NCBI GenBank assembly: GCA_907165275.2
Contig: OU015655.1
Coordinates: 1,376,501-1,440,500, forward strand
From: Zygaena filipendulae
Lineage: Eukaryota > Arthropoda > Insecta > Lepidoptera > Zygaenidae
Reading direction: 5' to 3'
DNA: 64,000 nucleotides
Part shown: piece by piece, positions 1-64,000 of the stretch
Position numbering within the stretch: position 1 is the stretch's first letter
Layout: each line of letters starts with the position of its first letter
Translations under genes and position numbers: made by a program
Notes under the pieces: model-generated
Seen by the model: the letters and a program-made list of their open reading frames with translations, nothing else
What the model was told of the DNA's origin: nothing
The model's database searches: none

Positions 1-224
1 TGGATGTGGATAGGTACCTCTATAAATGCAGTTTTCTACTTGGTTTCTTTGTTTGCTTTGCTTTAGTGTACAAAGAGAACTTTGATATCTCTCGTTATTG
101 ATTAAATAATAATTCTTTATTCTATTCTACACAAAATCTTTGGTACGATCATATTTAACGATTTTTGTATGTAATCACAACAAATACTTAGTGTCGATGC
201 TGAACGAGTCATCTTAATCTTCTA
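1..224. other. AT-rich DNA, nothing recognised
   Basis: No open frame, repeat end or RNA motif that I recognise. The DNA is AT-rich like the rest of the window. Confidence 0.5.
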
Positions 225-545
225 CTAATAATTAAAACAGGTATACCTAACGTTTGTGAGTTTGTGAATGGTGAGTTTACGACGTCATTGTAGGGGTTAT
301 CTCTGGGGCCCTATTTTTGAATCGCTCGAGTTACTTTCATACACGGAATCGCGAATTCACGTGCGAATGCTCATACATTTTTTGAGCATTCACACGTGAA
401 TCTTGCAATTCCGTGTGCGAAAAGTAATTCGAGCGATTCAAAAATACGACCCCTGGATCTACTGAACAGATTTTAAAATTTCTATCACTATCGGAAGCTA
501 CGACAGTTCTGAGTGACTTAAGGTGCTTTTTATCCCGTAATTAAT
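225..545 (+). mobile_element. Helitron remnant split by a palindromic MITE
   Basis: Reads like the body of the Helitron family that fills this window: GTTTGTGAGTTTGTG near the 5' side, and after 453 the block 'ctactgaacagatttt', 'gaagctac' and 'ttttatcccg'. The 3' hairpin and CTAG are missing. The body is interrupted at 305-453 by a foldback element. The match is by pattern, not alignment. Confidence 0.5.
305..453. mobile_element. Palindromic MITE (foldback), about 149 bp
   Basis: Long inverted repeat. The left arm runs from GGGGCCCTATTTTTGAATCG, the right arm ends CGATTCAAAAATACGACCCC, and the arms stay complementary almost to the centre (CGAATGCTCA / TGAGCATTCA around a short T-rich loop). 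No coding capacity. It lies inside a Helitron body, so it is the younger insertion. Confidence 0.75.
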
Positions 546-1018
546 TACAATTTACTATCTATACAATACATTGTTATGTAGATGTATAGATTAACGAACA
601 TAGAAAATAAAATGCAACTCGATTATAGAATCGAATCGTGATTTGCGGTTTGATTCGACGCGTTGGGTTTTCTAATCACACGACGTTGATCCGTCTGTCA
701 TTCAGGACAAAGCATTTTATATGTATAGAATACGTGATGCAAACACACGACGAAGCTACGCTCCCGCAGCGATCTCGTTGCTGTCAGTTGGTACTGGTCA
801 TATCTTGTCTACTATTATAGATAAACCTAGTTTAACTTGTTATGTATCTGCAGTCTGTACCGTGTAGTCTATTGGTGGTTGCGGCTTATTATTGTTCTCA
901 CATAATTAATTTGCAAATTGAGATCACTAATGTTATACTATAACTATAAACTGACAGCGTGCCGCTGGAGAGTTTGTTGCGCAGCTTCGTCTCTTCAGCC
1001 ATAGCACTAGGAAGCTGT
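546..1018. other. No feature recognised
   Basis: AT-rich. An open frame of 60 codons at 638-820 has no family resemblance or splice context and I treat it as chance. Confidence 0.5.
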
Positions 1019-1019
1019 G

Positions 1020-1131
1020 AAGGGTGGATATTTTATAGGTGCTGTCATAATAAATGTAACTTTATTGACGTCAAAAAGAGCTACACTATGGGTCAAATTT
1101 GAATAAATTATTTGACTTTGACTTTGATAGA
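1020..1131 (+). mobile_element. Retroposon 3' end with TTTGAC tail, copy 1
   Basis: Shares the order 'gctgtcataata', 'attgacgtcaaaaagag' and the tail TTTGACTTTGACTTTGAT with 13,324-13,425. The short simple-repeat tail fits a 5'-truncated non-LTR element or SINE reading on the plus strand. Family not named. Confidence 0.55.
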
Positions 1132-1265
1132 AACATCCACAAACGTTCCCATTGGAAATACGTAAAACGCTCGTGGGTAATCACCCTAAGTGAATGAATC
1201 AATACACTAAAGACGTGGGTTATCTACGCATATCTGAATTTTTGTTCGCTCAAGGAATGTATAGC

Positions 1266-1372
1266 AACTGTATTTATTTATTTATTCTTTATTGCACAGT
1301 GTGTACAAATGGCGAACTTAATGCCTTGCGGCATTCTCTACCAGTTAACCATTGGGTAGACAGAGAGACTGT
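1266..1372 (-). mobile_element. Retroposon with (TTTA)n tail, copy 1
   Basis: Begins with TATTTATTTATTTATTC, then 'tgcaca', 'ggcgaacttaatgcc' and 'accagttaacc'. The same order recurs at 26,215-26,320. On the minus strand this is a retroposon 3' end with an AAATAAATA tail. The short ORFs in both directions here are readings of the repeat. Confidence 0.55.
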
Positions 1373-1598
1373 ATGTATGTCAAGTGTTCGCAATGTTGAT
1401 TTTCCCTCCCTTATTTTGCATATTTTAATTAGGTAATATTTATTTGCAATTAAACACTCACTAATTATAATTAATATAATATAGTAAAGATTCAATAAAT
1501 GAGTTAAGTTTCTATAACCGACTTATACAACTAAGCAGGAAATAGAGAATAGTAAATAGAATTCCTGTGTGTCTCATAAACGTATTGAATAGTACATT

Positions 1599-1689
1599 GT
1601 TATCCTAGGGGTGAAAGTAACTTATTTAGTCCCGAGACGAGGTTACGAATAGATCGAGGGACTAAATAAGTCTTTCTCCCGAGGATAAC
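1599..1689. mobile_element. Short MITE, 91 bp
   Basis: Terminal inverted repeats: GTTATCCTAGGGGTGAAAG on the left and CTTTCTCCCGAGGATAAC on the right, continuing inward as ACTTATTTAGTCCC / GGGACTAAATAAGT. Only about 25 bp separate the arms. No coding capacity. Confidence 0.7.
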
Positions 1690-1692
1690 ACT

Positions 1693-2640
1693 GTGCTTTT
1701 CATTACGAATGCAAGGAAAGTCAAAATAAAAATAGGAATTAGCTAAAGAAAAAAAATGAGTGAATTTTATTTTACATAAATCAACCATTAAGTGTTACTG
1801 GCCAGTAAGTATGCCCCCTATGACATAAAAAAAACTTGAGTTTCTGCAGTATCCAGCTGTCAGTTGAAAGCGATTCTCCCTAGGGCTGAAAAGTGTTACT
1901 TTCAACCTGCTTCTCAGGCAACTTCAGACCTACTTTCCGAGTATGAGTAATGAAAAATACATTAAACACTGTACAATACTCGATGGATCTTTCTTAAATT
2001 GCAAGGATTATTAAAAATGGGTAGATAATATTATTTAAACATTGGCAACCCCTATCAAGCCTGCCGCTATGCCACATAATTTCGTGACGAAATTTATGTC
2101 CGCACAAAACTAGGTATTCAATTCCTTTTTCTTATTACGACCGGAAGGATGTCTCTAAGGAGACTTAATGTTTGTAACTATAATATAAATATAAGATAGC
2201 TAAGTTAAAGTCATGTAGGATATAAGCACCGTGTTGTCTTTAAACAGACTATTGTGGTTTATATAAGCAAAAATGCCTTCTCTATGTGTTTTGTCTTTAT
2301 TAATAAATACAGCTCTAAAATGGAATATGAATAGAAAAAAATGCGTTAGTGTCGTGGAACATTCGTTTGGAACAATAGTATATTTTATTACAAGTGCGGA
2401 AATCCTGTCATTGCAAAGAGTACCTACCGATAGAAAGCTATACAATATTCCCGAGCGACATGGCTACTTTTAGAGTTCTCGAAGGAGATCTAAAATTCCT
2501 AAGCGGGTACAAAATACCTTAGCTTCTGCAGCAATTAAAAGTTGATAGCAAAAATAAAATGAAATATTTTCCAAAGTCACAAGAGTTCATAAAATATTTT
2601 CTAAAGTAATTAATTTTCATAATGTTCCAAACTCGACAGA
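1693..2640. other. No feature recognised
   Basis: AT-rich stretch. The short opposed frames at 2,200-2,473 overlap each other and show no family signal. Confidence 0.4.
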
Positions 2641-2667
2641 CGTAGCATTCCTAGAAAATTTGAAAAT

Positions 2668-2715
2668 GTAAGTTTTGAAATGCATCATGAACTCCTGATG
2701 CATTTCAAAACTTAC
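2668..2715. repeat. Perfect 20-bp hairpin
   Basis: The arm GTAAGTTTTGAAATGCATCA (2,668-2,687) is followed by 8 nt and its exact reverse complement (2,696-2,715). It could be the core of a small foldback element or a structured RNA. No flanking evidence decides. Confidence 0.75.
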
Positions 2716-2768
2716 ACTAACGAAAAGTTTCTTCGTTGACCTGCCGAGACTTGTGTATATTAAGTGTA

Positions 2769-2950
2769 CTAGCTGTCCCCCGCGGTTTCACCCGCGGTAA
2801 TTTCCGAGTTCCCGCTGGAATTCCAGGATAAACTATACGCATATATTTTCTTCTTAAATCACTCTATTAAAAAAAACCGTATCAAAACCCGTTGCGTAGT
2901 TGCACAGACAACGGGAAGCGACTGTGTTTTATATATACTATGTTGTGATA
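2769..2950 (-). mobile_element. Non-autonomous Helitron (Lep1-like), minus strand
   Basis: Starts on the plus strand as CTAGCTGTCCCCCGCGG followed by TTTCACCCGCGG and the CCCGCTGGAATTCC block, which is the reversed 3' end of the family. The 5' limit near 2,950 is not sharp. A decayed plus-oriented 3' end (3,006-3,040) follows. Confidence 0.75.
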
Positions 2951-3627
2951 GTGATACACGTTTTTACAGGCGCAGGAATCTTAGTAAATATTATTATTAC
3001 GAATCCCGAAGTAAACGCGAGTAAAGCGGCAGGGAGCTACTATAGTCATTTATAAATTATATTTTGAACTACTTTCGACATCTTCGTTATTTGATTGAAT
3101 TGAATTGATAAACTTTTTTTGACACAACACAAATGTGATGTTATGTTATGTTATATTATATATAGCATTTTAATAACAATAAAACAGGCCAAAATCCATT
3201 AATATATAATTTTTTCAAGTCTAATGCATAAGTACCTTCCTACTTATCAGAGAGTAAGCTGGTACGTCTGTCTGTCTAAAATAAAACTTTCATCAATCCA
3301 ATTATAAACTCGTGTACATTGAATGTTTTGACTTTCATTGTTTGAAAGTTACTTTATCTAACCCAATATCGGCAAGACAGACAGCTTTTCCCGATATATA
3401 TACGTATCAAGGACATACGTATAGACATTGGCAGTTCATTAGCTAGATTAAGACGAGTAAACTAGTATAATTGAAGATCAAACGAAAGTGAAGTTCTATC
3501 GCAATTATGTACCAGCTTCATTAGACGCGACTTATGTATTAGCCAACTGAAAGAAATATGTTGTAAGTTTGGAAATAGAGGTAACTCCGGAGCTACCGCA
3601 AAAGTAGAAACCGAATATATTAGTAAA

Positions 3628-4242
3628 CTAGTTGTGCCCCGCGGTTTCACCCGCGTTAATTTCAGAGTTCCCGCGGGAATTCCGGGATAAAAAGTACCCT
3701 ATGTGTTAATCTGATGTATAAGCTATATTATTGTAAAGTTTCATTTAAAATGAAAAAAAATAATTAAAAAAGCGTTTATTAAAACACAAAAAACAATGCC
3801 ATACGATTAGGGAGCACTAGTCCCTAAACAAGGGTTCCCTGTCTTATAGGGACCAGTCTCCTACAAATATATCCAATTAACCAATCAGTACAGAAGATTT
3901 AACATCTAAAAGTACAAGTTAAGAGACCAAACCAAACCATACCAACGACCAAGTGTGTGTCCTCATAGTGAGAAAAAATGAGAACAATAATACATTATGT
4001 CAAGAGGCCCTCACCGAGGTTCATGAGATTAAACCAAGTGTCAAGACAGAAGAAGTGGCAGAAGTAATGTGCCTACAATAAGAATAATAGGAACATTATA
4101 AATAGTCAGCAGTCGAAGACTCTGTGGCCTATTTAAATCCATCCATTAGTTTTTGCGTGAAACAGTAACAAACATCCATCCATCCATCCATCCATCCATA
4201 CATACATACTTACAAACTTTCGCGTTTATAATATTAGTAGGA
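3628..4242 (-). mobile_element. Full-length Helitron carrying a 381-bp insertion
   Basis: The reversed 3' end begins CTAGTTGTGCCCCGCGG at 3,628. The reversed 5' end finishes TTTATAATATTAGTAGGA at 4,242, so both termini (TCCTACTAATATTATAAA ... CTAG) are present. An (ATCC)n tract lies near the 5' end, as in other copies. Removing 3,750-4,130 plus one 7-bp duplication leaves a copy closely matching 19,607-19,821. Confidence 0.85.
3750..4130. mobile_element. Unidentified 381-bp insertion with a 7-bp target duplication
   Basis: Interrupts the Helitron at ATTTAAA, which is present on both sides (3,743-3,749 and 4,131-4,137). The insert starts ATGAAAAAAAATAATT and ends GACTCTGTGGCCT. It has no obvious inverted repeats, no clear poly-A end, and no ORF worth calling. 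The comparison with the intact Helitron copy fixes its limits exactly. Confidence 0.75.
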
Positions 4243-4444
4243 TAGTAACTACCTACATTGTATTACGTAATAGTGGAGGCTTCATTGGTTAGTGTCATTG
4301 TTTTCCTAATATATATATAGGTGCGTACATGTAATACAGATAAAACCTTTTATCTTCCCGAATACACAAATAAATAAACTATTATACCGATATAAAATTT
4401 CCTTCACCGAGAAAAGTTCAATTTAATTAACTTAATTTAATTAA

Positions 4445-4522
4445 TTTATAAATTAGGCTACTTTATAGAGTTCCTGCGGGAATTCCGAAACTCACGCGAG
4501 TGAAAAAGCGGGGCGCAGCTAG
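4445..4522 (+). mobile_element. Helitron 3' end
   Basis: TAGGCTACTTTATAGAG, TCCTGCGGGAATTCC, then GCGGGGCGCAGCTAG ending at 4,522. The 5' part is not clear. First member of a head-to-tail chain of three. Confidence 0.75.
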
Positions 4523-4542
4523 TGGTATATTATAATAATATC

Positions 4543-4730
4543 ATCTATATCTATACCTAATATTTTAAACAGGAAAGATTTGATTTTTTGTTAGTTTATT
4601 TGTTACGATTTAACTCAAAAACTACTGGACCAATTTTGAAAAATTCTTTCACCATTAGAAAACTACATTATCCCTGAGTAGCATAGGCTACTCCGAAATT
4701 AACGTGGGTGTAACCGCGGGGAACAGCTAG
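4543..4730 (+). mobile_element. Non-autonomous Helitron
   Basis: Starts near TCTATATCTATACCTAATAT, contains AACTACTGGACCAATTTTG and ends GTAACCGCGGGGAACAGCTAG at 4,730. The GAATTCC box is deleted between 'aggctactcc' and 'gaaattaacg'. Confidence 0.8.
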
Positions 4731-4733
4731 TAT

Positions 4734-4909
4734 AATATAAAAATGAATTGCTGTTCGTTTGTCTCGCCAAAACGCGAGAATGGCTGGACCGCTTTGGCTA
4801 ATTTTGATCTTGAAATATTTGCGCCAATCCAGGGAAGGTTTAAAAAGTGAATTAGGCTACTTTAGAGTTCCTGTGGGAATTCCGCAACTGACGCGAGTGA
4901 AACAGCTAG
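4734..4909 (+). mobile_element. Non-autonomous Helitron
   Basis: Begins just after the previous CTAG with TATAATATAAAAATGAAT, the 5' end of a second subfamily. Contains GGCTGGACCG and TCCTGTGGGAATTCC and ends GAAACAGCTAG at 4,909. The hairpin is partly lost. Confidence 0.75.
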
Positions 4910-4919
4910 TAGTAGGTGT

Positions 4920-5190
4920 CTAATAATATCAATATGTAAAGCTATAAAGAAGGTTTCACTTAGTGTAGTTTTAAGCACATGTCTCTTTTTTTTGTATATT
5001 AATTACCTACTTATTTGAGTGTGTACCCAACATACTTATAGGATTGGATGTGCTATTTTACGTGTTCCGATACTGTATCTATTATTAATAAGTATACTTC
5101 CATCAGAATATGCTATGTAGTTATTGCCTATATGAATGGGCAATGCAAACATACGCAATGTTTGCCAACTCCGCGTCCTGGGCTTTCTCC
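4920..5190. other. No feature recognised
   Basis: AT-rich. Nothing supported on either strand. Confidence 0.4.
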
Positions 5191-5198
5191 GTGAATTA

Positions 5199-5317
5199 GT
5201 ACAGTCAGCAACAGAAATATGTAATCGCTTCTGCCAGCCATTGGATCTTGTTGCAACTTTACCAGTAACCACCGACACATCACACAAGTGTTCACACATT
5301 TGCAGTGCTGACTGTAC
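5199..5317. mobile_element. Small MITE with GTACAGTCAGCA ends
   Basis: Perfect 12-bp terminal inverted repeats GTACAGTCAGCA / TGCTGACTGTAC enclose 95 bp. The end plus the adjoining 'acagaaatatgt' recurs at 61,813-61,842 and more weakly at 10,551-10,590, so this is a dispersed family. The overlapping frames on both strands here (127, 75 and 68 codons) are shadows. Confidence 0.65.
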
Positions 5318-5319
5318 AT

Positions 5320-5890
5320 ATCTAAGTGCCTCATTTGAATTTATATTCGATTGTCTTGACTGAGGCCGGTATCGATATCGCTGAGGGGAATCGTGGAAAT
5401 TTTCCTGATGGTAACACAAGCAGGTAGCAATATGGCCGATGGATAATAATACTTAGGCAGGTACGTACTTATTACAAAACGAGCAACATATTCTATGTAC
5501 TAAGAAGTAAGAGAATACATTACAGTAAATTTTTATATCGGTGGTAGAGCTTGTCTTGTCTAAAATGACGCGCCCTGCTACTTAATTAGCAGTTTTAGAT
5601 GTGCGAGATAATGACGTTTTTGTATTGATAATATTAATTATTGTATTATACCTTTATGTATAATACCTTTATTGCCTTCTTTAAAATTGCATGTAGTGTT
5701 TACCTATAAAAGTTGTACACTTAGATTTAAACTATTTTCTGTTAATATAGATATAAGATGTTCTGGTGTATTAACTACTGGTAGACCAATAAATAAAAAT
5801 AAAAATAAAAATAAATAATATCTCTTTAATAGTGTGAGTGCGGCGACAATATGCGGCAACTGAGGACGAATGGCAAGACCAGATTTATAT
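5320..5890. other. No gene recognised
   Basis: AT-rich. Contains a short (AAATA)n tract near 5,790-5,815. No supported feature. Confidence 0.4.
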
Positions 5891-5891
5891 G

Positions 5892-6128
5892 TGGACATAG
5901 ATATGCAATAGTGTGTTAACCCACACTGGAGAAATTTTGAGTAAATTAAAGTTTTAAAATTATAGCGGCATTTTGTTTCAACATTTTTATGTTCAATATT
6001 TAGTTACATATTTAAAAAATGTAATAAGTTAAACACATAATTAAAAAACGTTCTCTAACTCTCAATAAATCGTTTTGAATCAATAACTTTGTTTTGTGGG
6101 TTAACATGTTATTGCTTATCTGCGTCCA
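5892..6128. mobile_element. MITE of 237 bp, copy 1
   Basis: Ends TGGACATAGATATGCAATAG and TATTGCTTATCTGCGTCCA, with GTTAACCCACA / TGTGGGTTAAC just inside. A second copy of exactly the same length lies inverted at 26,790-27,026. Flanking bases suggest a 2-bp target duplication (TG). No coding capacity. Confidence 0.8.
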
Positions 6129-6224
6129 TGTGTCGTATCGATATTTTAACGGTTGTGCGTGTAATACACCCGATGGAGGGGCGCGTCCTTTTAGCTCAGG
6201 CAAGCTCTACAGACTTATGGATTA

Positions 6225-6530
6225 TTGTACCACAGAGAAAAGAAATCTACTAGAGATGACATGTAGGCGGCGCAGGCGCGCCACGGTTGCATAGGAAGTT
6301 AGAGCAAATGCTCTAACTTGCCCAATACTTCTTTGGCCACTATCCCAAGTATATTTTCCACAATATTTCCAAAACTGTAAATTTTGAAAATAGTGACTAT
6401 GTAAAAACGTAACCAAAAAGCTTTTTATGCATTTCTTTACATTAATGAATGTTTTAGTGCGTGATGAATAGTTTTGTGTCCGAAAATCACCTGGCGACAC
6501 TGGTTTTCACCTGTTTTCATACTAAACTAA
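6225..6530. mobile_element. Dispersed repeat 'ACCACAGAGAAA', copy 1
   Basis: 'accacagagaaa', 'gaggacatgtaggc'-like, 'ggcgcgccac', 'ttttccacaatattccc'-like and 'gtgatgaatagtttt' occur in the same order at 23,251-24,170. Termini and class unknown. The 92-codon minus frame here is part of the repeat. Confidence 0.55.
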
Positions 6531-6987
6531 GTTGGTGTCCCTTCTATCAGTTATTTTCTGTTCTGTGATTGTAACACTGATTTTATTATACCTTATACCC
6601 TGAGTGTTATAATTAATTTGTTTAATAATTTATTTAATAAAATAAAAAAAAATGTTTAATTATTTAAATTACCTAAGCAACTAGGTAATTTTAATGAGGT
6701 TATTAAAATCACCTAGTGATTTTAAAGTTTTAAAATGAATCAAGTTCTCGGCATTTAGTTTCCGAGACAAAAAGTTTTGTAAAGTTGGGTGAAAAAATCG
6801 CTTCCAAGATTTTAATTGATTTTAATAATAAATGCGCAATTTCATATATCTCGATCTACCATCTATCTATAGGTAGGTACTTATAATAAAACTGTAGAGA
6901 GGTAACATTGAATATATATTCAAAATTAATATTGGAGGATGAATGGTCATCGATACTGATGCCAAAAATGCAATCAGTAAATTTTTT

Positions 6988-7010
6988 GTCTGTCTGTCTG
7001 TCTGTCTGTA
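6988..7010. repeat. (GTCT)n microsatellite
   Basis: About five GTCT units, followed by a Helitron-like 'aaaaactactgaagggatttt' block. Such tetranucleotide tracts are common inside this Helitron family. Confidence 0.8.
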
Positions 7011-7184
7011 TGTGCACGCATGGGTCAAAAACTACTGAAGGGATTTTAACCATACTTGGTACGATTGTAGTCCATACTCTTGGGCAGGTTATAGGCTATA
7101 TAACATAACGCTAAGGCACACAGGAGCTGAGCAGTGACGTTAAATTTAAAGCAAGTCGGATGAAAAAGCGCTTTCGAGCTCTTA

Positions 7185-7350
7185 TCCTCGCATACGTTTA
7201 ATCAATCACGCAAAAACGGCTGAACGGATTTCGATGAAATTTGGCATGCACGTTGTCAGGGGTACAAAGAAGGACATAGGGTACTTTTTATCCCAGAACT
7301 CCTGCGGGAACTCCGAAATTACCGCGGGTGAAACCGCGGGGCACAGCTAG
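7185..7350 (+). mobile_element. Helitron 3' half
   Basis: Contains GCTGAACGGATTTCG, 'gtcaggggtacaaagaaggacatagg' in parts, CTCCTGCGGGAACTCC and the terminal hairpin with GGGGCACAGCTAG ending at 7,350. The 5' limit is uncertain; the element may reach back to about 6,900. Confidence 0.85.
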
Positions 7351-7354
7351 TAAT

Positions 7355-8465
7355 ATATAAAAATCTATGTGCATGCTTAGATTTGGAAAATTATGTTTTT
7401 GTTTGAACCACGTGAATTTAGGGATTTTATTTTAAATGTCAGTGAAAACCACATCAAATCTATTGAGTAGTTTGTTTTATAATACATACTATTTAAGACT
7501 TTTACAGGCTAAGACATTCTATACAGTAAATTGTTCACAGGGATCAAACTACGTAGCACTACTTGCTTTACCTGAATAATAATTAGTAGGTATAATACAT
7601 AAATTCAAAGATATTTCGCATCGATAGAGGAATATGCGAATGCTATTATTAATAAACTCTTTCTTTCCTTCTTTCTTTCTTTCTATTTTTTGATGATGAT
7701 TGTAGTTAGTATCTGCAGCATTAAAATTTGATGTCAAAAATCAAAAGTAAACGGGTTTCTTCTTCTTCTTCTTCAATTATGGCAATCTATCGCGATTTAT
7801 CGTATTTAATTCTGCCGATGTACGTATTTTAGCAATTAAAGTAATTATGGCGAAACGCCAATGACAGTGTTAGATTGTTCCCCAAGATAAAACACGCTTC
7901 TCTCTCGAAAACCAGCTTCTTTCTTGGAAAACAAAATGGCTGCTGAACGGTGGTGAAAATATCGAATAAATAAAGTGACAGGCGTCCACTCGCTACGACC
8001 TCCACCGGTCAACAACATATACGGGTTATTTCAAATTTCAACCGTATAGTCAAAATGCTGACATTTAGGTCAGCAAATGTATGCTTTCCATATCGAAATA
8101 GGGTCAGCAAAAATTGTAAAACTGATCAGCAATGAATGTCATAGGAAGCTGCTTTATTTCTGTGTAGCCGATTTAATGTAGCTATTCACTAGATTATGTA
8201 AGTCGGGTTTAATCAAATTTTGATAAGTGGAATTGTTAGGTTTATTTCGAGGTTACTTTGCGACTGTGACTGTATCTAAGTAGGCGAAGCCCCGCTTATA
8301 TTTCAGCATCCATGGTCATGAGAATCCTAACAATCTACCTAATATTAAGGCATGCCATTATGTAATTTTGCCGATCAAGTAGGTGCTTATATAATAATTT
8401 TTTCACTTCACTACATATTAGATAACAAAGTTCTCCGACGCGTCTGTCTGCAGTTTTTATTTCAC
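7355..8465. other. Mostly unassigned DNA with a CTTT tail
   Basis: A retroposon-like end AATAAACTC followed by (CTTT)n lies at 7,648-7,685. A (TTC)n tract lies at 7,757-7,772. The rest shows no repeat end or ORF I can support. Confidence 0.45.
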
Positions 8466-8469
8466 ACCA

Positions 8470-8690
8470 GGGGGCTCTTATTCACTATGACCATAACACG
8501 CCGCACTAAGGTAACACGCCGCAAAAACCGTCTTTCCATCGTAATCAAAGAAGTTTTATAGCAAATAAATACATTTACAACGTTTCTTATGGCATAAAGA
8601 ATAATAATTTCTAATATCTTGTAATCTAGAACGTTTGAAAATGCATTTTTGGGACTCGCGTTATAAGCAAGGAATGTTGTATAAGAGCCC
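8470..8690. mobile_element. TIR element 'GGGCCCTTATTCACTATGAC', copy 1
   Basis: Left end GGGGGCTCTTATTCACTATG followed by ACCATAACACGCCGC. The right end is only TATAAGAGCCC. The inner block 'aataatttctaatat' also occurs in the neighbouring copy and near 60,700. Non-coding. Confidence 0.6.
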
Positions 8691-8691
8691 A

Positions 8692-9542
8692 GGGCCCTTT
8701 TTCACTATGACCATAACACGTTGCGGTAAGGAATAAGGATTTTCCCTCGCGCTCGAAGAAGTTTCACATCACAAAATATAGTAGATTTTACAACAAGTGC
8801 ACAAAACGAATTTTTATCCAAGACTTTTAGCAGCCCGAGTCGAAGGTGAGAGCTGATAGTAATGTCTAGGATAAACTACATGTAACGTTGTAACGTGGTG
8901 TTCATGGAGGCATAGCACGTTGTTTTATCTAAATTCAAAATTTATTTTTCTTGAGCGTTATTGTTTTTTTTTTCTCTCGAATTCTTTCAAATAACAAAAG
9001 GAAGCTGTAAATTAAAAATTTAATATTTTTACACTTTACAAAATTGTACATTAGGTATATTTTAATATTTGCAAGGCTTGATCCAGGTCTCATCTGATGT
9101 TTTCATAACACTTGCCCACTGGTTTTTTGTGACGTGGTGTGTGACCTGGACCTGATTGTCTGCAGGGATTTTATGATAACAAATGATACCAGTTACCTTT
9201 CTTGCATTTAAAAACTATCTTCAATCTAGACTTGAAACTATTTTGAAGCCTCTGGACTTTCTGCTGTTACTGTACCTACTCTTTCTTATTTCTGCTCTCC
9301 GCACCCTGGCCGATGCCCTGCAGCTTCGGACTCTAGGCCAGTGCCTAATTTAAACTAACTCTTCTGTACTGATTACACTCTTCTAAAATTTATGACCGGA
9401 TTTTCACGTACGACCCGTTTCAACGTGTGTTATGGCATACAGAATATTAATTTCTAATATTGTGGCATCTGGAGCGTCTGGGATTGTGTTTTAGGGACCA
9501 CAAAGGCGAGGAGTATTGTTAGTCTTAGTGAATAAGGGCCCC
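8692..9542. mobile_element. TIR element of the same family, copy 2, enlarged
   Basis: Left end GGGCCCTTTTTCACTATGAC, right end CTTAGTGAATAAGGGCCC. The 850-bp interior is much longer than in other copies and its middle (about 8,940-9,400) is unrelated, so a second insertion is likely. No ORF supported. Confidence 0.55.
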
Positions 9543-9855
9543 ATGCATTCAAGATAAATAGGTATAATAGCAACTATGTAAGTTTTAGAATTAGCATTTG
9601 TTGAACGACGTACGCTACGGTCGACGCTCACTGGTTAATAAACCTAAATATACCTAATACCTACCTATCAATAATAATTTAGTGTGAAAACGTGTTAAAC
9701 GGCTAATGTACCGCTTTTACTGCACCGTGCCGCTGTGAGAAATGTAACGATAAATAACAGCTGAATCTGGATACAGTTCAAAGCAGCGTTACCCAACTTT
9801 TGACGAAGTTTATCCATTACAAACAAACACACAAAAATAAAATCTTTTTTCACCA

Positions 9856-10069
9856 TCTATCTATACTAATATTATGACAAAGAGGTAAAGTTTGTGAGTT
9901 TGTGCAGAGGTTGTAATCACTGGAATTACTTAACCGATTTTGAAACTTCTTTTACCAATAGAAAGCCACGTAGCTCACGCCATTTGTGAGTAGCATAGGC
10001 TATATTTTAACTCGGAATTCCCGCAGGAATTCCGAAATTACCGCAAGTAAAACCGCCGGGAACAGCTAG
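9856..10069 (+). mobile_element. Full-length non-autonomous Helitron
   Basis: 5' end TCTATCTATACTAATATTAT at 9,856. Internal 'cataggctatattttaactcgg', GAATTCCCGCAGGAATTCC, and the 3' end AACCGCCGGGAACAGCTAG at 10,069 followed by T. Confidence 0.85.
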
Positions 10070-10200
10070 TTTATAATGATATTAGTATTGAAATACATAA
10101 TTATGATATTTTTATACTGTCGTCGATTTGTCCGAAATCACTCAATATATATGATTGCTCACAATATAGGTGCTTACAAGCTTACAAGTGGTTTACAAGC

Positions 10201-10235
10201 TAGGGTTAGGGTTAGGGTAGGGGTAGGGTAGGGTT
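10201..10235. repeat. TTAGGG/TAGGG simple repeat
   Basis: TAGGGTTAGGGTTAGGG followed by looser TAGGGG and TAGGG units, 35 bp. Insect telomeres are normally TTAGG, so this is best read as an interstitial microsatellite. Confidence 0.8.
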
Positions 10236-10239
10236 TGAC

Positions 10240-10734
10240 CACAGCTCACCTGAATGATTTTAAGTGACGATGCGGTCGATTGTAATCACACCAGGCTTAA
10301 AATAAGCCTTTATATTCATAAAGCTGATTACGTGCTAAAAGCCCCTGCGAACCCCTTTGTTACGTACCTAATTATTTCCCAATTTTGTAGCAGCTACGTA
10401 AATTATTAGAAACAACGTCAACACATAGAATTATTACGGTTGGTGAAGTCTAACTCGTAATACTGTACTGTCGGTATCGATAATACGTATACACTTTGGT
10501 CATTGGTCAAACCTTATTCCTATTGCAATAAGAGTCAACGACGGTCAATAGTGTTCGCACATTTCTGTAGCTGAGTGCACATTTACGAATCGGCTCGCGG
10601 TCCCAGCCGTCCGAAACAAGCGACAACCGTGTGTTAGTCGCTCGAATGCAGCGCTCGCAGCTAGCTAGTGAACTATCCCTGGTTTACCGAGGCGCATGTC
10701 TAGTTTACAACACGAAATATTCCTATATTCTATA
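10240..10734. other. No feature recognised
   Basis: Unassigned. A copy of the 'cacatttctgt-gctgagtgcac' end of the GTACAGTCAGCA family sits at 10,557-10,582. Confidence 0.4.
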
Positions 10735-10945
10735 CTAGCTGTGCCCCGCGGTTTCACCCGCATGAAACGTTTTTGTATGACAACTTATTTTCCCAACATC
10801 CAATTTATGGAACAAAGCCTTTAAGTAGCTCCAGGTTTAGCTTAATCTACCTAAGAAAACCGTATGAAAATCCGTTCAGTAGGTTCGAAGATTATCGCGA
10901 ACAGACAGACAGAAAAGAATTTAAAAACTCTTTTTTTTTGTGGTT
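10735..10945 (-). mobile_element. Non-autonomous Helitron, minus strand
   Basis: Reversed 3' end CTAGCTGTGCCCCGCGG at 10,735, then TTTCACCCGC. The body has 'aaaaccgtatgaaaatccgttcagtag' in parts and a (CAGA)n run. The GAATTCC box is missing. The 100-codon plus frame starting at 10,773 lies within and beyond it and is not a gene. Confidence 0.75.
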
Positions 10946-11027
10946 GGTTACTCTTCTTTTATCACTCCCAGTCCAAAATTTGTCAAAAATATTCAATGTA
11001 CAGAATCACGGATTCTACTCTTTTATT

Positions 11028-11333
11028 ATAGTATATAATAAAAATGAATCGCCGAATGTGTTGCTAAGCGCATAACTTCCAAACGACTGCACCAAATTGG
11101 ATAATTGTTTTTTTTTGTGTTCGTTATTGTCAGGACAAGGTTTATACAAAAGAAGTTTGGAGTTCCTGCGGGAATTCCGAAACTCATGCGGATGAATCTC
11201 CAAAACGGTTGGACCAATATTGACGGGACTTTCACTGCTAATTAGCTGGTGTTATAAGGAATACATTAGGCTACTTTGGAGTTCCTGCGGGAATTCCGCA
11301 ACTCACGCGTGTGAAACCGCGGGGCACAGCTAG
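11028..11333 (+). mobile_element. Helitron, composite of two 3' ends
   Basis: Begins with the 'aaaaatgaatcgcc' subfamily 5' end. A first TTCCTGCGGGAATTCCG box at 11,163 is followed without CTAG by a second body and box at 11,283, then GGGGCACAGCTAG at 11,333. It looks like a younger body joined onto a truncated one. Confidence 0.75.
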
Positions 11334-11469
11334 TTATAGTATAAATTGGTACATTATTCTGATGCAAACTGGTGAAGAGCGCAGCTAGACATGACCGCTG
11401 TCGTTTCGTGCGGCTCAGCCCAACCATACTAAACAGGTGCTTATAGGTAGGTATATCATTTATCAAACT

Positions 11470-13285
11470 TATGAAATTAATGTTACGAGTGTATTATATT
11501 GCTTTAAGTAAGCATTTCTTGTATCAAAAAGGTGTTCACTCTTGCACAGATTTAGAGGACCGTGAAAAAATGACAAAAAAACTATTAATGAATTAGAACC
11601 ACCCACCTACCATAGTACAATTAATAATTTGTTGCAATACTGTAGAATTGTCATCAAAAATTGGTATTTGCCGTATTCTACAATAGGTATACACCTATGT
11701 TATTCTACTGCCGATTTTTTAAACATTTTATTGTAACAACATATTTAATCTCAGAAGCGAAGCGATATGGACCCACTCGGTATTTTGTGTCTATGATCGA
11801 TGATAGACTATGTAAATACAACAAGACGGTGTATTTTTTTGGTTATTAAAAAAATTAAAAAGAAAATCTCAATCTAGCAGCAAATATAAATGCTTAGATT
11901 ATTAAAAAAAAAAAACAAGTAAAACGGTAATTTTTTAACATGTACTTGTTACTGTCAAGAGCAGGTATTTGTGGCTTTGACAGCGAGGGCGTCGGCTAAT
12001 GTCGTCGATGTACTTTTTATTTTCTTTAAGAACAAGGTTTATGCCTTATCCTGACAATAACGAACACAACATTATTTGTTTCGTTTGTTTACTAACTTTA
12101 CAAACAGATTTTGAGTGGAATAAGCCGCTTTTTGTCCCTTTGTTTGTTCGCAGATGTTGATGGGGGTTTCTCAGTTTTCACTGTCATTTACACTATTTCT
12201 TCCGGAATATTTATTTGTATAGAGTTCCCAGAGGAACCGCGAAACACGAGCGGGCGACACGGCAAATACTAGATATTAGGGTTAAAATATCAAATAAAAA
12301 CCCGTTCATCCTATACCTACGGAGATAAAAAAATACACATACATACAGACAAACATTATCAGATAATTATTAACTCACAATTTTTACTGTCAGATATTAG
12401 GTATTATTATATTATATCGGTCTCAATGTTGTTGATCAATTTTGGATTTCTTTTGTAAATTCATAATTATTCGAAAAATCAATAAATAATAATGTAATAA
12501 TTGATTTATCAGTATGTATACCTACATCGTATGTGTCCGTAATCACTACAACATCAATCAAGTATTATGTACCAATGCGTTTATAACATACACTTTTACA
12601 TAAAACCGTACCTACGCATCAAATGTTTTTGTTGCTCGGTAATCAAAAATAAAATGAAAAATCCCTCTACTGGTAAACCACCCGCAGTGAAATTGCTAGA
12701 ACAATAATACAAAACACAGCCTCCTGTATAATAAAGCTCGCCATGAACCAATATACCAGCAAAAGCTTGCGGACGCATTTTTCCAATGTTTCTACTGCAT
12801 TTCTAAGTGCTGCAGCGAAGAAATTTTTCATTCGAGCAGCTTCAAAGAAAATATAAACAAAAGAGAAAGAATAAAATAAATAAATGCAACAACCTCTTAA
12901 TGAAAATAGCTAGGATATTATTGAAGTGAAACTACTTTGTTTACGAGAGGGACAAACATTTTCGCGAGTTACGTATATGTGTTACGTATAACTGTGAATT
13001 TAATATTATGTGTTTAGCTCTTGCATTATGTTTTAATTTATTTTTTAATTAGTATGAGCCGTGGTGGCTGCATGAATAGACTCCGTTCCAGTAGTGAAAG
13101 ATGTCAGGCTGTTCTTTTAATTATGGTTAGTGTCAAAGTCCAATGAAGGAGGTAAAGACATTGATGTAAAAAAAACTGGTAAAGTAGAAGTCTCCCTTCC
13201 ACTGCGTCTTTTCATTCGGTATACCTACAGAAACCGGTGATGGGCGGTGACGTATATACACTGCATAGGTATCCTTAGACTAAAA
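11470..13285. other. Unassigned AT-rich DNA
   Basis: No ORF, RNA gene or clear repeat end. A degenerate Helitron-like 'gagttcccagaggaaccg' lies at 12,222-12,240. Short frames at 11,661 and 12,596 carry no family signal. Confidence 0.4.
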
Positions 13286-13299
13286 AACCAATTCCTCGA

Positions 13300-13568
13300 G
13301 CTCGTCTGTCTGTCTGTCTGTTTGGATATTTTATGCGTGCTGTCATAATAACATGTAATTATATTGACGTCAAAAAGAGTCATATGGGCCTTTGGATAAA
13401 GGATTTGACTTTGACTTTGATAAACTCAAAAACTACTGAAGGGATTTTCATGTGATTTTCACCAATAGATAATGATTCAGGAGAAAGGTTTACACGGACC
13501 TATTGGTTATCCTGAAATTCCCGCGAGAACTCCGAAATTGTCGCGGGTGAAACTGCGGGAACAGCTAG
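13300..13568 (+). mobile_element. Helitron interrupted by a retroposon
   Basis: A (CTGT)n tract at 13,303-13,321 precedes the inserted TTTGAC-tailed retroposon. The body resumes with 'aaactcaaaaactactgaaggg', then CCCGCGAGAACTCC, and ends CTGCGGGAACAGCTAG at 13,568. Confidence 0.75.
13324..13425 (+). mobile_element. Retroposon 3' end with TTTGAC tail, copy 2
   Basis: Matches 1,020-1,131 in order and tail. It sits inside a Helitron body between the (CTGT)n tract and 'aaactcaaaaactactg', so it inserted after the Helitron. Confidence 0.6.
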
Positions 13569-13570
13569 TA

Positions 13571-13766
13571 ATATTGAAAAGAGGAAATATTTGTATTTTT
13601 GTATGTTTGTAACGAATAAACTCAGAAACAACTGGACCAAGCTCGAAAATTCTTATACTTAGCTATATGAAGCTACTATAGTCCTGAGTGACATAGGGTA
13701 CTTTTTGTCCCGATTTTTCCACGGAACTGCAAAATTAGCGCGGATGAAACCGCGCGAAACAGTTAG
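13571..13766 (+). mobile_element. Helitron with mutated end (TTAG)
   Basis: Directly follows the preceding copy. Body 'aactcagaaacaactggacc', 'cctgagtgacatagggtac', then the hairpin and GAAACAGTTAG, where the usual CTAG reads TTAG. Degenerate. Confidence 0.7.
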
Positions 13767-13951
13767 TAACATAATATAAAGCAGCTGCAAATCGAATTTA
13801 AATAACGGCAGGTCGCTTTCCGCCATTTTCGTAGCCAGAATCCATACTAAAATGTTAGATAACCAAACCCTTGCGATTACGTTCGCTTGAATAAGCTCTC
13901 GCTTATTTCGGCCGCAAACCTAAACTGCCCCCTTAATCAAGTCGACATTCT

Positions 13952-14303
13952 ACAACGTGTTAATGAATTAATTGAAAACCTGATACACCCCATTTAAAAA
14001 AATCAACAATAATATTATGATTCAAATATAAGTATTTTATGTCGAAAAAATTTATACTTTAAAAGTTATTCAACATTAGTTTGGAGGTGACCTATCTACG
14101 AAATTCCAAGCGCTACGCCCGCGCCTACCGGTTCGATATTTTTCTGCGGGCGGTGTACGCGCCAAATATTGTATTATAAATAATTAAGACATGGGCTTAT
14201 AAAATTTAATCAATATAACCTATATTAAAACAGTGCGATCGATTCACTAGTTGATTCTGCGCAAACTACTTTCTAGTTTTTAGTTAATTCATTAACACGT
14301 TGT
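13952..14303. mobile_element. TA-flanked MITE 'CAACGTGTTAATGAATTAA', copy 1
   Basis: About 25-bp inverted ends (CAACGTGTTAATGAATTAA and its complement), each preceded or followed by TA, enclose a GC-rich core with 'aattccaagcgctacgcccgc'. The TA target site suggests mobilisation by a Tc1/mariner-type transposase. Copy 2, inverted, is at 19,044-19,391. Confidence 0.8.
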
Positions 14304-14639
14304 ATAATAAACGTTAATGCTAAAAAATTAAGGTCGACGACGAGTCGTCATGTCACGTGGTCACGTAAAATCGTCCAATAAAAAGTCCAGTTTTGCTTAA
14401 CCACGTGACATAACGATTCCGTTCCCAAGTTTTCTATGCGTTATCGATTATTATTATAGATTGTCAACTTGGCTAGGGGGGCTGATGCAGTTAGGTTAAT
14501 ACAGTAAGCGATTTTAGTCGCCACAGGATATATTATTACGTCTTAGGTACGCAAAGTAAACAGTAGGTACATAATTATGTACCTATATTTTACGAAGTTT
14601 GTGAATAGGCTGTTTGAGTAAATTTTCCTTTCCAGTCCG

Positions 14640-15205
14640 GCCTGTAGATTCATAAAAAATATTAGACGCATATTTTTTTCTTTTTTTGCTCGAGCAAAAA
14701 ATTACGGAGACATGTTGAGTTGAAATGTCGCGTGATGTCACATGCAGGTACAGTTTTTACCTGCATTAGACGACACGAGCCCTCACTCCTAAACTTTAAT
14801 GCGCTTTATTCAAGTATATTTTCATTAATGGGGATGTGGACTACTTTTGAAAATCAAAATTCTAATTAGTCCGTCAGTTAGAAAATAAAAAAAAACAATA
14901 GACACGTATTTTTTGCTTTTTTAAATAAATTAAAATATATAGAGATGAAGCGCATTAAAGTTTAGGGTGAGGGGGTCGTGACGTCACTAACCGCTAAAAC
15001 CGCCATACAAACTGTCCGAATAGTGACGTCACGCGAAATTTCAACTCAATATATCGCCGTTATTATTTGATTACGTAAAAAAAGAAAAAATACGTGTCCA
15101 ATATTTTTTAATGATCTACAGGACGGACTAAAAAATAAAAATTAGTCAACATGCCCATTAGAAAAAGCAAAATATACGTGTCTATTATTTTTTTACTGAC
15201 GGCCT
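14640..15205. mobile_element. Older GGGCATGTGGACTA MITE, split by a younger sibling
   Basis: The outer halves carry diverged family sequence: 'ccggcctgtagattcataaaaaatatta' in parts and the core 'gttgagttgaaatgtcgcgtgatgtca' on the left; 'gaaaaagcaaaatatacgtgtctatt' and 'ctgacggcc' on the right. Confidence 0.65.
14830..15156. mobile_element. MITE 'GGGCATGTGGACTA', inner copy
   Basis: Ends GGGGATGTGGACTA and TAGTCAACATGCCC, flanked by ATTA on both sides once an AT is counted with the element. The core has paired TGACGTCA-type words, 'gtgacgtcactaaccgc' and 'gaatagtgacgtcacgcg'. About 327 bp, non-coding. Siblings are at 21,181, 23,549, 51,313, 53,410, 57,344 and 63,908. Confidence 0.85.
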
Positions 15206-15529
15206 ATGTAATAATAAAATAATGTATGTATTATACCTACCTAGTTAGCTTGGGTTCTTTTCCACGATAAAAGCGAAGTGTGCTATAAATGATGTTGTTC
15301 TCTTTATTTAACTTCTCATCTTGTTTTTTGTTTTGAAACAAATAAAATAAACAAAACAACTAGGTATAATTTTATTAGTTTTATTTAACTTTCATCTTGT
15401 CTTTTTGTTTCGAAACAACAAATAGAAACCAATCAAATATTATTAGTATATTCATTGTTTAAGTTATTCATTAATCCTTTCATTTTTTTTTTACAATATC
15501 TATTGGCAATTTTTGAATTTTTCTATCTA

Positions 15530-15803
15530 TACCTACATATGAATAAAATTTAAGTGTCTGTTTGTAATGTCACAAAATGTTATCTTTTTATTTACTATAG
15601 GTGCCTATGCACATTACAGCAAATACCTAAGTCAAAAATGAAACAACCAATTCTTAAAATTTTTATCGGTCTGTCTTTTTGTTCCGGCGATTCTCCGAAA
15701 TTCGTTTCAATCGATTTTAACATGATTATTTTTACCTATTGAAATATATTTGTTGCTGGGGGAATTCCGAAAAAATGCAAGTGAAAACGCAGGGCACAGC
15801 TAG
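15530..15803 (+). mobile_element. Degenerate Helitron
   Basis: 5' end near TCTATACCTACATATGAATA; 3' end AACGCAGGGCACAGCTAG at 15,803. The hairpin arm is altered (GCAAGTGAAAACGC). Confidence 0.7.
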
Positions 15804-15804
15804 T

Positions 15805-16868
15805 AACAAATAATAAAGTTACAATAGCCGTGCAACTTTAATGTCAATTAGCTGTGGCCTACAGCTGCACCCGTGCGCTAGGTATATAGGCGTGTGTTTA
15901 GAATTGAATTTTAAATGAACTACGGCAGGCACTGAACCAACTATTATGTTCTAAAAATAATATTAAAATTACTCTCTATCTAGTTATATGTCAAAGATAT
16001 TTAACACACTTCTACTACACTTAATATTATAAAGAGTTTGTAATTAAGTGTGGATTTAGAGTATAAACTCCCGACCGATTCTGAGTTTTTTTTTTAATAA
16101 AAAACTACACTAGGTATGCCTTTTATCTCCCAACAACGAGTTCCCGCGGGAAAACCGAGAATTATCAGTTACCCAAGTATTTTGCGACCATGCATGCAAG
16201 AGATGAGTAGGCTTGCTCTGCCTACTGCACGAGGAGAGCACAGTGACGTATGGTAACTTTTGTATTGTCCAAACAAAAAGGCGAAAAAACAGACTAATCA
16301 CCAAGCTATTGTATGACGTAACTTTACAATACATCGCTGGTTTATTGTTGATGGAAAAAGTACGGTGTTAAGCTACCAGATGAAGCTGAAATGAAGCGAC
16401 CATGCGGCCGGGGAGCCTGCCTAGTAGTGCCGCTATGTTTTTGGCACTCGACCTGATTTTCAACTCATCAGTGTAACGTTACATTCGGGTTAATTTACGT
16501 ATGAATTACATACTGGGGCAATCTATTTTTTTGGCTTGTTTCGTGCCTTTCGGTGCCAAAAAACTATACGGAATCGTTATGGGTCCCTTTGTAATGGAAA
16601 GTCTCAGTTACAAGCACTTTTGTGAATCTCTCGTTCTTATTTTTAGGTTCTTATGCTTGTTTTTTGCCGTTTGGGCATAGTTGAAGTTGGAAATTAGCTT
16701 CTTACCACAAAAAAACATGATTTTGGTAACGATTTAAATTAGAGTGCAATAGACTGACCAATCGAGGTCTATTCGTTTTAGGTGCAGTTGTGAAACCGTT
16801 GGTATATTAAGTAAAATATACTAATAAAATCCATAACAATATTAAAATCAATAACAATTAAAGCGAAT
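15805..16868. other. Unassigned DNA with a Helitron scrap
   Basis: A fragment 'ttatctcc...gagttcccgcggg' lies at 16,122-16,150. The segment 16,380-16,700 has slightly higher GC but no frame or splice pattern I can support. Confidence 0.4.
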
Positions 16869-16869
16869 G

Positions 16870-17060
16870 GACTTGATTTTTTGTGTTGTTTAATGTTTAT
16901 TTGTTACAGATAAACTCGAAATCAACTCAACAGATTTAAAACATTCTTTCAGTTATAGAAAGCTAGTGTTCCCGAGTGGCATAGGATATTTTTTATCCTG
17001 GAATCACCACGGTAACTTCGAAACCAACGGGACTGAAGCCGTGGCCCTACAACTAATATT
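16870..17060 (+). mobile_element. Degenerate Helitron
   Basis: 'cttgattttttgtg', 'aaactcgaaatcaactcaacag', 'gaaagctagtgttcccgagtggcatagg' in parts, 'tttttatcctgg'. The final hairpin reads GGGACTGAAGCCGTGGCCCT and CTAG is lost. Confidence 0.6.
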
Positions 17061-17099
17061 TTTTATATTCATGGATTACGAGTACATTAGCTATCTTGT

Positions 17100-17135
17100 T
17101 TGAATAAATCTTTCTTTTCTTTTCTTTCTTTTCTA
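17100..17135. repeat. (TTTTC)n retroposon tail
   Basis: TTTGAATAAATCTTTCTTTTC followed by more TTTTC units. It resembles the tails at 7,648 and 51,664 and is probably the 3' end of a short retroposon. Confidence 0.55.
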
Positions 17136-17383
17136 TCTGAAGCTGTCGATATCCTTAGAAAAATCCAGTATGCAACTACATTTGGCAACGCCGTGTGGCA
17201 CAAATGTCCGCACATAGTGTATGTAGGTATATTGTATAGTGAACGTCATTATATGAAGTGTCAGCCTTGAAAACTTGGGCGAAACCTCGCCGGGGTATGT
17301 AAATAGATAATTATGTAAGTATGGGTTAGGTATAGTAACTACTATTCAATACTTAATTTGAATTACAAAATTTTGCAAAGTGC

Positions 17384-17647
17384 ATATCGTCGCTGCGCGT
17401 GCAAATCCGCGTAAGAGCAACTTGTAAAGACCGCGTACTTGCTTTTTGACAGGGGGAAGAAAAAACTTAATATCTCGGCGACTTCAATTCTTATTACCGA
17501 CTGAACTTAACAGATTGTGCTTTACAACTTTCTTTATTGGAAAATAACTTAAATTTACTCGATTTTTTCTTAGATTTTGTACAAGGTCACTTATTAGAAC
17601 TTTGCGCGTTTTACTCTTACGCGGATTCGCACGCGCAGCGACGATAT
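17384..17647. mobile_element. MITE with GC-rich 34-bp ends
   Basis: Left end ATATCGTCGCTGCGCGTGC continues AAATCCGCGTAAGAG. The right end is its near-perfect complement CTCTTACGCGGATTCGCACG, ending at 17,647. 264 bp, AT-rich centre, non-coding. Confidence 0.75.
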
Positions 17648-17845
17648 GGGATATACTGCATTATTATATAATAATGTAGGTATATTCTCAATCCCTCCCA
17701 CGCATAAGGCGTATCGATATTATGACAAGTTTTCAGTAGGTAATTTAATTTATGTGATTACTAAAAATTTAGTATAAATTCTTAGTTCCTCTCTAGCTTT
17801 AAATTAAAAGTATCTCTATATCTTGATTAGTTAAACACTATTTAC

Positions 17846-17995
17846 TAAATAATAATAATAATAATAATCATTTATTTGCATAAGACATTGTTCTAAAAGA
17901 TGGGTACATTGTTAATTTTGATTAAGTTCTAATGTCTAGTCATTGAGTGACATGCAAAATATATTAAATTCAATCAATTCATCATCATAAAAATA
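17846..17995 (-). mobile_element. Retroposon with (ATT)n tail, copy 1
   Basis: (AAT)n followed by 'catttatttgcataagacattg' and 'gagtgacat-caaaat'. The same order occurs at 54,090-54,230. On the minus strand this is a retroposon 3' end. Confidence 0.6.
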
Positions 17996-18035
17996 ATTTT
18001 AATTCAAAATCTCTATTACAATAGTCATTAACAAT

Positions 18036-18219
18036 CTAGCTTTGCCCCGCGGTTTCAGTCGCGTGAGTTTCGGAATTCCCGCAGGAACTATTTTTTTCTA
18101 AAATAAAAGTAGCCCATAAGTTACTCCTTGTAACATCACCTATCTGCCAGTGAAATTCCTGTTAAAATCGGTCCAGCCGTTTCAGAGATTAGCCGGAACA
18201 AACAGACAGACAATAGATA
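18036..18219 (-). mobile_element. Non-autonomous Helitron, minus strand
   Basis: Reversed 3' end CTAGCTTTGCCCCGCGG at 18,036, then GGAATTCCCGCAGGAAC, 'aaatcggtccagccgtttcag' in parts, and (CAGA)n. It abuts the CACTG-type element at 18,220. Confidence 0.75.
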
Positions 18220-18780
18220 TACTGCAGAGAAAAATTTGACAACTGTTTTTATATTGTGTGAAATCACATTGTTCTGACAAATTACATCAACTTTACTTTA
18301 TTGATTGGTAAAATTACTGTTTCATTGTGTAAATCACAATGCTGAGTCAATTTACACAAACTTTGGTTAGATTTACCTATATTTTCTTTAATTTTAATGA
18401 CGATTTTCCTGAATTCTACTTATAATCAAAGTAAAATTACATAATTGCGTACTTTTTCAGATTTTATGTAACATTAAGTTCTATTTTGGCAATTTTACAC
18501 ATTTTTAAAGTAAAGTTACATATTTTTTATGTATTGCCCCGGTGGAAACCCAAACCCATGTGTAAAAATACGAATATTTCTGTAATTAAACACATTTTAG
18601 TTACTATTACATAAATTTACACTGAAATTACAAAAAAATATGAAATTTCGAAGAAAATATGTAAAATAAACGAAAATTATGTACTTTGCCACAATTTTAT
18701 TTACTTTTACATTTTTTTGGGCACTTTCTACAGGTTTATGTAAATTTTTTTCATGTAAAATTACATAATTTTTAACAGTG
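18220..18780. mobile_element. Small CACTG-ended element with TTACA/TGTAA array
   Basis: Left end ACTGCAGAGAAAAATTTG; right end TTTTTAACAGTG at 18,780. TAT lies on both sides, a possible 3-bp duplication. The AT-rich interior is packed with GTAAAATTAC, TTTACAC and TGTAAATTT words in both orientations. Short ends plus crowded subterminal words fit CACTA/CMC elements (family knowledge). The left end matches that at 26,601. No ORF. Confidence 0.6.
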
Positions 18781-19043
18781 TATGTAAGTACCGTATATTA
18801 TACTGTCATATGCATTTAGTGAAAAGCTGTTAATTTTGAATTACAAACAGACACTTCAATTTTATTTCTGTGTGTAGATGTAAAGATTTTAATTTAGAGA
18901 TGTATGTATATTGTATAGAGCTTATAGTCGTAACTACAATGAGCTAAAGATCAGATTTTCATTAAAAATGTGGTTGAGACTTTTGGCGACATTCAAAAAA
19001 ACGAACTCGATGTGGCCTTATCATAGATATTAATCACCGATAT

Positions 19044-19391
19044 ACAACGTGTTAATGAATTAACTGAAGACTAGAAAGTAGTTTGCCCAGAATCGACTAG
19101 CGAATCAATCGCACTATGTTTTAATATAGGTTATATTTTTTTCATTTTAACTAGCCCATGTTTAAATTATTTATAATACAATATTAGGCGCGTACGCCGC
19201 CCGCAGCAAAAAAACTCGATCCGGTAGGCGCGGGCGTAGCGCTTGGAATTTCGTAGATAGGTCACCTCCAAACTAATGTTGAATAACTTTTAAAGTATAA
19301 ATTTTTTCGACATGAAATATTTTAATCATATTATTGTTTATTTTTTTAAATGGGGTGTATCAGGTTTTCAGTTAATTCATTAACACGTTGT
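19044..19391. mobile_element. TA-flanked MITE 'CAACGTGTTAATGAATTAA', copy 2
   Basis: Same ends as 13,952-14,303, with the core inverted ('gcgggcgtagcgcttggaattt'). 348 bp, flanked by TA. Non-coding. Confidence 0.8.
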
Positions 19392-19606
19392 ATAAGTAGG
19401 TTAAAACATACATAATATGTACATATAGGTACAATACACACACCACTATTTATTTAATTACCTGGGGAATAAGACCACTCCTCATGAAGTAATACTATTT
19501 TAAACTTACATCTAATATGAATATGTATCTTTATTTAAAGTATCATATTATAATTTCGTCCGTTTAGAAACATTTCCATCGAAAACTTATATCATATTAT
19601 ATTAGA

Positions 19607-19821
19607 CTAGCTGTGCCCCGCGGTTTCACCCGCGGTAATTTCAGAATTCCCGCGGGAGTTCCGCGATAAAAAGTACCCTATGTGTTAATCTGATGTACTT
19701 ATAAACTATATTATTGTAAAGTTTCGTTTAAATCCATTCAGTAGTTTTTGCGTGAAAGAGTAACAAACATCCATCCATCCATACATACTTACAAACTTTC
19801 GCGTTTATAACATTAGTAGGA
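19607..19821 (-). mobile_element. Full-length Helitron, reference copy
   Basis: CTAGCTGTGCCCCGCGG to ATTAGTAGGA, both termini intact, between A and T. Contains TTTTTGCGTGAAAGAGTAAC and (ATCC)n. 215 bp and uninterrupted: the best template for judging the split copy at 3,628. Confidence 0.9.
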
Positions 19822-20320
19822 TATTATTTATTTAGTTAAAAAGTTTAGGTACCACTCGGGTATTCGAATGCAACGTTGTGTCAAAATTTCCATGCAAGTA
19901 ATTGGTAAATAACGTTTTGGAACATTTATATACGATTTCATTCATTCAAAGATGTAAAGATAAAAATTCACACTGTTACCGTGTAGCTACATGGTAACGT
20001 GATATTGACTGAAAATGTTGACCATTAGAAAGAATTGGTGCCCTCTAACAGTTCTCCTGGGACAGTATTATTGCGAGGGTGTGTTCCACGCCTCTATTCT
20101 GCCCACGAAAAACAACGCCGCTTGCCTCCCACCTCGTTAAGAATCCCTCCAGATATTGTTTGATAAATAATTAAAAGGGGTTAAATTAAGCGAAAAACAC
20201 AAAAACACGCCATGTATTTTTCCATTTCAAACAAGTCAATATTAACGAAGCTCTGTCAAAACAACCTTTTCTATTCTATATCAAATTTTTGTGAATCACT
20301 CATTATTAAGTTATAGTCGC

Positions 20321-20400
20321 CGCGTCGTTAAAGTGCCCGCAGGATATCTGGGGTAAAAAGTACCCAGTGTCACTCGAGAACACTGTGGCTTCCTATAAAG
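20321..20400 (-). mobile_element. Helitron scrap
   Basis: 'agtgcccgcaggatatctgggg', 'aaaaagtaccc' and 'actgtggcttcctat' follow the order of the minus-strand body. Both ends are missing. Confidence 0.45.
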
Positions 20401-21180
20401 TTTATCTAAAGAGTTTATCCGTTAAAAATAAGCACACGTAACCTCATAAGCCTTCTCTTGCTGCCTCCCCGAAAATCAAATCTTTTCTCTTTATATATAG
20501 TATTGGTATAGATATGCATTTTGCGATAAAACAGCAGCGATATAATACTTTTGATTGTTTTTATATCAAGAAATTTAAAGTATTTTTTTCATACGCATTA
20601 AAACTCCTATTGGCCGTCGCGCCAGGAATGTGTATTTTTTTTATTTTTTATTTATTTACTTCATACGTGAATGCGAAATTGGTCAGCGTTAGTAGAATCG
20701 GGGTGCAGGGCTTTCGTCGTTTCCCGCCGAACCCCAGCGGAAAGTTGTTGCGGCGCCGATGTTAAAAGGCAACGCGTCCGTATTTCATGAAACCGCGGAG
20801 TTTCAAAGTTTCAACATTAAAAGAGAATTTGAGTGTTATGGAAAAGTACAAAAAAAAAGCTCTACCGTTTCATCAACTTTGTATGTCTACAGTTGTCGAG
20901 CATTCTACGTAAGTATTGCGTTAGATGGAAATGAGTAGGTACTTAAACTTATACGTTTTTAAATTGAAAACTTATAGGTAGGTATGTATTTTGAATAAAA
21001 TTTCAATTTTAATAGATACGTACGGTGACGAATCGGCCATGGGTGAAATGAAATCTAAATCTAAAAAAATTTTCAAATATTATATTGAAATGCACTTTAT
21101 ACTAGGTACATACTATTTTGTTTATAGAAACTAATTCATGAATCATGACCTCTTATAAAGACTTCAAATATAACGCGAAC
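20401..21180. other. Unassigned, with a GC-rich 110-bp patch
   Basis: The patch at 20,690-20,800 (GGCGCCG, CCGCGG) stands out from AT-rich surroundings but has no convincing coding frame. The 83-codon plus ORF over it has no family signal. Confidence 0.4.
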
Positions 21181-21509
21181 AATGGGCATGTTGACTAATT
21201 TTTATTTTTTAGTCCGTCTGTAGATTATTAAAAAATATTGGACACGTATTTTTTCTTTTTTTACGTAATCAAAAAATAACGACGATATATTGAGTTGAAA
21301 TTTCGCGTGACGTCACTATTCTGTCAGTTTGTATGGCGGTTTTAGTGGTTAGTGACGTCACGACCCCCTCACCCTCAACTTTAATGCGCTTTATCTCTGT
21401 ATATTTTAATTTATTAGAAAAAGCAAAAAATACGTGTCTATTGATTTTTTATTTTCTAACTGACGGACTAATTAGAATTTTGATTTTCAAAAGTAGTCCA
21501 CTTCCTATT
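21181..21509. mobile_element. MITE 'GGGCATGTGGACTA'
   Basis: Ends GGGCATGTTGACTA and TAGTCCACTTCC. Same core as 14,830 but reversed. 329 bp. The 88-codon plus frame at 21,333 is a reading of this repeat. Confidence 0.85.
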
Positions 21510-21669
21510 GTGCACATTTTTAGTCCAATGAATACGTTATTTTACTTAAATCCGATGAGCTTTGAGAAAAGAAATAATCGGAAGTATAAAAATGTGTAAA
21601 AATACATAATATATTCCGGTATATGGTGTGGCCAGCGCAGCGCACTCTTTTACAACTTATTTGATAGAG

Positions 21670-21825
21670 TAGCTGTTCGGAGTTCCTGCGGGAATTCCGG
21701 GATAAAAAGTACCCTATGTCCTTCTCTGTATCCTTGGCAACGTGTTTGCAAAACTTCGTGGTGGTCGGTTGAGCCGTGAAGCCGTGAAAGTGTAACAAAC
21801 AAACTCACTTTCGCATAATATATAT
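21670..21825 (-). mobile_element. Helitron, minus strand, 3' end truncated
   Basis: 'tagctgttcggagttcctgcggg' shows the reversed 3' end with the hairpin deleted, then GATAAAAAGTACCCTATGTC and TTGGCAACGTG. Followed directly by another minus copy. Confidence 0.7.
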
Positions 21826-21827
21826 TA

Positions 21828-22039
21828 CTAGCTGTTCTCCGCGGTTTCACCCGTGATAAGTTCGGAGTTCCCGCGGGAATTCCGGGATAAAAAGTACCCT
21901 ATGAACTTCCCTATACCCTTGAAGAAGTGTATGCAAAATTTCGTGGTGATCGCTTAAGCCGTTAAGAATTGAAAGCGTAACAGACAGATAGACAGACAGA
22001 CAGACAGAATTACTTTCGCATTTATAATATCAGTAGGGA
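21828..22039 (-). mobile_element. Full-length Helitron, minus strand
   Basis: CTAGCTGTTCTCCGCGG to AATATCAGTAGGGA. Contains a (CAGA)n tract close to the 5' end. 212 bp. Confidence 0.85.
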
Positions 22040-22453
22040 TTTGTTTGGATTTTGCGCACAGACGTGAGGCCCGAGGGTCCTCAACTTGCGGGTCCCATAG
22101 TATTCTCTACCTCTTGCTTCGTAGCTAAACCGGCACTGTGTAGATCCGTACATAATAATACGTATATATAATATGCAGGTTGCATAGCGCTAAGTGCTGT
22201 ATGTATGTATGATATATATTCGAGTAACTTAAGTAATAGATACCTACGTGGAATGGCATGCAATCAAACAATGTTGTAAACTTAGTTAATGCTGCAACGT
22301 CGGGACACTAATATCGAGCGTCGCATGTTTTAGCATCGAAGTAGGTACTACATGTTGTAAGTATAGTTCAATCTCTGACGTATGACATGGTAAAACATAT
22401 TGTGTTTAAAATCGGCCACAGAAGTGCTTATCTATCTATATCTTCTTATCTTA

Positions 22454-22641
22454 TCTTAATATATATAAATCACGTGTCACGTTGTTTGTCCGCGATAGAC
22501 TCCGAAACTACTGAACGGATTTTGATAAATTTTTGTAACCATTCGTAAAATGGTCCAACTTAAAAGATAGGATAGTTTTTATCCCGGAATTCCCGCGGGA
22601 ACTCCGAAATTACCGCGGATAAAATCGCGGGGGACAGCTAG
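22454..22641 (+). mobile_element. Helitron of the ATCACGTGTCACG subfamily
   Basis: TCTTAATATATATAAATCAC, then GTGTCACGTTGTTTGTCCGC, AACTACTGAACGG, and 3' end CGCGGGGGACAGCTAG at 22,641. Head of a three-copy chain. Confidence 0.9.
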
Positions 22642-22900
22642 TCTAATATATATAAATCACGTGTCACGTTGTTTGTCCGCGATAGACTCAGAAACTACTG
22701 AACGGATTTTGATAAAATTTTGTAATCATTCATAAAATGGTCCAACTTAAAAGATAGGATAGTTTTTATCCCGGAATTCCCGCGGGATCTCTGGAATTAA
22801 TGCGGGGAACTGCTTATCACCGTAAACTACAGCACTTTTTTCCCGGAATTACCGCGGGAACTCCGAAATTACCGCGGATGAAATCGCGGGGGACAGCTAT
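22642..22900 (+). mobile_element. Helitron, same subfamily, directly abutting
   Basis: Starts TCTAATATATATAAATCACG immediately after the previous CTAG. Contains two CCGCGGG boxes because an extra partial 3' module (22,780-22,830) is included. Ends ACAGCTAT, with CTAT in place of CTAG. Confidence 0.85.
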
Positions 22901-22905
22901 ATGTA

Positions 22906-23075
22906 TATAAAAATGAATCCCTATTTCCCTTGGTCACGGCAGAACGCGTGAACGGCTGGACCAATTTCGCTAATTCGTTTTTTTGTTGTTTTATTGTAAG
23001 GAGAAGGTTCTTAAGAAAGAAGTTTGGAATTCTTTCGGGAATGCCGAGATGCACGCGGGTATGCATGCAATATCC
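22906..23075 (+). mobile_element. Helitron 5' portion of the AAAAATGAATCCC subfamily
   Basis: TATATAAAAATGAATCCC, 'ttggtcacggcagaacgcgtgaacggc' in parts, ending in 'gatgcacgcgggtatgcatg' with no CTAG. Truncated. Confidence 0.7.
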
Positions 23076-23250
23076 GTAGCGATTGGAAAATGTCTCTATT
23101 TTTAAGAAAGGGTTTTAAAAAATCACGATACAAATGTGTCAATCAAAAGGAGCAGGTACAAGCTATCACAATTCAAGATTTCATCCAAATCCGTCCAGCG
23201 TGAATGAGTAACAAACATACAAACTCACACACACTCATAATAACACTGTG

Positions 23251-24170
23251 GATTACCACCACAGAGAAAGTATGCACAAAATAACTAGAGAGGACATGTA
23301 GGCAGGTCGGCTGCCCTACGGCAAAACAAAGTACCTAATTACAGCTGAATAAATTTTACAGGAGGAACAAAAAACCGGAAACTGCTTTATTTAAAACAAC
23401 CTTCCGTATAGTTTAACGATTTCCTTAATATTAATTTCTCTAAGAGCCGTACTCAAAGTCGTTTTGATGTTTACATAAATTTAAATAATGATTTTAAACA
23501 CAACACTGCCGCACTCGGAGATCAAAAAGCTCATTTCGAAAAAATTACAATAGGGATGTTGACTACTATTGAAAATCAAAATTCTAATTATTCCGTCAGT
23601 TAGAAAATAAAAAAACAATAGACACGTATTTTTTGCTTTTTCAAATAAATTAAAATATACAGAGATAAAGCGCATTAAAGTTTAGGATGAGTGGGTCGTG
23701 ACGTCACTAACCACAAAACCGCCATACAAACTGTCAGAATAGTGACGTCACGCGAAATTTCAACTCAATATATCGCCGTTATTTTTTGATTACGTAAAAA
23801 AAGAAAAAATACGCGTCCAATATTTCTTAATAATCTACAAGACGGACTAAAAAATAAAAATTAGTCAACATGCCCATTGCTTTGTTTTTCCGTAGAGCAG
23901 CCGAGGCGCGCCACGCTTGCAAAGGAAGTTGGAACAATTGCTCTAGCTTTTCAAAAACTCCTTTGCTGGCATCCCAACTTTATTTTTCCACAGTATTCCC
24001 AAAACTGTGTATTTTTAAACCAGTGACTAAATTAAAACGTACCTAGATAACCAAAATGGAGTTTCTTTAGGTTTTTTCGTGATGAATAGTTTTGCGTTCT
24101 AGAAGATTATCAGTGTTGAGAAATTTTATTATTGTTCTTATTTTAATTTGTAAACAAACTTGGTGTTGAC
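23251..24170. mobile_element. Dispersed repeat 'ACCACAGAGAAA', copy 2, interrupted
   Basis: 'accacagagaaag', 'gaggacatgtaggc' at the left; 'ggcgcgccacgcttgc', 'tttttccacagtattccc' and 'cgtgatgaatagtttt' at the right after 23,880. The middle is displaced by a MITE at 23,549-23,878 and unrelated AT-rich sequence. Confidence 0.5.
23549..23878. mobile_element. MITE 'GGGCATGTGGACTA'
   Basis: Ends AGGGATGTTGACTA and TAGTCAACATGCCC. Core orientation as at 14,830. 330 bp. Confidence 0.85.
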
Positions 24171-24327
24171 TACAATATTTTTTTGGTAATGATAGCCTTA
24201 ATTAAAAAAATTGGACTGAAAAAATATAAGTAAGAAAAAATTATTGACCAAGTGAACCTGTTGAAAAAATGTGAAGTTTCTATAGACAATGGACGGTGAA
24301 GTAAGAGTGAAAAATAGCATAAAATGG

Positions 24328-24492
24328 AAAGATTTGATTTTCGTTTGTTTGTTTCGATATAAGTCAAAAACTACTGGATAGATTTCAAAAACATTCTTTT
24401 ACCATTAGAATGCTACATTATTCCTGAGTAACATAGGCTATATTTTAACCCGGTATTCCCGCGGGAACTCCGAAATTACTGTCGGTGAAATA
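24328..24492 (+). mobile_element. Helitron missing its 3' terminus
   Basis: 'gatttgattttcgtttgtttg', 'aaaactactggatag', 'cctgagtaacataggcta', TATTCCCGCGGGAACTCC, then sequence breaks off after 'ctgtcggtgaaat' before CTAG. Confidence 0.7.
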
Positions 24493-24499
24493 TCCAATA

Positions 24500-25930
24500 A
24501 AGTCATGATTAAACCTATTCAATTAACGAAGGTTGGTTCGATAATGGTCGATACTCGATAGTATAGGCTAGGTTATGTTTAGGTATGTTTACTTATCCGA
24601 TCGCATCCCTTATTTAAACTGGAAAGGGTCCAATCAGCGAAAGAAGTAATTAATTATTATTACCGATGGTTGGATATGGAATGAAATGGAGTTCCCAAAT
24701 TACTGTTCAACATGGTGAAACAATCACCAGACAGACAGACAGCTAGTTTTGTAAGACAACAGACCACATTGATTACACACAATATATCACCATAATGACT
24801 AATGTTACACTTTAGCCACAGGTGTAATAAAAAAAAAAAAAAAAATCAAACGATTATATCGAACGCAACAATTCGTGCGCGACGCCGTACGTAACATTTT
24901 CCCTTTGATGTGTCAAACGCATCATGAGTGTTGGCTATTTTTTTTTTCTTTCTTAATTCGAAACGATTTGCGCGGGAAAAATTTCACAATCGCGCGTCGC
25001 CCGATACGCGTGCGTGACGCACGAATGTCGTTTGTTTACTGAACACTGAACACACTGTCTGAAACCATCCCACAATCTGCGTGATTGCAATATGTACGCA
25101 TGCGCGCGTTATTTTCTACATAGAATATTTTATGTTTCAACCGTTGCCGAGATGTGGGAACGGTGACGCCGTATTCACCATCCCTTCTTATGTGATTCAC
25201 CGGAGACTAACGCTTTGACCATCATCTATCAAACGCACTTTTATGAATCATTTTCTTTTGTTTATTTTACCATAGAGAAAAGGATCGCAGTCGCCTTGAC
25301 ACTTTTATAACAGGCCATATATTACCAATATTCGATATTCACCATAATAGTACCAAATAGGTTGGAGATTGGGATTAATCATAGAATCAGGATTATTCAC
25401 TGTTAACAGTTTGAACCCTATATACCAAATGCTGATTAAATGCTGTGTAGTTGTTGTATTGTAAGATCTATCGAACATTAAATAGGCCTTGGTCAGTTAT
25501 GACCTTTTTTTTATTTCTCATCATTGAGAATGTCTTGGATTTACAGTTTTATCTTGTCCAAATAGTCGACGGAGATTACTTCATGTAAATATATAATCAC
25601 TGGAAACGTTGACCGTGACCTTTGGAGACAGTGGAGCTAAGTTTTTGCCTACTTCGATGTGCCTTTGTCGATAGAGGTCCATGTACCTATGTATGGATAA
25701 AATATTATTCCCGGTATTTATTTAGAAACTGGCGTATTAACTCCATCTTATTCTTTTTTATTTATGGCGTCCAATACTATTATTTTATTGTGCGAATGAA
25801 ATTAATGTTTTTCGCTAGTAAAAATATTTTCTTCTATACTCATACTTCAGTAATTATGACGAATACCAATGACAATGGTAAATTGTACTCCAAATATAAA
25901 TCTCCCTCAGACTGCCTTCAATTAAATTCA
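24500..25930. other. Unassigned, with poly-A run and a GC-rich palindromic patch
   Basis: An A(17) run ends at 24,845. 24,860-25,040 contains ATTCGTGCGCGACG and, further on, CGTGACGCACGAAT, which are roughly inverted and may be ends of another small element. No gene seen. The 109-codon plus frame at 25,622 has no family signal. Confidence 0.4.
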
Positions 25931-25936
25931 AAGATT

Positions 25937-26002
25937 CAGACAGACAGATAGCCAGCCAGACACACAGACAGACAGACAGACAGTCAGTCAGTCAGACAGA
26001 TT

Positions 26003-26072
<70 letters not shown>

Positions 26073-26073
26073 T
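25937..26073. repeat. (CAGA)n microsatellite, about 135 bp
   Basis: Long CAGA run with a few CAGT, CAGC and CACA variants in its first half and a pure tract in the second. Confidence 0.95.
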
Positions 26074-26214
26074 AGTCAGCCATTGTATATACAGGCAGCA
26101 TCTTTGCGCGTCGATTCATTAAAAAACCTGGCAACTCAGTTCATAAATATTATATTGTTAGTTAAGTCAAGCACATCGCGCGTAAAGACGTTACATTAGA
26201 ACGTGAGAACCAGT

Positions 26215-26480
26215 TTATTTATTTATTTGAACTTTATGCACATCATGGTACAAAAGGCGGACTTAATGCCACAGTGGCATGCTCTGCCAGTTAACCTTCA
26301 GGGAGTACAGAGAGCTCACTTGGCGGTGCATTTACGATATATATTTAGATAAAAACTCACATAGATATAGATACCCACATACATACATACATACATACAT
26401 ACACACACACATACATACATACACAGACACATGCACAATTACACACATACACATACATATATACGAAGCATACACAATAA
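26215..26480 (-). mobile_element. Retroposon with (TTTA)n tail, copy 2, plus (CATA)n
   Basis: TTTATTTATTTATTTGAAC, 'ggcggacttaatgcc', 'ccagttaacc' as at 1,266, then (CATA)n and (CACA)n at 26,377-26,460. The 77-codon frame of H, I, T and Y is the microsatellite. Confidence 0.6.
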
Positions 26481-26600
26481 TAGAAACACATCAAGCACAA
26501 ATAAACATATAATATAATAATTACACAATAACATAAATAGAAAATTTAAATAGTAAAATAGAATACAAACTGTTGCTTGCTGAGTTTAAGGGTAGCAGTA

Positions 26601-26789
26601 CACTGAGAGAAAAATAGGGGGTTTGTTCGGGAAAATTCGCGACCGAAAGTACCCCACCGAAGATCGGTCATCAGTATTTCTGCTACCGGTGTTCGGTTGG
26701 TCATCATATTTGGTCAGTAAACTCTTCTGTAGTTTGCACGTTATTGACACCGTGCGGGTCGGTCGCTTTGCCTACTAGTCTCGGGTATA
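26601..26789 (+). mobile_element. CACTG-type element end with CGGTCATC words
   Basis: CACTGAGAGAAAAATAGGGGG at 26,601 matches the left end at 18,220 (ACTGCAGAGAAAAAT). Inward lie CGGTCATCAG, GTTCGGTTGGTCATC and CGGTCGGTC, repeated words like those inside the other CACTG elements but different in sequence. No right end found. A MITE sits at 26,790. Confidence 0.45.
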
Positions 26790-27026
26790 TGGACGCAGAT
26801 AAGCAATAACATGTTAACCCACAATATTAAGTTATCGATTCAAAATGCTTTATTGTGAGTCATAGAGCGTTTTTTAATTATGTGTTTACCTTATTACATT
26901 GTTTAAATACCAAAAAACATTTAAACATAAAAAAATGCTGAAACAAAATGACCATATGATTTTAAAACACGATTAATTCAAAATTTCTCCAATGTGGGTT
27001 AACACACTATTGCTTATCTATGTCCA
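26790..27026. mobile_element. MITE of 237 bp, copy 2
   Basis: TGGACGCAGATAAGCAATAA to ATTGCTTATCTATGTCCA, inverted relative to 5,892-6,128 and the same length. TA lies on both sides. Confidence 0.8.
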
Positions 27027-27029
27027 TAT

Positions 27030-27714
27030 TATGTCGCCAAAACATATTTCGGACAAACCTGACGGGTGGACCGAGCAGGTCACCCGCGTCTTCGGTCTGA
27101 TTGATTTCTCTCCGTGACCTTTGGTGGAGTTCCCTAAACCTTCGTCCGGTTGTAGTGGTAAGTTGGTGCAAATTATTAAAAAAAAAAAATGGATAGTATA
27201 ATCATTTATTAAACATAACATATAGGTATATTCTGTTGAAGGTTACTAAAAAATGGTATACCTAGGTATAAATAATGTTTCCAATTCTGCAGGAAATCGA
27301 AAATGGGAACGCTGAGAGCCCGAGATCCGTTACTTCCTTGCTTCAGTACACCACTATGTACTTAAAAGTTCCGATAAAGCACTTTCGAATACCCGAAGAC
27401 GTGCACTAACTATTTACTCCCATTATTATGTACGTGTTTGTTCGCTTCTGATAATGATTTTATGAGACTCACTGACTTATTAATGTATTTTGTTTGCACT
27501 TCCAACTATACTTACAGTAGACGTTACAGCACATAAAGTGTCGACTGTAAAGGTAGTTAAGTTTATTTTTATATTATATATAACATTGAAGTGTATGTAT
27601 ACGTATGTTTGTTACAAGAATATTTCGAAGTTTCTTAGTTTTATGCCGACAAATTGTGCAGTAAGTACTTTATATGGTAACTCGTAGTAATTTATATCTT
27701 AATCTTATCTTAAT
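27030..27714. other. No gene recognised
   Basis: 27,040-27,170 has moderately GC-rich sequence that could continue the CACTG element broken by the MITE. The rest is AT-rich without a supported feature. Confidence 0.4.
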
Positions 27715-27943
27715 TCTAATATATATAAATCACGTGTCACGTTGTTTGTCCGCGATGGTCTCCGAAACTACTGAACGGATTTTGATAAAATTTTGTAACC
27801 ATTCATAAAATGGTCCAACTTAAAAGATAGGATAGTTTTTATCCCGGAATTCCCTCGGGAACTGAAGGACATAGAGTACTTTTTTCCCGCAACCTCCGCG
27901 GGAACTCCGAAATTACCGCGGATGAAATCGCGGGGACAGCTAG
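27715..27943 (+). mobile_element. Helitron, ATCACGTGTCACG subfamily
   Basis: TCTAATATATATAAATCACG at 27,715 to CGCGGGGACAGCTAG at 27,943. Includes the 'gaaggacatagagtac' internal module. First of a four-copy plus-strand chain that runs up to the giant element. Confidence 0.9.
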
Positions 27944-28224
27944 TATATATATATAATTCACGTGTCACGTTATTTGTCCGCGATGGACTCCGAAACTGCT
28001 GAACGGATTTTGATAAAATTTTGTAACCATTTATGATATGGTCCAACTTAAAAGATAGGATAGTTTTATCTCGGAATTCCCGCGGGAACTCCGGCCCTTA
28101 TGCGGGGACAGCTAATCACCGTAAACTACTGTCGGGGTACAAAGAAGGACATAGAGTACTTTTTTCCCGCAACCTCCGCGGGAACTCCGAAATTACCGCA
28201 GATGAAATCGCGGGGGACAGCTAG
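27944..28224 (+). mobile_element. Helitron, same subfamily, abutting
   Basis: TATATATATATAATTCACG then GTGTCACGTTATTTGTCCGC. Contains a partial extra 3' module (TGCGGGGACAGCTAATCACC) and ends GGGGGACAGCTAG at 28,224. The 92-codon minus and 63-codon plus frames here are shadows. Confidence 0.85.
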
Positions 28225-28225
28225 T

Positions 28226-28392
28226 ATTATATAAAAATTAATCCCTATTTTCCTTGGTCACGTCATCACGCGTTCAACGGCTGGACCAATTTTGCTAATT
28301 TGACGGGGTTGTACAAAGACTAAATTAGAGTACTTTGGAGTTTCTGCGGGGATTCTGAAACTCACGCGGGTACAACCGCGGGGCACAGCTAG
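28226..28392 (+). mobile_element. Helitron, AAAAATTAATCCC subfamily
   Basis: TATTATATAAAAATTAATCC to ACCGCGGGGCACAGCTAG at 28,392. Contains CGGCTGGACCAATTTTGC. Confidence 0.85.
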
Positions 28393-28458
28393 TTATACTA
28401 ATAAAGTTCAGAAACTGACAAAAATGTTTACCTACATCTTTTTTATGCCGACTGTACA

Positions 28459-28688
28459 TCCTGCTAATATTATAAACGCGAAAGTTTGAAAGTATGGATG
28501 GATGGATGGATAGATGGACGGATGGATGTTTGTTTGTTACTCTTTCACGCAAAAACTACTGGATGGATTTAAATGAAACTTTACAATAATATTGCTTATA
28601 CACCAGATTAACACATAGGGTACTTTTATCCCGGAATTCCCGCGGGAACTATGAAATTAACGCGGGTGAAACCGCGGGGCACAACTAG
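28459..28688 (+). mobile_element. Full-length Helitron with (ATGG)n
   Basis: TCCTGCTAATATTATAAACG at 28,459 to GGGGCACAACTAG at 28,688. (ATGG)n near the 5' end and TTTTTGCGTGAAAGAGTAAC in reverse reading place it with 19,607. Confidence 0.9.
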
Positions 28689-28689
28689 T

Positions 28690-28770
28690 GTGACATAAGT
28701 AAGGGGAACCGTGACTCGAACCGGCTCCCTCGGCGGTTAGTCCACGACCACAACCGCTTAATCAATGTAC
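28690..28770 (-). ncRNA. tRNA-like sequence (B-box), uncertain
   Basis: On the minus strand, GGTTCGAGTCAC resembles a tRNA B box with 'ggtcgtggactaaccgccgagg' in parts upstream. The T-stem pairs poorly and no full cloverleaf is visible. More likely a tRNA-derived SINE head than a working tRNA. Confidence 0.3.
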
Positions 28771-28887
28771 ACGTATTCCGACGTCCACGACGACGCCATG
28801 TTGAACTTTAAATTGGATTTTGGATTAATTTTAAACGGGGTACTAATTTCAAGCCCGAGTATAGGCACAGATAATATACTAATACTA

Positions 28888-28899
28888 CACTGGGAAAAA
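28888..28899 (+). repeat. Left terminal inverted repeat
   Basis: CACTGGGAAAAA, exact complement of 51,034-51,045. Preceded by ...ATACTA, so the flanking dinucleotide is TA. Confidence 0.7.
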
Positions 28900-29021
28900 A
28901 AAGGGTCGATTTATCGGCTATCCACAGCCGTGTAAACCCGGTACTACGGTTGCAGCCGCGTCAACACGGTAACATTTGCCGTGTGACGCTGAAACGGCTA
29001 CGGTGGACACACGGCTAATTT

Positions 29022-29290
29022 GCACACGGTACTGCGGTTGCAGCCGTGTCAATCTTGTCAGCCGTGTCAATTTATCAGCCGTGTCTCAATTTTTCAACAC
29101 GGCTATTATCATACACGGCTAGATTTGCACACGGTACTGCGGTTGCAGCCGTGTCAATCTTGTCAGCCGTGTCAATTTATCAGCCGTGTCTCAATTTTTC
29201 AACACGGCTATTATCATACACGGCTAGATTTGCACACGGTACTGCGGTTGCAGCCGTGTCAATTTGTCAGGCGTGTAAATTTTTTAACAC
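29022..29290 (+). repeat. 105-bp tandem repeat, 2.5 units
   Basis: GCACACGGTACTGCGGTTGC starts units at 29,022, 29,127 and 29,232. The first two units are almost identical. Confidence 0.9.
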
Positions 29291-29514
29291 GGCTATAAAC
29301 AGACACGGCTAGATCAGACACACGGTTACAGCCAACATGGCTGGAGTAGCCGTGTGAAAGGGCTACCTCATCCATATCGACACGGCTAGTTCAGCCGTTT
29401 TCCTACCTAATGACACCGTTGGTTAAGCCGTGTGACGCGGTTTGATGTGACCGTGTGAACGGCTGTCTGAGCCATGTCAACGCGGCTGTTCCAGCCGTCT
29501 CCCTATGTTCATGC

Positions 29515-30920
29515 GCAGCTGGCGTAGCCGTGTGACGCGGTCTGGAGTGGCCGTGTAAAACGGTTGCCTCAACTACGTCAACATGGCTATCCCAGCCGTC
29601 TCGCTACGACCTTACGCAGCTAGCGTAGCCGTGTGACGCGGTCTGGAGTGACCGTGTAAAACGGTTGCCTCAGCCACGTCAACATGGCTATCCCAGCCGT
29701 CTCGCTACGTTCTTACGCAGCTGGCGTAGCCGTGTGACGCGGTCTGGAGTGGCTGTGTAAAACGGTTGCCTCAGCCACGTCAACATGGCTATCCCAGCCG
29801 TCTCGCGACGTCCCTACGCAGCTGGCGTAGCCGTGTGACGCGGTCTGAAGTGGTCGTGTAAAACGGTTGCCTCAGCCACGTCAACATGGCTATCCCAGCC
29901 GTCTCCCTACGTCCCTACGCAGCTGGCTTAGCCGTGTGACGCGGTCTGAAATGGCCGTGTAAAACGGTTGCCTCAGCCACATCAACATGGCTATCCCAGC
30001 CGTCTCCCTACGTCCCTACGCAGCTGGCTTAGCCGTGTGACGCGGTCTGAAATGGCCGTGTAAAACGGTTGCCTCAGCCACGTCAACATGGCTATCCCAG
30101 CCGTCTCGCGACGTCCCTACGCAGCTGGCGTAGCCGTGTGACGCGGTCTGAAGTGGTCGTGTAAAACGGTTGCCTCAGCCACGTCAACATGGCTATCCCA
30201 GCCGTCTCCCTACGTCCCTACGCAGCTGGCTTAGCCGTGTGACGCGGTCTGAAATGGCCGTGTAAAACGGTTGCCTCAGCCACATCAACATGGCTATCCC
30301 AGCCGTCTCCCTACGTCCCTACGCAGCTGGCGTAGCCGTGTGACGCGGTCAGAAGTGGCCGTGTAAAACGGTTGCCTCAGCCACGTCAATATGGCTGTCC
30401 CAGCCGTCTCCCTACGTCCCTACGCAGCTGGCGTAGCCGTGTGACGCGGTCTGAAGTGGCCGTGTAAAACGGTTGCCTCAGCCACGTCAACATGGCTATC
30501 CCAGCCGTCTCCCTACGTCCCTACGCAGCTGGCGTAGCCGTGTGACGCGGTCAGAAGTGGCCGTGTAAAACGGTTGCCTCAGCCACGTTAACATGGCTGT
30601 CCCAGCCGTCTCCCTACGTCCCTACGCAGCTGGCGTAGCCGTGTGACGCGGTCTGAAGTGGCCGTGTAAAACGGTTGCCTCAGCCACGTCAACATGGCTA
30701 TCCCAGCCGTCTCCCTACGTCCCTACGCAGCTGGCGTAGCCGTGTGACGCGGTCTGACGTGGCCGTGTAAAACGGTTGCCTCAGCCACGTCAACATGGCT
30801 ATTCCAGCCGTATTTACGCAGCTGGCGCAGCCATGTGACGCGGTTTGAAGTGGCCGTGTAAAACGGTTGCCTCAGCCACGTCAGCACGGCTATCCCAGCC
30901 GTCTTTCTAAGTCCCTATAC
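29515..30920 (+). repeat. 101-bp tandem repeat, about 14 units
   Basis: The anchor GCAGCT occurs at 29,515, 29,616, 29,717, 29,818, 29,919, 30,020, 30,121, 30,222, 30,323, 30,424, 30,525, 30,626 and 30,727, each exactly 101 bp apart, then at 30,818 after a 10-bp deletion. Variants such as TCTCGCGACG recur 303 bp apart, showing multi-unit amplification. Confidence 0.95.
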
Positions 30921-31130
30921 AGCTGGTGGAGCCGGTGACGCGGTTGAGACAACCGTTTTGTACGGCTAGCGCACACCGCGTCACACGGCTCCGCCATCTG
31001 CGCATGGACGCAGGAGCACGGCTACCCCAGCCGTCCCTGTACGTCCCTACGCCGCTGGAGGAGCCGCGTAACACGGTTGAGGTCTCCGTTGCAAAACAGT
31101 GATCTCAGCTGCATCAATATGGCTACTTAG

Positions 31131-31600
31131 GCAATAATAAGTAGCCGTACTGACACGAATGTCTCAAGATCACCAGCTGTATAGCATAAAGGTAGAAGAG
31201 TCAGATATACTTGAACACCTGCGAAAGAAAGCTGCAGTTGAATTATACAAGATAAACACTAAAAGAATACAAGAAATCTCTTAAAATTACTGATTTTCCT
31301 ATTTGGTGAAGAATGATATGATTAGTAAATAATTAACATATTTATTTTAAGATACTGTTCATTTATTTTCCAAAATTACTTAAATGGTTTCAAATTTATA
31401 CAAATTCAAATAATTTATTCAATACACAATTCTAATCCAATTTTTAAATTTATAGACAATTTTAATCCAATTATATTTCCTGTACACAAGAAGATTTAGT
31501 AAACATGGATCAAATTTAATGAAACTGTGTACTAGAGGATCTCGTTGTCAAACCTGCAGGACGCTGTGGTACGTTAGTTTTATTAGCTGATGCGTTTCTA
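31131..31600. other. AT-rich spacer inside the giant element
   Basis: No gene. Contains AATAAA on the minus strand (about 31,579-31,584), a possible poly-A signal for the duplicated 3' exon that ends at 31,603. Confidence 0.45.
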
Positions 31601-31924
31601 AGTCACACTAACTTAAGGACGTCCTGCCGGTTTTCCAAAGCTTGACAAGCGTGTGCCGTGTGGGCCCACATAACTTTGCCTGATCGACCACGGGATCCGA
31701 TCCTGTACGATCCTGTACGATCCTGTAAATGAGCCTCGACCTCGCAGCGAGTTTTGGCAACGAAAATGAAGCGGATGGCTGCGTCGATCCGCGAGGCTTT
31801 AGTTCGAACACCGGTTCTTCCCCCGACGAACGACAACGACGACGACTCAGTATCTGAAAAATAGAATTAAATGTTAATTAATCAAGCGAATGTTCACTAA
31901 ACACCAGACGCAAATACTTAAATA

Positions 31925-32050
31925 ACTTTAGAAAAGTGCCTAAAAAATTTGAGGGTTGCCCTCAATTTCCCTGGGATCCCATCATCAGATCCTGACTTGG
32001 TGACAGTGGGATCACCTCGGGAGTATTATTCTTTCAAATAAAAAAAAATC
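31925..32050. repeat. ACCGACTTCC-family fragment in intron 5A
   Basis: 'ttgagggttgccctcaatttcc', 'atcccatcatcagatcctgactt' and 'ggtgacagtgggatcac' belong to the dispersed repeat at 35,700-36,442. The same fragment is at 33,893-34,018 in copy B. Confidence 0.6.
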
Positions 32051-32084
32051 TAAATCATTTTATAAATATTATGTAAATTATAAA

Positions 32085-32271
32085 TCTAATATATATAAAT
32101 CACGTGTCACGTTGTTTGTCCGCGATGGACTCCGAAACTACTGAACGGATTTTGATAAAATTTTGCAACCATTTATAATATGGTCCAACTTAAAAGATAG
32201 GATAGTTTTTATCCCGGAATTCTCGCGGGAACTCCGAAATTACCGCGGGTGAAATCGCGGGGGACAGCTAG
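32085..32271 (+). mobile_element. Helitron in duplication copy A
   Basis: TCTAATATATATAAATCACG to CGCGGGGGACAGCTAG. 187 bp, near-identical to 34,046-34,232. Confidence 0.9.
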
Positions 32272-32272
32272 T

Positions 32273-32959
32273 ATTATGTAAATTACGCTGGACTTGAACG
32301 CGATGTTTTTTATTACCTTTTTTGGCTGACGTTTCGGCTGAGTTGCATCACGCCGTGGTCACAGGCTGACTAAAGCATTGCGGCGTCGATAGCGAGCCGC
32401 GCGAGATGATTCTTCATCTACCCTCACTGGATGTTCTTTTTTATTAGATGCACTTTTAAGGTCCCTGCACACTACACTCACTCGGTCCGCATTCACCGGT
32501 TCGGAACGGCCGTAATGATGCGGAACACATCTTGCAACCGGATCTGAACCACTGGATTGAGTTCCATCGTTTGAAGGTTCTCTCAACTGAACGTCACTAC
32601 TACGCGAGGATAGTGCGTGAAGCGGTTGAAATAAAGAAACACAAAACTTTCAATCGAGATGACGGATATAGGTTGCCAACGACATGGGATCCTATAATTC
32701 AAAAAACAAAAAATCGTTGCGGCCGTCCGGAACCGGTGAATGCGGACCGAGTGAGTGTAGTGTGCAGGGACCTTAAAAGTGCATCTAATAAAAAAGAACA
32801 TCCAGTGAGGGTAGATGAGGAATCTGCTCGCGCGGCTCGCTATCGACGCCGCAATGCTTCAGTCAGCCTGTGACCACGGCGTGATGCAACTCAGCCGAAA
32901 CGTCAGGCAAAAAAGGTAATAAAAAACATCGCGTTCAAGTCCCGCGTAATTTACATAAT
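32273..32959 (+). mobile_element. Penelope-like element fragment with long inverted flanks
   Basis: About 235-bp inverted arms (ATTATGTAAATTACGC ... GCGTAATTTACATAAT) surround a unique centre. The centre, on the plus strand from 32,532, encodes HWIEFHRLKVLSTERHYYAR and then REAVEIKKHKTFNRDDGYRL, followed by TTWDP. This resembles the C-terminus, after the GIY-YIG nuclease, of Penelope-like retroelement proteins (from memory). Inverted partial copies are typical of these elements. Only the last roughly 60 residues remain; no reverse transcriptase core is present. Confidence 0.65.
32881..32907 (+). ncRNA. Hammerhead-like motif in the Penelope-like end
   Basis: GTGATGC, then AACTCAGC, then CGAAACGTC. 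The spacing of TGATG, a short hairpin and GAAAC-GTC resembles the minimal type I hammerhead ribozymes reported for Penelope-like elements. The CUGAUGA box is imperfect here (GTGATGC), so activity is doubtful. Inverted copy at about 32,330-32,356; further copies in duplication B. Confidence 0.4.
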
Positions 32960-33310
32960 ATAATGTGCTCAAAACGCGAAAATCTAAAAACTTTAATAAC
33001 AGTTTATAAATGACGCAGTTCTGAGGTAACAAACATAGATAAAAATATTTAAGAATTAAGAACTTTCTTTTTTTGAAGTCGGTTCAAAACAATATCCATT
33101 ACCTTTTGAAAGAGCGTGGATTCTTTGTTGCTGAGCCCGTAAGGGCTTCGATAGTGTTTGCAGCTTTGCGGAAGCTCTGTTTTCTATCAGATCCGAGATT
33201 TGTCTTAACCCAGTGTACAGTGCTGAGGGGCTAATATTATAATTTAGATTTGTGAAGTCAATGTTTATCTGTGAAACAAAAATAAACAAGTTAATTTTGT
33301 TAAAATATAA

Positions 33311-33365
33311 AAACCGGCCAAGTGCGAGTCGGACTCGCGTTGCAAGGGTTACGTGCTTCACTGGT
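33311..33365. repeat. Dispersed 'AACCGGCCAAGTGCGAGTCG' repeat
   Basis: AACCGGCCAAGTGCGAGTCG followed by GACTCGCGTTGC, a sequence I remember as common in insect genomes. Also at 35,086-35,140 in copy B. Confidence 0.55.
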
Positions 33366-33426
33366 CGGACTTAGTTCCCACTGTGTAAGTTGCTGCTGCC
33401 TATTGAGCAATTGATGTTTTTGTTTA

Positions 33427-36400
33427 TTATTCCACTACCCATGTGCGAAAATCTGTAATCGGCTGCCAAATGTGCTCACACTGTATTGGGTATCTTAGGT
33501 TAAAAACATAGAAACTTTTAAAACATAGGTCTACAGCTTCCAGAATATTAAGACAGCATAACCAAACGTCATCTACAACGACGAATGCGCTATTAATGTT
33601 CGCCAAGTTCTCACCTATAGCAATAACTAGAGGCTGCACTCCAATACCAGGTGCTGACTTGTTTAAAGCTTCCTTTCTGAATTCCTGTAAATGAGCCTCG
33701 CCCTCGCTGCGAGTTTTGGCAACTAAAATGAAGCGGATGGCTGCGTCGATCCGCGAGGCTTTAGTTCGAACACCGGTTCTTCCCCCGACGAACGACAACG
33801 ACGACGACTCAGTATCTGAAAAATAGAATTAAATGTTAATTAATCAAGCGAATGTCCACTAAACACCAGACGCAAATACTTAAATAACTTTAGAAAAGTG
33901 CCTAAAAAATTTGAGGGTTGCCCTCAATTTCCCTAGGATCCCATCATCAGATCCTGACTTGGTGACAGTGGGATCACCTCGGGAGTATTATTCTTTCAAA
34001 TAAAAAAAAATCTAAATCAGTTTATAAATATTATGTAAATATAAATCTAATATATATAAATCACGTGTCACGTTATTTGTCCGCGATGGACTCCGAAACT
34101 ACTGAACGGATTTTGATAAAATTTTGCAACCATTTATAATATGGTCCAACTTAAAAGATAGGATAGTTTTTATCCCGGAATTCCCGCGGGAACTCCGAAA
34201 TTACCGCGGGTGAAATCGCGGGGGACAGCTAGTATTATGTAAATTACGCGGGACTTGAACGCGATGTTTTTTATTACCTTCTTTGCCTGACGTTTCGGCT
34301 GAGTTGCATCACGCCGTGGTCACAGGCTGACTAAAGCATTGCGGCGTCCATAGCGAGCCGCGCGAGCAGATTCTTCATCTACCCTCACTGGATGTTCTTT
34401 TTTATTAGGTGCACTTTTAAGATCCCTGCACACTACACTCACTCGGTTGCCAACGACATGGGATCCTATAATTCAAAAAAGAAAAAATCGTTGCGGCCGT
34501 CCGGAACCGGTGAATGCGGACCGAGTGAGTGTAGTGTGCAGGGACCTTAAAAGTGCATCTAATAAAAAAGAACATCCAGTGAGGGTAGATGAGGAATCTG
34601 CTCGCGCGGCTCGCTATCGACGCCGCAATGCTTCAGTCAGCCTGTGACCACGGCGTGATGCAACTCAGCCGAAACGTCAGGCAAAAAAGGTAATAAAAAA
34701 CATCGCATTCAAGTCCCGCGTAATTTACATAATATAATGTGCTCAAAACGCGAAAATCTAAAAACTTTAATAACAGTTTATAAATGACGCAGTTCTGAGG
34801 TAACAAACAAAAAGATAAAAATATATAACCAAATTAAGAACTTTCTTTTTTTGAAGTCGGTTCAAAACAATATCCATTACCTTTTGGAAGATCGTGGATT
34901 CTTTGTTGCTGAGCCCGTAAGGGCTTCGATAGTGTTTGCTTTGCGGAAGCTCTGTTTTCTATCAGGTCTGAGATTTGTCTTAACCCAGTGTACAGTGCTG
35001 AGGGGCTAATATTATAATTTAGATTTGTGAAGTCAATGTTTATCTGTGAAACAAAAATAAACAAGTTAATTTTGTTAAAATTTAAAAACCGGCCAAGTGC
35101 GAGTCGGACTCGCGTTGCAAGGGTTACGTGCTTCACTGGTCGGACTTAGTTCCCACTGTGTAAGTTGCTGCTGCCTATTGAGCAATTGATGTGATTGATG
35201 TGATGTGCAAGTTAAATAAAAGGTTGTAATTAAACCGACTTCCAAAAACACAAATCTAAAAAAGCTAAAAATAACAAAATACCGATTTAATCCAAAAGAC
35301 AAAAACATACGTAATATTATTGGTTTGTGCTACCACTGATCGGTTTGAATTCGGTGACAAGCCCGCTGGTGTCTGCCCACATGGGTTGTTCTGCTCACGG
35401 AGAGCTGGTTGCGGGAGTTGACTTAGCCCATCTACTCCCTCCATATTTGGCTTGTTACCGACTTCATACCGATCAGTGTTAGCACAAACCAATAATATTA
35501 CGTATGTTTTTGTCTTTTGGATTAAATCGGTATTTTGTTATTTTTAGCTTTTTATTTTTAGCTTTTTTAGATTTGTGTTTTTGGAAGTCAGTTTAAATTT
35601 TTTTGTTAAAAATTTGTTTATTTCTTGCTTTTTAGTGAGTCGGTTTGTAATTTATCTAAGTTACAATAGCCTACTGTCAACTGCTCATAACCTTTTACAA
35701 AATATTGCTTTTCCCGATGTAGGGACGTTAATTTTTGAGGAGTTCTGATGGTACAACACCATCAGTTCCACTTCACCATATACATTGTGACGAACATAAA
35801 TTATTTAGAAACCACATTAAAGTTAACGAATCGGAATTTGTGAAATACCTATTATTTAGTAGTTCCGATGACCATCTGCGGTCTTCATCATCAGTTCCAC
35901 TTCTTCAAATCTTACTTTCCAAAAGCAAATAAACGATTTACTATAAAAAATACCCAAATCGCCATAGGTGTGCCTATAAATTTTGAAGAGTTCCCTCGAT
36001 TTCTCCAAGATCCCACCATCAGATCCTGACTTGATGACAATGTGACCAATTCGGAAGTATCCCCTTTCAAACAAAAAAAACAATTTTCCAAATCGCTCTA
36101 ACTAGAACCCCTGAAATACGTATTATTGTTGAGTAGTTCTGATGAGCATCTGTGGTCTTCATCATCAGTTCCACTTCTTCAAATTTTGCTTTCCGAAAGC
36201 AAATGAACGATTTACTATAAAAAATACCCAAATCGCTATAGGTGTGCCTATAATTTTTGAAGAGTTCCCTCGATTTCTCCAAGATCCCATCATCAGATCC
36301 CGACTTGGTGGCAATGGGACCTAATTGGGAGTAAACCCTTTCAAACAAAAAAAGAATTTTCCAAATCGGTCCAACCGTCTTCGAGTAGTCGGTGAACATA

Positions 36401-38191
36401 CAATCGAACATAGAACCTCCTCCTTTTTGGAAGTCGGTTAAAAAAATAGATATAATATGATTCACAAATGTGCCAATCTCTTACCAGGTGTGGACCAACT
36501 CTCTCCAAACGAAGCAAAGGAAACTTTTTCAAGTACTGTGAAGTTGAAACAGTCATTAAGTACCGCTTGCGAAGTGACCGCGTGGCTTTCCAAGCTGTTT
36601 CTAGTATGGATGAAGATTCTACTCCCTGGTACTTGGCTATTGTGATAATGTCGCCGTTAATTTTCAGCTCCTCTGTGGAAAACGTTCAAGTATAAGTAAT
36701 AGTGAAGTTTATTTCATTATAAATTATATATATATACAAATTATATAGGTATTATTAATTATAATTATAAATATTTATTTCATAATATAAACACAACACA
36801 GATGTTTAGCATCTGTAAGCATCACCTTAATTAATATGGATATCATATGAGGTGCTCTATCAGCCCTCTTAGTTCACAGCCCTGTCATCACGCGGATCCA
36901 CACCTATAGCCACCACATCTACACTCGGTTCAGCGCGCATGTTAGGGCGAGCCATGTTCGGCCGAGCCACTCGTCCGGTGTGGATCCGCCCTATTGGATC
37001 TACGTACACATTTAAAATTGTATATGAACTATACTGTATACCTACCTTCTAAGTTTTGGTCCTGATCAAGTTTTTCGTCCTGTAATGGCCGCTGTGATAG
37101 TTTCCTTTTAAGGCCACGTCGCCCTGTACCAATTTCCTCTGAATCGTCAGATGTCTCTGCTGTAGTGACGGATGAGGTCTTCTTGTTTACTAACCCTCTG
37201 GTCTCTCGCCAAATAGCCTGCCTTTTGCCTAACATGAAATAAGAGTAAGCAATTGGATTCAATCATTCTATACAGACATTGGTAGGTACGTACCTACTCA
37301 TAATTGCACTGGATAGATTTTTTGAAGCTTTTTCATATGTTGCCACCCTCACATTTAACCTAGGTATTTATTATATATTTTTTTTAGTTCAGTTCAGTTC
37401 AGTAGGTAGTTTCGGAGTTTATCGCGAACATACATCGTGACACGAAATTTTTATATATAGGTAGGTACCTAAATAAGATTTTGTTTGACAGATTACCCCT
37501 AGAAAATGTGTCTTAGGTAACTGTTGGTACGGAATGTTGTTGGTTTCGGTGGTTTGATTATTGGAACTCGGCCTAACTTGATGTCTTATCACTTTTTTTA
37601 TCACACTTCAATTGATTTAAAAATTATTCATTTTTTATTGGTCAAAGTACAGCTATGGCATGGATTCAGTTTTTTTTTAATGTTTCATCATGTCTTTTAT
37701 TATATAGAACATAGAACGCATCAAAATAGGCATAAAATGTAAATATAATTTTGTGTAAGATATATTCCAACTTACCAAGAAATGCTTCGGCGTATTTCTC
37801 GAAACCCCACGCGTTCAACAGTTCGCTTAATTCGTGACACAAACTAGAAACAAAACAAATCTATCATATTTTTTTACAGTACCATGGAGCCGTTACAAAG
37901 TGGCGCGAACTTTTGCACTAACTAGGACGCGTAAAAAAGGCGAGGCGCCATCTTTTTTTAAAACTGTCTACTTTATTAAATATGTAGGTAGCACCTACCT
38001 ACCGACGTTTGGCACAACGTGTTTATGCTTCAATTCAATATTTGTTTGCAAAACAATGGTATATCAAGTAAATATCGTTTTTTCCTTTAGGGGGATGCGC
38101 TAACCTCCAAACGGGTTCGCAGTTTGATAATGCTCCACTATTACTGCACACATGAGTATTACAATTAAAATTAAGTACCTACTCACCTCAT
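33427..38191 (-). CDS. Six-exon gene for a 331-residue uncharacterised protein
   Basis: Exons (minus strand): 38,191-38,187; 37,843-37,776; 37,228-37,046; 36,672-36,485; 35,043-34,881; 33,815-33,427. All five introns are GT-AG with good sites (GTGAGT, GTAAGT, GTAGGT, GTAAGA, GTAATG; pyrimidine-rich acceptors). The lengths sum to 996 nt, exactly 332 codons with TAA, and every junction keeps frame, so the gene looks intact. Residues 1-24 (MSLCHELSELLNAWGFEKYA...) suggest a short helical, SAM-like start. About 25-85 is charged, with RRGLKRK as a possible nuclear signal. Then come SLRKRYL, YLKKFPLLRL and GPHLINIDFTNL. The C-terminal exon has PLVIAIGENL, FVVVDD, AVDLCFKSF and NLRYPIQCEHIWQ. That C-terminal pattern resembles, from memory, a multicopy family of unnamed animal proteins; no enzyme motif is visible. 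AATAAA overlaps the stop. It is nested in the giant transposon and could be its cargo or its own DNA-handling protein; function unknown. Confidence 0.8.
34046..34232 (+). mobile_element. Helitron in intron 5, copy B
   Basis: Same 187-bp element and same position as 32,085-32,271, so it inserted before the duplication. Confidence 0.9.
34234..34733 (+). mobile_element. Penelope-like fragment, copy B, with deletion
   Basis: Same inverted arms as copy A, but the centre is reduced to TTGCCAACGACATGGGATCC plus about 45 bp. The deletion joins CTCGGT to GGTTGCC. The 66-codon plus frame here reads the right arm. Confidence 0.75.
35231..35595. mobile_element. Foldback element with ACCGACTTCC ends
   Basis: ACCGACTTCCAAAAACACAA at the left and TTGTGTTTTTGGAAGTCAGT at the right, complementary for over 100 bp (TAATATTATTGGTTTGTGCT / AGCACAAACCAATAATATTA). 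The centre reads 'ggttgttctgctcacggagagctgg'. A partial sibling is at 47,970-48,280. Lies in intron 4 of the gene. Confidence 0.8.
35700..36442 (-). mobile_element. Dispersed ACCGACTTCC repeat in intron 4
   Basis: On the minus strand starts AACCGACTTCCAAAAAGGAG at 36,442. Contains two successive copies of a module with 'tcatcagttccacttcttcaaa', 'aaaatacccaaatcg' and 'ttccctcgatttctcc'. The inverted relative is 47,146-47,890. The frames of 60-132 codons on both strands are readings of this repeat. Confidence 0.7.
37380..37402. repeat. (TTCAG)n microsatellite in intron 2
   Basis: Four TTCAG units between exons 2 and 3 of the minus-strand gene, followed by a Helitron-like 'tagtttcggagtttatcgcg'. 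Confidence 0.7.
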
Positions 38192-38211
38192 GATGCCGTC
38201 ATAGGTTTCAT
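38188..38211 (-). promoter_or_regulatory. Short upstream ORF overlapping the start codon
   Basis: In the leader, ATG at 38,211 opens MKPMTAS and stops at TGA, which overlaps the main start as ATGA. If the leader is transcribed this far, the uORF could limit or couple initiation of the 331-residue protein. The leader limit and the promoter are not identified. Confidence 0.4.
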
Positions 38212-39250
38212 TCAGGACACAAACACTCTATTTACCGGGAAAATATCACAGCATCTAATTTTTAGACGTAAGCAGCGCACTCGACGTTAGGCAATGTGAT
38301 GTACAAGTATTAGCACGAAAGTGACTAGTGAGCGAAATGTGGAAGGGATAGCTGCGCATGGGTACAGTCGCGCACCTAATATAATAATTATAAGTTTACA
38401 GTCCCTACAGTATGGACTAACTCTGAAATGTCCTAGTCCCCACAGTTGGCACTAACTCAATGGCGGTTTTCTTATTTTTTTACGGCGTTCCATATTGGTT
38501 GACAGTACTGTAAAAGTTTTATTGGCTGGTCACAATACAAAATATGTATTTTTTTCCCAATCCATATTCCATAACGCACATACTGGCCAGAATTAAAAAA
38601 GTTAAGGTAGTGCGGGCGAAATTCACCCGCGATTTTGACAATCAGTCTCTGTAGTCTGTGTTCGGTTAGTGAGCGGCTCGCGCCGTCTCGCATAAATATG
38701 TCGAAATATAAGTAATCGGTTAGTGTTTATATCAAGTGTTATATATCAAATCATGGACTAATTATTGGCCCATGATCAAATTGATGGAAATTAAATAAGG
38801 TTTTTAGTTTTAATATTTAATTTAGCCGCATGACAAAATTTTCAGTAAAAAAAGTCAGTACCTTTTAATGACGCAATAATTTGTTTACGGCTGTCAAACA
38901 AAAAACAAATGAAATACTTTATTTGTTTTCTAATATTCATTTGTTCAAAACTATGTGAAAAATCAATTGTTTTGTAGCAAATTTACTCATGATATAATTT
39001 TAAATAAATTATATTGGTGTTAAATCTTCTAAATAACCTACATTTTTGTTTTTGTTTAACCACGGTAACGCTAGGTATGGCTGTTTCACGGCTAGCCGGC
39101 ACGTATTTTGTCAATAAATGTTTGTTGTGAAGTCATTATTAGTTTTTTGATGGTGTAATTACATAAAATCGACGCCTATACTGGCCAGTTACATCTTAGT
39201 GTATGTGAAATGTGTATGTGGCTATAAATTTAGTGTAAACCAGTGACGGA
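38212..39250. other. Region upstream of the six-exon gene
   Basis: 38,260-38,480 is less AT-rich and may hold the promoter, but no TATA box or initiator could be fixed. ATTGGCCCATG and other short words show no known element. The 73-codon minus frame at 38,472-38,693 is not linked by a splice site. Confidence 0.35.
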
Positions 39251-39251
39251 T

Positions 39252-39273
39252 ATGAAAAAGGACCTCATCTTTG
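39252..39273 (+). CDS. Weak candidate first exon
   Basis: ATG AAA AAG GAC CTC ATC TTT G followed by GTAAGTAGG, a consensus donor. GGCTATAAATTTAG lies just upstream at 39,220. No in-phase second exon was found on the plus strand, so this may be chance. Confidence 0.2.
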
Positions 39274-39279
39274 GTAAGT

Positions 39280-40249
39280 AGGTAAATAAAATATATTCAA
39301 AATCACACTTTATTTCTTACTTTAAGTTTTTATTTTTTATTTATCGTCATTAAACTACCTACACATAGACATATAAAACATAATATAAATTTGTTCGGAG
39401 AGTGGGTGTATAAATTTGTTTGGTAGTTCCGAGGGTCACGGTGCGCGGACCAATGAGGGTGGCGCTTTCCATGGGTTAATTAATTTAACCAAGTAATTTT
39501 AGAATATATTTAAATAAATAGTAAGTCTATCACTGAGCGTAATGTGGAGGATATAAGCTACTGTCGCGCGCGCAAACAATGCACGTCATACACCATTTTT
39601 GTGCATGTCTTTTCAAAATATTATTTTTTTTAGATATATTCACTATCTACTAAAAATAGACTAATAAAAAACCCAACAATAACAAAGAACCTCAAACTTA
39701 ATAAAACCAATAATAATGAACGGCAATAACAATACACTTTAGACCATGACTGTACAGTCAGAAGTCCGTGGAGCGTCGTATCGGGGCGGGGGACGGAATA
39801 CGACGAGCTTGCCAACCGGCGCTACGCACGCACACCCCTCGTCCCTCTAGCCCCCCTGTGAATCCTATTTTTTGACTTCTGCGCATTGATTTTGCGCAAT
39901 AACGGTCAGCGCTAGAGTGTTGTTCGCTGTTCCTTCCGCGCCGGCGCGCGGCGGTCAATGGTACCTACTCTCAGCGCGTGGCGTCGCGCGTCGGTTGTCC
40001 ACCAATCACAGCGCGGCATGACAAAATCACCGCCGCTCTTGCGAGCCAGATCCGGAAGTTCCTATATACCTACCTACGTACCTACTACACCGTGGTAGTT
40101 GGTACTACTGCGTAAATCATGTCCGTGTCTGCTATGTCGTGAGCTTTGATTCGCGGCCGGCGGCAAAGAACCATTAATTGGACGCAATATTTCGTACTTA
40201 TTTTCATCATCGTTACTTTGGACTATAGAGTATAGACTAAGTATATATA
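39280..40249. other. Unassigned, with GC-rich 39,740-40,060
   Basis: The GC-rich part (CGCGCGC, GCCGGCGCGCGG) resembles a promoter or CpG-rich patch. The short minus frames across it have no family signal. Confidence 0.35.
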
Positions 40250-40609
40250 ATTAACAAAAAGTTCCTCTAATTCTAAACCAAATGATTGCACACTTTTGTG
40301 CCCCTGCGTTGCTCGTTGCAACTGTGCCTGGATTGCGACATCTGATTTTCTCGGGATAAGATATTTTTTCATATCCCCAACCAGGCAATAAACTGAACAA
40401 TACTTGGACTAAGAGGTTAAACGAAGTTTTGCACTGGCTTAAAGTCGCGTTTTTCAAGCAAATTCAATTAATAGAGGTTTAGATGCAATATTAATCATAG
40501 AATCGTATAACTTGATCCCATTGATTAATTGTTTTGTAATATTCTCTACTCCTGTCATAATGGGAAATAAGACAAGAGCCGTTTTTAAATCAAAATTATC
40601 GGTAGCCAT
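40250..40609 (-). pseudogene. LTR-retrotransposon gag remnant
   Basis: The minus-strand translation from ATG at 40,609 reads MATDNFDLKTALVLFPIMTG near the start. The second part includes DMKKYLIPRKSDVAIQAQLQ, then RATQGHKSVQSFGLELEELF. This resembles the N-terminal to central gag region of insect LTR retrotransposons (from memory). At least three in-frame stops (TGA, TAA, TAG) lie between the two parts and homology ends at about 40,250, so it cannot make the protein. No LTR, pol or primer site seen nearby. Confidence 0.65.
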
Positions 40610-40779
40610 TTTACTTTCTATCGACTCACTGCAATGTACCTACCTAGGTACCTACTAACTAGCCTACTAAGGAATTAATTTTTCTATATAAACTATGAAT
40701 ATCGTCCACTAGTCGATTAATTAGTAAGGTATCACTAACATTTAATTCTGATCTTGTTATCTTAGATTGGATACTTACC

Positions 40780-40917
40780 TAGTAAATAGTAATAAACTTA
40801 GACTATCACTGGCAGATAGCTGATGTTATAAAGAGTAACTTAGTGCTTTACTTTTTGTCTCGGAATTCCCGCGGGAACTCCGGAATTGACGCGGGTGAGG
40901 CCGCGGGGCACAGTTAG
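40780..40917 (+). mobile_element. Helitron 3' part with TTAG end
   Basis: 'tcactggcagatagctgatgttat' in parts, CGGAATTCCCGCGGGAACTCC region, then GCCGCGGGGCACAGTTAG. The 5' end is lost. Confidence 0.75.
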
Positions 40918-41020
40918 TACTATACTATAAAGATATTATGCCCTATCTTTGGGACAAAAATGACGAAATTTTCCTGAAGAAAAATGAGGGCTTTCAAGTG
41001 TTAGTGAGTTTATATAAAAA

Positions 41021-41270
41021 CTAGCTGACCCCCGCGGTTTCACCCGCGGTGGTTTCGGAGTTCTCGTGGGAGTTCCGGGATGAAGGGTGTGTCACTGTGT
41101 CACTCAGGATTACTTTAGTTTCTTATAAGTGAAAGAATTTTCAAAATCGGTGCAGTAGATTCAGATATTACAAACTCCGGAGTTTCCGCGGGAATTCCGG
41201 GATGGGACAAAAGTACCCTATGTCACTCAGGACCACTGTAGCTTCTTTTTAGTGAAAGAATTTTTGGCCG
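41021..41270 (-). mobile_element. Helitron, minus strand, with duplicated box
   Basis: CTAGCTGACCCCCGCGG at 41,021. A second GGAGTTTCCGCGGGAATTCC box at 41,180 shows two bodies fused, as at 11,028. Confidence 0.75.
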
Positions 41271-41279
41271 CAAAGGACA

Positions 41280-43305
41280 ATTTTTTGGATACTACAATAT
41301 ACAATACTGAAGCCATCCTCGTATTCCTTCGACTCCGTCGCGCCGCGCTTCATTCAGTAACTAAAAGTTAGGATAGTAGGTATGATCAGAAGCTTCAAAT
41401 TTGCTTCTGAATGACTTAGGAGACAAAATTAGCCAAGTGTAATAGCTACCGACTTAGGTAGGTACCTACATGGTACCTACCTACTACGCTGCTGAAGGTA
41501 CTTAATCGTGGATTCTACTCTTTTATTATAGTAGGTACTAGGGAGGTAGGTACCTACTTACCTATCTATATATTATAATATAGATGTGAAATGAAATTTT
41601 AAATAAATTTGCTACAAAACTATTGATTTTTCGTAAAGTTTTGAACAAATGAATACCTACCTACCTCAATCATTGATTTACTACTCAATGACCTCAATGA
41701 ATACCTACTACCTATTAGAAAAGAAATTGAACAGTATACAAATTAGTTATTTCATTTGTTTTTTTTATCAGTCGTCATTGCAAATTAAGGCGCATGGAGT
41801 CGTGAAACGATCATTTTTGAGGCCCTAAAGCTCATAAATTAGCCTACTGACGATTCCAGAATTAACATATATTAAAGATTGATATATGAACTTCAATCTG
41901 AGCATTTAAATAAATTGTAGTCTACAAAATACTATTCAAAAAAAAACATTGAAATGAAGCTGTTTTCAACTTGAAATACGCTACTGCTTCTAAACTACAA
42001 GTGATAATTTCACGATTCTTTCAGGAAAAGATTGCTAACTTGTTTAACTTAAAACTGAGCATTTATCGTTCCAAAATAATACATAGTTTTGACGAAATGT
42101 TTTTTATACCACATTCACTACAAATGGTCACGAGCGGGTCCGTGCGCGGGCGACGGGAGTCAGTCTGGCGCTGGCATTCAAACGGGTAGGCTGTGCGTCG
42201 CGCTGTCGCAATCCGCTTGGTTACGCCAAATTAATTTTGTGAGCAAAATAAGGTAGCGACATCAAAAATGCCACGAAAAAAAAAGCTGCAAAAAGTTGGG
42301 CAACTGGACTTCACTGAATTTTAATTATTGGTTCATTGTATTTTTTTGTAACAAAAGGCAATTTTATAAACACATTTTTGTTTTATTACTTTCTTTTACT
42401 AAATTAATCAATAAATTAATAAAAATAAAAATATACAGCTACAGCATTTTAGATATCGGAAAATATACAGCAATTTTCTATCTGCATACAAATCGAAGAA
42501 TGCTGTAAGTAGTAAAACCTGTTTCCTTGTAACTTTAGTGAAAATATTTTAATTGCAACTAACATTAAGGTGGGTCTAAAGGTCTAGTTTTCATACAAAC
42601 TGCCGTAGCTATATTAAAGGCATTCCGCCTGTTTTTATTTATTAGACTTCATTTAATAAAATACTACTACTTGTTACGATAACGCACAGCCCAAAATCTT
42701 TGCATATTATAGTGAAGAAATAACATAATTACAATCATTTCAAAATGAATTAAATTTCGGTCGAACCTTTGCTTGTGTGAGAGAACGAATACACTTATAA
42801 GTGTACGAAAATGGCGGCCCGGTCTATAAACAGCTGTAGTTAGGCTGTAGACTGACAAGTCCCCCGAATGCAGTAGTTTGTAGTGAATTCCAAAAGGATC
42901 ACAAGGTGGCGCGGCGTTGTGCCGTGAGTTTTGACAATTTTGCCTACCAAGATAATTTAGAATTGTATTTGAAAATATACCTATTACTGATGTAGTAGGT
43001 ACCTATTAGTAGCCGAAGCGAATACAAATAACTTGTGGAAAGTTGGAAAAGACGTTTTGGTTCTGCGTCACGTACGATGAGGTATAACGTAACTTACGGG
43101 TAAAAGTATTTTATATTTTTGTGTTGAATAAATTCTTGCTATCTCTTTCTTGTTTTCACGATGAGTAAAAGAGAGAGACCATATTTTCGAAAGGTTGTAT
43201 CTCGGCGGGGTGATAAAATTCAGCGTTTATCTCCAAATTCTCCGATGCAATGAAAATAATATTTTTATTGTGTCTTATGTGACCACGTGATGCAACGTGT
43301 GTTCC
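41280..43305. other. Unassigned DNA with TACCTAC words
   Basis: GTAGGTACCTAC-type words are frequent at 41,455-41,700. An acceptor-like ATTCTTTCAG at 42,026 opens a 38-codon frame, but it is not in phase with any donor seen. 43,190-43,305 shows early, diverged satellite-like sequence. Confidence 0.35.
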
Positions 43306-43309
43306 GAGA

Positions 43310-44897
43310 TATAGTCTCGGAACTACAAGTTACAGACCCATCGTGTTGGTACTCAAACGTCATGTTTTCGTGATATCTATGTGATCACGTGGTCAAATTT
43401 CCAATAACCTATATCTCGGAAACTACAAGTTACGGACCCATCGTGTTGGTACTCAAACTTCATGTTTTCGTGATATCTATGTGATCACATGGTCAAATTT
43501 TCAACAAGCTATATCTCGGAAACTACAAGTTACAGACCCATCGTGTTGGTACTCAAACTTCATGTTTTTGTGATATCTATGTGATCACGTGATCAAATCT
43601 TCGATAGCCTGTATCTCGGAAACTACAAGTTACAGACCCATCGTGTTGGTACTCAAACTTCATGTTTTCGTCATATCTATGTGATCACGTGGTCAAATTT
43701 TCGATAGCCTATATCTCGGAAACTACAAGTTACAAACCCATCGTGTTGGTACTCAAACTTCATGTTTTCGTGATATCTATGTGATCACGTGATCAAATCT
43801 TCGATAGCCTGTATCTCGGAAACTACAAGTTACAGACCCATCGTGTTGGTACTCAAACTTCATGTTTTCGTCATATCTATGTGATCACGTGGTCAAATTT
43901 TCGATAGCCTATATCTCGGAAACTACAAGTTACAAACCCATCGTGTTGGTACTCAAACTTCATGTTTTCGTCATATCTATGTGATCACGTGGTCAAATTT
44001 TCGATAGCCTGTATCTCGGAATCTACAAGTTACAGACCCATCGTGTTGGTACTCAAACTTCATGTTTTCGTCATATCTATGTGATCACGTGGTCAAATTT
44101 TCGATAGCCTATATCTCGGAAACTACAAATTACAGACCCATCGTGTTGGTACTCAAACTTCATGTTTTCGTGATATCTATGTGATCACGTGATCAAATCT
44201 TCGATAGCCTGTATCTCGGAAACTACAAGTTACAGACCCATCGTGTTGGTACTCAAACTTCATGTTTTCGTCATATCTATGTGATCACGTGGTCAAATTT
44301 TCGATAGCCTATATCTCGGAAACTACAAGTTACAAACCCATCGTGTTGGTACTCAAACTTCATGTTTTCGTCATATCTATGTGATCACGTGGTCAAATTT
44401 TCGATAGCCTGTATCTCGGAATCTACAAGTTACAGACCCATCGTGTTGGTACTCAAACTTCATGTTTTCGTCATATCTATGTGATCACGTGGTCAAATTT
44501 TCGATAGCCTATATCTCGGAAACTACAAGTTACAGACCCATCGTGTTGGTACTCAAACTTCATGTTTTCGTCATATCTATGTGATCACGTGATCTAATGT
44601 TAGATAGCCTATATCTCGGAAAATACAAGTTACAGACCCGTCGTGTTGGTACTCGAACTTCATGTTTTCGTCATATCTATGTGATCACGTGGTCAAATAT
44701 TCGATAGGCTATATCTCGGAAACTACAAGTTACAGACCCATCGTGTTGGTACTCAAACTTCATGTTTTCGTGATATCTATGTGATCACGAGATCAAATCT
44801 TCGATAGCCTGTATCTCGGAAACTACAAGTTACAGACCCATCGTGTTGGTACTCAAACTTCATGTTTTCGTCATATCTATGTGATCACGTGGTCAAA
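43310..44897. repeat. 100-bp satellite, about 16 units
   Basis: ATCTCGGAAACTACAAGTTA recurs every 100 bp from 43,413 to 44,813 and the array ends with GTGATCACGTGGTCAAA at 44,897. Units alternate between GATCACGTGATC and GATCACGTGGTC variants. Marker variants (TATCTCGGAATCTAC, TACAAACCCA) recur 400 bp apart, so four-unit blocks were amplified. No frame stays open because 100 is not a multiple of three. Confidence 0.95.
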
Positions 44898-44899
44898 AA

Positions 44900-46220
44900 G
44901 TGGAATCGAAATCTAAGGTTTGAACACAAGATTTTCACGATTCATAGTTTACAAAAAAAGACGCACACCACCGAGACTCTTGTTGAGGTAGCCAAATTAC
45001 GAATCCTAATCGTCTAGTATTAATCGATTTGCATGTGTGTGTGACTACGTTTCGGCCAGTTATTCGATATTTTCGTGTAGTTAAAGGATAATAATGCGCG
45101 TAAAGCCATATAAAAATTTTAAATTAAAGATGTATTAAACACTCATTCTCTCGCAGCCATCATCAAAATCTATTTTTTAACCTTGTGATTCTCTGTAAAT
45201 TGAGAAAACTCTTTTATGGCGCCGTCCGCGGCCTCTATCGGATAAGAGCTGCATAATCTGGCGGAGCGCACCCTTAACTTAACAAAACTATGTACAAAAA
45301 AAATCACAATTCTGTCAGTTCTTGTTAAAAAGTTGCTTTATTTTCAATTTTATAAAAAAAATGTTTCTGGTGAAAAGTTGGTGTTTTGTTACTTACAGCA
45401 AATATGTTTTCTTACGGCGAAAATTTTGATTAGTCTACTACTTTTTTCTGGGACGATATAAATTAAAAATAAATTCGGTACCTAAAGGTACCAAATAGGT
45501 ACACTAAATATGTGAAAAGAAAAAAATCAATTTGTGTATAGGTACTAAATTGTACTAAATAAGTACTAAATTGTAAAATAATAAATTAATTTAACTACCT
45601 ATTTAACTACGAATTTGATATCATTAATCCTTTATAGTAAAATTACAATATAATAAAAATAAACATCAATAATTATTTACCTTCATTATTAAAGTATTAA
45701 AATAAAACATAAAAAATACGATATAAAAATATTTGCATGACTCAATGTAATATCAATTAAAATAATGATAGATTTGATGGAGTGCCGATAACTGTTCCAC
45801 TGACCCTACGTACATTATCGCGCGATGTTTGGGTGCGGGTAGCGGGGGCGAGAAAATTAGGCCACGCCTCAACGCCCAAGGTCGTTGGCGACACCACGAG
45901 CCTTAAATTGCGTCATTCAAAAGTTACGGATTTTTTTCACTGGGGCTCATTGGGGTATAAAAAGCCAGTAAAATAGGTGGGTAAAAGGCCGACCTCTTTC
46001 GTCTGAGAGGCCGACCTTTTTTACTTCGTATGCATCGACGTCACGTCGACGTAGAAAAATTACCAATCTGTTTCGTCTGTAGACAACGTGTGTCTACTGG
46101 ACGCTACCGGTATAAAAATTCCGTAGGTAGGTAGGTATACTAGGTAGTCACCGTTTGGGTAGGTACCTACTGGACGTTTCGGCCTCCAGAAGACTTCTAT
46201 TGATGTATTTATGAGGAATA
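44900..46220. other. Unassigned, with a TATA-like site
   Basis: TATAAAAA at 45,956-45,963 follows a GC-richer 180 bp. A short imperfect hairpin GGCCGACCTCTTTCGTCTGA / AGGCCGACC-type repeat occurs at 45,987-46,018. No transcript structure found. Confidence 0.35.
45956..45963 (+). promoter_or_regulatory. TATA-box-like sequence, weak
   Basis: GGGGTATAAAAAGCC matches the TATA consensus, but no initiator or coding exon could be linked downstream. Confidence 0.25.
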
Positions 46221-46300
46221 CTAGCTGTTCCCCGCGGGTATCATCCGCTTTAATTTCGGAGTTCCCGAGGTAGTTCCGAGATTAAAAGTACCTACCTACA
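46221..46300 (-). mobile_element. Helitron 3' end, minus strand
   Basis: CTAGCTGTTCCCCGCGG, 'ttaatttcggagttcccgagg', AAAAGTACC; the rest is lost into TACCTAC-rich DNA. Confidence 0.7.
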
Positions 46301-47082
46301 TGGATGGTAGGTACCTACCTACCTACTTTTTATAAATTTTTGGTTGAGCAGTCTTGAATCTTGAGTCTGCACTACAGTCTGCACTCTGCAGTCAGCAGTT
46401 GTGCTTTTGCGACTTGTGACCTTCATTTTTTTTTATAATAATAATCCACTTCACAACACACAGATGTACTTGATCCCACACAGCACACTAAGCTATAAGC
46501 TTGTGTCGTGGAAACCAAACAAACGTGGTATATACTACACATATTATTACATATATATTATACTATAGATATACATATACATACATATATACACACCCAT
46601 TCAAGTAGAAATGCGGGAACATTGGGAACAAGTTTGAACATGTTCTTTACGGGCTACGAATTACGATATAGCTTTAAATATCTCAAAAATAACATTTATG
46701 AGGAATATTTTTAATAAATAAACATGTCCCTACGTGTGTTCAGTCTCTGAAAGACAACTTGACCGTTTAAAAAAATTTATTATAATATAGTCTATAAATA
46801 CATTGTTTCAAATTTTAATATTGCCAATTGCCATTGAATTTTTTGATGGATGCTTACGTTACTAACCTACGATGCTAACCTAACATGGTGCATGAAATTT
46901 TTAAATATTAGAATTTTTCTCTGTACATATTACCTATAGTTAATTCATTATTGAATAATCTATTCTGTTGTCCACGTCGATTGTATTGTCGTTTTTGCGA
47001 GAGAGTGAGTAGGTACCTAGCATTCAACGACTGCCATTGGCTGGGCGGCTGGGCCGCGAGCCGCGCCACGCGCCACGCAATA

Positions 47083-47109
47083 CGCATCCGCCCGGTGGTG
47101 GCGGATGCG
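47083..47109. repeat. GC-rich 10-bp hairpin
   Basis: CGCATCCGCC - 7 nt - GGCGGATGCG within an 80%-GC-like patch (47,040-47,140) next to the ACCGACTTCC repeat. Confidence 0.7.
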
Positions 47110-47145
47110 TGATGCGACATGGCGCGGTGCGATGCGTTTCTTTTT

Positions 47146-47890
47146 AACCGACTTCCAAAAGGGAGGAGGTTCTATGTTCGATTGTATGTATGTTTTTTTT
47201 TTATGTATGTTCACCGAGTACTCGAAGGCGGTTGGTCCAATTTGGAAAATTCTTTTTTTGTTTGAAAGGGTATACTCCCAATTAGGTCCCATTGCCACCA
47301 AGTCGGGATCTGATGATGAAATTTTGGAGAAATCGAGGGAACTCATCAAAAATTATAGGCACACCTATAGCGATTTGGGTATTTTTGATAGTAAATCGTT
47401 CATTTGCTTTTGGAAAGCAAAATTTGAAGAAGTGGAACTGATGATGAAGACCACAGATGGTCATCGGAACTATTCAACAATAGTACGTTCTGATTGGAGC
47501 GATTTCGAAAATTGTTTTTTTGTTTAAAAGGGGATAGTCAAGATCTGATGGTGGAATCTTGGAGTAATTGAGGGAACTCTTCAAAAATTATAGGTACACC
47601 TATAGCGATTTTTGTATTTTTATAGTAAATCGTGTATTTGCTTTCGGAAAGCAAAATTTGAAGAAGTGGAACTGATGATGAAGACCACAGATGGTTATCG
47701 GAACTACTCAATAATAGGTATTTCACAGGTTCCGAATCGTTACCTTTAATATGGGTTCTAAACAATTTATGCTCGTCACAATGTATATGGTGAAGTGGAA
47801 CTGTTAGTGATGTACTAGGAGAACTCCTCAATAATTAACGTCCCTGCGTCGGGAAAGGCAATATTTTGTAAAAGGCGATGAGCAGTTGAC
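47146..47890 (+). mobile_element. Dispersed ACCGACTTCC repeat, inverted relative of 35,700-36,442
   Basis: Begins AACCGACTTCCAAAAGGGAG and carries the two modules in the order expected for the reverse of 35,700-36,442. The 140-codon plus frame at 47,105 reads this repeat, not a gene. Confidence 0.7.
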
Positions 47891-47969
47891 ATTAGGCTAT
47901 TGTAACTTAGAGAAATTGCGAACTATGTCACTTAAAATCGAGAAATAAACAAAATTTTAACAAAAACAT

Positions 47970-48280
47970 TAAAACCGACTTTCAAAAACACAAATTAAAA
48001 AAGCTAAAAATAAAAAGCTATAAATAACAAAATACCAATTTAATCCAAAAGACAAAAACACACGTAATATTATTATTGGTTTGTGCTACCACTGATAGGT
48101 AGGTATGAATATGGAGGGGGTAGATGGGCTCAGTCGACTCCCGCCACCAGCTCTTCGTAAGCAGAACGACCCAAGTGGGCAGACACCAGCGGGCTTGTCA
48201 CCGAATTCAAACCGATCAGTGGTAGCACAAACCAATAATAATTACGTGTGTTTTTGTCTTTTGGATTAAATCGGTATCGG
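47970..48280. mobile_element. Second foldback element with ACCGACTTTC end
   Basis: ACCGACTTTCAAAAACACAA, AATATTATTATTGGTTTGTG, a centre with 'agctcttcgtaagcagaacgacc', then AGCACAAACCAATAATAATT. The right arm is cut short after 'ttaaatcggtatcgg'. Sibling of 35,231. Confidence 0.7.
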
Positions 48281-48415
48281 TCTAGGTTTGAACGAGATCT
48301 AGTAAGTAGTTTTTTTAATACGTCATAGATCGTAAACCGCAATAAAAAATTACAATATTATTAAAACATCGATCAAAGTTACAACGAACTACAAGAACTT
48401 TTATATTAATGTTAC

Positions 48416-48554
48416 TTGCTGCTACGGAACCCTTCATGGGCGAGTCCGCACTTGGCTGCTTTTTTCTAGGGTGGATTCTCTCCTTAGACTGCATGTCTGA
48501 AGCTGAACATGCATCAGATATCAGTGAGTCACATTTATCAGATAAGACACTCAT
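48416..48554 (-). CDS. Weak candidate first exon facing inward from the right array
   Basis: ATG at 48,554 (GCCACATGAG context) opens MSVLSDKCDSLISDACSASD and continues to MKGSVAA, with a donor-like CAA|GTAACATT after 46 codons plus one base. The frame is open upstream to 48,692. It lies 290 bp inside the right subterminal array, where an element gene could start. No partner exon found. Confidence 0.3.
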
Positions 48555-48842
48555 GTGGCAAAAAAGGATTATGTTCACTGAAGGAATGTGAACGGCTTCA
48601 GGGTTAGGTTGCAGACAGTAAAAACGGCGTGTTATTCCTTCTTTTGTGTAATAATTATTTGCAAAATTTGTATAATTATTTGCAAAGCTCATACTAAGCG
48701 GTTCGGATTATAACGCCCTCTGTCGGCTTAATCCTAAACTACTTGCTAAATTAGCTGATGATGATCTTACCTAGATAAACCATCTAGTGGTTCCAGTCTG
48801 GAATCAAAGATGGCGCTGTTATTAACACACAGCCATTCCATA

Positions 48843-51033
48843 AGAGGCTAACGTAGCCAAGTGTTGATAAGCACACGACCTGCTGTATCGTGTCTAAACG
48901 GCTCCGACAGCCGTGTTTGCAAGATAATTAATGACACGGCTAACGTAAACAAGTTTTGTTTTGCACACGGTCCGCTGTACCGTTTAGGTATATAACGGCT
49001 ACGACAGCCATGTTTGCGTGGTTCATTTCTGACACGGCTAACGTAGTCAAGTGTTGATAAGCGCACGACCTGCTGTATCGTGTCTAAACGGCTCCGACAG
49101 CCGTATTTGCAAGATAATTAATGACACGGCTAACGTAAACAAGTTTTGTTTTGCACACGGTCCGCTGTACCGTTTAGGTATATAACGGCTACGACAGCCA
49201 TGTTTGCGTGGTTCATTTCTGACACGGCTAACGTAGCCAAGTTTTGATAAGCACAAGACCTGCTGTATCGTGTCTAAACGGCTCCGACAGCCGTATTTGC
49301 AAGATAATTAATGACACGGCTAACGTAAACAAGTTTTGTTTTGCACACGGTCCGCTGTACCGTTTAGGTATATAACGGCTACGACAGCCATGTTTGCGTG
49401 GTTCATTTCTGACACGGCTAACGTAGCCAAGTTTTGATAAGCACAAGACCTGCTGTATCGTGTCTAAACGGCTCCGACAGCCGTGTTTGCAAGATAATTA
49501 ATGACACGGCTAACGTAAACAAGTTATGTTCTGCACACGGCCAGCTGTACCATTTACAGAACGGCTCCGACAGCCGTGTTAGCAAGTTTAATATATGACA
49601 TGGCTAACGTGGCCAGGTTTTGATAAGCACACAACCAGCTGTACCCTTTATAGAACGGCTCCGACAGCCGTGTTAGCAAGTTTATTGTATGACACGGCTA
49701 ACGTAGCCAAGGTTTGAAAAGCACACGACCTGCTGTATCGTGTCTTAACGGCTCCGACAGCCGTGTTAGCAAGTTTAATATATGACACGGCTAACGTGGC
49801 CAGGTTTTGATAAGCACACAACCAGCTGTACCCTTTATAGAACGGCTCCGACAGCCGTGTTAGCAAGTTTAATATATGACACGGCTAACGTGGCCAGGTT
49901 TTGATAAGCACACAACCAACTGTACCCTTTATAGAACGGCTCCAACAGCCGTGTTAGCAAGTTTATTGTATGACACGGCTAACGTAGCCAAAGTTTGAAA
50001 AGCACACGACCTGCTGTATCGTGTCTTAACGGCTTCGACAGCCGTGTTTGCAAGTTTATTATATGACATGGCTAACGTAAACAAGTTATGTTCTGCACAC
50101 GGCCAGCTGTACCATTTACAGAACGGCTCCGACAGCCGTGTTAGCAAGTTTAATATATGACATGGCTAACGTGGCCAGGTTTTGATAAGCACACAACCAG
50201 CTGTACCCTTTATAGAACGGCTCCGACAGCCGTGTTAGCAAGTTTATTGTATGACACGGCTAACGTAGCCAAGGTTTGAAAAGCACACGACCTGCTGTAT
50301 CGTGTCTTAACGGCTCCGACAGCCGTGTTAGCAAGTTTAATATATGACACGGCTAACGTGGCCAGGTTTTGATAAGCACACAACCAGCTGTACCCTTTAT
50401 AGAACGGCTCCGACAGCCGTGTTAGCAAGTTTATTGTATGACACGGCTAACATAGCCAAGTTTTGACGAGCACACGATCTGCTGTATCGTGTCTAAACGG
50501 CTTCGACAGCCGTGTTTGCAAGTTAAATATATGACACGGGTAACGGGAACAAGTTATGTTATGCACACGGCCAGCTGTACCGTTTATAGAACGGCTCCGA
50601 CAGCCGTGTTAGAAAGTTTATTATATGACACGGCTAACGTGGCCAAGTTTTGATAAGCACACGACCTGCTGTACCGTGTCTATACGGCTCCGACAGCCAT
50701 GTTAGCAAGTTTAATATATGACACGGCTAACGTGATAAGCACGCGGTGCACCGTACCGTGTCAACAACGTTACCGAGGCCGTGTTTGTTGTGTGCACACC
50801 GCTCCGACAACCGAGTCAAAAGGTAGCCGTGTAATTTTACACGGCTAGGATTTCAACACGGCTGAAAAAATTACGAACATGGTACACGTAACCGTCTAAA
50901 GCGGCTATCTTAACCGCTTACACGGCTACGTTTCATGTAGCCGTGTACACGGTTCTTTACACGGCTGCCAAACTCGGTTGTCAGAACCGTTTGCACGGCT
51001 ACGCAAAACGTAGCCGTGTTCAAAAGCCGTGTA
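48843..51033. repeat. Right subterminal array of ACACGGCT / AGCCGTGT motifs
   Basis: 48,850-49,500 is a 190-bp repeat (starts at 48,850, 49,040, 49,230, 49,420) made of two alternating half-units. From 49,420 single units of 92-95 bp follow (GACACGGCTAACGTGGCC ... CGGCTCCGACAGCCGTGTTA), about 14 of them, to about 50,740. The last 290 bp is irregular and ends at the right terminus. The nine minus frames of 69-72 codons read the array. Confidence 0.9.
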
Positions 51034-51045
51034 TTTTTCCCAGTG
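51034..51045 (-). repeat. Right terminal inverted repeat
   Basis: TTTTTCCCAGTG, exact complement of 28,888-28,899, followed by TACACTAG, so the flanking dinucleotide is TA. Confidence 0.7.
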
Positions 51046-51312
51046 TACACTAGTGTATAGGTGTGTGCGTGTAGACTGTCACTGTGTGACTGACATCTGA
51101 TGTATGCCTATTTATATTTGTAAATCTCCGGTCCTGGCTGAAAATCAGTGCTAGGAGTTCCCGCACTCATAGCAATATGCTGAGATAGTGACCGTTTTGG
51201 TCATGGGGACGCACCTCGCAAACACCTTTGTCATTTATTCTCATAATATTATCATAATATATTTCAAATATTATATTATATCGTTTCTAATGTATAAGTA
51301 TAAACTAACTGT

Positions 51313-51643
51313 AATCGGCATGTTGACTAATTTTTTATTTTTAGTCCGTCTTGTAGATTATTAAAAAATATTGGACACGTATTTTTTCTTTTTTTACCCA
51401 ATCAAAAAATAACGGCGATATATTGAGTTGAAATTTCACGTGACATCACTATTCTGACAGTTTGTATGGCGGTTTCAGCGGTTAGTGACGTCACGAGCCC
51501 CTCACCCTAAACTTTAATGCGCTTTATCTCTGTATATATTAATTTATTTAAAAAAGCAAAAAATACGTGTCTATTGTTTTTTTATTTTCTAACTGACGGA
51601 CTAATTAGAATTTTGATTTTCAAAAGTAGTCCACATCCCCATT
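51313..51643. mobile_element. MITE 'GGGCATGTGGACTA'
   Basis: Ends CGGCATGTTGACTA and TAGTCCACATCCCC. Orientation as at 21,181. 331 bp. Confidence 0.85.
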
Positions 51644-51654
51644 GTGTTGTGTCT

Positions 51655-51693
51655 CTGTTTCCAAATAAATGCCTTTCTTTCTTTCTTTCTTTC
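51655..51693. repeat. CTTT retroposon tail
   Basis: CCAAATAAATGCCTTTCTTTC with further CTTT units, like 7,648 and 17,100. Confidence 0.6.
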
Positions 51694-51699
51694 TGTATA

Positions 51700-52050
51700 G
51701 GTACTAGGTAGATAATAATTAATGCTTGCATATATCAAAAATCTTAATATATTGAATTGATTAATCACTTAGAAAACCTTAAATAGAAACGTGCATTTCC
51801 GAGGGTAAATGATCTTTAGATACATTTTTTGGTATTTTGATGCATCAGCGGCAATATAAAAAGGCGTTCAATAAAATCCCTCATCGCCTCGGCAACTTGT
51901 GCGCTCAATTTTTATGTTTTTTTTTTTTTTATGGATTTTCATGTTATTTTTTTTGTATATATTATTATGTCTGTTTGTAATTCTAAAGCTTTTCACTAAA
52001 TGCATAATTGTGAAAGTAAATACGGTACTTACATTAAAAAAAACACATTT
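51700..52050. other. No feature recognised
   Basis: AT-rich with long T runs at 51,910-51,930. No gene. Confidence 0.4.
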
Positions 52051-52059
52051 TTTAAACTT

Positions 52060-52238
52060 TTGTCAGTCTGTTTGTTCCGGCTAATCTCTGAAACGGCTAG
52101 CCCGATTTTAACGGAACTTTCACTGGCAGATAGCTGATGTTATAAGGCTAACTTAGGCTATTTTTACTTTAGAAAAAAAAATATAGTTCCTGCGGGAATT
52201 CCGAAACTCACGCGCATAAAAGCGCGGCGAACAGCTGG
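52060..52238 (+). mobile_element. Helitron with CTGG end
   Basis: 'gtttgttccggctaatctctgaaacgg' in parts, 'tcactggcagatagctgatgttat', TTCCTGCGGGAATTCCG, then GCGCGGCGAACAGCTGG, where CTAG reads CTGG. Confidence 0.75.
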
Positions 52239-52239
52239 T

Positions 52240-53405
52240 AACATCATAAAATAGATGTTTGTATACAAACGCTAAGGTGTGTTATTTGTGAGTCATCGTT
52301 CGTTAATATCCATTTTATTATTCCGTTTCATAGACAAAAGAATTAAAAGTAAACAATCTATGGCTGTCACGTCACTATCTATTGTATCGTTGGACACTAT
52401 CTATTTACCCACAAAGATAATAATGTGGGCGTCCACGTAAAAGGGTACCAGTAATGGGGTATTTAGTTAAGAATAGATTCGGTATCTAGAATAGTCAATT
52501 GATAGTAAGGATTGAAAAAATATTCAAAAACTAGCACAGTTTTTTTACAGACATTTGAAGTTGAAACTCTGAAAAGGCTTGATTTGAGAAAAAGCATTTT
52601 AAAAGTTTGTGTGAAATAAAAAAAAACACACTTCTACTTGCTTGGTACATAGTTTTTTTTTTATATTATTGTAGATTAAGATATATGAAATTGAAAAAAA
52701 AAAATTGAGCATTTATTAATAATCAATTAAAATCGCGGACGCAATTTTTTCACCGAACTCTTTACAAAACTGCTTATATCTCGGAAACTAAAAGCCGATC
52801 TTTTAGCTTGTACGCCCACATATAATCACTATGTTGATACCTCTAGTTGTTAAACCCATGGACTCACTTGCGTTAATATTGGAATCCAATCGGAAACTCT
52901 TTACGTCGTGATTAAAAGTATCTTCCTATCCCCAAATAGCTGTTGCAGGACAAAGAATATCTTAATCAAATCGAATCGAAATCGAAATTTTATCAATTTT
53001 ATTTTTATACGAAACGAACATAATAACATTGAAGTGCGAATAGTTAAATTTAAAAAAATATGTCAATAAAGGTATTGGTGATTTTACATAATTATTTATA
53101 AAGTTCTTGAAAACGAGTACAATACGTAGCAGCTACGATAGTTCGTAGAAGTCGTAGACGACTACGCCGGGCTACGAAGTACTAAATAAATATGGCGAAA
53201 AATGCCTTTTTTCACTGATAGCGCTATAATGGCAATATTATATATTTGATTTACGTAATGGTTAATTCATATTATACAAACTCCTATCATACAACAAAAC
53301 TGCAATACAATATATTAAAATGCATAAAAAACAAAATACTAAGAAAGTGTTTAAATTGGCTTAATTCATAACAAATAAAACATGAAACAAATTCTGTACC
53401 ATAGG
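52240..53405. other. Unassigned, with one satellite-like word
   Basis: TATATCTCGGAAACTA at 52,774-52,789 equals 16 bp of the 100-bp satellite unit. The rest shows no supported feature. Confidence 0.4.
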
Positions 53406-53409
53406 CTAA

Positions 53410-53622
53410 TTTCCGGGGTATGAAAATCACAATTCTATTAACGACGTGACATCACGCCGTGCTACAGTTTATAGAAAGTTGTGACGTCACGCGAAATTTC
53501 GACATAATGTATCTCCGTTACTTTTTTTACGTAAAAAATGAAAAAATACGTTTCCAATATTTTTCATCAAGCTACAAGACGGACTGAACACTAAAATTTG
53601 GTTGGCAAACCCGTTTTGATTA
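53410..53622. mobile_element. Diverged GGGCATGTGGACTA-family MITE
   Basis: 'gttgtgacgtcacgcgaaatttcgac', 'gtatctccgtta', 'acgtaaaaaatgaaaaaatacg' and 'caagacggact' follow the family order, but both ends are altered. Older than the other copies. Confidence 0.6.
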
Positions 53623-53629
53623 AGTTGAA

Positions 53630-54085
53630 ATTCTCGTCAATTATTAGACAAAGCCACAGCACAAGGCGGACAGTCTTGCCGGAGCGGCCAGGCCAAAGAC
53701 CAACGTCTACTTGCAACGAACTATTATTTATTAATTACAAACATTAGCATAATCAATGAGATGTTGCAATGCAAACAATTCTGTGTAGTAAAAAGACTTT
53801 ATGTATCTACTACACATTGAAGCAAGGCATAGCATTGGACGTAGCAACGGGCAGTTACAGGCGTAGCGGCCTTTACTGTGATAAACAAAATTAAATGTAA
53901 AGTAAACCCGGACACCGTGGTTAGATAGTACATAGTTGTATTCGTCACTATTATAACTAAACTAAAATTCTCAGCGATCAGTTCCGAAATCATATAAAAG
54001 TATAATGTATTTCATAAGAGTTGAAACTTTGATATCGAATTTTGTGATTTTGTATGATGATAATAATATAGATCAAAAAGATTTA
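53630..54085. other. No gene recognised
   Basis: Short minus frame at 53,799-53,993 without family signal. No repeat ends seen. Confidence 0.4.
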
Positions 54086-54089
54086 TAAT

Positions 54090-54230
54090 AATAAATAATA
54101 ATGAATTCTTTATTTGCATAAGACATAGTTTGTAATGATGGTACATAATATAAGAGTAAAATTGTCCTCATGTCCTGTCGTTAGGTGACATACAAAATTA
54201 TCAAATTAAATCATCAGCTTTAAATTTAAG
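54090..54230 (-). mobile_element. Retroposon with (AAT)n tail, copy 2
   Basis: (AATAAT)n then GAATTCTTTATTTGCATAAG and 'aggtgacatacaaaat', matching 17,846-17,995. Confidence 0.6.
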
Positions 54231-54399
54231 AAATTAAATCAAAATATTACATTAAAAAAAGAGAAGAAAATCAAGACGTGTCATTTTTGGATATCAATTA
54301 TTAAATTATGATAATCAAAATATTTCATAAGAAAAATAGTCCACTTAATTGTTATTAACGAAATTAATTTAAGTCAATTTGAACTTCTGTTCAGGTAGG

Positions 54400-54570
54400 T
54401 ATTTGATTTTTGTATGTTTGTTTCTTTGTAATGGATAAACTACTGAAACTATATTAATAATTCTTTCACATACCTATAGGAAGCTACATTATTCCGGAGT
54501 AACAAAGGAAACTTTTACCCGGGTATCCCCATGGGAACTCTGAAATTATCGTGGGTGAAACTGTGGAAAT
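54400..54570 (+). mobile_element. Degenerate Helitron
   Basis: 'gatttttgtatgtttgtttc', 'ggaagctacattattcc', CCCATGGGAACTCTG, 'cgtgggtgaaactgtgg'; CTAG lost. Confidence 0.6.
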
Positions 54571-54610
54571 TGACTGATATGTAATATAGAAGAGGAAAAA
54601 TACTCCTCTG

Positions 54611-54947
54611 AAGCCGCGTTCACACTAAACGTATTATCCGTCGCTGACTGTCAGTGGATGGCAACTTTTTGTTCCACAGAGCCACACTAAGAGTACATAC
54701 CCATACTATTTATACGGATTACACCTATACGGAGCCGGAACGTGGACTCTGACGGTGCGACTAGTCCATCGATTCAAGGTCACTCAAAGAGCTATGGAAA
54801 GCACAATGCTCGGTGTTTCTCTGAGTGATAGAAATGAGGAAATTTGTGTGAAAAAATAATAGTTTCCTTTCGTTCACACTGGTGCTCACATCGACACACA
54901 CACTTTCTCGCGGTCGGCAGCTGACGCGTTTGGTGTGAACGGGGCTT
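54611..54947. mobile_element. TIR element carrying a LINE fragment
   Basis: Ends AAGCCGCGTTCACACTAAACG region on the left and CGTTTGGTGTGAACGGGGCTT on the right. The centre is not related to the ends and holds a reverse-transcriptase remnant at 54,725-54,858. Confidence 0.6.
54725..54858 (+). pseudogene. Non-LTR retrotransposon reverse-transcriptase tail fragment
   Basis: Plus-strand translation LYGAGTWTLTVRLVHRFK, then VTQRAMESTMLGVSLSDR, ends at TAA. It resembles the 'YGAETW-L------L---QR-MER-MLG' segment at the end of the RT region of RTE-like and related insect LINEs (from memory). Only about 43 codons remain, without the catalytic core. Confidence 0.6.
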
Positions 54948-55169
54948 TACACAAAACCATATAGTTGATTGATATATTACCCACTTCTTGTTTCGAGTTT
55001 CGAGTTTATTATATATAATATACCATCTTCAAAGTACATAATGGAGAGTATGGGTGACGTATCAGTATTGAAATTCTGGTAACATATTTCTATGCGTACG
55101 TGAAATTCGCGTGATGGCAAAGTGACATTCGATTGTACTCGTCTCATGATGACGCCAGCAGACATGCCC

Positions 55170-55425
55170 CCTTAGCCATATTACAAACGTTTCTTATCTA
55201 TTCTAATTCTATAACTACTGACATTTAAGCGTAAGCTATTCTCTGTATAGATAAGTCGGTAGCCATGACAATGTTACGCTCAAAGATCGAAAACGCTCAG
55301 TGAGCGGCAAAATAGCTCACAACGCGTTGTGGAAATCACAGATAGGCCAAAAATAGCGAAATTCGTGTTAAGGCTCTAATGAAAACGCTGGATTTGTTAC
55401 GCTACGCATGAAGCCTTAACGGCTC
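55170..55425. other. No feature recognised
   Basis: Nothing supported. The stretch before it (54,980-55,165) is AT-rich with a chance minus frame. Confidence 0.4.
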
Positions 55426-55429
55426 AGCC

Positions 55430-55672
55430 AATCATCATAAAAGTTTGCATACACGTTGTCAGGGGAGCAGAATAGGACATAGGGTACTTTCCATGCTGGA
55501 ATTCCCGCGGGAACTCCGAAATTGACGCGGGTGAAGCTGCATTACGTTTTGAATACTACACGTTGCCAGAGATACAGAAAAGGATATAGGGTACTTTTAT
55601 TCTGGAATTCCCGCAGGATTTCCGAAATTAACGCAAGTGAAACCCTGGGGAACAGTTTGTAAAAATATAAAA
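55430..55672 (+). mobile_element. Two Helitron 3' fragments in tandem
   Basis: First: 'cacgttgtcaggggagcag', GGAATTCCCGCGGGAACTCC, 'acgcgggtgaagctgc' (ends about 55,541). Second: 'ggatatagggtac', TGGAATTCCCGCAGGATTTCC, 'ccctggggaacagtttg' with CTAG lost. Confidence 0.7.
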
Positions 55673-55851
55673 GTGTTTGGTTTGTACAGTCATTTGCTCA
55701 ATGCGATTTACACAAGAAAGAAGTCCCAAATAAAAAAGAAGCGTCATAAATTTTGTCAAACACAGCTACCTATGTGTACTGTGTAGTATAGACATAAATA
55801 AAACTCATCGTCATATTAGGTATGCATTTATTATACATATTTATTCATTTA

Positions 55852-56042
55852 CTAGCTGTTCCCTGCAGTTTCACCCGCGTTAATTTCAGAGTTTCCGCGG
55901 GAATTCCAAGATGAAAAGTATCGTGTGTCCTATTCTGTATCCCTGACAACGTGTATGCAAAGTCTCACGATGATCGGTGGAGCCGCGAAGGCGTGAAAGC
56001 GTAACAAACAAACAAGGAAACAAACTCAATTTCGTATTTATA
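55852..56042 (-). mobile_element. Helitron, minus strand
   Basis: CTAGCTGTTCCCTGCAG, TTTCACCCGCG, GAGTTTCCGCGGGAATTCC, CTGACAACGTG; the 5' side near TTTATAAATAATTAATAAT is altered. Confidence 0.8.
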
Positions 56043-56049
56043 AATAATT

Positions 56050-56900
56050 AATAATAATATTACCCAAGAACTTACATCATAATATATTAAGTCTAATTGA
56101 AGTTTTAGAATCCACTGATACGAGAAATTAATATGTGTAACCCAAGATTCGAGATTTCACTATACATGTGGGGGTTGTATAGCCATACAACCCCGGAATA
56201 TTCAAGAAAAACTTCGGCGGCAAGCGAAAGGGTCTAAGGACAGTCCGCACGTGTGATCCGATAAAAAATAAGACCTTAACTCAACGAAATTGGATTTGTT
56301 TTCGACTGAATATTTAAAGTTGCTTACATTTAACAGACAAAAAAAAAATGAAAAGAGACTTACATTATATGTTTTATTTTATTTTTTAAGTTGCCTTCGG
56401 TAATTTTCACCAAATTGTTGGTCTGTCTGCCTATGAGATTAATCACATAATACTATGCTGAATGTTGTATAATAAATCCTTTTTAGATCACGCATAATAT
56501 TTAACCTACAATAATTTAATGTTTTTGAATTTATGTCATTCATTAAAACTGTTCTAGTAACAATAGAATACACGAAAATATGGTTTGCAACTGCAGAGAG
56601 CGCCTTATTATTTTGTTGAAATTTTTTAAAACGTTATCAGTACGATAAGTTATCAGCATGATACGTTATCAGCACGAAGATGATGATTCAACCTGCCATG
56701 TAACTGTTCATCCCTCTAGTATTATACAAAGTTATATTCCAAGAAAAATGAAACGTTTTCGTGAATAATTTTAAACGTTCGGGTTCATTTAGAAACCTTT
56801 TTAAGTTAGAAAAGCAAAAGTTAAACGATGGAAGGAAGGGATGATGCGGAATCCAGTTGCAGTAAGTCATTAGTCAACATTCGCCACATCATCAATGGTA
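56050..56900. other. No gene recognised
   Basis: A triple 'cgttatcag'-type direct repeat lies at 56,632-56,676. The 60-codon minus frame at 56,688 has no family signal. Confidence 0.4.
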
Positions 56901-56904
56901 TTGC

Positions 56905-57182
56905 TTGATATTTTTATTTATTTTATTTATTTAACATAATCCACAGCACTTAATACTATGTACATATTTATTAATTAAACCTACTGCCAATAACGGATTA
57001 ACATTATATACATATGCTGTAACCTAAGAAATCAAATTGAAATTATGCCTAACCCTCACAAGCACTCAAACAAACACTCAATACGCATGTATGCTCGCCC
57101 TACACGCACGCACGCATAAATAAACGCATACAACATGCATACCCACCCATGCACACAAACACACACACACACACACACACAC
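56905..57182 (-). mobile_element. Retroposon-like (TTTA)n ... (CA)n segment
   Basis: TTTTTATTTATTTTATTTAT at the left and (CA)n at 57,158-57,182, the same architecture as 26,215-26,480 (T-rich tail, ~150 bp, then C/A microsatellite). Confidence 0.5.
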
Positions 57183-57343
57183 GATTTAGAACAAACACGC
57201 ATCACCGTACCATATTCAGGCCATCCCTATAACTAATGTTACAAACGTAAAAGCTCGTCTGTACGGATGTATGGATGCTTGCACCTTTTTCACGCAAATA
57301 CCACTGGATGGAGTTTAATGAAACTTGCTATGATGATGATGAT

Positions 57344-57675
57344 AATGGGCATGTTGACTAATTTTTATTTTTTAGTCCGTCTTGTAGATTATTAAAAAAT
57401 ATTGGACACGTATTTTTTCTTTTTTTACGTTATCAAAAAAATAACGGCGATATATTGAGTTGAAATTTCGCGCGACGTCACTATTCTGACAGTTTGTATG
57501 GCGGTTTTAGCGGTTAGTGACGTCACGACCCCCTCAGTCTAAACTTTAATGCGCTTTATCTCTGTATATTTTAATTTATTGGAAAAAGCAAAAAATACGT
57601 GTCTATTGTTTTCTTATTTTCTAACTGACGGACTAATTAGAATTTTGATTTTCAAAAGTAGTCCACATCCCTATT
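57344..57675. mobile_element. MITE 'GGGCATGTGGACTA'
   Basis: AATGGGCATGTTGACTA to TAGTCCACATCCCTATT, close in sequence to 51,313 and 21,181. Confidence 0.85.
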
Positions 57676-57771
57676 ATATTGCTTAGAGAAGGGTGCTCTG
57701 CCTGGAAATTTAGAATTTCCAATTTATTTAAGTATGGTATTCAGTTAGCGATCCGACTTCAGAAGAAATTA

Positions 57772-57996
57772 AAAAATATAAATCACGTGTCACGTTGTTT
57801 GTCCGCGATGGACTCCGAAACTACTGAACGCATTTTGATAAAATTTTGCAACCATTTATAATATGGTCCAACTTAAAAGATAGGATAGTTTTTATCCCGG
57901 AATTCCCTCGGGAACTGAAGGACATAGAGTACTTTTTCCCGCAACCTCCGCGGGAACTCCGAAATTACCGCGGATGAAATCGCGGGGGACAGCTAG
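57772..57996 (+). mobile_element. Helitron, ATCACGTGTCACG subfamily, 5' end trimmed
   Basis: Begins TATAAATCACGTGTCACG without TCTAATATA. Includes the 'gaaggacatagagtac' module as at 27,715. Ends GGGGGACAGCTAG at 57,996. Confidence 0.85.
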
Positions 57997-58002
57997 TCTT
58001 AA

Positions 58003-58170
58003 TCTAATATATATAAATCACGTGTCACGTTGTTTGTCCGCGATGGACTCCGAAACTACTGAACGGATTTTGATAAAATTTTGTAACCATTTATAATATG
58101 GTCCAACTTAAAATATAGGATAGTTTTTATCCCGGAATTCCCGCGGGAACTCCGTAATTAATGCGGGGAA
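58003..58170 (+). mobile_element. Helitron, same subfamily, 3' part cut
   Basis: TCTAATATATATAAATCACG at 58,003. The body is normal to GAATTCCCGCGGGAACTCC, then breaks after 'ttaatgcgggga' into other sequence. Confidence 0.8.
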
Positions 58171-58247
58171 AAAAGGCCGGTCCTCGATAGCGGGACATTA
58201 AATTGGGATTAATGTAATGGAACACTTTTCATACAGCCCCCGACCTA

Positions 58248-58493
58248 CTTACCGCCGCACTCAGAGTCGACTTTAATGATTACCTAGTTAAGTATAGATT
58301 TTTAAAACAAAACTGCCGCAATCAGAGACGTTCAGTAAATTAATGATAGTCGGTATTTAACTAATTAAGTTACATCTCATTGAATGCCAATTAACATTAA
58401 TTTACTCAACGTCTCTGATTGCGGCAGTTTGGTTTTAAAAATCTATACTTAACTAAGTAATCATTAAAGCCGACTCTGAGTGCGGCCGTTAGG
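58248..58493. mobile_element. Long near-perfect foldback element
   Basis: Arms of about 95 bp: CCGCACTCAGAGTCGACTTT ... GCCGACTCTGAGTGCGG outside, TGCCGCAATCAGAGACGTT / AACGTCTCTGATTGCGGCA inside, around a centre of about 55 bp. Non-coding. A related scrap may be at 23,440-23,530. Confidence 0.8.
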
Positions 58494-58494
58494 T

Positions 58495-59020
58495 ATCTAT
58501 AAGTATATCTAATAAATATACCAATTTAGGTACCTACAATATTAAATTTAAAATGCGTTGCGAGAAATCATAAAAATCTGTTTTCAGTCACTATGTCGTT
58601 TTAATAAGTTGAGTAATTCTAGTTTTATTATTATTATATTGTAAAGAAAAGAAGAGTTAATTTTTTTTGTTTGGTTGTTGAGTTGGATGATGTTTGTGCG
58701 TCTCGTTGGTAGAATTCAAATGTGTAATTGTTTAATATTTACCTTTAATACTTGTATTTGCTAACTTGGATAAATATATGGAAAAAAATGTGTATTATTA
58801 AACATCAAAACATTTATATGTTATGTCGGTGTATATTATATGATATAATGTTCGAAATGGTATAAGTAATTCAAAAGGAACAAATGTCTAGATTCGGAAC
58901 TCACAAAGTCTGTAGATAGTAAACAAAACCCGCGGGCAAATCTAAAATCACAAGAACGAATTCAGCACAGCTGGTGTTGTGCAAAAGTTGGAACGGACAT
59001 AGGTTATACGCGTACCTATA
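58495..59020. other. No feature recognised
   Basis: AT-rich, nothing supported. Confidence 0.4.
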
Positions 59021-59021
59021 T

Positions 59022-59424
59022 ACAGAATGTCCCGTAAATCGACGTCAAGCCAGAACCGGGTGATAGGCTAAGTCAAACTTGATAGAAAAACGTAAAAAAA
59101 TAATCTTTAAAATTTCTAAAAATTATAAAAATTTACACCCTGCGACGGTTCTTTAACTCCTGTTGCTACAAACCTTAAAACTTTTTTCTATTTTCTTCTT
59201 ATTGTGTAATCCTGAACAGTGTTTCTGAAAAGTACTGCTTAAAATTTAAGTTTTTGCCAGTGAAGTTTTCAAAATTATTGCTTTTGTCAGTTTTTAAAGA
59301 CAAATTTTTAATATCCTTTTTTTAAATAGGCATAGCAAAGATTTTTATATTTTTCTATTAAAAGCTGTTATGACTTAGCCTTTTACCTTATTCTGGCTTG
59401 ACGTCGATTTACGGGACACCCTTT
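59022..59424. mobile_element. MITE with TGTCCCGTAAATCGACGTCA ends
   Basis: Left ATGTCCCGTAAATCGACG then TCAAGCCAGAA; right TTCTGGCTTGACGTCGATTT then ACGGGACACCCT. Further in, 'ggctaagtcaaactt' and 'atgacttagcc' also pair. About 400 bp with an AT-rich centre. The 85-codon minus frame to the right starts outside. Confidence 0.8.
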
Positions 59425-59429
59425 ATGTC

Positions 59430-59830
59430 CTCTCAGTGTGTACTGCCATAGAAACATGCGCCTCAGAATGCAAGTTAGCGACACTCGAGAAAGCGTCACA
59501 ATCTGAGTAATCACGAAAGATGGTAAAGTATTAACCAGACACCAGCACCTAAATAACGCTTGCGATTTTTCCCGCGCTAATTGCGGGATTTTCTTGTATA
59601 CGTATTCATTGATATACTGAGATACAAAAAATGTATGCACATATTAGCTTTCATTATATTTCATCCTGTAGTGAAATTGTAAAATAAAAAAATTACGAAA
59701 CCAGTTATGTAAAACTGGTTACGTAGGCGGCCGACGGGGTTCCCGCGAGATGCTCACTGGATATAGGTAAGATCATTTCGTCACACCATACAACGCTATC
59801 AAGAAATTTTAAAAAAGATTGTTTTTTACG
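59430..59830. other. No gene recognised
   Basis: An imperfect pair 'aaaccagttatg' / 'aaaactggttacg' lies at 59,698-59,723. No supported feature. Confidence 0.4.
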
Positions 59831-59834
59831 CTTT

Positions 59835-60110
59835 CACGTAGGAACTAACATGGTGAAATTTTGAATAAATGTTGTCAAGGGTACACAAAAGGAAATAGGT
59901 TACTCTTATCCCAGAATTCCCGCGGGGTCTCCGAAACTAACGCGGTGGAAACTGGTTTCACCGGCGTTAATTTCGTCGGAGTTACCTCGGGAAATCTGGA
60001 ATAAAAATTCCGTCCTTTTCAATATCCATGACGACATGAATGCGAAATTTCACCATTATCGGTTGAGTATAAAACTCACATGTGAATTTATTATATTAGC
60101 ATAACAACTG
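59835..60110. mobile_element. Two Helitron fragments joined tail to tail
   Basis: Plus: 'tgttgtcaagggtac', CAGAATTCCCGCGGGGTCTCC, 'acgcggtggaaactgg' to about 59,955. Minus: TTTCACCGGCG, 'gagttacctcggg', 'atgacgacatgaatgcg', 'tcggttgagt'. Neither has CTAG at the junction. Confidence 0.65.
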
Positions 60111-60225
60111 AAGTCTAATTTGAGTTTCGAAAACAGAAAATTGCGCTAGTATCAGCACTTTTTATCTAAGTACCTGCCTAAGCACAAACGTCAGTCAATT
60201 TCGAACTCACTATAATTATTAGGTA

Positions 60226-60429
60226 CTAGCGGTTCCCCGCGGTTTCACCCGCGCTAATTTCGGAGTTGCCTCGAAAATACCCGGTTACAATATAGCATAT
60301 GACACTCACAAATAACGTGGCTTTCTATTGGTCAAAGAATTTTCATAATTGATTCAGTAGATCCATAGATTAACCCCTACAACGTCACAAACTCACAAAC
60401 TTTACCTCTTTATAACACTAGTATATAGA
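60226..60429 (-). mobile_element. Full-length Helitron, minus strand
   Basis: CTAGCGGTTCCCCGCGG to TATATAGA, with ACTCACAAACTTTACC near the 5' end as in the 9,856 copy. The GAATTCC box is degraded. Confidence 0.8.
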
Positions 60430-60597
60430 TTTCACGTTACATATTACAGTTATATACGTAGACGCCTTTAAGTGTCTTGTGTACGTTTTATTTTCGTTCT
60501 GTCTCCGACATTGACCTTGGCCGTACAGAGCAATGAACAAAATATAGGTCCGCATTGCGGGACGTAGCCCAAAACGATAACAAAGATCTAGGCTGAA

Positions 60598-60822
60598 CCC
60601 TTATTCTCTATGACCAACAACAATCCTTGCCCATAACGCGCGTCGTAAAAACAACACATATTCCGACCGCTCCAGATGACAAAATATTAGAAATTAATAT
60701 TCTGTATACACGCATTGTAAATGTATTTTTTAAAGTGAAACTTCTTTGATCGCGAGGGAAAAACAGTTTTTGCGGCGTCTTATCTTAACGCGGCGTGTTA
60801 TGGTCATAGTGAATAAGGGCCC
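60598..60822. mobile_element. TIR element 'GGGCCCTTATTCACTATGAC', copy 3
   Basis: Left ACCCTTATTCTCTATGACC, right GGTCATAGTGAATAAGGGCCC, with TAACGCGGCGTGTTATGG inside the right end. 225 bp. Confidence 0.75.
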
Positions 60823-61140
60823 TGGCAACACTCGATGAATGAGACTTCAGCAGACGCTCACAGGAACGCTGGCAAAGTATTGCAGTAACGTGTGTTGTAT
60901 TTTGGTTTGTCTAAGTGAAATTTCTTGAAAAAAATTCTCATATTTAACTTTGCGTTACTTTCAAACTCTACTGACAGAAATTAATATTCTGTATACCATA
61001 ACACACGTTTTTTTAAAGTGAAACTTTTTTGATCGCGAGGGAAAAACCGTTTTTGCGGCGTCTTATCTTAACGCGGCGTGTTGAATCAACGTCATAGTGA
61101 ATAAGGGCCCTGGCAACACTCGATGAAGAGACTTCAGCTG
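60823..61140. repeat. Partial tandem duplication of the TIR element and flank
   Basis: CTGGCAACACTCGATGAA... follows the right end at 60,823 and again at 61,110. Between them lies a second right half (GATCGCGAGGGAAAAACCG to GTGAATAAGGGCCC). The element's right part plus flank was therefore duplicated with a period of about 287 bp. Confidence 0.75.
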
Positions 61141-61225
61141 CTTACTTTTGAACTTAGTTACTAGTTCTAGTAGAAATAAATATATCTATATTTAACTATA
61201 ATTCTATAATAAGTAGTGATAATAA

Positions 61226-61437
61226 TCCGTACTAATAATATAAATGCGAAAGTAACTCTGTCTGTTTGTCTATCTGTCTGTCTGTTACGCTTTCACGCCT
61301 GATCGGCACAACCGATCACAATGAAATTTTGCATACACATTGTCAAGGGTACAGAGAAGGACATAGGGTACTTTTGGTCCCAGAATTACCATGGGAACTC
61401 CGAAATTAACGCGGGTGAAACCGCGAGGAACAGCTAG
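61226..61437 (+). mobile_element. Full-length Helitron
   Basis: TCCGTACTAATAATATAAAT at 61,226 to ACCGCGAGGAACAGCTAG at 61,437. (GTCT)n near the 5' end. 212 bp, mirror image of 21,828. Confidence 0.9.
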
Positions 61438-61440
61438 TAT

Positions 61441-61615
61441 AATAAAAATAATCTATACTATAATAAAAGAGTAGAATCGGGTCCTGTAATTCCCGTGGGA
61501 ACTCTCAACATAACGCGAGTGATGATGGTGATGATCGGTTGAGCCGTTAAGGGGTGGAAGCGTAACAAACAAACGAACTTACATTCGTATTTATAATATT
61601 AGGATTGGAGTTAAG
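61441..61615. mobile_element. Chimeric Helitron scrap
   Basis: Starts like a plus copy (TCTATACTATAATAAAAGAG, CCCGTGGGAACTC), then switches to a reversed body (ATGATCGGTTGAGCCG, GCGTAACAAAC, TTTATAATATTAGGA). Rearranged. Confidence 0.6.
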
Positions 61616-61619
61616 GAAT

Positions 61620-62055
61620 TTTTAATACAGATTCGTACTAGGCTGCGACGGCTCCGGCCATGACATAATATCTCTTCGATTCGTCGTCGTCGTCCGCAAG
61701 GGCGAGGTATACAAGCGGCGTATGACGTACAGACAGCGGCAGCAATAATAAGTAAACACTTTGGTAAGTGTTTGAACTTTAATACTATTGCGATAAGATA
61801 CAATGACTGTCAAGTGTTCACATATTTCTGTTGCTGACTGCACCTGCCATCCTATCCAGTTTCGATTTGGAAACGAAAAGGATTTTAAGTGATGCGAAAA
61901 AAAAATATCTACATAGGAGGCCAATCGTGCTATTCTTGGACGATATAACCTAAACAAAACCGTGAAACATCACTTAATTATTTTCAGATTTCTGTAGGTA
62001 AAAAAGTTAACCAACTTCATCTTCAAAATAAGAGTAGAATTGTGTGTCATAATTA
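61620..62055. other. No gene; one GTACAGTCAGCA-family end
   Basis: 'gtgttcacatatttctgttgctgactgcac' in two parts at 61,813-61,842 is one end of the small MITE family at 5,199. The 111- and 70-codon minus frames overlap each other and show no family. Confidence 0.45.
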
Positions 62056-62058
62056 TCA

Positions 62059-62245
62059 TCTATCTATTTATATAAAAATAAATCGCTATTTCACTTGGTC
62101 ACGGCATCACGCGTGAACGGCTGGACCGATCACCATTAAATTGTATATACACGTTGTGGGGTTTTCAGAAAAGGACATAGTGTACTTTTTATCCCGGAAC
62201 TCCCGCGGGATCTCCGAAATTACCGCGCGTTAAACCGCCAGCTAG
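62059..62245 (+). mobile_element. Helitron, AAAAATAAATCGC subfamily
   Basis: TCTATCTATTTATATAAAAA at 62,059 to AACCGCCAGCTAG at 62,245, where the GGGGAA spacer before CAGCTAG is deleted. Confidence 0.85.
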
Positions 62246-62464
62246 TTTAAAACAATTCGCGTGATACGTTTCTTGAAATATTATTCGAATAGGTTGGAGT
62301 TACCTATTTGACGTTTGAAAGGTTTTGTTTTCATATAATTGTATGATGTCTGGTAGATACATAAGTGTTGTTACTGGTAAAAGGCTGTATCAAGAGTAAA
62401 GTATTTTTCGATCTCGAGGCAAGTAGGTACGACGCTTGCATTTTGCAATCTATGTACCCACTCT

Positions 62465-62650
62465 AAAGGGGTGGCAAAGTTTGTAAGTTTGGATGTAGGA
62501 TATAATCTCTGTAACTACTGAACCAATTCTAAAAGTAATTTCACAGATAGGAAACAACATTATCCCTGAGTGACGTAGAATAATTTTTATGTAGGAACAA
62601 AAAGTTCCTGTGACAATACCGAAATTCTTATAGCTGAAACTTAAAGAGAA
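62465..62650 (+). mobile_element. Degenerate Helitron
   Basis: 'ggtggcaaagtttgtaagttt', 'ctgtaactactgaaccaatt', 'cattatccctgagtgacgtag'; the 3' hairpin is unrecognisable. Confidence 0.55.
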
Positions 62651-62654
62651 GGTA

Positions 62655-62995
62655 TGTGTAGTTACCAGTAATTTAGGTCAGATTAGGAAGTATAGGTACT
62701 TTCATCCTGATATGAAAAGATCCTACGGGAACACCGAAAACTGTGGGCTATCAAAAAGTTTCATGTGAATGTTGTGATAGAAATATTTCAGAGATGTCAC
62801 GTTCACACACAATATCCGGTTGCACTGCACGGCTTCACTGTGCATCGCAGTTTATTGGGACGACAACAGATGGCATCACCGATGCACCGATTATTTTTGT
62901 TATTCAACCTTGATGGGCTGACACATATTCCCTACCTTTTTATTTCGTCTGAGTTCCCTACTCGATATTCGGGAACTTTCTCATCTATATCTATA
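62655..62995. other. No gene supported
   Basis: A plus frame of 79 codons at 62,765-63,004 runs into the next Helitron and has no family signal. Confidence 0.4.
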
Positions 62996-62998
62996 TAT

Positions 62999-63277
62999 TC
63001 TTAATATGTCACGTGTCACGTTGTTTGTCCGCGATGGACTCCGAAACTACTGAACGGATTTTGATAAAATTTCGTAACCATTTATAATATGGTCCAACTT
63101 AAAAGATAGGATAGTTTTTATCCCGGAATTCCCGCGGGGACTCCGGCACTAATGAGGGGAACAGCTAATCACCGTAATCTACTGTCAGGGGTACAAAGAA
63201 GGACGTAGAGTACTTTTTCCCGGAATTCCCGCGGGAACACCGAAATTACCGCGGATTGATTCGCGGGGGACAGCTAT
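62999..63277 (+). mobile_element. Helitron, ATCACGTGTCACG subfamily
   Basis: TCTTAATATGTCACGTGTCA to CGCGGGGGACAGCTAT, where CTAG reads CTAT as at 22,897. Contains the extra 'gggaacagctaatcaccgtaa' module. Confidence 0.85.
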
Positions 63278-63372
63278 ATGTATATAAAAATGAATCCCTA
63301 TTTCCGATATTAGCGATATCGGTCCAGCCGTTCACGCGTCATGCCAAGTAGGGATTCATTTTTATAAATAGA
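63278..63372. repeat. Inverted AAAAATGAATCCC Helitron starts
   Basis: TATATAAAAATGAATCCC at the left and AGGGATTCATTTTTATAAAT at the right, with GGTCCAGCCGTTCACGCG between: two truncated bodies in opposite orientation. Confidence 0.7.
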
Positions 63373-63667
63373 CTAGCTGTCCCCCACGATTTCATCCACG
63401 GTAATTTCGGAGTTCCCGCGGGAATTGCGGGAAAAACGTAGGTACTCTATGTCCTCCTTTGTACCTACCCCTGACAGTAGTTTACGGTGATTAGCTGTTC
63501 CCCGCATTAGTGCCGGAGTTCCCGCGGGAATTCCGGGATTAAAAACTATCCTATCTTTTAAGTTGGACCATATTATAAACGTTTACAATTTTTTTTTTTA
63601 ATCCGTTCAGTAGTTTCGGAGTTCATCGCGGACAAACAACGTGACACATGATTTATATATATTAAGA
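63373..63667 (-). mobile_element. Full-length Helitron, minus strand
   Basis: CTAGCTGTCCCCCACGA at 63,373 to ATGATTTATATATATTAAGA at 63,667. Carries the same extra module as 62,999, so the two form a large inverted pair. Confidence 0.85.
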
Positions 63668-63905
63668 CTATAATATATAGATACACATCCACTTCCGGTC
63701 ACTTCAGTCAATATGTATGGAGATCTATGCTTTGAAAAGCTAAACACTGCATGCATCTACGTTCACTTTTTATAATGCAGATTTTAACTTTGGAACGTAG
63801 TGTTAGAGTAGACACTGCACTATGGTGGGTATATTAGAAAATTTTAAAGTTAAATGAATTTGCACAGAAGCAGTTTTATAGAATTTTTACAGACGTAAAG
63901 CTATC
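63668..63905. other. No feature recognised
   Basis: AT-rich DNA between a Helitron and a MITE. Nothing supported. Confidence 0.4.
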
Positions 63906-63907
63906 AT

Positions 63908-64000
63908 ATTGGGCATGTGGACTAATTTTTATTTTTTAGTCCGTCTTGTAGATTATTAAAAAATATTGGACACGTATTTTTCCTTTTTTTACGTAATCAA
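63908..64000. mobile_element. MITE 'GGGCATGTGGACTA', cut by the window end
   Basis: GGGCATGTGGACTAATTTTT, AGTCCGTCTTGTAG, GGACACGTA; continues beyond 64,000. Orientation as at 57,344. Confidence 0.85.

What the first reader, a model, noticed from the sequence alone, without database searches (positions are those of the whole stretch)
28888..51045. A 22-kb CACTG-ended transposon with kilobase subterminal arrays
Two distant 12-bp termini are exact inverted complements (CACTGGGAAAAA / TTTTTCCCAGTG), both flanked by TA, and each opens into a 2.2-kb array of ACACGGCT/AGCCGTGT words found nowhere else in the window. The ends and the short duplication are those of CACTA/CMC elements, but subterminal arrays this long, of near-nucleosomal unit length and different periods on the two sides (101 versus 93-95 bp), would be unusual. 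The element carries a spliced gene, so it may be a giant cargo-bearing element.
Basis: partly seen in the sequence, partly recalled or inferred. Interest (0 to 1): 0.88.

Follow-up and report, generated by a model that had tools for sequence, protein, structure and literature searches.

The report
Giant young CACTG transposon family
The 22-kb stretch is one copy of a family of very large, recently spread cut-and-paste jumping DNA elements whose enzyme is predicted to be shaped like the immune-gene cutter RAG1 with a chromatin-reader-like domain attached, though this particular copy has lost that enzyme.

Summary
In the 366-Mb source genome the terminal 12-mer forms 28 further inward-facing pairs 16-29 kb apart. 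All 29 copies examined, the window's included, carry a matching 2-bp duplication: TA 24, TG 4, CA 1. A 133-bp end probe finds 32 ends, 30 identical. Eleven copies of the window's form differ by 0.00-0.20%. Uninterrupted paralogous sites exist for one copy. So it is a recent burst of a giant DNA transposon.

Verdict: CMC (CACTA-Mirage-Chapaev) superfamily, new variant. The kilobase arrays, giant gene-less amplification and BAH-like domain are unusual; what the arrays and the BAH-like domain do is inferred.

The parts
28886..28887 (.). left copy of the 2-bp target-site duplication (TA)
28888..28899 (+). left terminal inverted repeat CACTGGGAAAAA
   Evidence: the 133-bp end (28888-29020) is found at 32 places in the genome, 30 of 32 at 100% identity
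28888..31160 (+). left subterminal array: 105-bp units x2.6 (29009-29282), then 101-bp units x15.2 (29426-30944), rich in AGCCGTGT; 303 bp (3 x 101) longer than the commonest length among the 12 copies measured
   Evidence: TRF; word counts; array lengths
31721..31829 (-). duplicated fragment of the accessory gene's last coding stretch
   Evidence: 98.2% to L029 last stretch
33463..33791 (-). truncated last coding stretch of the accessory gene; in the C4 copy it runs on to a stop codon 44 nt before the transposase ATG
   Evidence: (99.1%)
36485..36672 (-). accessory-gene exon e (188 bp; GT-AG borders in the C4 copy)
   Evidence: 98.9%
37046..37229 (-). accessory-gene exon d (184 of 188 bp)
   Evidence: 99.5%
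41785..45906 (.). nested insertion 41789-45902 flanked by TTAA (41785-41788, 45903-45906) with imperfect terminal inverted repeats; absent from 10 of 10 other copies of this form read; holds the 100-bp satellite 43310-44897
48846..51045 (+). right subterminal array: 94-bp units (187/281-bp higher order), rich in ACACGGCT/AGCCGTGT, up to the right terminus
51034..51045 (-). right terminal inverted repeat TTTTTCCCAGTG
51046..51047 (.). right copy of the target-site duplication (TA)

Best explanation
28888-51045 is one non-autonomous copy of a recently active family of giant cut-and-paste DNA transposons of the CMC superfamily (animal CACTA/EnSpm-like, CACTG...CAGTG ends, 2-bp TA-type duplications). 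Shown: boundaries, duplications, near-identical copies at different sites, uninterrupted paralogous sites for one copy, and intact 863-aa transposase genes in two larger copies (C4 and C7). Inferred: transposase supplied by such larger copies cuts at CACTGGG, joins at TA (preferring a G or C next to it) and mobilises the 16-18-kb deletion derivatives in trans. Also inferred: the 2-kb arrays of ACACGGCT words serve as binding sites, for the transposase's zinc fingers or for the spliced accessory protein, that load and pair ends lying up to 29 kb apart; and the C-terminal BAH-like domain reads histones at donor or target sites. About 0.95 for the transposon itself, 0.5 for the array role, 0.35 for the chromatin-reading role.
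Confidence: 0.93

Rival explanations
1. Two unrelated short elements, each with its own nearby partner end, happen to face each other.
For: The termini are only 12 bp and 106 exact 12-mers exist in the genome, many by chance (68 for the reversed control; 5 of 5 unpaired sites examined bear no element sequence).
Against: 28 further inward-facing pairs at 16-29 kb; 29 of 29 with matching duplications; both halves collinear in 10 of 10 fetched copies.
Confidence: 0.01
2. A segmental or satellite-driven duplication rather than transposition spread the 18-kb unit.
For: Long tandem arrays at both ends can recombine; array lengths differ by 303 bp (3 x 101) and 380 bp among near-identical copies.
Against: Precise ends at CACTG/CAGTG and 2-bp duplications in 29 of 29, with different flanking letters; uninterrupted paralogous sites for the C1 copy.
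Confidence: 0.02
3. A virus-like giant element (Polinton or Teratorn kind) carrying a CMC-like end.
For: Size and terminal repeats only.
Against: No viral gene among the 13 ORFs scanned with Pfam; the transposase is CMC-like and is the only long ORF (over 250 aa) of the C4 copy; no relative in viral contigs by protein or by two end patterns.
Confidence: 0.01
4. The arrays are only a by-product of unequal exchange, without a role in transposition; the transposase needs nothing beyond the 12-bp ends.
For: Unit number changes readily; the two sides differ in unit length.
Against: The same 8-bp word is kept in both arrays although the units differ, and in both the transposase-bearing C4 copy and the defective copies; 133 bp of the left end are invariant in 30 of 32 places, though youth alone could explain that.
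Confidence: 0.4

Closest known systems
Animal CACTA relatives (TRC: SmTRC1 of Schistosoma, elements of Tribolium and Aedes; PMC1636069, passages seen)
   Same: CACTA-superfamily transposase, 2-bp target duplication, short inverted repeats, several spliced ORFs (SmTRC1)
   Different: About 5.2 kb (Tribolium) and 9.2 kb (Aedes) with a CCC core at the ends; the word subterminal does not occur in that text. Here: CAC core, 16-29 kb, 2-kb arrays
ENS1_Cis (Ciona CACTA) and viral CMC miniature elements (PMC6004678, passages seen)
   Same: CAC...GTG ends and 2-bp duplication
   Different: The miniature elements of that paper are 116-422 bp; no giant copies or arrays in the passages seen
Soybean TgmR (13 kb) and Tgmt (20.5 kb) CACTA elements (PMC4219821, passages seen)
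   Same: Large CACTA elements with subterminal repeats; TgmR has two putative ORFs
   Different: TgmR has CACTA ends and a 3-bp duplication; subterminal repeats of plant CACTA are described as several hundred nucleotides with 10-20-bp units (PMC8978399, passages seen), here 2.0-2.3 kb of 94-105-bp units
En/Spm families of the red alga Chondrus crispus, 16-20 kb (cited in PMC6431247, passage seen)
   Same: Size class
   Different: Size there goes with 4-5 ORFs; here most of the length is array or DNA without long ORFs
ESTA, fungal EnSpm-like transposons with TA duplications (PMC12730594, passages seen)
   Same: CMC-type motifs, TA duplications
   Different: Fungal; relation by phylogeny not tested here
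RAG1 / HzTransib / BbRAGL (solved structures)
   Different: 9-14% identity in the listed rows; the C-terminal 130 residues in addition match BAH domains

Membership tests
CMC superfamily (CACTA-Mirage-Chapaev) | DDE catalytic triad | tested here: met
   D324, D417, E680 in 31 of 31 aligned rows; called catalytic by analogy and predicted fold, not by assay
CMC superfamily (CACTA-Mirage-Chapaev) | C(2)C and H(3-4)H motifs between second D and E (PMC12730594, passage) | tested here: met
   C437xxC440 and H656xxxH660, 31 of 31 rows each
CMC superfamily (CACTA-Mirage-Chapaev) | 5'-CA..TG-3' termini and 2-5-bp duplication (PMC12730594, stated for the wider CMCT clade) | tested here: met
   CACTG..CAGTG, 2-bp duplication in 29 of 29
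CMC superfamily (CACTA-Mirage-Chapaev) | match to Pfam Transposase_21 (PF02992) | tested here: inconclusive
   6 of 31 family members match at E<=10, best 6.7e-05; the C4 query itself does not
Plant-type CACTA/EnSpm | CACTA terminus | tested here: not met
   CACTG
Plant-type CACTA/EnSpm | 3-bp target duplication | tested here: not met
   exactly 2 bp in 27 of 29; two extend to TACCTA, read as chance
Plant-type CACTA/EnSpm | subterminal repeated motif at both ends | tested here: met
Animal TRC group | 2-bp target duplication | tested here: met
Animal TRC group | CCC core at termini (proposed, PMC1636069) | tested here: not met
   CAC core
Mirage, Chapaev or ESTA subgroup | placement in transposase phylogeny | not tested
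   no reference transposases of these groups were at hand
BAH domain family | BAH fold | tested here: met
BAH domain family | methyl-histone or nucleosome binding | not testable with these tools
   needs a binding assay

The most novel reading that the evidence does not exclude
A RAG1-fold transposase carries its own C-terminal BAH chromatin reader (much as RAG2's PHD finger, recalled, guides RAG1), and works with an accessory protein that coats kilobase arrays of one 8-bp word at each end. Together they let elements of 16-29 kb, even those without genes, amplify through a genome in one recent burst. It would be an animal counterpart of the En/Spm two-protein system, with ends scaled up several-fold and coupled to chromatin state.
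Probability: 0.3. Interest if true: 0.82.

Novelty: new variant of a known kind. Interest (0 to 1): 0.64.

Why it matters
CACTA relatives are studied mainly in plants. This is a giant animal-type family with intact transposase genes, exact ends, about 30 near-identical copies and dozens of putative binding words at each end, so the old question of what subterminal repeats do can be tested directly. Its transposase is predicted to share the RAG1 architecture and to carry a histone-reader-like domain, which bears on how RAG-type recombinases became coupled to chromatin. It also shows that 16-18-kb elements without a transposase gene can multiply recently to many copies.

Tried and rejected
Cargo gene: the only ORF of 150 aa or more in the window (ORFs running off its ends not counted) has 168 aa; 10 element ORFs had no Pfam match at E<=1; Rfam at gathering scores found nothing in 28000-52000.

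Viral vector or viral relative: no relative of the transposase in viral contigs (4 stretches matched a pattern, none confirmed) and no exact 28-30-bp end pattern there.

Accessory protein: the 319-aa spliced prediction found no homolog (1829 candidates), no Pfam family and no meaningful solved structure (one row, E 1.1). Its last 228-aa stretch found none in the big database (872 candidates), but hits 3 of 109 transposase relatives (P0102 3e-8, P0039 2e-7, P0040 8e-7). NCBI names P0040 'SAM domain-containing'; neither Pfam nor PDB sequences showed a SAM domain, so I do not claim it. P0102 also matched viral-type helicase structures.

Genome-wide count of transposase genes and of right ends: not completed (below). 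An empty site for the window copy itself was not obtained. Joined flanks of the C3:10107479 copy (L013/L014) and the C20 copy (L066/L067) also crossed the junction against repeats, but with gaps or changes there, so only the C1 copy is used as evidence; the L048/L049 row matched its own locus and was dropped. The 31 aligned transposases were picked for near-full length (30 of 109 relatives, 789-912 aa; 59 of 109 have 780 aa or more), so the share of all relatives with the C-terminal domain is not measured. Papers that print this family, a BAH-bearing CACTA transposase or kilobase arrays in an animal CACTA element were not found (open-access library only; 8 of 222 listed; Spongebob, a 5.8-kb animal CACTA in PMC4298943, passages was the nearest).

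Full report
OBSERVATION. The two 12-bp termini and their TA flanks are as described. TRF gives 101-bp units x15.2 at 29426-30944 and 105-bp units x2.6 at 29009-29282 on the left, and 94/187/281-bp units over 48846-50734 on the right. The 8-bp word ACACGGCT in either orientation occurs 32 times in the left array, 38 times in the right array, and 0 times in the interior and flanks; shuffled arrays give 0.08 and 0.05. The 'near-nucleosomal' remark does not hold for 94-101 bp.

ONE ELEMENT, MANY COPIES. The exact 12-mer occurs 106 times (reversed control 68); among the 100 listed places 28 form inward-facing pairs 15,979-29,431 bp apart, against one outward-facing neighbour pair that close, which lies between two adjoining C7 copies. 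Five of five unpaired sites looked at hold no element sequence, so unpaired hits are largely chance. I fetched both ends of all 28 pairs: with the window that makes 29, and 29 of 29 have the same two bases on both sides, TA 24, TG 4, CA 1 in element orientation; in two the match runs on to TACCTA. Twenty-eight have a left and a right end; the C18 copy has left-type ends at both sides. The base after the duplication is G or C in 25 of 29 (fetched flanks 34% GC). A probe of the first 133 bp finds 32 places, 30 identical and 2 at 99%. Two of the 32 are the C18 ends, and two belong to copies (C50:26141, C3:15338423) whose right ends I did not read; the latter has one changed base in the 12-mer. 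No decayed copies appeared, though the tool warns its counts are lower bounds.

YOUTH. Ten further copies of 16-18.7 kb were fetched as overlapping halves. All ten align with the window copy along both halves outside the arrays; several have smaller insertions, duplications or deletions, C19 has a rearranged stretch, and C7:991625 and C28 lack one half of an internal duplication. Over about 5.5 kb of interior, the 11 copies differ by 0.00-0.20%. With a lepidopteran-like rate near 3e-9 per site per generation (recalled) that is at most a few hundred thousand generations. The transposase-bearing C4 copy differs from them by 1.7-1.8% over 1.8 kb. Array length changes even among these near-identical copies: of 12 copies measured, the left array is 1,970 bp in eight, 1,952 in two, 2,273 in the window (+3 x 101) and 2,104 in C4; the right array is 2,349 bp in nine, 2,345 in the window, 1,969 in C2 (-380) and 2,159 in C4.

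EMPTY SITES. Flanks of the C1 copy, joined with one TA, align through the junction to three dispersed-repeat copies in this same window (28689-28458 at 87%, 19592-19823 at 82%, 4131-4244 at 88%); the first two have a single TA in the identical context and the third has TTA. Insertion with TA duplication is therefore shown for a paralogous site, not for the window copy itself.

WHAT THE WINDOW COPY IS. It is the common 18-kb form plus a 4.1-kb insertion (41789-45902) flanked by TTAA, which carries the 100-bp satellite and is missing from the ten other copies of this form. The transposase gene has no match in the window copy or in the C1 and C3 copies; the other eight follow the same map.

TRANSPOSASE-BEARING COPIES. 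The copy C4:2036169-2059045 (22,877 bp) and the copy C7:1028910-1052786 (23,877 bp) carry one uninterrupted transposase frame each (865 codons stop to stop, 863 aa from its ATG), identical in translation; 4,245 bp around it are 99.95% identical. The C5 copy, also 22,877 bp, is 100% identical over the 801 bp read, which reach only the last bases of the gene. Forty-four bases upstream of the ATG ends another frame on the same strand. Upstream of that lie exons with GT-AG borders and matching phases at L029:535-706, 837-1247, 1675-1862 and 2782-2969; the first exon was not found. The window keeps exon d (37046-37229), exon e (36485-36672) and part of the last stretch (33463-33791), and lacks the other two. 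In three insect gene models (P0039, P0040, P0102 of 109) the last stretch is matched upstream of the transposase motifs in a single protein, so the order accessory-then-transposase is not private to this family. The accessory protein is otherwise without detectable relatives.

TRANSPOSASE RELATIONS. 109 relatives were found: one at 95% identity on a 24,781-bp contig of the JGI source, one at 73%, the rest at 42% or less, the named ones from aphids, beetles, a plant bug, moths, wasps, mosquitoes, an ant and a brachiopod. In an alignment of the query with 30 near-full-length relatives, D324, D417, C437, C440, D499, H502, H656, H660 and E680 are invariant. These fit the CMC motifs C(2)C and H(3-4)H between second D and E (PMC12730594, passages). 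Six of 31 members match Pfam Transposase_21 and two match Plavaka; the query matches neither.

MECHANISM. Shown: exact ends, 2-bp duplications, a paralogous empty site, intact transposase genes, recent spread. Inferred: cut-and-paste by the RAG1-like DDE enzyme; trans-mobilisation of the gene-less copies; arrays as binding platform; BAH-like domain as chromatin reader. The C18 copy, with left-type ends on both sides and a TA duplication, suggests that two left ends can serve, but rearrangement after insertion would look the same.

COMPARISON. Plant CACTA elements have CACTA ends, 3-bp duplications and subterminal regions of several hundred bases (PMC8978399, PMC4219821, passages). Animal relatives have 2-bp duplications and sizes of about 5-9 kb (PMC1636069, PMC4298943, passages). 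CACTA elements of 16-20.5 kb are on record in a red alga and soybean (PMC6431247, PMC4219821, passages), so size alone is not new. What I have not found in print (searches listed under Tried and rejected, open-access only) is the 2-kb arrays on an animal element, the gene-less giant burst, and the BAH-like domain.

Noticed in passing
C18:9629204-9651291 (ends L064, L065; interior piece L070): A copy with left-type ends on both sides and a TA duplication; the 801 bp read are 99.25% identical to the transposase-bearing lineage.
   Followed up: partly
window 41789-45902: A TTAA-flanked 4.1-kb insertion with imperfect terminal repeats carrying a 100-bp satellite (15.9 units, 43310-44897): a possible route by which a satellite is spread by a mobile element.
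   Followed up: partly
P0001: A 24,781-bp contig of the JGI source encodes a 95%-identical transposase: a close family in another organism or sample, possibly horizontal transfer.
   Followed up: no
window 35230-36402 and 47204-48240: Long inverted repeats (87-95%) inside the element, about 11 kb apart.
   Followed up: no
window 31721-33417 and 33683-35192: A direct duplication inside the element; two copies (C7:991625, C28:1176984) lack one of the two, giving 16-kb forms.
   Followed up: partly
window 28458-28689, 19592-19823, 4131-4244: Members of a dispersed repeat family that serve as empty sites for the C1 insertion.
   Followed up: yes
L029:5461-5738 and the 280 bp after the transposase (from L029:8888): A direct repeat of about 280 bp (90%) brackets the transposase gene; recombination between such repeats could delete it.
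   Followed up: partly
P0102: A weevil gene model joins the accessory-like part, the transposase and a viral-type helicase domain; may be a wrong gene model.
   Followed up: no
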